Of a stretch of DNA of 64,000 bases, positions 1-64,000 are shown in pieces. A model generated the notes under the pieces. That model worked only from the letters and a program-made list of their open reading frames with translations. It was not told where the DNA came from and ran no database searches. How positions within the stretch are numbered: the first letter of the stretch is position 1; each line of letters opens with the position of its first letter. The DNA lies in NCBI GenBank assembly GCA_026874595.1, contig CM049317.1, positions 20,419,882 through 20,483,881 of the forward strand. Direction: 5' to 3'. This DNA comes from Sipunculus nudus. Its lineage: Eukaryota; Annelida; Sipuncula; Golfingiida; Sipunculidae. Made by a program: the position numbers and the translations under genes.

Positions 1-299
1 TCCCAGAAATTTCCTTTTCTTCCCTGAGAAGGGGAAAATACCTATCTTCCCAACAGGTTAGCCAACCCTGTACTTAGTACAACGGTAAAAACCTGGGTTT
101 AAGCCAGGTTGGGGAAAAATAAGTTTTACCGGGGTTTTACCAAAGTTTTCATAAAAAATTTCATCAAAGTTTAAATAAAATGCTCTTATTTTTTCATACT
201 CGATGAAAATTGACACAGGTAACATGTAAACAGGTAAACAAATAATTCATTTAATGTTTTTATCATGGTCAATTTCGGTCAATTTTACTCCATTTCAGT

Positions 300-333
300 G
301 AATAGTCTGTCCCAGCCAAGGACAGACTATTCT
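300..333. repeat. Short perfect inverted repeat (hairpin)
   Basis: A 13-base arm GAATAGTCTGTCC is followed, after a 7-base loop, by its exact reverse complement. It could fold as a stem-loop in DNA or RNA. No neighbouring gene gives it a role; it may be the core of a small fold-back element. Confidence 0.6.
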
Positions 334-928
334 GTTCTACCTAGCCCTAGCACCTGTGCTCTCTTACTATGCTAAGCTGTGCAAGAGCCCTAGAAGATGA
401 TTTGAGGAAACTGGTGATTCCACATGACAACTAAATTCTGATATTTCGTCTAAAAATGTCGTATTCGTTAGGAAATAAAGATATTCTAATCAAATACGCA
501 TATAACATACCACTTAGACAGTGTTTGTCCACTTCAAATGTTGATTAGAAGAATATGTATTATCCTATATAAACGGTGATACACAGGGAACGATGTGTGC
601 TCTGGGTTTTCCCCCAGCCACAGCTGGCCGGCAGCCGCCTGTGTAACCAGTGGTAACGGGCCGTGTTGGCTCAGCGAGCAAAGGTCAGGCAGTTCATTGT
701 TTCAGATTCTGAGACAGTTTCAAGCGCAAGGGTTGCAAAGTTTTAAAAGTGAGTCTTGTTTACATACTAAAACATAATATTTATCTGAATTTCTTGGTCA
801 TTCGAATAAAGTACTATATCTCCCTCAGATTTATTACAGTTTCCTTGTCATAAACGCAATATTTGATTTTACACGATTTTTTTCCGACAAGGGTTTGAAG
901 TTCTCCAGTTTACTCTGAAGCTTTTTAT

Positions 929-954
929 GCGGTATCCAGAGTCCTGGATACCGC
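929..954. repeat. Perfect 11-bp stem with 4-base loop
   Basis: GCGGTATCCAG and its exact complement are separated by AGTC. A second, looser pair (CAATTCTAG near 982 and CTAGAATTG near 1022) follows at once, so this is a small cluster of inverted repeats. Function is unknown. Confidence 0.6.
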
Positions 955-2780
955 CGCATTTAATGCAGTTATGTTCTACCCTGCAATTCTAGGGATATGG
1001 TCTTTGACTATGTCCGGATTGGCTAGAATTGCCCTAAACCTTTGTGGTGGAATCAACAACTAGGATTCTCCTTTCATGCGTAATTGTTTATGCAGACAGC
1101 TAGCAGCGCGAATTTGGAATATTGTGTCTTTGGACGAGGCAATCTAAACCAAAGACATACATTCATAAAACTTGACCTGAGCGATAATAAAAGATCGAAG
1201 AAACTTTCTTATCATATGGTCATTATTACTCAATTTGAAGAGAATATTTTTATGGGTTTTCGCATACCTAAGAAAACAGTGATGTGCCTGAAGACATTAG
1301 CTGGTTACATTGGCCAAGATGGGCCTATTGTCATACTATATACTTACCGAAGGAGCTAACGACCACGTCCTGCCTGCCCGCAGATTCATATTTCCCGCCA
1401 GCACAAAGTAAATGCCGAAATCGTAACCTCCTATCATATCCAAATATTTTCTTTTAAACTTGGACGATAGGTGCTTTGAAACTTTTTACCCGCCAAATTC
1501 ACAAGTTTGTTACGCCTGTAGACATGGGTAGGAAAATATATATGAAAAAGTGTCAGGTTCATTTTATTTATCGTCTATTTATGAGCCACCTTCCCCAGAT
1601 GAACCACTCTCCACATCATGAATAATGACTTAGAATGGCACACACACACACATCTCGTTGTCCATGCAATCACATAAATTATAGCAACAGGTTATAAGTA
1701 AAAAGCCATATGTATTGTATTAAATGAAGTCCCCCCCCCCCTTATAAATAGGCCTATGTCTGATCTATGTGAACTTTTTTTATAAGAGCAAAATATGGAT
1801 GTCATATAAAAACGGAAATGTGCCATATACGAAACAATAAAAAAAAATTATCTTCATTTTGAGAGGAGGCTAGCAACACACAGTGACACATGGCCTTCAT
1901 CAAACATTGGTTATGTATTACGCCCACAATTAAGGAAAATTATGTTCAAATATACATCACTGAGTGCTCGTATAGACCATAAAGTTATATAAATAAAGTG
2001 TCAACTTATCTTAAAGTTAGGGTTGGGGAATTAAATCAGGTATAATGTTTTAAAAATAAGATATATTATGTTTCCAGTTTAGGTTTAATTAATTCTAATC
2101 CAGATTTATCTTTATAATGTATAAATCATTAAATTTTTTTCTTAAAAATAAATGACATTTTCAGACTCAATTTAATAAAATTATACTATAAATACTGTCA
2201 TGAAGCACTACAGCGATTTTTAACAAACATTTAATTTTTCAACAAGGACAATGACACACGAACATGACATAAGACATAAAGATACCCTCGTTACAAATAA
2301 AACCAGAACTTAAAATAAGACAGCAGACAACTAACTGAAAAACATTATATGACAACAAAAGTCATAAATGAACTGACCAATTCATTATTGACAAAATTTC
2401 ACTCATAGTCTCCAAGGATTGATTTGCTACAAAATTTCATTAATACATATAAAGACAAATGTCTTCAGATAAACTGTTATATCTGTAACAAACACAAAAA
2501 AAACCCTTAAAATAGATTACAAACTGTTATTTCAGTAACTCAGGTGGAAAATCTTCCCAGTTTCTCACTAATTTTCCTCATTAAATCATATAATCTCATA
2601 TTTTGTGAAATGTATAACACATAACCTGCATATTATGTATTATGTATGTATATTTCTATATGTGTCACAGGTTGCTTTTGTGTCAGCAGATAAAAATCCT
2701 TAACAACAGTCTCCAGACACAATTAAAACAAAAAATGATGTTGAATAATTGTTTATGGATACATTAATTTTATGTCAAAT

Positions 2781-2788
<8 letters not shown>

Positions 2789-2813
<25 letters not shown>

Positions 2814-2883
2814 ATGGTAAACTGAACTATGGAACCAACATTATAACCATAGTTATTAATAGGATATATATATATATATATAT
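2789..2883. repeat. Microsatellites (CT)n and (TA)n
   Basis: A pure CT run lies at about 2789-2813 and a TA run at about 2863-2883. Open frames crossing them are by-products of the simple repeat. Confidence 0.9.
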
Positions 2884-3029
2884 GTTTTTGTGTGATTTGT
2901 ACAATAGATTAAATGACATCCATTTGGGGAATTTTTTTTTAATTGCATGTAAATTATAAAAAATAGGAATTTTTACATATAACATGCATATTACAAAAAT
3001 CATCCATACAGACTCAACATTGACTGTAT

Positions 3030-5780
3030 ACATTTGGAGTTTTGGGCTAAATTCTGTGTTATTACACTGATTGGTCTGAAATGTTTGGGCTGAAGTAAAC
3101 CCTTGGGGAAATTACATACAAAAATTGGGAGAGGTGGCTGAGTTTGTGTGCCAATAAGGTGCGAAAAATGGATTTTTAGCATTTGACAGGGCTTTTGTGC
3201 ACATGATCAGGTTAAAATTCAGCTAGGGTGTTCAAAATGCAGGATTTTACTGATACTTTGGTGAACATACATGGTTGCAATTTGCATATGGCTCCTGTTG
3301 ATACCTACCATTTTGGGGTATCCTTTAAAGTGTTTTCATCTGTACTGACTCACCTTGGCTTTAATACATGTGGTGTCTTGAGCTTAAATCTGTGTCATTT
3401 GGCTGATTAGTCTGAAAAGTTTTGGGCTGCAGATGACCCCTTGGAGGAATATGTATACAAAAATTGGGAGACCTGGCTGTGTTTTTGTACCAATGAGGAG
3501 CAAAAAAGGATTTTTAGCACTTTACAAGGCTTTTTGTGCATATGATCAGGTTAAAATTCAGCTAGGGTGTTCAAAATGCAGGATTTTACTGATACTTTGG
3601 TGAACATACATGGTTGCAATTTGCATATGGCTCCTGTTAATACCTACCATTTTGGGGTATCCTTTAAAGTGTTTTCATCTGTACTGACTCACCTTGGCTT
3701 TAATACATGTGGTGTTTTGAGCTTAAATCTGTGTCATTTGGCTGAATAGTCTGAAAAGTTTTGGGCTGCAGATGACCCCTTGGATAAATATGTATACAAA
3801 AATTGGGAGACCTGGCTGTGTTTTTGTACCAATGAGGAGCAAAAAATGGATTTTTAGCACTTTACATGGCTTTTTGTGCATATGATCAGGTTAAAATTCA
3901 GCTAGGGTGTTCAAAATGCAGGATTTTACTGATACTTTGGTGAACATACATGGTTGCAATTTGCATATGGCTCCTGTTAATACCTACCATTTTGAGGTAT
4001 CCTTTAAAGTGTTTTCATCTGTACCGACTCAACTTGGCTTTAATACATGTGGTGTCTTGAGCTAAATTCTGTGTTATTTGGCTGATTAGTCTGAAATGTT
4101 TTGGTCTGCAGATGACCCCTTGGAGGAATATGTATACAAAAATTGGGAGACCTGGCTGTGTTTTTGTACCAATGAGGAGCAAAAATGGATTTTTGACACT
4201 TTACATGACTTTTTGTGCATATGATCAGGTTAAAATTCAGCTAGGGTGTTCTAAATGCAGGATTTTACTGATACTTTGGTGAACATACATGGTTGCAATT
4301 TGCATATGGCTCTTGTTAATACCTACCATTTTGAGGTATCCTTTAAAGTGTTTTAATCTGTACCGACTCAACTTGGCTTTAATACATGTGGTGTCTTGAG
4401 CTAAATTCTGTGTTATTTGGCTGATTAGTCTGAAAAGTTTTGGGCTGCAGATGACCCCTTGGAGAAATATGTATACAAAAATTGGGAGACCTGGCTGTGT
4501 TTTTGTACCAAGCAGCAAAAAAATGGATTTTTAGCACTTTACATGGCTTTTTGTGCATATAAAATTCAGCTAGGGTGTTTAAAATGCAGGATTTTACTGA
4601 TACTTTGGTGAACATACATGGTTGCAATTTGCATATGGCTCTTGTTAATACCTATCATTTTGAGGTATCCTTTAAAGTGTTTTCATCTGTACCGTCTCAA
4701 CTTGGCTTTGATACATGTGGTGTCTTGAGCTAAATTTTGTGTTATTTGGCTGATTAGTCTGAAAAGTTTTGGGCTGCAGATGACCCCTTGGAGAAATATG
4801 TATACAAAAATATGGAGACCTGGCTGTGTTTTTGTACCAAGCAGCAAAAAAATGGATTTTTAGCACTTTACATGGCTTTTTGTGCATATAAAATTCAGCT
4901 AGGGTGTTTAAAATGCAGGATTTTACTGATACTTTGGTGAACATACATGGTTGCAATTTGCATATGGCTCCTGTTAATACCTACCATTTTGAGGTATCCT
5001 TTAAAGTGTTTTCATCCGTACCGAATCAAATTGGCTGTTATACATGTGGTGTCTTGAGCTAAATTTTGTGTTATTTGGCTGATTAGTCTGAAAAGTTTTG
5101 GGCTGCAGATGACCCCTTGGATAAATATGTATACAAAAATTGGGAGACCTGGCTGTGTTTTTGTACCAATGAGGAGCAAAAAATGGATTTTTAGCACTTT
5201 ACATGGCTTTTTGTGCATATGATCAGGTTAAAATTCAGCTAGGGTGTTCAAAATGCAGGATTTTACTGATACTTTGGTGAACATACATGGTTGCAATTTG
5301 CATATGGCTCCTGTTAATACCTACCATTTTGAGGTATCCTTTAAAGTGTTTTCATCTGTACCGACTCAACTTGGCTTTAATACATGTGGTGTCTTGAGCT
5401 AAATTCTGTGTTATTTGGCTGATTAGTCTGAAAAGTTTTGGGCTGCAGATGACCCCTTGGAGAAATATGTATACAAATATTTGGAGAGCTGGCTGTGTTT
5501 TTGTACCAATGAGGAGCAAAAAAAAATGAATTTTTAGCACTTTACATGGCTTTTTGTGCATATGATCAAGTTAAAATTCAGCTAGGGTGTTGAAAATGCA
5601 GGATTTATCTTATCTTTTGGTGAACATATACAGGGTCGCAGATTGCAGATGGCCGCTGTTAATACTTGTCATCAGGGGGTGTCTTTAAAAAAGGGATTTT
5701 AGCATTTAACAGGGCTTTTTGTGCATATGATTAGGTTAAAATTCACCTAGGGTGTTGAACATGCAGAATAATACTGATAT
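3030..5780. repeat. Satellite array, ~340-bp monomer, about eight copies
   Basis: The phrase TTCAGCTAGGGTGTTCAAAA recurs, sometimes with one change, near 3217, 3557, 3898, 4236, 4564, 4893, 5236 and 5577. Spacing is 328-343 bp. The first (from about 3030) and last (to about 5780) units are divergent. The units starting near 4564 and 4893 share loss of the 10 bases GATCAGGTTA just upstream and a change of TTCAAAA to TTTAAAA. Adjacent units therefore resemble each other most, as expected from local unequal exchange. Frames of 60-94 codons recur on both strands only because the monomer recurs; they start and stop at arbitrary places and I do not call them genes. Confidence 0.95.
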
Positions 5781-5929
5781 TTTGGTGATTATACATGGTT
5801 GCAATTTACATGTGGCTGCTAATAAATCCTGCTGCTCACAAGTGGCTGTGATAAATGTATTTTGGATAACCTTTGATCTATATACTTGTAATTACAATTG
5901 TGTAGCGTGCTTTTTAACAACATTCACCG

Positions 5930-7806
5930 CTTTTCAATGTGTCTGATACATTGCGTTTATCTGCCGGAAAACGTCGGGAATATATCCATATACACAACAT
6001 GTTGAGTGCAACATACTGCAAATGTTTCAGTGACGTTGAACGTTATATTACTGAGTATGGGAGACAACAGATATTTCACGTCCTTTACACGTTTAATATA
6101 TGTTGCATGTCGTATCATATAAAACCACATTGTGATTGGTGGCTAATTTGCAACGTTAACGATACGTACCTAAAAATCAGTATTTTCGTCAGCTTTACAT
6201 TGTGCACCGTATTTTATATAAAACCGTATATTAATGTTTGAAATAACGTTGAGTATATTTGTAATTTAAACATATTGAACCGACTAATTTGTAATGTTTA
6301 AGATACGTTAATTTTACGTGCCAAAACAACGTCGCAAATGTAACCACACGCACAAAATGTATAACGTTATGTGTTACATATAGCAGACGTCTCTATAACA
6401 TTTCCTAATATGTTATACTTTCCGACTTTTAGGACGTCCAATAAAACGTTCTCAGCATGTGTCAAATACGTTGTATACAGCGCAGTAGAAATCTGTATTT
6501 TCACCTGTTTTAGATTGTGCACCATAACGTATATATAACAGTATGTCTATATTTTAAATAACTTTGTGTATATTTGAAAATTACATTCACAGACCCGACT
6601 AATTTGCAATGTTTAGAATACGTACATTTTACGTGCAAAACAACGTCGCAAATGTAACCATATGCACAACATGTGAAACGTTATGTGTAACATTTTGCAG
6701 ACGTCTCTTCGATAGTCCCTAAAATGTTATATTTCCGGGTATTGCAGACGTTCATCATAACGTTCTCAACATGTTTCTTGACCGTTGTATACAGCGTCGT
6801 AAAAATCTGTATTTTCATCAGCTTTACATTGTGCACCGTATCGTATATAAAACCGTATATTAATGTTTGAAATAACGTTGAGTATATATGTAATTTAAAC
6901 ATATTGAACCGACTAATTTGCAATGTTTAAGATACGTTAATTTTACGTGCCAAAACAACGTCGCAAATGTAACCACACGCACAAAATGTATAAGGTTATG
7001 TGTTACATATAGCAAACGTCTCTATAACATTTCCTAGTATGTTATACTTTCCGACTTTTAGGACGTCCAATAAAACGTTCTCAGCATGTGTCAAATACGT
7101 TGTATACAGCGCAGTAGAAATCTGTATTTTCACCTGTTTTAGATTGTGCACCATAACGTATATATAACAGTATATCTATATTTTAAATAACTTTGTGTAT
7201 ATTTGAAAATTACATTCACAGACCCGACTAATTTGCAATGTTTAGAATACGTACATTTTACGTGCAAAACAACGTCGCAAATGTAACCATATGCACAACA
7301 TGTGAAACGTTGTGTGTAACATTTTGCAGACGTCTCTTCGACATTACCTAAAATGTTATACTTCCGGGTATTGCAGACGTTCACCATAACGTTCTCAACA
7401 TGTTTCTTGACCGTTGTATACAGCGTCGTAAAAATCTGTATTTTCATCAGCTTTACATTGTGCACCGTATCGTATATAAAACCGTATATAAATGTTTGAA
7501 ATAACGTTGAGTATATTTGTAATTTAAACATATTGAACCGACTAATTTGCAATGTTTAAGATACGTTAATTTTACGTGCCAAAACAACGTCGCAAATGTA
7601 ACCACACGCACAAAATGTATAAGGTTATGTGTTACATATAGCAAACGTCTCTATAACATTTCCTAGTATGTTATACTTTCCGACTTTTAGGACGTCCAAT
7701 AAAACGTTCTCAGCATGTGTCAAATACGTTGTATACAGCGCAGTAGAAATCTGTATTTTCACCTCTTTTAGATTGTGCACCATAACGTATATATAACAGT
7801 ATATCT
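5930..7806. repeat. Satellite array, ~315-bp monomers in 630-bp dimers (left block)
   Basis: Two diverged ~315-bp subunits alternate. One carries GTTAATTTTACGTGCCAAAA (near 6308, 6937 and 7566). The other carries GTACATTTTACGTGCAAAA (near 6624 and 7254). The true period is about 630 bp, a higher-order repeat. The monomer is rich in AACGTT. The first unit, from about 5930, is divergent and abuts the unrelated 340-bp array. The block stops where the 7807-9388 element inserted. Confidence 0.93.
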
Positions 7807-9388
7807 GGGTATTTCTACAAAAAATGTCGCATTTCATGTCCCAAAACTATATTTGTTACTGAGAAATTAGCAAATGCTAAAAATGACATGAATAACCATT
7901 CAGATTGTTGCTAAAGATATAACCATTATTATGAGATAAAAATAATTCAAATCGGGGCAGAAATACATACAGAAAAAAAGCTGCAAATGTTACTATACCC
8001 TTAAATTTCCGTTGTCCCTTTCTCTCGGATCTTAAATTCAAAACAGCGTTTTTCTGTAACCACTGTTCCATTTATATAGATTTTGTTTTCCACGTTGTCA
8101 CAGCGGTGAAAGTTTATTAAGATGATATTTTTGCTTGATTTTTCCTGACCGTTTTGTTTTTAATACAAAAATTTGGATATAAAAAGTATGTCTCCCAAAA
8201 TATACTCGGCACCGTTACCTGACCTTTTGACCTTGCAGCGCGTGAACAGAAACCACTTTGCTGATGCAGGGAGCAGCGTTTATTAGTGTTCAGGAAATTT
8301 TGTACACATAATTCACAATTAAATTTAGTAACTGCCATATCAGTGTTCTCTGTTTATCATTAAAGGGTTAAAAAAATCACCGTATGTTATTTGGACTCGA
8401 CACCGTTACACCTGCGAAAAATTAACCGTCACATATAACACTTCGAAAATGGCTTCCTCTTGTTGTTAATATAGTGATAACTCGTGCTGCCCTCTTAGGG
8501 ACGGTATGGAAGTAATTTTTGTCCTGCATTTGACGTATAGATGAAAAAATCTCAGCACCGTTACCACTCGAAACCGTTACCTGCATGAAAAATAACGGTG
8601 TCGAGAGCAAGATAACGGTGTCGAGAACTTGGTATTAAATCCAAATTATTGAAATAGAATTTGAAACATATTTTGGGCTAAATATTTTAAACATTTGCGT
8701 TTCTTCTATTCAAACAGGCATTTGCTTGTTTTAATACATAATACTGGTATTCAAGTAGTCACTACGGTTATTTTTACTTCAGAAGCTCGACTCCGTTACC
8801 TATGCTCAACACCGTTATCTATGCTCAACACCGTTACCAAGAGGATTTAAAACCATGTTTAAATTTTATTTTCTGTGCATTCAAAAAAATTAACAAGGTA
8901 TTTCGACTCAAATTCTGAAGGTAGATGTACCAAAGTACTTTGTCCGGTAAATCCCTGCAAATGCACCCCTCTGGAAGCAAAAATAGATATAGAGACAATT
9001 TTTGTTTTCAAAAGTTAATTAAAAATAAGAAAATATGTTCTTTTTTACACACTTTTTTTTGTTAAATTCATAACTGAAATTTATGTTTTGATTTTATCAA
9101 AGGTTATTTATTTTAATTTTATCGAAAATCACAAAAAATCTAGTCCAAACAATTTCTGAAATGTGCAAGTGAGATTTTACTGCGTGTAACGGTGTCGAGA
9201 AAAAGGTTCATATTTTCCCCTAACCTGGACTATTTATAAAAAAAGGAAACTGAAAAGTGCACTACTTGCATTATTTTACAATTCTAATGATATTTTTCTA
9301 CAAATTAAGTTTTGTTATACCAAAATCAAGATTTAAAAAAAATCACCAAGAAAACCCTTGAAATGCGACGTTTTCTGTAGAAATACCC
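7807..9388. mobile_element. Non-autonomous DNA transposon with ~30-bp terminal inverted repeats
   Basis: The left end GGGTATTTCTAC and the right end GTAGAAATACCC are complementary, and the match continues about 30 bases inward with a few mismatches. Both sides are flanked by the 4 bases ATCT (7803-7806 and 9389-9392). Uninterrupted satellite monomers elsewhere read CAGTATATCTATATTTT at this point, so ATCT is a target-site duplication and the empty site is known. Inside are at least eight copies, on both strands, of a motif close to CTCGACACCGTTACC. I recognise no transposase; the longest frames are 62-73 codons and look random. The superfamily is not assigned. Confidence 0.85.
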
Positions 9389-12130
9389 ATCTATATTTTA
9401 AATAACTTTGTGTATATTTGAAAATTACATTCACAGACCCGACTAATTTGCAATGTTTAGAAAACGTACATTTTACTTGCAAAACAACGTCGCAAATGTA
9501 ACCATATGCACAACATGTGAAACGTTATGTGTAACATTTTGCAGACGTCTCTTCGATAGTCCCTAAAATGTTATATTTCCGGGTATTGCAGACGTTCATC
9601 ATAACGTTCCCAACATGTTTCTTGACCGTTGTATACAGCGTCGTAAAAATCTGTATTTTCATCAGCTTTACATTGTGCACCGTATCGTATATAAAACCGT
9701 ATATTAATGGTTGAAATAACGTTGTGTATATTTGTAATTTAAACATATTGAACCGACTAATTTGCAATGTTTAGGATACGTTAATTTTACGTGCAAAAAC
9801 AACGTCGCAAATGTAACCACACGCACAACATGTATAACGTTATGTGTTACATTTTGCAAACGTCTCTATAACATTTCCTAGTATGTTATACTTTCCGACT
9901 TTTAGGACGTCCAATAAAACGTTCTCAGCATGTGTCAAATACGTTGTATACAGCGCAGTAAAAATCTGTATTTTCACCTGTTTTAGATTGTGCACCATAA
10001 CGTATATATAACAGTATATCTATATTTTAAATAACTTTGTGTATATTTGAAAATTACATTCACAGACCCGACTAATTTGCAATGTTTAGGATACGTACAT
10101 TTTACGTGCAAAACAACGTCGCAAATGTAACCATATGCACAACATGTGAAACGTTATGTGTAACATTTTGCAGACGTCTCTTCGATAGTCCCTAAAATGT
10201 TATATTTCCGGGTATTGCAGACGTTCATCATAACGTTCCCAACATGTTTCTTGACCGTTGTATACAGCGTCGTAAAAATCTGTATTTTCATCAGCTTTAC
10301 ATTGTGCACCGTATCGTATATAAAACCGTATATTAATGTTTGAAATAACGTTGAGTATATTTGTAATTTAAACATATTGAACCGACTAATTTGCAATGTT
10401 TAGGATACGTTAATTTTACGTGCCAAAACAACGTCGCAAATGTAACCACACGCACAACATTTATAACGTTATGTGTAACATTTTGCAAACGTCTCTATAA
10501 CCTTTCCTAATATGTTATACTTTCCGACTTTTAGGACGTCCAATAAAACGTTCTCAGCATGTGTCAAATACGATGAATACAGCGCAGTAAAAATCTGTAT
10601 TTTCACCTGTTTTAGATTGTGCACCATAACATATATAACAGTATATCTATATTTTAAATAACTTTGTGTATATTTGAAAATTACATTCACAGACCCGACT
10701 AATTTGCAATGTTTAGAATACGTACATTTTACTTGCAAAACAACGTCGCAAATGTAACCATATGCACAACATGTGAAACGTTGTGTGTAACATATTGCAG
10801 ACGTCTCTTCGACATTGCCTAAAATGTTATACTTCCGGGTATCGCAGACGTTCACCATAACGTTCTCAACATGTTTCCTGACCGTTGTATACAGCGTCGT
10901 AAAAATCTGTATTTTCATCAGCTTTACATTGTGCACCGTATCGTATATAAAACCGTATATTAATGTTTGAAGTAATGTTGAGTATATTTGTAATTTAAAC
11001 ATATTGAACCGACTAATTTGCAATGTTTAGGATACGTTAATTTTACGTGCCAAAACAACGTCGCAAATGTAACCACACGCACAACATGTTTAACGTTATG
11101 TGTTACATTTTGCAAACGTCTCTATAACATTTCCTAATATGTTATACTTTCCGACTTTTAGGACGTCCAATAAAACGTTCTCAGCATGTGTCAAATACGT
11201 TGTATACAGCGCAGTAGAAATCTGTATTTTCACCTGTTTTAGATTGTGCACCATAACGTATATATAACAGTATGTCTATATTTTAAATAACTTTGTGTAT
11301 ATTTGAAAGTTACATTCACAGACCCGACTAATTTGCAATGTTTAGGATACGTACATTTTACGTGCAAAACAACGTCGCAAATGTAACCATATGCACAACA
11401 TGTGAAACGTTGTGTGTAACATTTTGCAGACGTCTCTTCGACATTGCCTAAAATGTTATACTTCCGGGTATTGCAGACGTTCCCCATAACGTTCCCAACA
11501 TGTTTCTTGACCGTTGTATACAGCGTCGTAAAAATCTGTATTTTCATCAGCTTTATATTGTCCACCGTATCGTATATAAAACCATATATTAATGTTTGAA
11601 ATAACGTTGCGTATATTTGTAACTTAAACATATTGGACCGAAACTTTGCTATGTTTACGATACGTCCATATAACGTGCCGAAAAACGTCGCAAACCTAAC
11701 CGCATGCACAACATAAAAAACTTTTAATGCAACGTTTCTAAAACGTCCGTTTGCCGTTGCCAATAATATTTTACTTTAGAGTAGTTAGGACGTTAAGTAT
11801 AACGTTCGCACCATGTTTTACAAATGTTTTTAAACAATATTGCAGAATAAGGAACCTGATCGAAATTCAGAACGTGCCCATTAACGTGTACATAACGTTT
11901 GATGTACGTTACATAATAACAATACAATGCGTTTTAACCAAAGGCGTTTTTGAAGTACAGGACAACGTTCTTTAAATGGAAATACAAGGTTATATTAAAA
12001 CGTTACATAAAGTACATTGGACGGACGTTCCTGTATTTCAATATGACGTAAACTTGACGTTGCCTGCACGTTTCTAAATAATGTTATGACCTGTAACTTT
12101 CCACGAACGTTAGGTTTACGTACTGTGTTT
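9389..12130. repeat. Satellite array, ~315/630-bp (right block)
   Basis: This continues the array interrupted by the 7807-9388 element, with subunit landmarks near 9468, 9776, 10090, 10406, 10718, 11035, 11347 and 11658, spaced 308-317 bp. Beyond about 11640 the units diverge strongly and fade out by 12130. Minus-strand frames of up to 184 codons reflect the 315-bp period being divisible by 3 and are not taken as genes. Confidence 0.93.
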
Positions 12131-12134
12131 GCAG

Positions 12135-12136
<2 letters not shown>

Positions 12137-12176
<40 letters not shown>
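12137..12176. repeat. (TA)n microsatellite
   Basis: Pure TA run at the distal edge of the 315-bp satellite. Confidence 0.95.
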
Positions 12177-12179
<3 letters not shown>

Positions 12180-12229
12180 TTAAGTTTAATATCTTATCAA
12201 ATAAATATCAGACCAAGTGATGAGCTTTT

Positions 12230-12720
12230 AGACTTGAGTGGACAATCGAGTAATAGCACGTTTGATTTTCTCCGCTGGTGACCTTGGTCGGATTCTCAGC
12301 TTGGCAGTACGTGTCTTTAGCATGGTGTCAGTCGTTGGTTTACAGTGGGGCCTCTGATTTTCTCCGCCCCTATGACTGCCGAAAGTCTGAGCCATGGTGA
12401 ATGTAATACATTAGTTTATATTATGGTTTGTAAAAGCTATTTCCATATAAAAGATAGTTTGAATATAAAACATCCACTCTTAATGCATCATAAACATACT
12501 AGACACTCCTTTAATTTCATCCTTTTTTTTTCAGTGACTGCTGAAACCTGTGATGTCATTGATAGTTTAAGGTAAATGGACCGGTTCTAATCTATGGGGG
12601 ATGAAACTGAAGTGTATCTTATACAAGAAAATTCAAAAATAAAACATACTTATGCGATTATTTATCCATGTGCTTTATGAAATTACACCTTAATATGATA
12701 TCTATTTTTTCTCAGCAAAA
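12230..12720 (+). repeat. Dispersed module repeat A, copy 1
   Basis: Contains a stretch beginning TTTTCTCCGC(T)GGTGACC and a later TTTTCTCCGCCCCTATGACTG, then AT-rich sequence. Related copies lie at 21.30-21.83 kb (plus), 51.33-51.66 kb (minus) and 59.22-59.72 kb (plus), next to SnoaL-like gene modules. It seems to have travelled with the duplicated gene blocks rather than by itself. No coding capacity is recognised. Confidence 0.75.
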
Positions 12721-12728
12721 TATGTAAG

Positions 12729-12730
<2 letters not shown>

Positions 12731-12802
<72 letters not shown>
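12731..12802. repeat. (TA)n microsatellite
   Basis: Pure TA run of about 70 bases at the end of module repeat A. The 21.8-kb copy of the module lacks it. Confidence 0.95.
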
Positions 12803-12804
<2 letters not shown>

Positions 12805-13072
12805 TTAAATTGCTTATCATTGGTTTTCATTATAAAAAAGTAAAGGAAAAAGTTTAAGAATGGCAAATGCCCGAGTACGATATTATTTTACGTTATAGTT
12901 TATTTTACATTATTATTTTACATTTAAGTGTTACAGTCACTGAATAAGTGCATGTATTACTCTATGGTCATACTGATTATTTACAAAGAAAAAACACACA
13001 AACCCATGATGTCTGTTCTTTTTATAAAATATATGGGAAATTTTTGTTTAGCAGGACCATCTTGTAAATAAG

Positions 13073-13074
<2 letters not shown>

Positions 13075-13138
<64 letters not shown>
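13075..13138. repeat. (TA)n microsatellite
   Basis: TA run directly before CCTATGACGTTGTCC. The corresponding position at 60.05-60.10 kb, and in inverted form at 50.81-50.87 kb, also has a TA tract of a different length. Confidence 0.95.
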
Positions 13139-13141
<3 letters not shown>

Positions 13142-13840
13142 CTATGACGTTGTCCTACAGAGTGAGGGAAAATTTCATCCGCGAGTGCATTATTAAGGCG
13201 ACATGTTCTACAGATAAACATCTGCGACTTATTTTGTCTGAACAACAGGTTTTGAATTTAGACTCATTTCGAATCCCCTTAACAAGAAACATGAACTCTC
13301 ATTTGAATTATACATTTTACATCTGTTTATGTCTATTTTGTCATATATATATAACAACGTGTGAAACTACGGAGACAATATAACATTATAATATTCATGA
13401 CCTGCCTCAACTAGACTAAACGACGGACCGGTACTATTAACTCTGAATACACAACTTATTAGCAATTTACAGTCGTCTGGTAAGCCCAACTGAGTTGCGA
13501 CACTTTTCATACGGAAAATGATGAATTTACAGATATAAATGCATGTAAACAAAAATGTAAATCGTTTTATATATAGATTTTTTTCTACCTCATTTTCAAG
13601 TTAGTTATCGACATGTAAATGTGCTAGAAATTCCATTAATGCACAACAGGATTTTCTAAATTGTATGTGTTGTTGGAACGTAGACATACCTAAGTATTCG
13701 TCTAAGGCAGGCCAATACATTTTCAGATATCTACAAATATACATAATTGTTTACTTGTACAGATAGAGTAGCTCTTTCTGGAGATGCAAGCTATGTAATA
13801 GTGACACAGTCGGATTTACAGCAGTGAACCCTATATATAA
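13139..13840. repeat. Duplicated non-coding block (copy of 60.1-61.0 kb)
   Basis: The segment starting CCTATGACGTTGTCCTACAG matches 60.10 kb onward, and matches 50.7 kb in reverse. It ends near 13.83 kb with a sequence similar to 60.9 kb (CTCTTTCTGGAGATG). The ~200-bp piece holding an open frame at 60.69-60.87 kb is absent here. It forms the downstream flank of the intact type I gene. Confidence 0.7.
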
Positions 13841-13998
13841 CACGATAGACTATGTAGCCTGTGAATTATACAAGCAAAGTATGACAAAGAGATAACCTTG
13901 CTCTGATTTGTCACGATTTGCCGCATGTTTAGATACATCACATGATAATCCATTTTCAGTTCGTTCAACAAGTTTAATTTCACATTTTTCATCAGACA

Positions 13999-16055
13999 TT
14001 AATATCTGCTCCAGAGGTCATAGCAGATTTTCCACTCGTTCGACTTGGTGTTCTTTTTCCAAACAAGAAATGCTCTGGAAAATGTGAAAGCATAAATATT
14101 CATGGCTCAAACGGGTATGCTTTTATCAAATAAATCCTTTATATATTAAAATAAGTTCATAAAGCATTTTAAAATAAAACAAAATCTTTGTATGAATTCG
14201 TTTGGATCTTTAAACATGATTAAAAGCGCAGACGGAATTATCATGCAGCGACATAGAAGCAATTATGTACACGATATTTTAATTAAATTGCATCCAGTGA
14301 GCTCAATAACTTACTTTCCTAGAGTGAAAATTTTGTGTTTAGGCGACTCCCTTGTATAATGAGCGACTTCGAATGCCATATGGCCAAGCACTTCGACAGT
14401 CTCTGTCTGAACATACATTCCTTTCATCTCTTCAATTTTTTCAGCTATATATCTATTTACTTTATCTGGGAAAAACAGCCTCTTGATATTATATGGACCT
14501 TTCACCTGGCAAGTTTCTTGATACCAAATGCATGCTACATTTTCTGTTATATAGATATAATTTAAAAAAATATGCTTGTATATACCTGGTAACTCATTTT
14601 TTTCTGGGTATCTATACATTTTAAATGCCTTCTTTGACTCAACTTAGGACAGCTTAACAGTTTTTAATATTATGTGATCTACTGACAATTACTTCATGCT
14701 AAGTTAGCTGATTATAAAAGGATTTTTCGATATGTTTAAGTTGAAAATACGAGGATGAGTAAACGGATTGAAGAGTTTAAAAAAAATCGTAAAAGATTGT
14801 TTTCTGGAACAAAAAGACCTTTTCCTTGTATAGTAAGTTCCCCTGGTGGATAAAGAGAACTTTCTTTCATGTAAATATCCTTTACTTCCTCTACATTGCG
14901 GTCATGAAATGCTTTGAAAAACATTGTCGTTTTCAAGGTTATCTGCGTTTTGTCATCAGCTGCAGAGAAAATAAATATAATTTAACAAATAACTGGTTCA
15001 TCTTCATTACATTTGGTACAAGTTAAGGCATGTTAAAGCAAATGTTATTATCGGGAATAGTATCTCTGAGAGGAGTTGTATTATAAGTCAATAATTCGAC
15101 ACGCTTTTCTATTTTTCTGACTCCTACTAAGTGTTAATGATTTGGTCTAACATGAATTTTAAAATAGGAACACAAGATGTGTATTGCAGAGAGAGTAGGA
15201 ATCCAAGGCTAATAATATGTCTCACAAAAGACTGTTTTATTAGTTTCTACCATTACGTTGTTAAGTACCATGCATCCCATACGCTTTTTTTACTCGGTCA
15301 ACATATTTTGTATAATTAATTCCATGATATTTTACCGCCACCTAAGCTTCTATTTCTAACGCAGCAATTTTTGGGGGAAAAAATCCTTCCTCATGTATTT
15401 AGAAAAACATCATCATAAATAATGCATTTGAAATCACAGAGACACGCGACATTATTTTAACAATTATTTTAAAAGAGCTTTTCCCATATTCGAGTTACCT
15501 GATGCTTTCATGTATGTGAATATATTGAAATTTCAACAAGGGGCAGTGTATCATTTTTCAAGTGCATGCCTTAAGCTAAGTTATTAGCACAATCCTAACC
15601 CCAAAGCACACTACGATCAGGTTTATCTGCCCAAGTCATATATGATGGGGCATGAACAGCCCGCCAGAAAAGGTCAGAAGAAATTTTGAAGAAGTACAAT
15701 CTGTTTAATGCCGATGGTCTACTGCATAGAGATAACCAATCAGTAAACAAGCCTTATATAATCATATGTCTCTCAGTGCATCCATTGATGTACCTAGATT
15801 GGCAAAACAAACTCGGTAATTTTGATCAGGTATTATAATTGTCGTAATGTAATTTTAGAAAAAAATACTTTAGCTTTATAAAATTACACGATAACCATTT
15901 TTATCAATGCACCTCTAACCATGATTAAACAAAAGTTGTATATCCAGCCCTTAAATGTGACGTCTACCTGCTTGTTCAGCACTTGCACATATCCCTGGTT
16001 TAGTACAAGTCGTCATCAAAAGGAATACAAATATCGCCGCAACGGAAGGGTTCAT
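13999..16055 (-). CDS. Secreted SnoaL-like/DUF4440 (NTF2-like) protein, type I, intact, four exons
   Basis: Exons read on the minus strand: 16055-15968 (88 nt), 14959-14819 (141), 14465-14315 (151), 14074-13999 (76, ending TAA). Intron phases are 1, 1 and 2; all acceptors end in AG and donors begin GT. The joined frame gives 151 residues without a stop. Residues 1-26 are a signal peptide (start MNPSVAAIFVFLLMTTC, likely cleavage after ASA). Exon 2 (31-76) has the helix and Y59...LYPPG (65-69)...GK (75-76) typical of the family. Exon 3 has VEVLG (100-104) and AFEVAHY (107-113). Exon 4 has FLVWKK and W141-K-I...D-L-W148. This fits a single NTF2-like domain of normal size. No enzyme activity can be assigned. 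The exon 1 donor could be G|GTAGAC or C|GTCACA, 6 nt later; both keep frame. Exon structure is read by eye, without transcript support. Confidence 0.78.
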
Positions 16056-18380
16056 GTCTGGAAAGACACCTTTTAATGTTGTTCACAGCAGGAAATTCCT
16101 GTAACACACTGCTCAAAATAGTTTGTCATTATTGTAAGTAAAATGTGCTTATGATAATCCCCTATCCCTCTTTCATGGTATATGGTTTTAAAAGCCATCA
16201 TTTTCTAGCGTTGTTTCCTTTTCTATCGGTCTCCAGTTTAAAAAACATAACATATAATGTTTGGAAAAGCACAATGCATTCCCACAAGATTTACGCTCTC
16301 GCATTATCTTGAATGTTCTTCTTAAATGATAAAAGTGAAGGTTCTGTCCTTTATGAAAAGTTCTTGCAATAAAATGTTGCAAAAAATGTAAGCATTTGGT
16401 TCATAATATTACGTAGAGGATACAAGGAGATAAAGCATTTTAGGGTTCATCTATCTAATATAATAGACAAAACTATTAGGTTTCGCGTCCTTTCTGTCTG
16501 CAACACTCATTTCGCACATACCAACGTTTCAATTGGGTAATAGTACATATGTACCTGTGAATGTATTTTAATAGAGTATCAAAGATCTTTTACGTATTTA
16601 GTTTAAACATTTTGTACCAGGGATGCAAGTAAAATAGGTGCAAGTTTACCTGCTGTCGAATTTAAAGACCTACGGAGCCTCCCTTGAATTCCAAATATAC
16701 TTCCGGAACTACAACCTAGTCAATATTCAGTGGTATTTGGTCTCTAGCTAACGCTGCAAAGGCCTTTGTGGAGAAAGCTACCACCACGTTGACCAGCATT
16801 GGCCCAACAGCTGTTTCCAATTTCAATCTGCAATCCAATTAATTGGTTGACTCAGATTCAACACCGGTTTACAAAGGATGCAAAATATCGACATTGATAA
16901 AAAAAGCAAATTAGCCATTGACCCATACAAATGCACAGAATGCTAGGTCCTAGGTAAGTCTTGTCGATACATATCGCCTTGAATGATGCACACTGGCGAA
17001 AATACCGAAACATTAATTATACAATCCTCTTGCTATGTAGATATTAATAATTTTTCGAAGTATAAACATTTGTTAAACTGTCTTAATCCTTATATATTTA
17101 GTTTTACCGCGACATTTAAACTTGTTCCAGCAAATTATAAACTTAAGGGTGCCATGCTTGTATATACCTTCACCGCCAAAAAATGCCACATGTGTGAACA
17201 ATTATGATAGTTTTATTCCGGTACCCTTAGGCTACCGATCTGAGCCTGCCGCTTCTACATATGATGTCCTTCAAGGGGACAAAACTTATTACTGTTAAAA
17301 CGCAAAAGCGAGCAAGAACCAACATATCAGAGGAGATATACGCTATGCCTCCATTAAATAATCTTATTCAGCGCTAGGGTGGGCAATACATAGATTTCCT
17401 GTAATTATTTAAATATGTTGTGTTCCTTAATGTTCACCCATACACGCTTTTGTACACTTTATAACAAAATATAAATTACCAACGGTATATTGAATTAAGC
17501 TATAAACGTCTACAATAAGATATTACATTCAATTCAAATCACTACTTAATACTTACTTCGTATAATGCATTTCTATAACATGGAACTACAATATAATACG
17601 ATATTTAATAATCGGTTAATAAATTAGTACTTTATCGAAAAGTACTCTGACCAAGAATTTGAAACTTAAAAAAAATCCTGTTCACGCGTAGGGTATAGTG
17701 AACGTTTCTTATAATGCACTTCAGGATCTTTATTCAATTTTCATTTTCTACTGTTTTTGTTTAATTTATTTCAAATATCTTTCAAAAGAGAAACTTCTGT
17801 AATGGCACAATACAATACAAATAGCCTTACAACAAATAATATGACTTTACAATACAAGCAAAACCACAAGTGACGCAAGAAGTACATATAATAAAACAGA
17901 AGTCATACTTTGAGATAAATGGTACATGAAATAAAGTACGTGTAACAATACATGGTACGTTTTGTCATGAGAGCCTAGGGCTTGCCCTAATTTAGTCTAG
18001 GATGGAAAGATACATCCAGAACTCTGACTTAAACATACACATCAATACTGGAAACCGGAAATATAAAATACAGAACATTGTAATTCAACTCAATACCGTA
18101 ACAAGATGCATGTGCGTGTATATCGCTTAAGTGAAACAAAATAATGTATTGAAACTTCACTTATTTTAAAAGTGCTATCATTCCTGGGTAAAGTAAATTT
18201 GCGTTAGACATAGATCAATACAGTTCAAGATGGATTTAATGGACTTCAGCTTAAGCTAATCTTATTATTTTATAAATAAACCATAACTACTAAGGCTGGC
18301 TCTTATATCAAATTCATGTCGGCAATATTTAGCTCTTCGAAATATAAGAAGGTCAGGGATATTGAATAATACAAAAGGAC
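16056..18380. other. Flank of type I gene, no gene seen
   Basis: The first ~400 bp resemble sequence near 42.9 kb, 47.6 kb and 63.7 kb, upstream of other copies of type I exon 1 (for example GTTTGGAAAAGCACAATGCATTCC). The rest is AT-rich and I see no exon or known repeat in it. Confidence 0.5.
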
Positions 18381-18560
18381 AAGGTTCTACTTAAACGGGA
18401 TGTTTACTCCTCTCTGACAAAGCGAGAATGAAATTGAGAGGCCTAATAAAACGGGCGTAATCCAGATAAGAATAACAACAGACCTTTTTATACAACTAGA
18501 TAAATATATTAAACGGATATATTAGAGACTAGGCTTAGATCCGCTCTACGATCTCCTTAT
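18380..18560 (+). repeat. Local direct repeat (partner at 22.02-22.19 kb)
   Basis: GGGATGTTTACTCCTCTCTG and about 150 following bases recur at 22,018. The two copies flank the 19.5-21.8 kb type II module, so they may mark the edges of a duplicated or inserted block. Confidence 0.65.
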
Positions 18561-19459
18561 TTTATCTTTTTTAACAAACATTAAACAGTTTTGCGTGATG
18601 GCAAATACGAATACATGTTTTGGCCTTTTGGCACCAAATAACAAAAAGTTCGCCTTCTCGGCTGACATATAAATGTTTCGGGACTTAAAGCCCAATGTTA
18701 ACAGGACAGTTACACAGCAAGTGTTTAATTTTATTGTATTCTGGTTATCGATTATACTGTTACCTTAAAAACTTACTTATTTCCAGTACTAGGGCAGGTA
18801 ACATTTTACATGAACAGTTAAAACTGTTATACTTTTGTTTTGTGTAGCTTTTAAATAAGGGATTTTGATTACTGAAAGTAATAAAAAAATATTTACCAAC
18901 TTAAATAACTTCTGACATTTCATGCTACAGAAATCTGTTGTTGAAAAATATTAAAATCAGCTGATCACCTTAGTAAAATATGTACACCAATAAATCGTCG
19001 CTTATTCTCTGTTCAAATTGTGCCGGCTCTCTGTTTGCCCAACTGTCTTACTTTTTGTTCACGACATAAAATTGATGTATCACAATGTTCGTAAATATTT
19101 TATGATCAGGATGCAATCATATTTTAGGAAAGAATACAGGGCCAACGAATTCAGTTAAGTAACATTTGTAAGGAGCCTCTATTAATCTGTGCATACTAAA
19201 TATGATTGCCATGAATATGTCAAATTATATTATGGTTGGCATATATATTTAGGAAGAAAAGGGAGAGAGTATATTGATATTTGATGTATTATCATACATC
19301 TTATTTTCTATGTTTTGTTGCTTATACTTATCTGAAAAAATTATGTATCAATCTGTCGAACTTTATTCATGTTTATGGCGATGCTCCCCTAACGTTTCAA
19401 ACTTCTCAGACATTTGTTTTGTATTGAACACTATGGCATTATGTAATCAGACCATATTA

Positions 19460-20984
19460 TTAGTATCTACTCCAGATAGTGTAGCGTATTTTCCAGTAAT
19501 TCATTTCAAGATTTTTTTCCCAAATAAGCAGACCTTTGAAAAACAATACAAAAAAAGGAATGTACATATATATAATATACATATATAATGTAAATATATA
19601 TATATATACATATATATATAATTAAATATATGAACACACTTTGGTGCATTGATATTGAACTATTGTTTTTTTTACCACCTGACGTGTATCTTTTTCCTCT
19701 TTTCAAAATACCAGTACCAATCGTTTTTTATTTCTTTTGCGTGACAATATGATTTGAATCTTGGAAATCTATATTACTCAACTATATAACACTGCCCCTG
19801 CGATTTTAGTAAAGACGTTTTATTTGAGAAGAATTGCATAATGAAAAAATATATATTTTAACTTTTTTTCCAATTTTAAATTCCCCTACATATTTTCTAA
19901 ATAAAATTCTATAAAACTGAACCATATTATTGATTTATATTGTTTATAACATCTTCCGACCATACAGACCATGAAGATATACTCTTCTGAATCAATCATT
20001 AGTAATATCGGTTATCTATATTTCATTTTCGTTATAATTTCGAATGTATTTAAACGATTAATTGTTCGAAAACATACACTTGATGCATATCTCTTCTTGT
20101 TTACCTTCCAATGTGAGGCTTTCGACTTGTCCTTTGACTCTTCACCCTTGTATAAGCTATCTCAAATGCTACATCCTCAAAGACGTTGATACTCTCTGTC
20201 TGGTCAAACAATCGCATTATCCATTCCACCTTCCACGAAATGTGTGGAATCATGTTGTTGGCAAAGGAAAAGATATCAGCTTTAAAAATGTAAGATCGTG
20301 TACCGCTTCAAACATAATAAATGATCCAAACATAAAACAAATCATACTACTGCTTGAGGTATATGCTATATTGAAAACTTATAATCAGATGAAATATATT
20401 TTTAAAATTATTATTTTAGTGTCAGCCCTTTCCCTTGTATTATTATTTTCCCAGGAGGACAAAGGAAACTTTTCGTCAAATACAAGTCCTCCAGCTCTTC
20501 TGTATTACCGCTACGGAAAACCTTGTCGAATGCAGCTGTTTGCAGCATTATTTTCATTTTATCCTCCGCTATGGACAAAAAATAAAGTGTTCCTTATGTC
20601 CATTTGGGATATTGCTAAACAATCATTTGCACATGAAACAAACAATTAACTGAATAAAGGGTAACATTTCGAAAAATGCCTTATTCTTCTATATGTCAAT
20701 TAGATAATTCTGTGAACAGCAGAGTATAAAAAAGACTTTGTTCGATGAAGTAAAATAATTCATATAATAAACCGAATATATATAACAAAAGCTGCAAGGA
20801 TTGGTACGGTCTCCTATAAAATTATGAAAAAAAGTCACTAGAGTTCCTTATCTGCACACGCATACTCTGTGAATGCACCCGCTAAATCTCACCTTTTCTT
20901 CCTGTGTGTCCAAATACAGAAATACGTAGCAGAGGCCAGTTTACGGATAAACTGGTATCCTCTGGCAGTTCTACACATCAGCAT
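19460..20984 (-). pseudogene. Decayed SnoaL-like type II gene, disabled mainly at splice sites
   Basis: The four exon equivalents on the minus strand are 20984-20893, 20568-20428, about 20258-20105 and 19535-19460. Exon 2 keeps its exact 141 nt and an open frame (LEDLYLTKSFLCPPGK). Exon 3 is 154 nt and open, with EDVAFEI. Exon 4 is 76 nt and ends in WKIRYTIWSRY then TAA. Four defects are seen: exon 1 is 92 nt instead of 88, which shifts the frame in the signal peptide; the exon 2 donor is GG not GT; the exon 3 acceptor AG is lost; the exon 4 acceptor is AA not AG. Its best relative is the intact gene at 51,880-53,563. It could still be expressed with other sites, but four hits make a pseudogene more likely. 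Confidence 0.75.
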
Positions 20985-21299
20985 GTTCTGAAGTAGAAGG
21001 AAACGTCAATTCTTCACAGTGTCGCTTTCATATTGAAATCATTGTTTATAATGATATTTTTTAGATCATATTCATGGCATGTGACCTATGGGTATCTCCT
21101 GTTAGTGCGTTATTAATTTGGATTTTAACTAAGGAAATAATCAATCTATGTGCAGTGCAGTCTATTAAGTAAATTGTATGCATCAACAGTGTTTCAAACA
21201 TATGAAGTAAACTTTTCCAATAGATAATCGAAACCCATTATCTTGGTTTTGTTTGAAAATGGCATTTTTAGTTGAGAGCGGTTCTATATGATTGTGTTC

Positions 21300-21830
21300 T
21301 ATCAATGGCGAACGCGTTATTTACTTAAATCCAGTGGTTTGGTTTTCTCCCCTGGTGACCCTGGTCCGATTTTCAGCTTGGCAGTACGTGTCGGTAGCAT
21401 GGTGTCAGTCCAAGGTCGGTGGTTTAAAACGGAGCCTCTGATTTTCTCCGCCCCTATGACTGCCGAAAGTCTGAGCCATGGTGAATGTATTACATAAGTT
21501 CCTATCATTGTTTGTTACAGCTATTTCCATATAATCACAGTTTGAATATAAAACATCCACTCTTCATGCATCATAGACATACTAGACACTCCTTTATTGT
21601 CATCCTCATTTTTTCAGTGACTGCTGACACCTGTGATATCATTGCTAGTTTAAAGAAAAAAGACCGGTTCTATTCTACGGGGGATTGAACTGGCGTGTAC
21701 CTTATACACGAAAATTCACAAATAAACCATACAAATGCCATTATTTATCCATGTGCTAAATGAAATTACACCTTAATATGATATCTAATATTTCTCAGCA
21801 AAATATGTAAGGAATTCATTTTTTTTTAAA
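21300..21830 (+). repeat. Dispersed module repeat A, copy 2
   Basis: Close to the copy at 12.23-12.72 kb, including TTTTCTCCGCCCCTATGACTG. It lies just beyond exon 1 of the type II pseudogene, the same relative place as the copies at 51.5 kb and 59.4 kb beside the other type II genes. Confidence 0.75.
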
Positions 21831-22017
21831 TTGCGTATCATTGTTTTCCATTATAAAAAAGTAAAGGAAACAAAACTAAAGAATGGTAAATGCCTGAGTA
21901 CGATATTATTTTTAAGTGTTACAGTCACTGAATAAGTCCATAATAATTATATACAAATAACAAACACACAAACCTATGACGTCTATTTTTTATTTTTATT
22001 TTTGTTTTGCTTGTACG

Positions 22018-22190
22018 GGATGTTTACTCCTCTCTGACAAAGAGAGAATGAAACGGATAGGCCTAATAAAACAGGCGTAATCCAGATAGGTAAAACTACA
22101 GACATTTCCGTACACCAAGCAAAATATAATATACAGGGATGAGGGAGACTTGGCTTAGAGCCGCTCTACGATGTGCTTTGTTTTTAAACA
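22018..22190 (+). repeat. Local direct repeat (partner at 18.38-18.56 kb)
   Basis: Second copy of the repeat that brackets the 19-22 kb module; roughly 85-90% alike by eye. Confidence 0.65.
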
Positions 22191-22843
22191 AACATTACAC
22201 CTATACATAGTTTGACCTTGTGGCACTTAAGAACAAATAGTTCCGCGTTCTTAGCCAAAATATAAAGTTTTCGGGCTTTAAGACCCAATGTGATCAGAAA
22301 TAAAATTCACCAGCATGAAGTTAGTAATATCGTGGCTCAGGTTACATATAACGTATATTTTTTTACGGTACAAACATAGTAAAATTAAGAATAACTTTTA
22401 TGATGCATGTTTATTGGTTGCCTTTATAAAGCATCGGTGCCATACGTAACAATTTTCCCTATGAGTGTGAACTCGTATCGCACCCCTATTTATAAATTAC
22501 AAAGTCAGCTGTTCTTATTCAATGAAAGCTCGAGCATATGAGTATTTTTTTTCCGAACGAGGCCATTCAAGACGATGCACTTTTGACTCAAGGCGACTTG
22601 TCCTTTTGCAATCTTTCAGGAGCACTTGGGCAAAAATGTGATAAACAAATGGGAGTCGTCACAATACATAGACTAACTGACAGTAGGAACAGAATTTCCC
22701 TTGTACAGTTTCTCTCCCCATCCCGGGATGATAACGATATAGTATGTGTTGATGCTAGTTATTTCGTGTCCACAGTGATCATGTATGATTGCGAGTGTGA
22801 GATGCAAGCTGTTTATTGAATTAAGGTGTTTGACAGTTTGAAT

Positions 22844-22972
22844 ATGCTTTCTATGTTATTGTTGTTGATCACATCTGACGCATGTCAAGGCGCGGTTGCC
22901 CATGACCAAATTTCTGATGAACAGACCCTCGAAGCAGTAAACTCCGCCTGCTTCTGGGTAGCAGTTCTTGAG
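22844..22972 (+). CDS. Possible orphan signal-peptide exon
   Basis: The frame starts MLSMLLLLITSDACQGAVA, a good hydrophobic leader with a small-residue cleavage region. It runs 43 codons to GAG|GTGACA, a plausible donor in phase 0. I could not find a following exon that completes a protein, and the phase differs from that of the SnoaL-like family here (phase 1). It may be the first exon of an unrelated secreted protein, or chance. Low confidence. Confidence 0.25.
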
Positions 22973-23299
22973 GTGACATTTCGTGTGAAATGTTTATCTG
23001 TTTCACCATGCTAAACAATTTAATTTTGCATATCGAACCAATTCAGATCAGAAAATGTTATATAATTCTAAAACACTTTTCCTGTTTTCCATTGAAAACG
23101 AAATTTAATCCCAAACAGTTTTTGGCCACTTTTATTAAAAGAACAAACAAGATGACCGGAGTCACGCGCTTGCCGGAAATGGAAATAATACAGACAGATA
23201 GACAGAGAGTGCATGTAGAAACAGTCATATGAATGAGCAACATTGTGGGGGCAGCAGTACGAATAATACGTTTATGTATGCATGCTAACCTTGAATAGC

Positions 23300-24540
23300 T
23301 GCATACCTTTCTAGTGTAAAAGGGACCAAGTTCAAACATTTCCATGAAATCCCGTTAATCTCATTTGACAAGAAGCAGTGAGAAGTTTTCAGATTTGTCA
23401 TGTCAAGTTGGCCAAATGTTACCAAATGCCGAAAACAAGACCTGAGTAGCTGTAAAAGTCGCCTAGTTATAAGCATTTCCATGATATCTCGTTTTTTTCT
23501 CGCTTGACGACATATGGTGCGAGATTTGATGAGACTTGTAGTTTTATCATGCCAAGCTGGTAAAATGATACGAAATACTGAAAACTAGACCTGTGTAGCT
23601 CTAAAAGTCGCCGAGTTATAAGTAATTCCGCAAAATCTCTTTTTTTATCGTTAAACGAGATATGGTGCAAGATTTGGCTAGTCTTGCAGGTTTGTCATGT
23701 CAAGCTGGCCAAATGTTATGAAATGCCGAAAACTAGACCTGTCTAACTGTAAAAGTCGCTGAGTTATTAGCATTTCAGTGAAATCTCGTTTTTTATCGTT
23801 CGACGAGAAATGGTGCGAGATTTGTCTAGTCTTGCAGGTTTATCAGGTCAAGCCATCCAAATATTATGAAATGCCAAAAACTAGACCTGTCTAGCCGTAA
23901 AAGTCGCCGAATTATATGCATTTCCGTGAAATCTCGTTTTTCCACATTTGACCAGATATAGTGCGAGATTTGGCCAGTCTCGCAGTTTTAGTATGTCGGG
24001 TTGGCCAAATATTACCAAATGCCGAAAACTAGACCTGAGTAGCTGTAAAAGTCGCCTAGTTATAAGCATTTCCGTGAAATCTCGTTTTTTTCTCGTTTGA
24101 CAACATATAGTGCAAGATTTGACGAGACCTGTAGTTTTATCATGTCAATCTGGCAAAATGTTACGAAATGCCGAAAACTAGACCTGTGTAGCTGTAAAAG
24201 GCGCCGAGTTATAAGTATTTCCGCGAAATCTCGTTTTTTCACGGTTCACAACATGTGGTGCGAGATTTGGCCTGATTTCTTTTCTGGCGTATCAAGCTGG
24301 TCATATATTATGAAATGCCAAAAACTAGACCTGTGTAGCTGTAAAAGTTGCCGACTTATATGCATTTCTGTGAAATGTCGTTTTTCCACATTTGACCAGA
24401 TATAGTGCGAGATTTGGCCAGTCTCGCAGTTTTACTATGTCAAGTTGGCCAAATGTTACCAAATGCCGAAAACTAGACCTGCGTATCTGTAAAAGTCGCC
24501 GAGTTATAAGCATTTCCGTGAAATTTCGTTTTTAGCTGCC
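23300..24540. repeat. Satellite array, ~148-bp monomer, about eight copies
   Basis: The phrase GTAAAAGTCGCC(T/G)AGTTATA with small changes recurs near 23452, 23602, 23749, 23898, 24045, 24194, 24340 and 24490. Blocks such as TTTTTCCACATTTGACCAGA recur at 23.94 and 24.38 kb, three monomers apart, hinting at a weak higher order. Frames of about 60 codons on both strands arise from the repetition and are not called as genes. Confidence 0.92.
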
Positions 24541-24779
24541 TATAAGCTACATAATTACCAAAACCAGACGTCTGTAGCTTAAAAATTGACAAAGATAGAA
24601 AATGTAGCATGACTATTTTCAAATTATCAAGTTTTAACCCAAAAATGCGTGACCATGGTAACGGCAGATTTGAGTCAGGTACCCATCACATAAAAGGCCA
24701 TGGATTGTCAAATGAAACAAGCTATGGTTCAAGTGGCTACGACCATATGTTACAAAGTTATGGAACAAAAACTGTTTTG

Positions 24780-25110
24780 CATACTTTCCATGACCTTGAC
24801 CTTCACAATGATGCGTGTTGACCAAAAACAATAGGGTTCCAGGACTTTGGGTTGTCAATAATCCTTATAAGTTTCAAGTCGATTGCTGCAAAAACTGTGG
24901 CCAGGAGAGCGGAGACAAACAAACAAAAAAAACAAAAAACAAAAAGACAGACAAATGGACATACGGAACTGACCAACATGCTTGCGGAAATCGAAGATTT
25001 CCGGCAAGCAACAAATAGACATACGGAACTGACCAACATGCTTGCGGAAATCGAAAATTTCCGGCAAGCAATCAACAGACTGCATGTTCGCAATCGCATG
25101 TCAGAACAGG
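24780..25110 (+). mobile_element. Dispersed bivalve-type repeat with a 60-bp internal duplication
   Basis: The opening TGACCTTGACCTT...TGACCAAAAACAATAGGG, then TTTCAAGTCGATTGC and an A-rich tract with GACAGACAAATGGAC, resembles very abundant dispersed repeats I know from bivalve genomes. At the 3' end, 24958-25017 and 25018-25077 are near-identical 60-bp direct repeats (start GACATACGGAACTGACC), each with the palindrome CGGAAATCGA(A)GATTTCCG. The duplicated part reads as HTELTNMLAEIE repeated twice, in frame, but nothing else supports a gene. The family assignment is from memory and not tested. Confidence 0.5.
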
Positions 25111-25389
25111 CATAGGTGTAGCCGTTTACTCAAATCAATTGCAAAACTCATTTTTTTCATCCCGATCGAAATATCTTCCTTGGCCTGTTTTGGAAATGTG
25201 CCAACTTGTCAATTATATATAAGGTTAAATTGGGAAGCTATTGGACCAATGTTGGTCAACTTGCCTGTACTTTTTCTCCACAGGGACATTAGCCTCATAC
25301 GTTAGAGACATTAAATGACTGAAAGAAGGCTATATTGTTGTTCCTGAAGTATAGTTGGCCAGAAGCGCGGCTCCTGTATTTACAGCAGG

Positions 25390-25800
25390 TCATCTTGTAC
25401 ATACAATACTTATGCCCTATATTAGACCTGGTTTAGCTTTCCGTGTTAATGAAACTTGATACACTATTTAAACACATTCAAACCTATATGCATATTATTA
25501 CACCACTGGAATGTTATACGACGTATATACGCCACTTCTTTGAAAGACATACGACCTGCAAAATGCACAAGATACGTATTGCAGACAGGATAAGACGCCG
25601 AACCTATTAGTTCTGTCTTACATAAGACTATTTTATTAGATCCATCTACCCTAACAATATTTATTTATATAAGCCCTCTCTATAATGTAATGAACCATGT
25701 CAATTAATTAACATTTTTGATTCCTGATATTGTAGCGACACCGCCCATAATCAGATTATATTTCTATCCCTGAGATATCTAGACATATAGTCTTTCCCGC
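25390..25800 (-). repeat. Relic of type I gene intron/flank sequence
   Basis: The stretch around ATAAGACTATTTTATTAGATCCATCTACCCT (25.62-25.66 kb) resembles 15.2 kb, 48.7 kb and 62.6 kb, which lie in intron 1 of the type I copies. The matches continue to about 25.79 kb. I find no exon beside it, so this is a decayed fragment of a further type I copy. Confidence 0.5.
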
Positions 25801-26689
25801 CTATTTTAAATGCGCCATCAATAATGATTTGAATTCCATCCATACAACCTGTTTTTGTAGAACTATGCTTAAAATGACACAAACAGACACAGAGGACATA
25901 ACATGTCGTTGAAAATATCTGGTGTCATTTATGCTTTTGTAGGAATTAAAAGACATCGGTATAATTAATAGGACAGGTATCATTTTAATGAGCTGCAGGA
26001 AAGAGATGCCTATCCTTGAATTTTTTACTTGATCAACATGTAACAACAGAGCTAGTAAACTAATACATTTTACCGCGATAGGAACTTACCGGGGTTTATA
26101 ACGTGTAAAAAATTGACTTTTATCTTCGACATACTGGTATATTCGACAGGCGGGTACAGCTATGTATCTCGTTTCTGTCAGGGAAACTGGAGTTGAGGAT
26201 ACTGGAAAAGCTCACGTGTGTGCCATTTCCTATTATATTTTAACAAGTGACGTTACAGGGTCATTCGTTTTTATCGGTCAAACACTTACACTAAATTCAA
26301 CTTTTTTTCTATTATAAAAAAAAACTCCTGTTTTAATGCAAAACCTTCACTTTTCACATCTTTAGTGAACATTCCAGAAAATGTACATGTTTGAGTATAC
26401 ATTTTCTTTTCCAGACATAATATGAAAGTTTGTTGAAACAGAAGACTGATGGAAAAGATAATACAGTTAAAATATTATCCATAACTTATAAAATACAGAC
26501 CAAATGATAACATTTCCATATTTGTATCATTATACAAAAAATATGTTGAACATTGCTAGATTGAAATTTCCTGTAGAAAAAACGAAAAGCTATTCCGGGT
26601 CCTATTATTTTATCATGTTACACTTTGACCAGTAAAAATAATTACTATTGATTTTACATAAACTTAGACCATTTCTTTGCATAAAAAAA

Positions 26690-27030
26690 TCTTTTTATCT
26701 TTACACACAAACACAGAGGTTGTGTTATTTGTGCAGGAGCTATCAGCAGCGGCATAAGCACTGTCAACTCAGCAGAAACTTTTTGTGATATGAAATGCTA
26801 AATCTCAAATACACAGTGTTTCTGCCACTGCCAGTTCCAATTTTAAGAAAAAAATATAAAACAACATGTTGTAATAGATCAGAATTCATGATAAAATTTA
26901 TTTCCAAATGTCACATGTGTGCCAGCCAATCCAAAGTCTGTGGAATAAATTATCCATTTCCACAACAAAAGCACGTAGAATTAGTTTACTTAACATTCAC
27001 CAACAAAACAAATCTTGCACCTAATAAATA
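26690..27030 (+). repeat. Diverged duplicate block, copy 1 (partner 28.40-28.74 kb)
   Basis: AGGAGCTATCAGCAGCGGCATAAGCAC, then ACAACATGTTGTAATAGATC and AAATGTCACATGTGTGCC, match 28.43-28.63 kb in the same order with substitutions and gaps. In both copies a short frame reads (S)GAIS-(S/T)G-(I/M)-(S/N)-T-(V/I)-N-S-A. The family is not recognised; it could be a decayed transposon pair. Confidence 0.55.
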
Positions 27031-28399
27031 ATCAATTGATCTTATAACTAGATTTTTTTGTACTTGTGTGTGAAATATCAAAGCTCAATTCCCTTCCTGT
27101 GCTTTGCCTGTAGGATATATTTGGGAAAGCCGTATGTGTTTGATGTGTTCGCAATTCACTGACCTAAACCCAGTGGGCTAACGTAATGAAAATGACACAA
27201 AAACCAATTAAATGTTTATTGACTGTCTTTAATTTTCCCCAATTATTACACAAATAAATCACAAATCATAGACTATGTTACACAGGCAGCTACTCAACTC
27301 ATTGTAGAACATGAAACCCGCAGCAGAAAATAATAAATGTGATAAAAAATAATAAACTATGCCAGACAGCCTAAATATTAGCCCACATCTCCAAGAGGCA
27401 AATCTCATGCTCGCAGCACCCTTGTCATTGCTCGGCCAACATGGCACCAGATGCTGTTTAAGGTAAGCTCAGAATCCTCTGTGTGCACATACAGACATGT
27501 GTGCATATAAAAACACTTACTGCACTGGCATGATCATTGACACATAGCAGAAATGCACATATATTGTTTGCAATCCATGACCCACACTCACATTCTAAGC
27601 AAACACCAGTCGTTATATCACAATCCTTAATTTCTTATTATCAAAGTACAAAAACAAGCTGAATATGATGAAATATGGTTTAAATTACATTAAAAGAACA
27701 GGGGTACTTTTTTTAACGTATCAATTGTAAAAAAATAATGACGATAAATGTAAAAAAAAAATTGTTAAAAATTATTTCTGAAACCATTACTCAGCAGGAG
27801 ACGGCGCCATTTGCTAGGTGCACAGGGCCACAGTTATTTGCAAATCCTATAATGAAAGCACATTTCTAGACAGTTTCCACATAAATTAGCATTGTTATTA
27901 CCAGAGTGCATGTAACATGTCAGTTCAGTATCATTACATTCATCCTAGGGGGATGAGATAATAATTTGTCTGGCCAGCAAAATTTCTCTAATGCCAACAG
28001 CTGCTCCCCCGCAAATTAAACCCAATCATTTGACATTAAAAATATACATTTGCTCCTTCAGTGATTAATTTGGGTAGTCTTTGATGTAACGAGTTTATAA
28101 ACAAAGCCATTCTTGAGTTACTGAAACACTATGGGAACTGCTTTACCTGTTGTAAATTCACCTCCAGGTGGCAGGTGGCAGGTCCAGTCACACTCACTTT
28201 GTCATGTCTTAAATGAGGCAAGAACTACCTACATTGTCATCGTTTGTAATGCCACTATATTCCCACAAATCTAGGCCGTAGAATAAAATACATGATTTAC
28301 AATAGTCATTTATGTCTACATTTATCTGTAAAAAAGTACATCAATCAAAATGTCATAGTTATAACAACTATTGTTCTCACCATAATCCACTCTCTGGTG
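27031..28399. other. Non-coding stretch between the duplicate blocks
   Basis: AT-rich sequence with no exon I can support. The more GC-rich islands near 27.42 kb and 27.80 kb (GCAGGAGACGGCGCCATTTG) look like transposon remains, but I cannot name a family. Confidence 0.4.
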
Positions 28400-28740
28400 T
28401 TCATTCTCCAAAAACACAGAAGGTTTGTGGTTTGTTCAGGAGCCATCAGCACCGGCATGAACACTATCAACTCTGCAGTGACGGCAGCCACTGGAAAACC
28501 CCTTGTGACATGTAATTCTCTATCTCAGTAAAAGCTCGCTACTTCTATCATGGTCAGTCTCAACTTTTCAGGATGGAATGAAAACAACATGTATTAATAG
28601 ATCTGAGTTCCTGATAAAATGTCACCTTTGTAAAAGCCAATGAAATCAGGGCAAAATCTTGGATCTAGACTAGATTCTTCATTCACACAACAAACACCCG
28701 TGGTTTATTACCGTAAACTAGGAACCTGTGCAAAGGCTGT
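28400..28740 (+). repeat. Diverged duplicate block, copy 2
   Basis: See the copy at 26.69-27.03 kb. The shared order of several short matches over about 300 bp supports common descent. Confidence 0.55.
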
Positions 28741-29329
28741 AAAAGGCAGGTTGACGTCATATATCTGGCCGGATATACTTTTGTTTGAAAAAGTGTTTGT
28801 TTTTATATTGATAAAAAAGTTATAATGTAATTTTACAAATTATACATTGGGACAACCAAATTTCTTATATTGTAAAATTATTCAAAAGGGTTTTTCTTGT
28901 TCTATCATTTAAGGATCCCTATTTGCTCACAAATGTAAAAAAAAAAGGAATGGCATAAATGCTAATCCTGAAACCTAATCTGATCACTCATAATTCCATA
29001 CCCCACATAGAACTTATCTAAGGATACTACATACGATCCGCGATCTAGATTTTCCGGAATGAAGAGCATGACGCAAAAAACGTCCGCAACCTGGAAACAA
29101 GAAAACTGAATATGACCTTCTGTTTTTTATCGTTTTGAATTACTTGAATGTGCAAGGATGGGGTTCAAATTAGCGTATCCTCAGAGCAACAGCAGGTAAA
29201 CATTGTCACATCCGTGAACACTTAATGTGTAAATGAAACGGAATAGCAATGTCATATATAAGGTGTGGTTAGGTTCATATATAAATTGTCCACACCAAAG
29301 GATGTAAGGGCGAAAAGGAGAGACGAACA

Positions 29330-29333
29330 TATA

Positions 29334-29387
<54 letters not shown>
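29330..29387. repeat. (TA)n microsatellite
   Basis: TA tract of about 57 bases. Runs of alternating Tyr/Ile in open frames on both strands come from this tract. Confidence 0.95.
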
Positions 29388-29388
<1 letters not shown>

Positions 29389-29496
29389 TACATCTACATA
29401 TATTTAGTTCTCCTGCAGAAGAAGTGAAAATATCATCCACGTTTTCAAAAATGGCAAAAAGACCTGTATCCTCATCGAGCTTAGAGGACTGTTCTC

Positions 29497-29634
29497 ACGA
29501 TATGCGGAGACAGAGTGTTGCTTCCAACATAATCACTCTGATGTTCTGAAGTTCAACCATGGTAATCCAGGAGCACTCGAACATCTGTTTTAGAGTAATT
29601 ATGTTCGAGATAACACTCTGTCTTCCGCATATGA
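29497..29634. repeat. Imperfect fold-back (inverted repeat) element
   Basis: GATATGCGGAGACAGAGTGTT followed by AACATAATCACTCT is mirrored by AGAGTAATTATGTT and AACACTCTGTCTTCCGCATATG about 100 bases later, so the two ~40-base arms pair with few mismatches. One arm recurs near 42.30 kb and 47.15 kb (CATATGCAAAAGGCAGAGTG, then AACATAATTACTC). It behaves like a small dispersed fold-back element. Confidence 0.7.
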
Positions 29635-29935
29635 GTCAAAACGTTTCAAATATTTAATTAAATACTGAGAGCTTAAATTCGTCAAGATCATACGAAATGG
29701 ATATTGCAACCATACAGAAGTACAGAACGATATTTTTTTACAAATGAAGCTTTATATTCTTAAATTTTTAGGATAAAACATTCAGGGAATAATTGTACAA
29801 ATAATGATGTAATTATGTTTTTTTTTCAAGGATAACTTTTTTGTCACATTTTCCTTCTTGATATCAGGGGTTCAGTTTAGGGGACCTTGTTATGCAAGGT
29901 GGGAACAAGATCCTGATACAATACATTTATTGATA

Positions 29936-29937
<2 letters not shown>

Positions 29938-30010
<73 letters not shown>
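29938..30010. repeat. (TA)n microsatellite
   Basis: TA tract of about 70 bases, flanked by AT-rich sequence without visible genes. Confidence 0.95.
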
Positions 30011-30013
<3 letters not shown>

Positions 30014-30675
30014 AACTAAACGCAGAGTAATCTGCAGAAAAAAAACGCTTTTATAATGTGGTTACCAAGCTCGATATTTATATGTTATTATTGCTGTCAC
30101 CACTATTTTCAAAATCTACTTAACGGAGAAAGGGTTCCAACTACATTTCCATATTAGAAATGACGTTTTATAAAAACAACGCTTCACATACAAATATTAT
30201 AACGGATATGTCAGTAGCAAAATGTATTAGGTTTTATCCTACGTGAGTCTAATAAGATATTTTATAACAATAATTTTTTTTTTATGCTATGACAGAGTAA
30301 AGATATTAAACAAACATCTTTAGAAAAGACACAAGAACGTATTCTTCATTACACTTTTTTGACGGCCGTATAATCAATAATTTGTTATGTTTTTGTGCTT
30401 TCAATATGTATTACCATTGCCATGCAAGATATATCATGTTTTGTCTCTATTTTCTGTTTTACGGTGCCCTCTTCATGTTTGCCTGATGATGTTATCAATT
30501 AAAAAATGGCAGAATACAAGTAACAACAACTAATTCAAGGATCATAAGCACGGGACGAAAAAAGGCCTTTCCATTATAATTATGAAACAAGCAATTAACA
30601 ATTCCGCATCGTTTTTACCACTTATGAAATAAAAACTAGTGCCTCGCTCAGTCGAAGGCACGTACACCGATTTTT

Positions 30676-31390
30676 TTAGATTTCTAGGTCCATGATTTTC
30701 TTCACCTCCTTCACAAAATCCTTAAATTTCATCATGGCCGGATTGCTGGATGTTCATTTGATCACAACCAGATGTTTGACTATAGCAATATCAGTAAAAT
30801 GGTCCTTTATCAACATGTCATGGTGTTTTTTAACAATTCCAAGCAGGATATGAAGGTATGGAGGGAATACCTTTAAAGATAACATAAAGATATCCCTTGT
30901 AGCCATATATATGAACAGTATTGGAGAAACATTTCGTCTTGATCACCTATATATATATATATAATATACTATTATTATCGAAATAATGTCTCTTGATGGC
31001 ATATGGGTTATGTATATAAAATGTCTAGTGTAATTTATAATGTTATTTATTTACAGGAAACTTGGCAAAATCAGTTCAGATGAGTAACAGAATCCCTTGA
31101 TAAAATGAAGATTGTTAATAAGCAACGTACATATGTGTGAACGTGTACAAGGGTTAATAACTCACCTCCAGGACATCTCGTCTCTGCTAAGTAATACCAT
31201 CTCTCATTGTTGCAATAGTTCGCCGTAGATTTTCATGGAAATCTTTAGCCTCAAAGCAGCCAACTACATATGTATTTTGTTTAGCGTTGGGCTTTGCTAG
31301 GTTCAGTACTTGCAAAGTGTACTTCATTGTGCCACCTCCGTGGTCTCCACAAATGAGGGACTGTGCAAATTTTCACGCCAGATGGCGCCT
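30676..31390 (-). pseudogene. Transposase-like fragment, C-terminal part of a RAG1-like/N-RAG-TP-type element
   Basis: On the minus strand, about 31.39-31.19 kb reads CGDHGGGTMKYTLQVLN...FEAKDFHENL, then a stop. About 30.85-30.68 kb reads PPYLHILLGIVKKHH and ends KEVKKIMDLEI then TAA. From memory, a G-D-x-G-G-G block and a P-P-L-H-(x)-L-G block are shared by transposase-like proteins of molluscan and other invertebrate elements. Several stops and frame changes interrupt it. It lies downstream, on the same strand, of the RAG1-N-like part at 34.5-36.3 kb, so both may come from one element split by later insertions. That link is inference. Confidence 0.5.
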
Positions 31391-31509
31391 GTGTTACAAG
31401 GGTCCCAGTGCTGGTTCACATGCTGTTACAGCAAGTCGGTTTTATTAGCTGCGGAGATCATTTGTTTTTCCTCGCCCTAACTAATTTGTGATACTTATTT
31501 ACCAAAGAA

Positions 31510-32660
31510 ATGGAGGCCAAGTATGAAGACTGGACCCTTGACATGATCAGAAAAGAACTGAAACGGAGAGGAGCTAAAGTTCCAGGGCGGAAGACCGACC
31601 GCATTGAAAGGTAAATATGAGAGGTAAAGGGTGTTTCGACCGCCAAGCGGCAATCAATGTTGATGTGAACAGGTAAATAATGAGCAAGGCTGCCCTATTT
31701 TCTCGAAAAAATAACCTCCTTTGATTTGTAAATTAATAATAATACTTGCAATGAAAAGCATTATGATATCGACGATGAAGATTGTTCATATTAGCTCACA
31801 AGTGACAATTTTGACTCCATCCAACGTCCGCTGCAACTGAAAGTGCTGAGGTAAGTAAACACGATCCTAACGCCATTGATGGGATGCCATGCGTGATATT
31901 AATACAATTCATCATATCATTTTTTCATTACTTTGTAAGACTTTTTAATTTTCCCACAGATTGCTGTCCTATGACAGGAACAAGAACTTCGGTTCATCCA
32001 TATTAAAGATGGACCTGCCTCCTTATGATAAACACAAGGATCTGTACACTGGAGTTGTGGTGGGTTTACTTTTTCTTACCAGGGCTCATTCAAAGGGAAT
32101 TTTATTTTTATATATACATATATATATATATATATATACTTTTGATGTTACCAATCATTTAAATCGATGTTTTGTTTTATATTTTCAGATACCAAGAGTG
32201 ACATAGGCTGCTGCTAACCAGTACCTGATGCCGTTTGATAAAGGAACTTGGGGGAAAAAAGAAAAGCTCTGGGAAACAAGCTTTATGAGATATGTCCGCT
32301 GGTCTCAAGTTGATAAGACTACCTACATTAGGGGCAACTGCAAAGCAGGAATGAAAAATAACAGTAACATATAATGTAGACCCGAGTGTAGATAAATGTG
32401 GAAATGTCAGGCAATCTCAATTTGAATGTGCTGCCGGCATGGGTCCATTTGAATACTGTAAGTATATTCTGTGTCTGCTTTTGAGTTTAGTCCAGTTCTT
32501 TCTAACAGGTGAACTCCGAACTGAGTAAACCTGTTCACAGAAGCTCAGAACCTTTCGTAGGGCAAAGAAATTCACTGGTTCACCGGTCAAAATGGGGCAT
32601 TTTTTGTTTGGTTAAATGTCAAAATATGTGGGTAAAACTTTAGATCAAATTGCTTGTGAC
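31510..32660 (+). pseudogene. SAP domain plus SWIM zinc-finger element gene, disrupted
   Basis: Exon 1 (31510-31610) encodes a SAP domain: MEAKYEDWTLDMIRKELKRR...GRKTDRIER, a helix-turn-helix DNA-binding motif, ending at a good donor (AG|GTAAAT). Exon 2 starts at 31960 after CACAG and continues in frame (LLSYDRNKNFG). Exon 3 from about 32190 reads IPRVT, TAG, AAANQYLMPFDKG...RYVRWSQVDKTTY...NCKAGMKNN, then a frameshift, then CGNVRQSQFECAAGMGPFEYCK at a GT donor. The last part reads TCSQKLRTFRRAKKFTGSPVK. The CAAGMGP...CK block is the SWIM zinc-binding signature, though the first expected Cys is Phe here. SAP/SWIM genes of this kind are dispersed in mollusc genomes and linked to transposons. 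The stop, the frameshift and the lost Cys show decay. Confidence 0.7.
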
Positions 32661-32805
32661 AGAAGTGTAACCCGATTTAATGCAAAGAAACCACAGTATG
32701 TTAAAAAGAAAGGTTACATAGATAAAGTTAGAATATTGTCTGTGACTTTTTCAGCAAAAGAAACAAAAAATGTCCCTCATTCAGTCGGTTGATCGAGCGA
32801 ATCCC

Positions 32806-33390
32806 TTATTCAGATATGTCAAATATTAAAGCAAGGTCTTTGTTGGAACAATATTGTCCAAGTTTTATCAATGTTAAAAAAAACTGATTGGGCACAGAAA
32901 GCAGCTGACAGTTCCTCCACCTGTAGTTTAAATCATTAGCTGCTGGGCCCAGAGTGTTCAACAACATGAATCTTGCATAAGTCTCAAGTCCAGTCAGGTG
33001 GTGCACAGCATCATCATGGTGAGTGTAGTTCTCAATGTTGTAAGGTGGACTGTGAGGGGTCTGTGTGCCAGCTGTCAAAGGTATTCTCTCGGTCTCACAA
33101 GTGGGGTTGTGTTCTGTGTGCTGTACGAACTCCTCTTCTGTTGTCACCACAACATCATTCCCTACTTCAGGAGCTTCAATCGGCTGATCATCAACACTTT
33201 TCAGCCTTTTGCTTGCTCGTTCAGCCCTCCTCTCAGTTTCTGGAGTGGATTCTTTAGTCCCAAAGACACTTTGCATAGATTCAGGTGTCAGCGGTCTTCT
33301 TTGTGGACTTTCCCCTTCCAAACATATTGTTTCGGTTTTTATATTGTGAGAAAGCATGTGGTTTAATGTTAAAACAGAAAACGTATTCAT
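32806..33390 (-). pseudogene. N-terminal fragment of a DDE_Tnp_4 (Harbinger/IS5-like) transposase
   Basis: An open frame of 194 codons. Its first two thirds are low-complexity and charged. Its end reads GLETYARFMLLNTLG...LSVPNQFFLTLIKLGQYCSNKDLALIFDISE, then TAA. The tail matches the helix-turn-helix region that precedes the catalytic domain of DDE superfamily endonucleases (usual form: LS-x-(E/P)-(D/N)-Q-x(2)-LTL-x-(K/R)-L...L-x(3)-F-x-I/V-S-(E/x)). The catalytic domain itself is absent: beyond the stop the frame gives no D-D-E motifs. A THAP domain often found upstream is not visible; a (TA)n tract occupies that place. Confidence 0.65.
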
Positions 33391-33465
33391 GTCTGCTTAT
33401 TTAAAATGTTCTAGGTAATATATTGTCAGGTGTGGGTTCACATTGTTGCTCAATGAAATGAAATA

Positions 33466-33467
<2 letters not shown>

Positions 33468-33543
<76 letters not shown>

Positions 33544-33609
33544 AGTGAATGACAGTGCTGTATTATTTTGTTATATTATCAAGAATGTCAAATGAATACA
33601 CACACATAT

Positions 33610-33652
<43 letters not shown>
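33468..33652. repeat. Two long (TA)n microsatellites
   Basis: TA tracts at about 33468-33541 and 33616-33652, separated by a short unique stretch. Confidence 0.95.
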
Positions 33653-33656
<4 letters not shown>

Positions 33657-34480
33657 TATAATCATACATATCACAGTGTCTTACATATAATATATATGTA
33701 ACGGAAAGTAAATATTCAATACTAACGACTTTGAGTTTATTCCTTTATTTACTAAATTATTACATTGGCTCACTCTCACTTAGCATTAATCACATAACAT
33801 ATATATTACAAGTTATAGTAGGGGGAAATCAACACTGATGGCTTTGTGTTTATTCTTTATTGAACTAAATTATTCAAAATGACTGATGATAGATCTGCCT
33901 CGGCAATAAGTAACTTACAGTTTGAGAGTACAGCATGTTATTTTTCCCTTCCAAATTGTCAAGATGGCTCCCTCCACGGCTTCAATTTGGCAAACATCGT
34001 GACATGCGAGAGACAAGGGCCATGAAAAGGGTGACGGTGACATCCCCACTAACGGGGTCGATTTATCAGAGAAACAGAAAATGAATACTCGGCTACGTTT
34101 ATCTATGTCAAATTTTCCTTCTTATATTTATAATAATATGATTCACCAAAATAAAAAGAAAAACATTAATAATAGTTAGAAAGTCGCAAGTATATTGTAA
34201 ACAAAACGTCAAGCGCTATGAACATCCGGGCACTCGGGACGAAGAGGGACCCTCGCTCATGTGGCGCCGCCCTGTCGGTGACAGTTTCGCACACGGACCC
34301 TCATTTTAACCCAAATTTCATTTTCCGGCATCTCTCCCGGTTTCCAGACCAATTGATTAGATCCTGAAAAGATATGAAATCTATTCATACACAGGGCTTA
34401 GAAAAAAGTGTCAATATATAAGGGCAGATATGATTAAGAATATATTTAAATATACACCCACAATATAAGTTCATCTTGCA
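33653..34480. other. Non-coding stretch, possible element remains
   Basis: No exon is seen. A more GC-rich part near 34.20-34.33 kb (CACTCGGGACGAAGAGGGACC) contrasts with the AT-rich surroundings and may be the remains of an element end, but I cannot define its borders. Confidence 0.35.
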
Positions 34481-34549
34481 CTAATTGGCTTGTTTCTCAG
34501 TAAAATATACAATGATATAAGGGCAAATATAAGTACCTATCATATTCAT

Positions 34550-36330
34550 CTAGTAGTTCTGTACAACACCCGGAATATCCCCAACGTACACATAGGGAGT
34601 TTCCTTTTCCACCAAGCCATTCTGGTCTCGTTCCGGGTGCTTATTTTTCAGTTCCACCAACGTCACCAGGTTCCCTTTAAGCTGTTCACCCACGCTTTCG
34701 TTTCTGGGAGCACGCTCTTTTTGCTCATTCTCCACCTGAACACCTGCCTTTTTCATAAATCTGAAAGATACATTTTTTTTATGTCATTAATAGCATGTAA
34801 AACTTTAAGCATGAAAATATAATAGAAAATATAGAAAAGTTATTCAGTGAGACGCACATACCTTTTATGCTTTCGCATCTGACCCCAGGTAAGGCCAAGG
34901 CTGGATTTTAATGCCAGACTTGAGTATCTATTCAGATGTAGACCGCTCGGTATCCCTGCTCTCCCACACACATCTCTTCTCGTCTCCTGACTGAGCTTTT
35001 TCAGTTCAGCAACTTGTTGTAATTTATTTGAATCCCCTGTTGAGCCGGATATGGTTGCTCTAATTTTACCAATTGCCGCGGCTCTCTTCCTTAGGATCTC
35101 ACTGGGTGATTTCTCTGTAGACTTTCATACAGGTTTATGTAGCAATATTGGCTGCAAAATTTAAAGTGGTTATATAGTATTTGTTTTCAGGGAAAAAAAT
35201 ACGCCAAAACTACGCCCTTTTTCAGTAGAAAACTTCAGCATTCGCTTTGCCAAGCAGGTAAACAACTTTTGTTTAGCTTGGACTGTTTTTTCTTGCATGC
35301 CCTTGCCCATGCTGTCTGCAAACGTCATCAGCATTATACCTGGAGACGTCTGTACTGCTGCAGTTACAGCTGTTGGTACTAATGTTTCACTCTCATTTTA
35401 TTTTTGTTTTTGGTGCTCAGGGTCGGGTACAGGTGTGACTGGTTTAGAAATGGTGTGACATGTTTAAGGAGAGTTTGAGCTGAATATTGAAAAAAATTAG
35501 ATTCGTTGTCAATCCCTGCTTCATCTTTTTCAGATTCGCATGTGTGTTCACTCATGGCTGTTCCAGCTATTTCATTCTTAAATATTTTGCACTGAAGTTG
35601 TAACATTAAAAGTTGCCGCCGAAACCTTTGGTCTGCAAATTTTAGTGAAGTATAGTCTAAGCTGGCTATGCATACCGGACATTTCACACTGTAAGAAAGA
35701 GTTTTACAAAATATATCACTGAGACACTCAGAACAAAAATAGTGACCATATGGCCCTGCTAGAGAATGGGTAGAATATATTTCATCACAGATTTGACAAA
35801 TATATAACTATTTTTTTTATCAGTCATACTAATTATCAAAGCATTGCTAAATTTCACTTCTGCGGGATGTGAGCTAAAATCAACAATATTTGATTTTCTG
35901 TGATTGAACATTAGATCATTTGGAATTCTTTTAGGGGCCCCTGGCTTTGTTTTAGAAGGCCTTCCTGTCTTTTGCTGCAAAACAGATTGGTTACAAGTAA
36001 AGCCATGTACATGTCCTCGTTTATGAGGCTGCCATTTATTATTAACCGCTTGTGCCATTTCATGGTTAGCTAGATTTTTTTTAGCAAAATTTGAGGAGTC
36101 TCATTTATTGTTGAACATCTTGAAATAACATTTTCTACAGAGATGATCAGGATGTATATCAGCCTGATCAAGTGACACATCTATTTCAAAGGTATCTACT
36201 ATCCTCTGCTGGTTATCAGAATATAAAAACGGCTTGTACTTTGGTTTTTTTATAAGTTTGACAATTGTTTCCACAAACTCTGCAGAGCTGGGCTAGTGAA
36301 AACCTAAAGGTCCATCCATTTTAATATATA
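34550..36330 (-). pseudogene. RAG1 N-terminal-like protein of an N-RAG-TP-type element, decayed
   Basis: Minus-strand blocks in order: LAQLCRVCGNNC (first zinc motif, Cys codons at 36284-36270); FEIDVSLDQADIHPDHLCRKCYFKM (second, H-P-x(2)-L-C-x(2)-C); NNKWQPHKRGHVHGFTC (the W-x-P-H...C motif); GRPSKTKPGAPKR; a RING finger CQICDE...GPYGHYFCSECL...CPVC at 35798-35670. This is the order of the N-terminal region of RAG1. Further on come AIGKIRATISGST...GLTWGQMRKHKR, a GTATGT donor near 34.86 kb, and a last exon FMKKAGVQVENEQ...TPYVYVGDIPG ending in a stop. Decay: a frameshift after the first zinc motif, a TGA after FNNK, a frameshift in an A-rich run before the RING, and a TAA after HQKQK. N-RAG-TP elements with this RAG1-N region are known from molluscs. 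It is not a V(D)J recombinase gene. Confidence 0.75.
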
Positions 36331-36354
36331 TATATTTATTTATAAATATTTTAT

Positions 36355-36357
36355 CAT

Positions 36358-36395
<38 letters not shown>
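36355..36395. repeat. (TA)n microsatellite
   Basis: TA tract just upstream (minus-strand sense) of the RAG1-N-like fragment; any 5' exon of that element would lie beyond it. Confidence 0.9.
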
Positions 36396-37214
36396 GTTAG
36401 ACAGATAGAAAGAAAGATAGAGCCTTCTCCTTACAAGTGATGTTTTTTTAGTATGATTCACCAGGCATATTTCTGTTATTATTTATAAGGTAAAAAAAAC
36501 CTGATAAAAATGGGAATAAAATATGTAAAATATATATATATTTTTTTTTAAATAATCAGCTGATAGCATTATTAGTATGTATATGATCACAGTTCAGATT
36601 AATCTGATACTGAGCAGTCTACAAAAAATCAGAAAAAGTTCTCCTGGAATCTCTAGCTAGTTAAGTGTATAAAAACCATTATCCAAGAGCTACACCAGCC
36701 ATGTGTGACTCGCATTAATATCTAAACACAAATTGACAACACCATTTCGTTTTCTTTCTGATATTGACAAAATGTCACTTTATTATTTTATGTAAAAATG
36801 ACTCCTGCTAAAATGCAGAAATTTTAACTTACATAAGACAATAAATGTAACTCCTTCCCGGTCCCCTAGCAACACAAAAATGGGCAGTTTTGATACCAGA
36901 GCTCTGACATACTGGCACTGTTTAGATGTATCTGACAGAATGATTAATTGGCCTGCCCAAGGGACACATACCAGTCACATACTGTCCACATCAATTTGTA
37001 GGAATGAATTTAAACCTGTACTGCAACAGTCTGTTGTCATGGGGTGGCCATGTTGATGCATGTTTAGTGTATTGTTTAGCGACATTTAACTTTGTTCGTC
37101 AGGTTATAAACATAATGCTCTGAGCTTTTAAATGCGATTTCGTGCCGTTAAGAGCCAATGAAGGAAAGGCGACTTGTACGGCGCCGCTTTGATCCACAAA
37201 TGCTATCCTTCCAG
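36396..37214. other. No gene seen
   Basis: AT-rich sequence before the orphan exon at 37,215. I looked here for a signal-peptide exon that would pair with that exon and found none with a start, hydrophobic core and phase-1 donor. Confidence 0.4.
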
Positions 37215-37355
37215 GTGACGAAGAAACGAACATTACTCTGAAAGCCAATATCTTCTTCACGTGCTTCAGGAAGCAAAATGGGGCAAATCTCAGATCTATA
37301 TACGTGCAGGGAAGTTTTTTCATGCCTCCTGGACAACATTTAATTCAGGGCAAAG
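37215..37355 (+). pseudogene. Orphan exon 2 of a fourth SnoaL-like type
   Basis: After the acceptor CCTTCCAG comes an open 141-nt exon in the same phase and of exactly the same length as exon 2 of types I and II. It encodes EETNITLKANIFFTCF, then RSIYVQGSFFMPPGQ and ends IQGK plus one base, so the Y...PPG...GK pattern is kept. The expected GT donor is replaced by CT (AAAG|CTGGGT). No exon 1, 3 or 4 is visible within about 1 kb either side. It is either a relic of a fourth, diverged member or part of a gene whose other exons I could not recognise. Confidence 0.6.
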
Positions 37356-38382
37356 CTGGGTCTTTACATAAAGATTTTATGTGTACAAATCCAATGAATG
37401 GATATATAAGATATTACGTGTTTGAGAGCGCAAACTTACCCTTGTCCTTATATAGTTTATTTCTAGACAGAAAAGAAATTTGCTTGTGGACCATATATTG
37501 AATTGAGACCCGTGTCCCATTTATCGTGTTTTTTTTTTTTTTTTTGCTATTTTGTTCAGTTATGATTAAATATGCACCATGTCAAAGGAGTTGACATTGA
37601 TTTAGGAATATGGATACAAGCCATTTAATGTATGCTGTGCGCTTTCCCATGAAAAAGGAGTGATGAATTCATGTACCTCTATTTTTTACTAATATTTTAG
37701 AATCTCTCCTATATACCCAACGCCATTTGAACCGTTTCATCGTACCACTTTTGTCACATGAACTCGCATGTGCGTGCCCAACAATTTTACAAATTGAGGA
37801 GTTTGACCGTCAGGTATTTCATAATTGAACGAAGAGGCATCATAAATAACACAAGTTTCTTCGGTCAGACGCCGAGACACAAGCCATGACAATATCATAT
37901 TTATTATGAAGCATCATAGTATTTAATAGCATTGTAAAATGGAGTTGATACACGGTTGATTTTGTCAAGATTTGGATTATGACAACATGCTTGGAATAGA
38001 ATTTCCATTGGAGTGTATTTACTACAGTCGAAATAAACACCATATTTACAATTCAAATATTGCGTAAACTGATTGAAAATATGTTCATCACCCAGTTCCG
38101 GATCTCAGCTTGAGCACTGTAATAAAAATTTACCCTAACTCAGTTGCACCTTATTTTTTTTTCGAATAAAAAACAATTGCTGATTACCTCGATATGTAAG
38201 TGTAACTTATCCAGTTTCATTCATGAAAAGCTGTTATTTTATCCATATTTATTATATCTATTGCACTTGTGTGCAATCCTTTTAAAAAAAATCATATAAA
38301 TGAATATTATCATAATGAAAACATTGGAAAAGAAAAACGCCTTCCTTTCTAATTTTGAATTAATGCAACTGTCTTCCTAATA
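37356..38382. other. No gene seen
   Basis: AT-rich sequence with a poly-T run near 37.53 kb. Searched by eye for SnoaL-like exons 3 and 4 (AFEV...Y and WKxxxxIW patterns) on both strands; none found. Confidence 0.4.
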
Positions 38383-39648
38383 TGACGAATTATAATATTT
38401 TATAAGTAAACGTCTCGAGCAAACACACCAAATTCTAGATAATCCCATATGTCAATACATTAAATAAAGACACTTCCCTATCCTCTACACTTCCCTATAC
38501 TTTACACAGCGGAAATTGCAAAGCCATTATTGTAAAGGAATACAAATTCATATATTCATATATTCAAATTTGCTACAAAAAAAGTTAAACAAGTTGCCCA
38601 CGTAATGTAGCTCTTAATATCGGAAAAAAAAATAGCTGAAATAAATGTTCATTTCAGTCATTTAAAGAAGTAGAAGCAAAGGTAAGCGTTTAGAATTAAA
38701 AAGGTTGATTGCATCTTCTCTAATTCTTAATACTGGAGGGGGTACGAATACCTCCACTCCCCGGCAGCTCATTTGCTAAAAAAAGAGATTATCAAATATG
38801 CTTTGCAGCACTTTACAGTAACCTTTAACAAACTTTCACACGTAATTCAATTATTTAAAAGGAAAAAAAATGAAAACAAGTTAACGATCGGGAAGCTGTT
38901 GACCCAAGCATCTGAACTGTGCTTGCTAATTGACCGAAACAAAAGTTGTAAAAACATTAACTAACGAATTGATATCAAACACCCGTATTTCATTTATTAT
39001 TTCTCTCAAATTAAATATCAGATACTTAGACTTCGTCATGTACTTCAGCAAACGACATGCATGCTGACTCAACGTCATTTGTGGTTGTAAGTATAATTTG
39101 CAGGCGTTATTCGTATGACATGTCCAGTTAAAATTTAAAAAAAAATGTTAGATTTAGATTTATATTGCTTTTTTCAATATTACAAACAATCAGCATTCCG
39201 TCAACCTCTTTATCTCCCTTTACTTGATAGAGTACTCTAAATACCGGGCTATTAGACATCATTACATGCATCCTGAACATTGGTAACTCCAAATACCGTT
39301 TATTTAAAGAAAAACCTATAGATTGTATTCCGGAGTAAACTTGGTGTTTTATATGAAAGATAATACAAGGTTCTCTTTCAATTTCCTGTTTCATACCCGA
39401 ATGTACACTTATAGATACTAATACAGAATGTGCCAAACAATGGAATGCGTATCTAAATCTGTGAGCGATTTTTGGAAGAAACTAGGTGTCTAATATATCG
39501 GGAAACAAAAGGTACTCTCTCTGACGTTTTTTATAAACGACTATACAATGAAGCTTACTAACACAAAATGTGCAAAACAATAAAATGAGTAACTAAACCC
39601 GGTTTGATGCAGAATCATAATTATTTACTTCATATACATTGTATATAT

Positions 39649-39916
39649 CTAACCGTCGAGAAGGTTTTCCCAGTTTGAATTCCAAATATTGTGGGTAAGT
39701 TTCCACTCCTTGCTATCCTCATCCTCCTTCCACACAACTAATGCTCTGAAAGTAATTATCACTCAATACAAATACAGTAACATTGAACTTGAAATTATGT
39801 AAAATGAATACCTGATAGTAAGTTTTCAATACGGTTCTAAAATTAGTAATTAACCGATGAGCTGTATTTACAGGTCTGAAACATTATTTACAGAATTATT
39901 TATATATACCTATATA

Positions 39917-39989
<73 letters not shown>

Positions 39990-41345
39990 CAATTATATAA
40001 ATAATGTGTCGTCTATTATAATCAGAACATGCGTATATTCAACAATTAAACATACTTCCTGAGATCCAACACCTTTTCTTTTCCTCCATCTTCTTCATAA
40101 CGAAATACTTGGACGGCTATATCTCCATCAAGCTCTATCTTCTCACTTCGGCAATTTACTTTCTTTATTGTGTACATCAATGCAGTAAGCATCGCTATTA
40201 TGTCTCCTAGTTTTGATAATACCATGGTCAAATAAAATAACACAAACATATAACGAAATGTAAAACATCACTTTAAATTAATGAAAATATATGGAAAAAT
40301 TTATCTTGCAGTTTTGGACTACATCTTTAGCATATTAACATTAAATACGCTCCATCTATAAAAACTTTTTTCCTGAGTAGTTTTTTTGTAACCTAGGTCT
40401 TGAGTGGCTCTATGATTATATGATGTTGTGAATAATGAAATCAACGAGATAACAACATTTTTATTTGATAACATAAATTTTCGGTACACTATTATGAAAT
40501 TTAGAATCGGGACTGTTTATTAAGAACATATAGAAATCATGTTGCAATGAATCTGAATATAAACTTTCATATTTTGCCAAATTTTAAACTCACCCTTGCC
40601 TTTGTGTGTTTTATCTCCGGGAGGTAAAACGTATGCATGGGGACTGTATATCTTTTTGAAACGTGTCTCCGGATCGTGTCTTTCAAACTGGCCGTTTAGT
40701 TTGTTCATTTGCGATACAATCTGCGTAAAATCATTTCCTGCGAATAGAAGATGACTTTCCCTTTGTGATTGCTCCTGAGATCTATGTCAGGTATCTTTTA
40801 TCTATTTCAATTTGGCAATCATAATTTTCAAATATTAATTTCACTCAACCGCATCACAAAATTGTCTATATCAACGATTATACCCATGGTCAATTTAACA
40901 TATTTCTCCAATTTTTATATGCACACATGCACTTGTACATTGAACCAAATGTAAAAAAAATTAAAATTTGTAAGCTGTCATTTACTCATCATTGACTGTT
41001 TTCTCTTTAATGAGCAGTCTTCATGCCTGTATGTAAAATTTTAACAACTCCTGCTCAATGGCAAAACAATTTTCTAAAGAACAGAAACTTGTATATATAT
41101 ATTTATTTTGTATTAATATGATATAACAAGGGGATATGTTCATTCCAGATTACCCTACTTTCATCAAACAGGCTCTAATAAGAAACGTACCTGCGAGGTA
41201 GCAGAAATATTTAAAAGGTTTATTGATAAAATCTATATATCATTAAAAAATAACAAGTAGCACATTACTTACCGGCTCTGGCATATACTGACATACTGAC
41301 ACAGCAGCCTAAAAAGAGGGAAAGGTAAAACAAGGAATGGCGCAT
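39649..41345 (-). CDS. Secreted SnoaL-like/DUF4440 (NTF2-like) protein, type III, copy a, intact
   Basis: Minus-strand exons: 41345-41273 (73 nt), 40737-40594 (144), 40206-40056 (151), 39745-39649 (97, ending TAG). Donors are G|GTAAGT, G|GTGAGT and AA|GTATGT; acceptors are CGCAG, ACTAG and TTCAG. Phases are 1, 1 and 2, giving 154 residues. Residues 1-24 form a signal peptide (MRHSLFYLSLFLGCC..., cleavage likely after YARA). Exon 2 has FERHDPETRFKKIYSPHAYV then LPPG (62-65) and KGK (70-72). Exon 3 has KIELDGDIAVQVFRYEEDG. Exon 4 has ALVVWKEDEDSKEWKL...NIWNSNW. The W-K-L-x(4)-I-W-N-S-N ending is the classic close of SnoaL-like/DUF4440 domains, making this the clearest member for family assignment. 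It is transcribed away from the inverted-repeat centre. The product and ligand are unknown. Confidence 0.82.
39919..39988. repeat. (TA)n microsatellite in intron 3 of type III copy a
   Basis: Lies inside intron 3. The matching tract in copy b (44776-44839) is shorter, which accounts for most of the 24-bp intron length difference. Confidence 0.95.
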
Positions 41346-43132
41346 TTTTCACTAAAGCATGCGATACAAATCTTCACAAATACCTGCCTTCGACTAACCG
41401 ATGTAATGTTGATGTACCAGTATCTATTTCATTAGCGGTAAACCCGATGCGGAATTTTAAATTGCCTGTTTTATATTTATAACGGAAATTCCATTTGGTA
41501 TCGAGTAATTGTGATCCTCAAATCAATTATACAGACAATTATGGCAGGACTAAAATAAGGCATGGCAAGGGTAATAGCATCACAGAAAGCATCACAAGAC
41601 ATTATTTAATATAAGTGTCAAAAGAGTCTCTTTATGAAAACACTCATTCCTTATTTCTAAAAATGAACGCGGACTACTGTTACTATGTAAGAGTATTAAT
41701 GTACTGTTTTGAGAGATATTATTACACTCACCAGGGGACAGGGGAAACAATCTTAAATTTTGTTTTGTAGCTTATCCATTATAATATTTGTATGTGAACC
41801 GTTTTTTTTTTAAATATATCATTTCTAATATTGAATTGTATTTGGAACGTTTTCCGCTTGGAAGATTTGGTAAATAGCGTTGATGGCAATATTTACAAAT
41901 AAATATCGAGAAAGGTAACCACATTATTAAAGCTTAAATTTCTGCAGTTTGTTCTTCTTTTAGTTTTATACGAATAAATGAAATTGGATGGTGCACGGTA
42001 CAGTTTTATCTAACAATTATATTGTAACACATTTTGGATAACAATGTCCCCTAAACGCAATCCCTGATATCAAGAAGTGAAATATGAAAAATATTGATAT
42101 CCTAATCCTTCGTTGAAATTAAACCTCTTTGCATCATTAATTATTCTCAGCATGTTTTAATCCTAAAAATTAAAGAAACTAAAGCTGTATGTGTAAAACA
42201 TAGTTCTGAACTAATGTATGGTTGCGATATCCATTAATTATCGGTATGGCCTTTACGAAATTAAACTCACAATAGTTAATTTATGGTTCAGAACGTTTTG
42301 ACTCATATGCAAAAGGCAGAGTGTTGCATCTAACATAATTACTCAAAAACAGATGTTCAACCATTGTAATCTAAAAACCCACCTGAACCGTCGGTCACAT
42401 ACGTTTAAAACAAATAATCGTGGTATTTGATCTGCTTATGTAAATTGATTACCGCTGTATGCTCCAGTCTGTCTTGTTATTCTGCTAATTAGTAAATTTC
42501 GTATAGTTAAATTACACGGAGGAGACAATCATACGACAAAATTAGTCCAAACTAAACGAATTATATTATTTACTAGTTGAGGACTACAAAATTTAATGTT
42601 TCAAAACATATTTCAAAACACAGTATTTCCAATGTGTCACACCCTGGACCTCCTGTTCATTAATACATACAATACATTTGTCAAAATTTTCGATAAAGTC
42701 GGTCGATCTTACCATATTCTGTAAATTCTTAGTTATAAACGGTATTTCATTGTGTGTGCCAAACATAACGGGATTTAAAGTTTGCTGCATCTTCTCCGGA
42801 CCCTCTTATGACTGCTCCTATTTAAAGATTTGTGTTAACCTCAGAACCTTCTATTTGAACATTTAAGAAGAACGTTCAAGATAACATTAAAGCGGGCGTT
42901 TTGTGGGAATGCATTGCGCTTTTCCAAACATTATATGTAATGTTTTTAAACAAAAGACAGATAATTAAGATAAGAAAGTAAGGGCTTGATGCCTTTTATA
43001 ACGATATATCATGAAATACAGCCAACAGGATAAACATAACCCTATTTTATTTACAATAATGACAAAATCTGTTGAGCAGCGTATGGCAGGAATTTCCTGC
43101 ACTGTATGAAATTGCAAGGTTTCTTTTCAGAC

Positions 43133-43220
43133 ATGAACCCTTCCGTTGCGGTGATAGTTGTATACCTTTTGATTACGACTTGTACTAAACCAGGGATATG
43201 TGCAAGGGCTGAACAAGCAG
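43133..43220 (+). pseudogene. Orphan type I exon 1 (signal peptide) at end of duplication unit 1
   Basis: Open 88-nt exon starting MNPSVAVIVVYLLITTC with cleavage region ICARA, matching exon 1 of the intact type I gene. The position of its donor reads AT instead of GT (GCAG|ATAGAC); C|GTCACA, 6 nt on, would keep frame. Downstream is duplication unit 2, whose gene is on the other strand. The next plus-strand exon 2 is 5.8 kb away behind a second exon 1, so this copy is cut off from its gene by the tandem duplication. Confidence 0.75.
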
Positions 43221-44523
43221 ATAGACGTCACATTTATGGCTGAATATACTACTTTTGTTTGATCATGCTTAGAGGTGCATCGTGACGAATTATAATATTT
43301 TATAAGTAAACGTCTCGAGCAAACACACCAAATTCTAGATAATCCCATATGTCAATACATTAAATAAAGACACTTTACACAGCGGAAATTGCAAAGCCAT
43401 TATTGTAAAGGAATACAAATTCATATAATCATATATTCAAATTTGCTACAAAAAAAGTTAAACAAGTTGCCCACGTAATGTAGCTCTTAATATCGGAAAA
43501 AAAATAGCTGAAATAAATGTTCATTTCAGTCATTTAAAGAAGTAGAAGCAAAGGTAAGCGTTTAGAATTAAAAAGGTTGATTTCATCTTCTCTAATTCTT
43601 AATACTGGAGGGGGTACGAATACCTCCACTCCCCGGCAGCTCATTTGCTAAAAAAAGAGATAATCAAATATGCTTTGCAGCACTTTACAGTAACCTTTAA
43701 CAAACTTTCACACGTAATTCAATTATTTCAAAGGAAAAAAAAATGAAAACAAGTTAACGATCGGGAAGCTGTTGACCCAAGCATCTGAACTGTGCTTCTT
43801 AATTGACCGAAACAAAAGTTGTAAAAACATTAACTAACGAATTGATATCAAACACCCGTATTTCATTTATTATTTCTCTCAAATTAAATATCAGATAATT
43901 AGACTTCGTCATGTACTTCAGCAAACGACATGCATGCTGACTCAACGTCATTTGTGGTTGTAAGTATAATTTGCAGGCGTTATTCGTATGACATGTCCAG
44001 TTAAAATTTTAAAAAAAAATGTTAGATTTAGATTTATATTGCTTTTTTCAATATTACAAACAATCAGCATTCCGTCAACCTCTTTATCTCCCTTTACTTG
44101 ATAAAGTACTCAAAATACCGGGCTATTAGACATCATTACATGCATCCTGAACATTGGTAACTCCAAATACCGTTTATTTAAAGAAAAACCTATAGATTGT
44201 ATTCCGGAGTAAACTTGGTGTTTTATATGAAAGATAATACAAGGTTCTCTTTCAATTTCCTGTTTCATACCCGAATGTACACTTATAGATACTAATACAG
44301 AATGTGCCAAACAATGGAATGCGTATCTAAATCTGTGAGCGATTTTTGGAAGAAACTAGGTGTCTAATATATCGGGAAACAAAAGGTACTCTCTCTGACG
44401 TTTTTTTATAAACGACTATACAATGAAGCTTACAAACACAAAATGTGCAAAACAATAAAATGAGTAACTAAACCCGGTTTGATGCAGAATCATAATTATT
44501 TACTTCATATACATTGTATATAT

Positions 44524-44775
44524 CTAACCGTCGAGAAGGTTTTCCCAGTTTGAATTCCAAATATTGTGGGTAAGTTTCCACTCCTTGCTATCCTCATCCT
44601 CCTTCCACACAACTAATGCTCTGAAAGTAATTATCACTCAATACAAATACAGTAACATTGAACTTGAAATTATGTAAAATGAATACCTGATAGTAAGTTT
44701 TCAATACGGTTCTAAAATTAGTAATTAACCCATGAGCTGTATTTACAGGTCTGAAACATTATTTACAGAATTATT

Positions 44776-44840
<65 letters not shown>

Positions 44841-46196
44841 CAATTATATAAATAATGTGTCGTCTATTATAATCAGAACATGCGTATATTCAACAATTAA
44901 ACATACTTCCTGAGATCCAACACCTTTTCTTTTCCTCCATCTTCTTCATAACGAAATACTTGGACGGCTATATCTCCATCAAGCTCTATCTTCTCACTTC
45001 GGCAATTTACTTTCTTTATTGTGTACATCAATGCAGTAAGCATCGCTATTATGTCTCCTAGTTTTGATAATACCATGGTCAAATAAAATAACACAAACAT
45101 ATAACGAAATGTTAAACATCACTTTAAATTAATGAAAATATATGGAAAAATTTATCTTGCAGTTTTGGACTACATCTTTAGCATATTAACATTAAATACG
45201 CTCCATCTATAAAAACTTTTTTCCTGAGTAGTTTTTTTGTAACCTAGGTCTTGAGTGGCTCTATGATTATATGATGTTGTGAATAATGAAATCAACGAGA
45301 TAACAACATTTTTATTTGATAACATAAATTTTCGGTACACTATTATGAAATTTAGAATCGGGACTGTTTATTAAGAACATATAGAAATCATGTTGCAATG
45401 AATCTGAATATAAACTTTCATATTTTGCCAAATTTTAAACTCACCCTTGCCTTTGTGTGTTTTATCTCCGGGAGGTAAAACGTATGCATGGGGACTGTAT
45501 ATCTTTTTGAAACGTGTCTCCGGATCGTGTCTTTCAAACTGGCCGTTTAGTTTGTTCATTTGCGATACAATCTGCGTAAAATCATTTCCTGCGAATAGAA
45601 GATGACTTTCCCTTTGTGATTGCTCCTGAGATCTATGTCAAGTATCTTTTATCTATTTCAATTTGGCAAACATAATTTTCAAATATTAATTTCACTCAAC
45701 CGCATCACAAAATTGTCTATATCAACGATTATACCCATGGTCAATTTAACATATTTCTCCAATTTTTATATGCACACATGCACTTGTACATTGAACCAAA
45801 TGTAAAAAAAATTAAAATTTGTAAGCTGTCATTTACTCATCATTGACTGTTTTCTCTTTAATGAGCAGTCTTCATGCCTGTATGTAAAATTTTAACAACT
45901 CCTGCTCAATGGCAAAACAATTTTCTAAAGAACAGAAACTTGTATATATATATTTATTTTGTATTAATATGATATAACAAGGGGATATGTTCATTCCAGA
46001 TTACCCTACTTTCATCAAACAGGCTCTAATAAGAAACGTACCTGCGAGGTAGCAGAAATATTTAAAAGGTTTATTGATAAAATCTATATATCATTAAAAA
46101 ATAACAAGTAGCACATTACTTACCGGCTCTGGCATATACTGACATACTGACACAGCAGCCTAAAAAGAGGGAAAGGTAAAACAAGGAATGGCGCAT
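44524..46196 (-). CDS. Secreted SnoaL-like/DUF4440 (NTF2-like) protein, type III, copy b, intact
   Basis: Exons on the minus strand: 46196-46124, 45588-45445, 45057-44907, 44620-44524. All splice sites match copy a, and I see no coding difference, so the predicted 154-residue protein is identical. Exons 1-3 lie exactly 4,851 bp from copy a; exon 4 lies 4,875 bp away because the intron 3 (TA)n tract is shorter. Flanking sequence has accumulated a handful of substitutions, including a premature stop in an unrelated open frame just downstream (about 44.11 kb). The coding identity therefore reflects a recent duplication, perhaps with selection. Whether both copies are expressed cannot be told. 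Confidence 0.82.
44776..44839. repeat. (TA)n microsatellite in intron 3 of type III copy b
   Basis: Counterpart of 39919-39988. Confidence 0.95.
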
Positions 46197-47819
46197 TTTT
46201 CACTAAAGCATGCGATACAAATCTTCACAAATACCTGCCTTCGACTAACCGATGTAATGTTGATGTACCAGTATCTATTTCATTAGCGGTAAACCCGATG
46301 CGGAATTTTAAATTGCCTGTTTTATATTTATAACGGAAATTCCATTTGGTATCGAGTAATTGTGATCCTCAAATCAATTATACAGACAATTATGGCAGGA
46401 CTAAAATAAGGCATGGCAAGGGTAATAGCATCACAGAAAGCATCACAAGACATTATTTAATATAAGTGTCAAAAGAGTCTCTTTATGAAAACACTCATTC
46501 CTTATTTCTAAAAATGAACGCGGACTACTGTTACTATGTAAGAGTATTAATGTACTGTTTTGAGAGATATTATTACACTCACCAGGGGAAACAATCTCAA
46601 ATTTTGTTTTGTAGCTTATCCATTATAATATTTGTATGTGAACCGTTTTTTTTTAAAATATATCATATCTAATATTGAATTGTATTTGGAACGTTTTCCG
46701 CTTGGAAGATTTGGTAAATAGCGTTGATGGCAATATTTACAAATAAATATCGAGAAAGGTAACCACATTATTAAAGCTTAAATTTCTGCAGTTTGTTCTT
46801 CTTTTAGTTTTATACGAATAAATGAAATTGGATGGTGCACGGTACAGTTTTATCTAACAATTATATTGTAACACATTTTGGATAACAATGTCCCCTAAAC
46901 GCAATCCCTGATATCAAGAAGTGAAATATGAAAAATATTGATATCCTAATCCTTCGTTGAAATTAAACCTCTTTGCATCATTAATTATTCTCAGCATGTT
47001 TTAATCCTGAAAATTAAAGAAACTAAAGCTGTATGTGTAAAACATAGTTCTGAACTAATGTATGGTTGCGATATCCATTAATTATCCGTATGGCCTTTAC
47101 GAAATTAAACTCACAATAGTTAATTTATGGTTCAGAACGTTTTGACTCATATGCAAAAGGCAGAGTGTTGCATCTAACATAATTACTCAAAAACAGATGT
47201 TCAACCATTGTAATCTAGAAACCCACCTGAACCGTCGGTCACATACGTTTAAAACAAATAATCGTGGTATTTGACCTGCTTATGTAAATTGATTACCGCT
47301 GTATGCTCCAGTCTGTCTTGTTATTCTGCTAATTAGTAAATTTCGTATAGTTAAATTACACGGAGGAGACAATCATACGACAAAATTAGTCCAAACTAAA
47401 CAAATTATATTATTTACTAGTTGAGGACTGCAAAATTTAATGTTTCAAAACATATTTCAAAACACAGTATTTCCAATGTTTGCACACCCTGGACCTCCTG
47501 TTCATTAATACATACAATACATTTGTCAAAATTTTCGATAAAGTCGGTCGATCTTACCATATTCAAGATAACATTAAAGCGTGCGTTTTGTGGGAATGCA
47601 TTGCGCTTTTCCAAACATTATATGTAATGTTTTTAAACAGAAGACAGATAGATAAGATAAGAAAGTAAGGGCTTGATGCCTTTTATAACGATATATCATG
47701 AAATACAGCCAACAGGATAAACATAACCCTATTTTATTTACAATAATGACAAAATCTGTTGAGCAGCGTATGGCAGGAATTTCCTGCACTGTATGAAATT
47801 GCAAGGTTTCTTTTCAGAC

Positions 47820-49985
47820 ATGAACCCTTCCGTTGCGGTGATAGTTGTATTCCTTTTGATGACGACTTGTACTAAACCAGGGATATGTGCAAGGGCTGAA
47901 CAAGCAGATAGACGTCACATTTATGGCTGAATATACTACTTTTGTTTGATCATGCTTAGAGGTGCATCGTGTTATTTTATAAACCTAAGTTATTATTTCT
48001 TAAATTATATTACGACCTGATTGTGGACAAAATTACTGAGGTTGTCTTGCAAATCCAGGTTTATCAATGGATGCACAGAGAGACATATGATTATATTAGG
48101 CTTATTTTGTGGTTGGTTATATCTGTGCTGGAGGCCTTCGGCATTAAACCTACTTGTGCTTCTTCAAGATTCCTGTTGACCTTTTTCCTCTATGGCGGGT
48201 TCTCCATGATCCATCATATATGACTCTGGAAGATAAACCTGATCGTAGAGTGCTTCGGTGTTAGGATTGTGTTGATAACGCGGTGACAGGCATCTACTTG
48301 GAAATTGTAACACTCTTCCTCATTGTTTGTAATTTCAATATATACTCACAAACATGAAGGCATCAGGTAACTCGAATATGGGAAAAGCGCCTTAAATAAT
48401 GCTTTATTGGGCTTACATCAGGTTTATATGCACAGTAACGTACAACTTAGCAGTAATGCTGATATCTTTTTGATAATGATAGCAAACAAGGACATAAGCC
48501 CTTGATATCCATGTGTCTCATCAGTGATTTCAGATTCATTATTGATAATTGTATTTGATTGGGGAAGGTTTTATTTTTTTTCAAAAATGGCAGGGTTAGA
48601 AATATAAACATATTATAAGTGGATCGCGGTAAAATATCAGGGAGTTAGTTATACAAAATGATGTTTACTTAGTAAATAAAATTACATAGAGAATGCATGG
48701 TACTATATAATGTAGGGTAGATGAATCTAATAGAACAGTCTTTTGTGAGACAAATTACAAGCTTTGTATTCCTAAGCTCTTATAATACGCCTCTTGTTTT
48801 CCTATTTTTAAATTCGTATTCGACCAAATCTTTAACACTTAGGTGGAGTCAGAAAATATAGAAAAGCGTGTCAATTTATTTACTTATGATACAACACCTC
48901 TCAGAGATATGATTCCACAATAATAACATTTGCTCTAACATGCCTATACTTGTGCACAATGTAATCAAGAGGAACCGGTATTATGTTACAATCCATTTAT
49001 TTTCTCTGCAGCCGATAACAAAACGCAGCTAACCTTAAAAACGAGCATGTTTTCTAAGCATTCCAAGACCGCAAGGTAGAAGAAGTAATGGATATTTACC
49101 TGAAAGAAAGTTCTCTATATCCACCAGGGGAACTTGCTATACAAGGTCTTTATTTTCCAGAAAACAATCTTTACCGATTTTCTAAACTCTTCAATCAGCT
49201 TACGCCCCCATATTTTCAACTTGATCATATAAAAAAATCACTCCATAATTAGCTCACCTAGCATGAATTAAACTTGTTTCTTTGGAATGATTTGTCAGCA
49301 GAATACATATTGTTAAATATTGTTAATCTGTCCAAAGTTGAGTCACATAAACATATAGAGTTCCTGAAAAAAAATTCAGTTTCCAGGTAAACACGAGCAT
49401 ATTTTTAAATTGGATCGTGTATGTGTGTGTCCATTGATCTATTGATAATTTATTTTATTTATGTGAAGTAACTGGTCCATAAAATGTTAAAACGCCATTT
49501 TTCCCAGATAGAAATAACAAGATTTATTGCCAAAAAGATCGAAGATATGAAAAGCATCTTTGTTCAGACAGAGACGGTCGAAGTGCTTGGACATTTGGCT
49601 TTCGAAGTCGCTCATTATTCAAGGGTGGGCCAAACACATAATTTACAGTCTAGGAAAGTAAGTTATTGAGCTCACTGGATGCCCTTTGATTAAATTATTG
49701 TGTACATAATTGCTACCGCCGAGTTATTATGTCGCTTCATGATAAATCCGTCTGAGCTTACAATTATGCTTAGAATAAAGATCCAAACGAATTCATAAAA
49801 AGAACAATATTTTATTTTAAAATGCGGTATGAATTGATTTCATATATAAAGGATCAATTTGATAAAATAATCCCTGTTTGAGTCATGTATATTTATACAC
49901 TCATATTTTTTCAATAGCATTTCTTTTTTGCAAATAAAGAACACTAAGTCGACCGAGTGGAAAATCTGCTATGACCTTTGAAGAA
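47820..49985 (+). pseudogene. Broken type I SnoaL-like gene, left arm
   Basis: Exon 1 (47820-47907) is open (MNPSVAVIVVFLLMTTC) but has AT at the usual donor. Exon 2 (49012-49145) is 134 nt instead of 141: one base is missing after ATGTTTTC, giving a TAG soon after, and the GGAAAA at its 3' end is lost; out of frame it still reads VEEVMDIYLKESSLYPPGE. Exon 3 (49508-49657) has a one-base insertion at its start and then reads QTETVEVLGHLAFEVAHY. The exon 4 relic (about 49918-49985) has lost its acceptor and carries an early TAA. At least four independent lesions make function unlikely. Confidence 0.85.
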
Positions 49986-50228
49986 GATATAAATGCCTGA
50001 TGACAAAATGATAAATTAAACTTGTTGAACGAACTCAAATGCGTTCTCATTTGATGTAGCAACAAATGCTGCATATCGTGTGTAGTAGCAAATCTTATTC
50101 ATTAAGAAGGCTGCCCAAAGACACCAACACATCAAAAGAGGAACAGAAGTGTACCCTGACAAATCAAAAGAAGATTATCATTTTGTCATACTTTGCTTGT
50201 ATACATAGGCTACATAGTTTTTCGATAT

Positions 50229-50260
<32 letters not shown>
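50229..50260. repeat. (TA)n microsatellite
   Basis: Counterpart of the much longer tract at 60.99-61.11 kb in the right arm. Confidence 0.9.
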
Positions 50261-50263
<3 letters not shown>

Positions 50264-50276
50264 TTACAGCTGTAAA

Positions 50277-50600
50277 TCCCACAGTGTCACCATTACACAT
50301 CTTTCATCTCCAGAAAGAGATATTCTAGCTGTACAACCAAAAAATTATGTATATGTATAGATATCTAAAAATATAGTGGCCTGGTTTACCTATGGAACCA
50401 TTGTGCAATATTGTATAGCTAACACCGGGCAGCTTAAAGGTTTGCTTACTAATGGTGAGAACAGTCCTTTCAGGCTCGATGAGGAAACAGCTATTTTTGG
50501 CCTTTTCTGACAACTCCCGGCTGCATAAAGGAATGCTGTCATATCAAATCAAGAAAAATTACCAGACGAATGTAAATTGCTACTAGGTCGTGTATTCAGA
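50277..50600 (+). pseudogene. Relic of an unidentified open frame (left arm)
   Basis: Reads WFTYGTIVQYCIANTGQLK, then LLTNGENSPFRLDEETAIFG, then shifts frame and stops. The right-arm copy (60,685-60,870, minus) is open for 61 codons. After AAGAAAAATTA the left arm runs straight on into CCAGACGAATGTAAATTGC, whereas the right arm has about 200 bp between these points, so the left arm has a deletion between short matching TTA sites. I do not recognise the protein. Confidence 0.45.
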
Positions 50601-50809
50601 GTTTATGGTACCGGTGTGTCGTTTTCATCTTACGCTTAGTCTAGGTGAGGCAGGCCATGAGTATAAAACATGTTATATCGTCCCCGTAGTGGACACATGG
50701 CTTTACACGTTGTTACACGTTGAGCCTGAATCTAAAACCTGTTGTTCAGACAAAATCAATCGTAGATGTTTATCTCTAGGTCACTATGTCGCCTTTAAGA
50801 TACACTCTA

Positions 50810-50812
<3 letters not shown>

Positions 50813-50868
<56 letters not shown>
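50813..50868. repeat. (TA)n microsatellite
   Basis: Counterpart of 60051-60100 (inverted) and 13075-13138. Confidence 0.95.
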
Positions 50869-50873
<5 letters not shown>

Positions 50874-51329
50874 ATGTTTGTGTTTGTTCTTTTATCCCTT
50901 TTTACTACAGTCTCCTTCCAAACAAAACTGTCCTCCACAACTTTTTTTATCACTTGATTTCCCTATCTTTTTCCAAAACAGCAGACGCCATAGTCAGGTC
51001 TGTGTTTCTTCTATTTATAGAATCCTTATCACCCTAACGTAATGCATGGACTTATTCTAACCAAATCAATGACTTAAATACTTAATAATATAGTATCAAG
51101 GCATTTTATATTCCTATGGTTTATTACCTTAACATTTCTTAATCCTTTATTTTCTATACTGGAGAACTATGAAACGCATTTTAAAAAAAAATATATTCCT
51201 AACATATTTTGCCAAGAAAACTTGGATATCAAATTAATGTCCGATTTCATTTAGCCCATAGATAAATATGTTATAATGCCGGAGAATTTGTATGTCTTAG
51301 AATGTTCGTGTATATTGTACATTTCAGTT

Positions 51330-51660
51330 CCATCCTCATAGATTAGAACCGGTATGTGTTCCCAAAACTAGCAATAATATCACAGGTCTTAGAAGTCTCT
51401 GAAAAAATAAGGATAACATTATGCTTGGCATGTATATGAAGCATTAAGAGGGAATGTTTTATATTCAAAATTGTGGTTTATACTGAAATAAAATTTACAA
51501 ACAATGTTAAGAATTAATGGAACATTCATCATGGCTCAGACGTTCGGATGTCTGTAGGGGCGGAGGAAATCGGACCTTGGAATTACACTATGCTACCGAA
51601 CCTAACTGCCAAGCTAAGAATCAAACCATGGTCACTAGCGGAGAGAACCAAACCTGTTTG
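51330..51660 (-). repeat. Dispersed module repeat A, copy 3
   Basis: Inverted relative to the other copies, as expected in the left arm. It sits about 220 bp upstream of the intact type II gene and so may overlap its promoter region. Confidence 0.7.
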
Positions 51661-51879
51661 GTTCACTGTTAATGATTGCAACATACACTATTCAAGCAGC
51701 ACTGCACATATATTGATTTTTTCTATTTCCCCAGTTGAAATGCAATTAAATTACTCACTAACAGGAGATAACCTTATGTCATACGCCATGAAGATGACGT
51801 AATTAAATATGTCTATAAACAATGATTTCCATATGAACACGACACTGGGAAGAATTGACGATTGCTTCTACTTCCAAAT

Positions 51880-53400
51880 ATGCAGATGTGTAGAACTGCA
51901 AAAGGATACCAGCTTGTCCATGGCCTCTGCTACGTAATTCTGATTTTGGGTACATGGGCCAAAAAGGGTGAGATTTAACAGGTGCAATCACAGAGTTTGT
52001 GAGTAGGAACTCTAGTGACTATTGTTTAATATTTTAAGAGAGACAGTACCAAGCCTTAAACATTTTGTTTAAAGTCATATATATTCGGTTTATTATATGA
52101 ATTACAATCTTCATTGACAATGTTCTAATTAAAGTTACTACCCTGTTGTTCACAGATTTATCTAACAGATAGAGATAAAGAAAGCAAATGTCGAAATTGT
52201 AGCCTGTATTTAGTAAATGGTTTGGTTTATGTGCAAATGATTGTCTAGCGATATCCCAAACTGACATTACGGACACTTTATTTTTGCTATAGCGGAGGAT
52301 CAAGCAAAAATAACACTGCAAACAACTGCATTCTACAAGGCTTTCCAGAGCGGTAATAAAGAAGAGCTGGAGGATTTGTATTTGACGAAAAGTTTCCTTT
52401 GTCCTCCTGGGAAAACGATAATTCTTGGGAAAGGTCTGACACTAATAAAATTTGTTTAGAAATATATTTCATATCGTTATATGTTTTCAATAATACATAT
52501 ATGTTTTAAACAAATGTATTAAAGGGAGTTTTTCTTCGGATGATTGGATGGTTCTCCATCTTTGATCCTTCCCAGGTTTAGATTATGGTTTAGCATTGAA
52601 AAACTAAGCATGAAATAGATCTACATCAAGCAGTGCAATGATTTTTGTTATGTTCGGTTCATTTATTTTGTTTATTTTATACTCGTCCTTACATTTTTGT
52701 TAAGCCGATATCTTTTTCATTGCCAGATAACATTATTTCATGCCTTTCTGGGTACATGGCAAGGATAAAAGGTTTGTTTGTCCAAACAGAGAGTATCGAC
52801 GTTCTTGAGGATGTGGCATTTGAGATTGTTCATTACGTGGATGAAGGGCCCAACCACAACGTACTTCACATTGAAAGGTAAGCCAGAAGAAAATGCATCT
52901 AGTGTATGTTTTCGAACGATTGTTTGTGTAAATGCATTCAAAATTATTGTGAAAAGTGAAATGTAGATAACCGATATTACTAATGTTTAGTTCAGAAGAG
53001 TATATCTACATGGTCTGCAGGGTCGGAAAATGTTATAAACAATATAACTCAATGATATGGCTGAGCTTGATAGACCCGCATTTATATAATGAGTAAGAAA
53101 AAAATAAAATAGAAAATAGAAGAGATTTCAGCATAAAGGAGGCATTCCTGTGCAAGTCTTGTCAAATAAATCATTTTCAATTAAATTGCAGCTGAAGAGT
53201 TTTATAGTTCAGTGATATAGATTGCCAAGATCCAACTCATATTTTCGTACGAAAAAGTATAAGACGGCTGGTAACTATGAACTGAGTGTGAATGAAATAT
53301 GAAAAGGAAACATTCCAAAAAAGATCATATTAAACGTTAAGATACAGGTCAGAATATACTGGTTAAATATCCAATAGTTAGAATATCTCAGACGCATAAA

Positions 53401-53453
<53 letters not shown>

Positions 53454-53563
53454 TTATTGTACATTACATTTTCGTATTGTTTTCCAGAGGCCTCCTCATT
53501 TGGGAAAAGGATCTTGAGTTGAAAAAATGGAAAATACGCTACCATATTTGGAGTAGATACTAA
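51880..53563 (+). CDS. Secreted SnoaL-like/DUF4440 (NTF2-like) protein, type II, intact, four exons
   Basis: Exons: 51880-51967 (88 nt), 52293-52433 (141), 52727-52877 (151), 53488-53563 (76, ending TAA). Donors are G|GTGAGA, G|GTCTGA and AG|GTAAGC; acceptors are CTATAG, TGCCAG and TTCCAG. Phases 1, 1 and 2 and exon lengths match type I exactly. The product has 151 residues. Residues 1-29 hold a signal peptide with core GLCYVILILGTWA. Exon 2 reads TTAFYKAFQSGNKEELEDLY then FLCPPG and LGK. Exon 3 reads QTESIDVLEDVAFEIVHY. Exon 4 reads GLLIWEKD...WKIRYHIWSRY. The start is the first ATG of the exon; a second in-frame ATG is the third codon. The weak donor of exon 2 (GTCTGA) is shared by the right-arm copy, and type I has a similar one (GTCTTT). 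Likely extracellular; function unknown. Confidence 0.8.
53415..53445. repeat. (TA)n microsatellite with (GT)n edges
   Basis: Lies in intron 3 of the type II gene, about 40 bp before the exon 4 acceptor region; the right-arm counterpart (57860-57931) is over twice as long. Confidence 0.9.
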
Positions 53564-53647
53564 TAATATGGTCTGGATAAATAATGCTGAAGTGATCAAT
53601 ACAATTTAAAAAATATGATAAGGAAATTCAAAATGAATTGTGTTCTG

Positions 53648-53653
53648 AATAAA
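53648..53653 (+). terminator. Candidate polyadenylation signal AATAAA
   Basis: First AATAAA hexamer after the stop codon of the type II gene, 84 bp downstream. In AT-rich DNA such hexamers are common, so this is only a candidate. Confidence 0.35.
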
Positions 53654-54762
53654 AAATGCTTCTTTCTGGACAGTCTGAACTGTTGGCCTAGTAACACCAT
53701 TACAATAGATAAAGACCGATGGATTGATACATCAATTTGTAAGTTAGTTATAAACAACAAAACAAAGATATAAGAAGTACGCTTACAGCAAACACTACAT
53801 TATCTCTTTCTCGCTTTTCTCTGCAAATAGATATATGCCGAACATAATATATTTTTACGAATTCACTGCAATCATTTTTGTATCATGCATTGAGTATTAA
53901 AGGCTCCTTTAAAATACAACTTAAACGATTTTGTTGACCTCTGTATTCATTCTTGAATTAATTATTGCATCATGTTTCATATGAATTTTACAAACATTTT
54001 GAGATCAACTATGTATCGAGAAAGAAAAAATTCAAACTGCCAAGCGTCAAACCGGCACGCTTAAAATTAAGAATAAGCGATAATTTATTTGGTGTACACA
54101 TTCCACGAGGTTGATAAGCTTATTTGGATTTTTTTTATCAACACATTTTTCAAATATGACGTGTTTGAAGTTATTTTAGTTCGTAAATGTTTTTGTCCTT
54201 TTTTAAATCTAGATACACACGTTGTTAGGTTGTAGTTTTATACAGGAGTGTACCAAGAAGCAAAAATATAACATTTTTTAACTGTTCAGGTAAAATGTTA
54301 CCTCTCCTAGAACTAGCATTATTAGGTTCGTAACGCTAAATCATTTAGGCTATATGTCAAGTTATAGGAGTGAGTTTATACTTTGGTGTCATGTCATCTC
54401 ACCTGAATAATCATGTTGCCTTTCTGGACTTTGGGACCTGTTCATTTATATATATTTTTTCTTCCCCTCGGGTAACACATACCCCATTCAATGGGTACTA
54501 GAATGTTATTCATTCATAACTTGCTTCTCCCCGAGAACAGTGGACATACACTCTTTTGCTTAAGGTTTTGGCAAGTATCAGTATGTAGTGTGTCTTGAAT
54601 CGGGTTTGTCATAAAAACATTGACAATCAACAAAATAAAAGCCATACATTAAAACCCACTGTGTGTATATTTTAAAATATGATAAAAAAATTATGAAAAT
54701 AATATAATGTAATATCTCATATCTTATTCTAACGTGTGTGAAGATAACAAAATGGTTTGTTA

Positions 54763-56483
54763 CAAATCTTATTTCTAACTTTTTTAACTCTTAAAATAAG
54801 GCTTTAATGTAATTTTTAATTCTGCCATCTTTCGTATTGTCTCTTTTATCACAAAGAAACTTTTAAACAATGCTTTACCGTATTTAGCCTTTTTTATATT
54901 TAAAGTAAAACCCACATACAATGACTATTTTTTTAGCTGCTATGCGTATTATCTGTTTCTACCCCACCTAAACATTTTAGAGTAACCGGGGGTTTGAGCA
55001 AAATTAATCCTATTGTCCTTTTTGCCCACGATAACATTGATTTTAAATAATTTATCTATCCAAAAAGAAATTATGTTAAGCGTTACTATTATTTAAATCA
55101 AAAATTTTAATTTTAATAATTTATAACAGAGCATTATAACAGGCTTTTCCCATACAGGCATGGTAAATGACGAAACGTTCAATAACCCGGAATCCTTTGT
55201 TTTGTTCCGCGCAGCTTAACTTAGTCGAAAAATTGTGTAAGTGTTGTTGAACACCAATCTCGATTTTTGGGATTCGCATAGCAAACCCGTGGTAGAGCTT
55301 ATCGGTCCAGGCAAGACATTAATTACCATTCGCCTTGTCCCCCCTCCCGAAAGAAACCGATCATGTTTGCCCATAATACATATCTAAAGCGCAAAAAATA
55401 AACACTGGTAAGAAACATTATTAAAAGAATAAGGAAATAACACAAAAACTTGTCCCACATGTCAGTTAAATGACATTTTGAAAACCAAATTTGTCACGGA
55501 AAGATATTAATGAATGTAAAAAAAGGGGAATGGGTAAGTTGTTCCTGTTTTAACCTAACCGAAAGCGGTGTCATGGGCACATAAACGTGAATGATAGCAG
55601 ATCTGAGATGACATGTTGTTTTATCGAGATTTATGTAACTAAATTGACTAAAGGCCAGCATCATAATAATAACATAACAAATTGATATAGAATACACGAT
55701 GAATCATGAAATTACCAATTGTAGATCACACAAAATGCTAATAAATTTTAAACTGTTTCGGCTGTTGCATGTTCGTTTAGCGTACAGCTTAATTATGATT
55801 ATAAAGAGCCGGTAACTGTTATTTGGTAACTGTAACAGCTGTTTAACAGCAGTTACCCCGCTTTGGATAGCTCACCAGACTCAGACCTGGACTCACCCTA
55901 TTCATTTATCAAAACACATTTAAATTTTTAATATAACAGAAGAAAATAACATGTTGAGTCATAAGTTTTCTGTTTTTATTATGTCGTTTTCATGAAGCAC
56001 TTGGAAGTCTTAGGTTTCATCTAATTATTATGTTGTTTTCAGGAAGTATGATCTAATACAAAAATTAAGACATCATTTATAACAGAGAAACCAGTCCCCT
56101 CTGCATGTACTGTATGGTGTTGGCGCCTCATAAGATCGTTAGTCTAGTTATACAATTAAAATATGAGATAATTTGTTAACAACATGTGTTGCATAAGTGA
56201 TGAGACGGATACGAATATTTGTTTTAAAGAATCATCGGCTAGGCTACCATTATAATGTAACAATGTCTTAGAGGGATCTGTGTCAGCAACACAGTATCGA
56301 TTTCTGGGAGAAACACCCATGAAGAGCTAAAGAGCAGTATGTTTCTGCTTTCGTACCACTGTCAGTCTGTACATAAGTGTAATTTTGTGATCGTAAGAGT
56401 GATCATTACAGAAATGTCTTGTTGAATTGCCAACCCAAGCCGAGTGTGGTCAAGCTTCAAACCCCGTGCGTCTACTACACACT
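54763..56483. other. Spacer of the inverted duplication, no gene seen
   Basis: About 1.7 kb of sequence with no match in the arms that I can see. It contains a small hairpin near 55.82-55.86 kb (GGTAACTG...CAGTTACC). No exon or RNA gene is recognised. Confidence 0.6.
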
Positions 56484-57750
56484 GAAATAAACCATTTTGT
56501 GATCTTCACACAGGTTAGAATAAGATATAAGATATTACATTATATTATTTTCATAATTTTTTTTATCATATTTTATAATATACACACAGTGGGTTTTAAT
56601 GTATGGCTTTTATTTTGTTGATTGTCTATGTTTTATGCTGACTGTTCAATACAAACTTAAAAGACCAGTTGCTGCTGTATAAGCGTTTTCTATATGAAAG
56701 GCCTGATGACAAACCCGATTCAAGACACACTACATACCGATACTTGCCAAAACCTTAAGCAAAAGAGTGTATGGCCCCTGTTCTCGAGGTAAAGCAAGTG
56801 AAGAATGAATAACATTCTAGTACCCATTGAATGGGGTATGTGTTACCCGAGGGGGATAAAAAATATATATCAATGAACAGGTCCCAAAGTCCAGAAAGGC
56901 AACATGATTATTCAGGTGAGATGACATGACACCAAAGTATAAACTCACTCCTGTAACTTGACATATAGCCTAAATGATTTAGCGTTACGAACCTAATAAT
57001 GCTAGTACTAGGAGAGGTAACATTTTACCTGAACAATTAAAAAATGTCATATGTTTGCTTCTTGGTACACTCCTGTACAAAACTACAACCTAACAACGTG
57101 TGTATCTAGATTTAAAAAAGGACAAAAATCATTTACCAACTAAAATAACTTCAAACACGTCATATTTAAAAAAAAATTGTTGATAAAAAAATCAAATTAG
57201 CTTTTCAACTTTGTAAAATGTGTACACCAATTAATTATCGCTTATTCTTAATTTTTATGCGTGCCGGTTTGTCGCTTGGCAATTTAAATTTTGTTCTCGA
57301 TACATAACTGATGTCTCAAAATGTTTGTAAATATCATATGAAACATGATGCAATAATTAATTCAAGAAAGAATACAGAGGTCAACGAAATCATTTAAGTT
57401 GTATTTTAAAGGAGCCTCTATTACTCTATGCATGATACAAAAAAGAATGCCATGAATTCGTAAAATTATATTATGTTCGGCATATATCTATTTGCAGAGA
57501 AAAGCGAGAAAGAGATAATGTAGTGTTTGCTGTAAGCCTTCTTATATTTTCGTTTTGTTGTTTATAACTAACTTACAAATTGATGTATCAATCCATCGGT
57601 CTTTATCTATTGTTATGGTGATACTAGGCCAACAGTTCAGACTGTCCAGAAAGAAGCATTTTTTATTCAGAACACCATTCATTTTGAATTTCCTTATCAT
57701 ATTTTTATATTGTATTGATCACTCCAGCATTATTTATCCAGACCATATTA

Positions 57751-57855
57751 TTAGTATCTACTCCAAATATGATAGCGTATTTTCCACTTTTTTTCAACTC
57801 AAGATCCTTTTCCCAAATAAGGAGGCCTCTGGAAAACAATTCGAAAATGTAATGT

Positions 57856-57931
<76 letters not shown>

Positions 57932-59017
57932 CATTTATGCGTCTGAGATATTTGAACTATTGGATATTTAACCAGTATATCCTGACCAGTATCTTAACGT
58001 TTAATATGATCTTTTTTTGAATGCTTCCCTTTTCATATTTCATTCAAACTCAGATCATAGTTACCAGCCGTCTTATACTTTTTGTACGAAAATATGAGCT
58101 GGATCTTGGCAATCTATATCACTCAACTATAAAACTCTTCAGCTGCAATTTAATTGTAGACGTTGACATGAGTTGCACAGGAATGTCTTCTCTATGCAAA
58201 AAACTCTTCTATTGTGTTTATTTTATTTTTTTCTTACTCATTATCTAAATGCAGGTCTATCAAGCTCAGCCATATCATTGATTTATATTATTTATAACAT
58301 TTTTCGACCGTGCAGACCATGTAGATATATTCTTCTGAACCAAACATTAGTAATATCGGTTATCTACATTTCAATTTTTTCAATAATTTTGAATGCATTT
58401 ACACAATCAATCGTTCGAAAACATACACTAGTTCTGGCTTACCTTCCAATGTGAAGCACGTTGTGGTTGGGCCCTTCATCCTCGTAATGAACAATCTACA
58501 ATGTCACATCCTCAAGAACGTCGATACTCTCTGTTTGGACAAGAAAAACTGCCATGTACCCAGAAAGGCATGAAATAATGTTATCTGGCAAAGAAAAAGA
58601 TATCGGCTTAACAAAAATGTAAGGACGAGTATAGAATAATCAAACTAAATGAACCAAACACAACAAAAATCATTGTACTGCTTGGTGTAGATGTATTTCA
58701 TGCTTAGTTTTTCAATCCTAAACCATAATCTAAACCTAGGAAGCATCGAAGATGTAGAACCATTCAATCATCCGAAAAAAACTCCTTTTAATACAGTTGT
58801 ATAAAACATATATGTTTTATTGAAAACATATAACGAGATGAAATATATTTTTAAACACAATATTTTAGTGTCAAACCTTTCCCAAGAATTATCGTTTTCC
58901 CAGGAGGACAAAGGAAACTTTTCATCAAATACAAGTCCTCCAGCTCTTCTTTATTACCGCCGTGGAAAGCCTTGTAGAATGCAGTTGTTTGCAGCGTTAT
59001 TTTCGCTTGATCCTCCG
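57751..59017 (-). pseudogene. Broken type II SnoaL-like gene, right arm
   Basis: Exon 2 (59017-58877) is open, 141 nt, with FLCPPG and a GT donor. Exon 3 (58584-58443) has a 9-nt in-frame deletion after GYMA and a premature TAG where the left arm has the Glu of AFEI. Exon 4 (57828-57751) carries two extra bases in the A-run after GAGTTG, so the final W-K...W ending is lost. Exon 1 is missing, removed by a ~440-bp deletion. The mirror-image gene in the left arm is intact. Confidence 0.85.
57860..57931. repeat. (TA)n microsatellite
   Basis: Right-arm counterpart of 53415-53445. Confidence 0.95.
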
Positions 59018-59219
59018 CTACAGCAAAAATAAAGTGTTCGTAATGTCAGTTTGGGATATTGCTAGACAATCATTTGCACATAAACCAAACCATTTACTAA
59101 ATACAGGCTACAAGTTCGACATTTGCTTTCTTTATATCTATGTCTGTTAAATAAATCTGTGAACAACAGGGGGAAAAGAAATAATAAATATATGTACAGT
59201 GCAGCTTGAATAGTATATG

Positions 59220-59720
59220 TTGCAATCATTAAAAGTCAACCCAACAAGTTTGGTTCTCTCCGCTAGTGACCCTGGTTTGATTCTTAGCTTGGCAGTAAGG
59301 TTCGGTAGCATGGTGTAATTCCAAGGTGGTGTTTTACTGTCAGGCTTCCGATTTTCTCCGCCCCTACAGACATCCGAACGTCTGAGCCATGATGAATGTT
59401 CCATTAATTCTTAACATTGTTTATAAATTTTATTTCAGTATAAACCACAATTTTGAATATAAAACATTCCCTCATAATGCTTCATGTACATGCCAAGCAC
59501 TCCATTAATGTTATCCTTATTTTTTTCAGAGGCTTCTAACACCTGTGATATTATTGCTAGTTTTAGGAACACATACCGGTTCTAATCTATAAGGATGGAA
59601 CTGAAATGTACTTAATTCTAAAACATACAAATTCTCCGACATTATGAAATATTTATCCATGGGCTAAATGAAATCGGACATTAATTTGATATCCAAGTTT
59701 TCTTGGCAAATTATTTGTTA
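59220..59720 (+). repeat. Dispersed module repeat A, copy 4
   Basis: Mirror of the 51.3-51.7 kb copy; similar to 12.2 kb and 21.3 kb, with TTTTCTCCGCCCCTACAGAC. Confidence 0.75.
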
Positions 59721-60045
59721 GGAATATATTTTTATTGAAAATGCTTTTCATTGTTCTCCACTGTGGAAAATAAAGGTTTAAGAAATGTTAAGGTAATAAA
59801 CCATAGGAATGTAAAATGCCTTGATACGATATTATTAAGTGTTTAAGTCATTGATTTGGTTAAAATAAGTTCATGCATTACGTTAGGGTGATAGAAATTC
59901 TATAAATATAACAAACACAGACCTGACTATGGCGCCTGCTGTTTTGGAAAAAGATAGGAAAATCAAGTGTTAAAAAAGTTGTGGAGGACAGTTTTGTTTA
60001 GAAGGAGACTGTAGTAAAAAGGGATAAAAGAATAAACACAAACAT

Positions 60046-60050
<5 letters not shown>

Positions 60051-60100
<50 letters not shown>
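60051..60100. repeat. (TA)n microsatellite
   Basis: Right-arm counterpart of 50813-50868, followed by the same CCTATGGCGTTGTCC sequence. Confidence 0.95.
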
Positions 60101-60102
<2 letters not shown>

Positions 60103-60684
60103 CCTATGGCGTTGTCCTACAGAGTGAGGGAAACGTTCATCCACGAGTGTATCTTAAAGGCGACATAGTGAACTTCAGATAAACATCTACGATTGATTTT
60201 GTCTGAACAATAGGTTTTAGATTTTGGCTCATTTCGAATCCCCTTAACATTAAACAAGAACCCTCATTTAAATTATAAATGTTACGTGTCTGTTCATGCC
60301 CATTTGGTCACATACATTTAACAACGTGTAAAGCTAAGTGTCCACTACGGGGACGATATAACATGTTTTATACTCATGGCCTGCCTCACCTAGACTAAGC
60401 GTAAGATGCAAACGACACCGGTACCATAAGCTCTCAATACACGACCTAGTAGCAATTTACGTTCGTCTGGTAAGCCCGCCTGAGTTCTGACACTTGTCAT
60501 ACGGAAAATGATGAAATTACAGATTTGAATGCAAGTAAACCAAACTGTAAATCGATCGATATACAGGTTATTTTCGCGTCACTTACAATTTAGTTATCGC
60601 CATGTACACATGCTGTCACAAATCCCATTAATGTACAACAGGATTTTCTACATGGTATGTGTTGTTAGAAAGTAGACATACCTA

Positions 60685-60870
60685 TTAATTTTTCTTGATC
60701 TGATATGACAGCATTCCCTTATGCAGCCGGGCGTTGTCAGAAAAGGCAAAAATAGCTGATTCCTCATCGAGCCCGAAAGGACTGTTCTCACCATTAGTAA
60801 GCAAACCTTTAAGCTGCCCGGTGTTAGCTATACAATATTTCACAATGGTTCCATAGGTAAAGCAGGCCAC
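60685..60870 (-). CDS. Unidentified 61-codon open frame (right arm)
   Basis: Begins MACFTYGTIVKYCIANTGQ, continues LLTNGENSPFGLDEESAIFA and ends LSYQIKKN then TAA. The codon use and the mirror copy at 50.3-50.6 kb, whose differences include many at third positions before it breaks, suggest it was once coding. No acceptor, domain or signal peptide is clear. It could be a single exon of a larger gene or a transposon piece. Confidence 0.3.
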   Translation of the reverse strand: MACFTYGTIVKYCIANTGQLKGLLTNGENSPFGLDEESAIFAFSDNARLHKGMLSYQIKKN

Positions 60871-60987
60871 TAATTTTTTAGATATCTATACATGTACATA
60901 ATTTTTTTGGTTGTAAAGCTAGAATATCTCTTTCTGGAGATGAAAGATGTGTAATGGTGACACTGTTGGATTTACAGCTGTAAGCCC

Positions 60988-61108
<121 letters not shown>

Positions 61109-61332
61109 CGAAAAACTATGTAGCCTATGTATACAAGCAAAGTATGACAAAATGATAATCTTGTTTTGATTTGTCAGGCTACACTTCTGTCCCTCTTTGG
61201 ATGTGTTGGTGTCTATGGGCAGCCTTCTCAATGAATAAAAGTTGCAACTACATACGATATGCAGCATTTGTTGTTACATCAAATGAGAACGCATTTGAGT
61301 TCGTTCAACAAATTGAATTTATCATTTTGTCA

Positions 61333-63514
61333 TGAGGCATTTATATCTTCTTCAAGGGTAGTAGCAGATTTTCCACTCGTTCGACTTAGTGTTCTTTATT
61401 TGCATAAAAGAAATATGAGTGTATAAATATACATGACTCAAACAGGGATGCTTTTATCAAATTGATCCTTTATATATTGAAATAAATTCATACCACATTT
61501 TGAAATAAAATATTGTTCTTTTTATAAATTCGTTTGGATCTTTAAAGCATAATTTAAAGCACAGACGGAATTATCATGAAGCGACATAATAACTCGGCGG
61601 TAGCAATTATATACACAATAATTTAATCAAAGGCATCCAGTGAGCTCAATAACTTACTTTCCTAGACTGAAAATTATGTGTTTGGCCCACCCTTGAATAA
61701 TGAGCGACTTCAAAAGCCATATGTCTAAGCACTTCGACCGTCTCTGTCTGAACAAAGATGCTTTTCATCTCTTCGATCTTTTTTGCAATAAATTTGGTTA
61801 CTTTATCTTGAAAAAATGGCGTTTTAACATTATATTGACCTGTTACTTGACATAAATAAAATAAATTATCAATAGATCAATGGACACACACATTCACGAT
61901 CCAATTTAATAATAGGCTCGTGTTTACCAGGAAACTAATTTTTTTTCAAGAACTCTATATATTTTAAATGCCTTCTTTGGCTCAACTAAGGACAAATTAA
62001 CAATATTAAATAATATGTATTCTGCTGACAAATCATTCCAAAGAAACACGTTTAATTCATGCTAAGTGAGCTAATTATGGAGTGATTTTTTTATATGTTT
62101 AGGTTGAAAATATGGGGGCGTAAACTGATTGAAGAGTTTAGAAAAATCGGTAGAGCTTGTTTTCTGGAAAATAACGACATTGTATAGCAAGTTCCCCTGG
62201 TGGATATAGAGAACTTTCTTTCAGATAAATATCCATTACTTCTTCTACCTTGCGGTCTTGGAATGCTTAGAAAACATGTTCGTTTTCAAGGTTAGCTGCG
62301 TTTTTTCATCAGCTGCAGAGAAAATAAATGGAATGTAACATATTACTGGTTCCTCTTCATTACATTGTGCACAAGTATAGGCATGTTAGAGCAAATGTTA
62401 TAATTGTGGAATCGAATCTTTCAGAGGAGTTGTATCATAAGTCAATAAATTGACACGCTTTTCTATATTTTCTGACTCCTCCTAAGTGTTAAAGATTTGG
62501 TCAAATACGAATTTAAAAATAGGAATACAAGAGGCGTATTGTAAGGACTTAGGAATCCAATGCTTGTAATTTGTCTCACAAAAGACTGTTCTATTAGATT
62601 TTTCTACCCTTACATTTTATAGTACAATGCATCCTCTATGTAATTTTATTTGCTATGTAAACATCTTTTGTATAACTAACTCCCTGATATTTTACCGCGA
62701 TCCACTTATAATATGTTTATATTTATAACCCTGCCATTTTTGACAAAAAAAATTCCTTCCCAATGTACTTAGAAAAAAATATAATCATCAATAATAAATA
62801 TGAAATCACAGATGAGACACATGAATATCAAGGGCTTATGTCATTGTTTGTTATCCGTATGCAGGAGGATATCAGCATTACTGCTAACTTGTACGTTACT
62901 GTGCATAAAAACCTTATGTAAGCACAATAAAGCATTATTTAAGGCGCTTTTCTCATATTCGAGTTACCTGATGCCTTCATGTTTGTGAGTATATATTGAA
63001 ATTTACAAACCATGAGGAAGAGTGTTACAATTTCCAAGTAGATGCCTGTCACCGCGTTATCAACACAATCCTAACATCGAAGCACTCTACGATCAGGCTT
63101 ATCTTCCAGAGTCATATACGATTGGTCATGGAGAACCCGCCCTAGAGGAAAAAGGTCAACAGGAATCTTAAAGAAGCACAAGTAAATTTAAGGCCGGAGC
63201 CCTTCTGCACAGAGATAACCAACCAGAAAGTAAGCCTACTATAATCATATGTCTCTCTGTGCATCCATTGATAAACCTGGATTTGCAAGACAACCTCAGT
63301 AATGTTGTCCACATTCAGGTCGTAATGTAATTTAAGAAATAATACATGGGTTTCTAAAATAACACGATGCACCTCTAAGCATGATCAAACAAAAATAGTA
63401 TATTCAGCCATAAATGTGACGTCTATCTGCTTGTTCAGCCCTTGCACATATTCCTAGTTTAGTACAAGTCGTCACCAAAAGGAATACAACTATCACCGCC
63501 ACGGAAGGGTTCAT
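61333..63514 (-). pseudogene. Broken type I SnoaL-like gene, right arm
   Basis: Exon 1 (63514-63427) is open (MNPSVAVIVVFLLVTTC) with AT at the usual donor. Exon 2 (62312-62179) is 134 nt and shares with the left arm the same missing base and the same lost 3' bases. Exon 3 (61806-61658) begins in the correct frame (DKVTKFIAKKIEEM...EVLRHMAFEVAHY) but is 149 nt and shifts frame near its end. The exon 4 relic (about 61333-61410) has no acceptor and an early stop. The shared exon 2 lesions show the gene was already dead before the arms separated. Confidence 0.85.
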
Positions 63515-64000
63515 GTCTTAAAAGAAACCTTGCAATTTCATACAGTGCAGGAAATTTCTGCCATACGCTGCTCAACAGATTTTGTCATTATTGTAAATAA
63601 AATATGGTTATGTTGATCCTGTTGGCTGTATTTCATGATATATCGTTATGAAAGGCATCACACCCTTACTTTGTTATCTTATCTATCTGTCTTTTGTTTA
63701 AAAACATTACATATAATGTTTGGAAAAGCACAATGTATTCCCACAAAAAGTACGCTTTAATATTATCTTGAACGTTCTTCTTATATGTTCAAATGGAAGG
63801 TTCTGTAGTTAACAAAAATATTTAAATAGGAACAGTGATAAGAGGGTCCGGAGAAGATGCATCAAACTTTAAATCCCGTTATGTTTGGCCCACACCATGA
63901 AATACCGTTTATAACTCAGAATTCACAGAATATGGTAAGATCGACCGACTGTATCGAACATGTTGACAAATGTATTGTATTTAATCTAGCTTTCCTAATG

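Follow-up and report, generated by a model that had tools for sequence, protein, structure and literature searches.

NTF2-like domains are versatile pocket proteins that are known mainly from bacteria, and SnoaL_2 and SnoaL_3 belong to the same superfamily as DUF4440, a Pfam family that is named as being of unknown function. The nearest solved relative of the proteins described here is PDB 3hx8, a chain of 129 residues that carries the name of a putative ketosteroid isomerase. According to the respective reports, NTF2-like domains tend towards small-molecule binding in a common pocket (PMC3924330), a DUF4440 protein is among the most abundant proteins in heat-treated Anisakis larvae (PMC7407331), and DUF4440 proteins are found in extracellular vesicles of Parascaris (PMC11468347). 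Judged by their descriptions, these nematode proteins are, like the ones described below, animal representatives of DUF4440. They indicate that the initial annotation of the DNA studied here took too narrow a view in calling such domains usually intracellular or bacterial. A literature search, with most subscription journals outside its scope, recognised no such mollusc family among the matches listed.

The analysed DNA, referred to as the window, is a stretch of 64,000 nucleotides from Sipunculus nudus (C12:20419882-20483881 in an assembly of 1.43 Gb). The proteins encoded by this locus resemble the Pfam DUF4440 family in their domain scores. They differ from it in that the domain is preceded by a signal-peptide-like exon, is encoded in four-exon genes and belongs to a megabase array.

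Identity of the encoded domain

Seven types of the family were scanned against Pfam, and six of them scored above the DUF4440 (PF14534) gathering cut-off of 25.2 bits (A 30.2, C 30.6, B 27.5, D72 37.7, E125 29.6 and G166 28.5 bits). The seventh type, F144, is located outside the window and fell under the cut-off with 17.5 bits. The matches cover nearly the whole domain of 107 positions (8-107 in A, 6-107 in C and 5-107 in B), and the SnoaL-like/DUF4440 identity first proposed from the letters of the sequence holds for the spliced products of A, B and C, all three of which exceed the cut-off. A profile built from the seven paralogues matched 3hx8 near its full length (E 1.6e-11, positions 24-142 of 143), with the motifs Y...PP and VW.K...WKL...IWN in common. 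Weaker profile matches followed to chains named CDL2.x, a designed cortisol-binding protein and de novo NTF2 proteins. The identity of the domain as NTF2-like/DUF4440 is near certain; the assignment to the superfamily is based on sequence homology, and an NTF2 fold with a pocket is predicted.

Matches to the related families SnoaL_2 and SnoaL_3 were obtained for some of the types, all of them below cut-off. SnoaL_2 (PF12680, cut-off 27 bits) reached 18.5 bits for A, 20.9 for C and, as the best value, 25.4 for D72, and it was not listed for B, E125, F144 and G166 at the E limits used; the best SnoaL_3 (PF13474) score was 16 bits against a cut-off of 22. A search of NCBIfam returned one match far under the cut-off for A and none for B and C, and the Rfam gathering scan of the whole window gave zero matches. 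A genome search with PF12680 yielded two matches, none of them in the array, which is expected because the exons match one by one. These two matches, at C114:3005-3328 and C128:83659-83970, lie within reading frames that are open over 143 and 131 amino acids (L001 and L002) and perhaps represent bacterial contamination.

The alignment of the seven paralogues contains nine invariant columns (I, Y, P, two K, A and three W). No invariant Asp, Glu or His was found among them, an observation that leans towards a binder over an acid-base enzyme, even though so small an alignment is weak evidence on catalysis. The catalytic Asp of ketosteroid isomerase would presumably align with the PPG motif, at its first Pro. 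The proteins could instead be secreted enzymes of the SnoaL/ketosteroid-isomerase type (isomerase, cyclase or hydratase) that act on an extracellular small-molecule substrate, a reading suggested by the name of 3hx8 and by SnoaL_2 as the sub-threshold second match for A, C and D72. However, the name of 3hx8 is a label given by its depositor, and with the acidic and histidine residues varying as described, an enzyme is considered unlikely.

Intact genes and the exon plan

Exon-level nhmmer searches located ten loci of the family in the window, three of which are complete and intact, namely gene A (A14), C40 and C45. Their exon lengths are 88/141/151/76 nt or 73/144/151/97 nt, with phases 1, 1 and 2 and GT-AG borders at every intron. 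Another locus, B52, consists of intact exons 2-4 for which exon 1 was not found, and the six others are decayed or single exons. The initial annotation had described ten loci with the same exons; the ten loci exist, but the lengths and phases apply to three of them, with six decayed and one without a detected first exon. Exon counts thus overstate the number of working genes, since only three of ten loci in the window are whole. The end coordinates given in the initial annotation are exact, with 13999 being the end of the gene A stop codon and 63514 the ATG of a decayed copy (A63). Three diverged types had been reported to lie side by side; the window contains at least four types (A, B, C and D) and three remnants of a fifth.

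Gene A is encoded on the minus strand (16055-13999) and comprises a signal-peptide-like exon 1 of 88 nt (15968..16055), exon 2 of 141 nt (14819..14959), exon 3 of 151 nt (14315..14465) and exon 4 of 76 nt with the stop codon (13999..14074). All three introns have GT-AG borders and the product has 151 residues. An alternative exon 3 of 184 nt, using an acceptor at 14498, was tried and rejected; the mis-spliced protein has 11 residues extra and one missing, and its DUF4440 score is 18.5 bits against 30.2 bits with the 151-nt exon. This gain serves as an internal control on the acceptor and supports the exon 3 of 151 nt that had been predicted.

The two intact genes of type C are likewise found on the minus strand. 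C40 (41345-39649) has a signal-peptide-like exon 1 of 73 nt (41273..41345), followed by exons of 144 nt (40594..40737), 151 nt (40056..40206) and 97 nt with the stop codon (39649..39745). The corresponding exons of C45 (46196-44524) are positioned at 46124..46196 (73 nt), 45445..45588 (144 nt), 44907..45057 (151 nt) and 44524..44620 (97 nt with stop). Both products have 154 residues and are identical, with 0 differences at 465 coding positions and 5 at 1208 intron sites (24 gap positions). The genes are part of a tandem duplication (38499..47564) whose copies, 38499-42719 and 43372-47564, are 98.6% identical and spaced approximately 4.9 kb apart.

The partial gene B52 is encoded on the plus strand and has good splice sites around exon 2 (52293..52433, 141 nt), exon 3 (52727..52877, 151 nt) and exon 4 (53488..53563, 76 nt with stop). 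The upstream ATG-to-donor stretches that were scanned held no convincing candidate for its exon 1. A repeated peptide near 18.4k and 22.1k was dropped because inspection by eye showed no right-phase donor.

Exon HMMs gave 29 matches in the window at E<1e-3 (12, 9 and 8 for exons 2, 3 and 4). The reversed window and three shuffled versions of it (single bases within 100-nt blocks) gave zero matches at this threshold, with best E values of 0.0097 and 0.012, a chance control that is in-sample because the HMMs were iterated on the same region. Independent support comes from genes outside the window, in which the exon 2 length of 141/144 nt and the exon 3 length of 151 nt recur. Exon lengths were further analysed in a joined region of 344 kb, which consists of the window plus its neighbours. 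Here, nine of 20 exon-3 matches can be read as an open AG..GT chain with a length of precisely 151 nt, although several of these allow other lengths too and the remaining 11 have no chain of 151 nt; five of the nine are of types other than A, B and C, which had served as seeds. For exon 2, a length of 141 or 144 nt is possible in 10 of 25 matches.

Outside the window, complete four-exon models were obtained for D72 (79/141/151/106 nt), whose exon 1 depends on a weak donor (GTAATG), and for F144 (73/144/151/70 nt). E125 and G166 are represented by exons 2-4 and their exon 1 was not found, C66 carries stops in exons 2 and 3, and partial matches were also seen near 79k, 88k, 94k, 110k and 154k. 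An A-like locus (L033, C12:20128100-20130500) was first taken as intact and then rejected, as inspection by eye showed that its exon 1 has 87 instead of 88 nt and is out of phase with exon 2. Plasmid sequences that were searched by tblastn with D72 as the query contained no match at E 0.01.

Decayed copies and local repeats

Two decayed copies of gene A, A48 (47820..49991, plus strand) and A63 (61343..63514, minus strand), share two lesions, a change of the exon-1 donor from GT to AT and a frameshift in exon 2, and both have a damaged exon 4. The lesions in common indicate that an already dead copy was duplicated. An exon 1 remnant (A43, 43133..43220, plus strand) has lost its donor in the same way and is truncated at the boundary of the tandemly duplicated C segment. 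Among the other decayed loci, B20 (19460..20568, minus strand) retains exons 2-4, with the exon-2 donor and the acceptors of exons 3 and 4 absent at the expected places. B59 (57751..59017, minus strand) also spans exons 2-4; its exon 3 is interrupted by a stop and carries a deletion, and its exon 4 has an insertion of 2 nt. D37 (37215..37355, plus strand) is an exon 2 only, and its donor is lost. Remnants of a fifth-type exon 2 were identified antisense within intron 1 of gene A (15588..15674, plus strand), between exons 1 and 2 of A48 (48188..48271, minus strand) and between exons 1 and 2 of A63 (63064..63144, plus strand).

A48 and B52 are contained in the left arm (47562..54764, plus strand) of an inverted repeat and A63 in its right arm (56483..63772, minus strand). 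The arms measure approximately 7 kb each and their aligned pieces are 90-95% identical. The inverted repeat may extend beyond the end of the window, because a decayed plus-strand C copy is found at 65.5-67.1k in window coordinates.

The window also contains long-period tandem repeats at 3000-5665, 6174-7805, 9396-11714 and 23390-24533, with units of 339 nt, 315 nt (two arrays) and 148 nt. Two open frames on the minus strand were matched to other domains. The frame at 35379-35807 encodes a C3HC4 RING finger (PF00097, 22.8 bits against a cut-off of 21), and the one at 32806-33396 ends in a DDE endonuclease helix-turn-helix (PF13613, 26.6 bits against a cut-off of 27) and is probably a transposon remnant.

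A megabase array with recent and old copies

Searches of the same genome that used A and C as queries revealed at least 77 exon-2 places genome-wide at E<=1e-3, a lower bound because these searches score the best candidates only. The great majority (69 places) fall within 1.03 Mb of C12 (19.55-20.59 Mb) and eight are found elsewhere on C12, C9 and C10; the window, itself part of a larger array, contains nine of the 77. Among the best-scored candidates, 146 exon-level matches were obtained for query A (E up to 10) and 144 for query C (E up to 1). For the count of 77, exon-2 rows with E up to about 0.005 were chosen by hand and then filtered at E<=1e-3. Overhang rows judged to be exon 3 or exon 1 were left out, and the count likewise excludes an exon-3 match to C15 and the weaker matches that other contigs gave. 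The first 13.9 kb of the window and the adjoining 30 kb on its left side yielded no family match, and the array resumes further left, beyond this match-free 30 kb.

Two further open copies of gene A were found at 20.034 and 20.245 Mb. Compared with gene A, the copy at 20.034 Mb has 9 differences at 1695 non-coding sites (99 gap positions) and 4 at 456 coding sites, all of them amino-acid changes, a pattern that gives no sign of constraint. The copy at 20.245 Mb differs at 9 of 1693 non-coding sites (65 gap positions) and at 0 of 456 coding sites. Non-coding sites comprise introns and short flanks, and their divergence amounts to approximately 0.5%. Offsets of approximately 211 and 189 kb repeat among the neighbouring matches and point to large segmental duplication, although unmerged haplotypes could be behind part of them. 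Part of the copy number might even be an assembly artefact in which unmerged haplotypes were placed in tandem, as the divergence between the A copies is within reach of allelic variation. Three such copies on one contig are nevertheless more than two haplotypes can supply and many exon matches are far too diverged to be alleles, which leaves this explanation rather improbable.

The initial annotation had spoken of an expanding family and of long-standing diversification. The former is borne out by the number of exon-2 places and the near-identical open A copies, and the latter by the 29% identity between A and C. The array represents a known domain with a notable expansion.

Sequence constraint and proposed function

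Pairwise dN/dS ratios (Nei-Gojobori, exons 2-4) were 0.31 for types F and G, 0.25 for F and E and 0.31 for G and E, with synonymous distances of 1.6-1.7 for F-E and G-E, so that two of these three low values were obtained near saturation. The ratio was 0.34 for C40 and the decayed C66 in exon 2 alone, and 0.52 for A and L033, a pair that may include a recent pseudogene given the out-of-phase exon 1 of the latter. The comparisons of A with B52 and of C with G, F and E were saturated and no ratio was obtained. Between some paralogues, dN/dS is below 1. These values bear on the possibility that the array is mostly a relic, copied passively in segmental duplications and with little current function. 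Six decayed loci out of ten in the window, together with one more that has no detected exon 1, and the duplication of a dead A copy are what such a relic would leave behind. It is a doubtful explanation all the same, for the ratios of 0.25-0.31 among F, G and E and the persistence of complete four-exon genes as distant as A and C argue against it.

In A, C, D72 and F144, exon 1 encodes a hydrophobic core that was recognised by eye, and the exon that had been called a signal peptide is indeed hydrophobic and signal-peptide-like in the complete genes. Secretion of the proteins is likely on the basis of these four first exons. A secreted protein in high copy number could also have a structural or matrix role in mucus, shell or cuticle, with the copies providing dosage instead of ligand variety. 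The recent near-identical A copies would fit dosage, and a DUF4440 protein is reported from a sponge skeletal proteome (PMC4633127). However, this sponge protein differs in architecture, as it has a transmembrane helix and an Ig domain in addition, and the seven paralogues have no invariant cysteine and, by eye, no repeats or acidic runs; a matrix role therefore appears improbable.

The reading that we prefer is that of secreted single-domain NTF2-like/DUF4440 pocket proteins that bind small ligands and form a panel shaped by duplication followed by divergence or decay, to which we assign about an even chance. Exon 1 would provide the signal peptide, and exons 2-4 would encode one NTF2-like/DUF4440 domain of approximately 120 residues, predicted to adopt the conical fold usual for NTF2, with helices and a curved sheet. 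Its pocket would accept a small, mostly apolar ligand outside the cell. Ligand binding itself, which is suggested by the superfamily, is roughly as probable as not. Differences between the types would turn the family into a panel of binders, built by tandem and segmental duplication, and the copies would afterwards either diverge under constraint or decay in a process of birth and death.

By analogy with odorant-binding proteins and lipocalins, the family could represent a so far unnamed group of animal proteins, NTF2-fold binders that act outside the cell, in which a megabase birth-and-death array maintains a panel for different ligands; this broader proposal is speculative and at present unlikely. 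If true, the role of such a panel would be in chemical communication or in the sequestering of xenobiotics or metabolites. A large animal array that encodes probably secreted proteins and combines recent with old copies would be a natural test of pocket diversification, and it would supply many natural variants for ligand screens.
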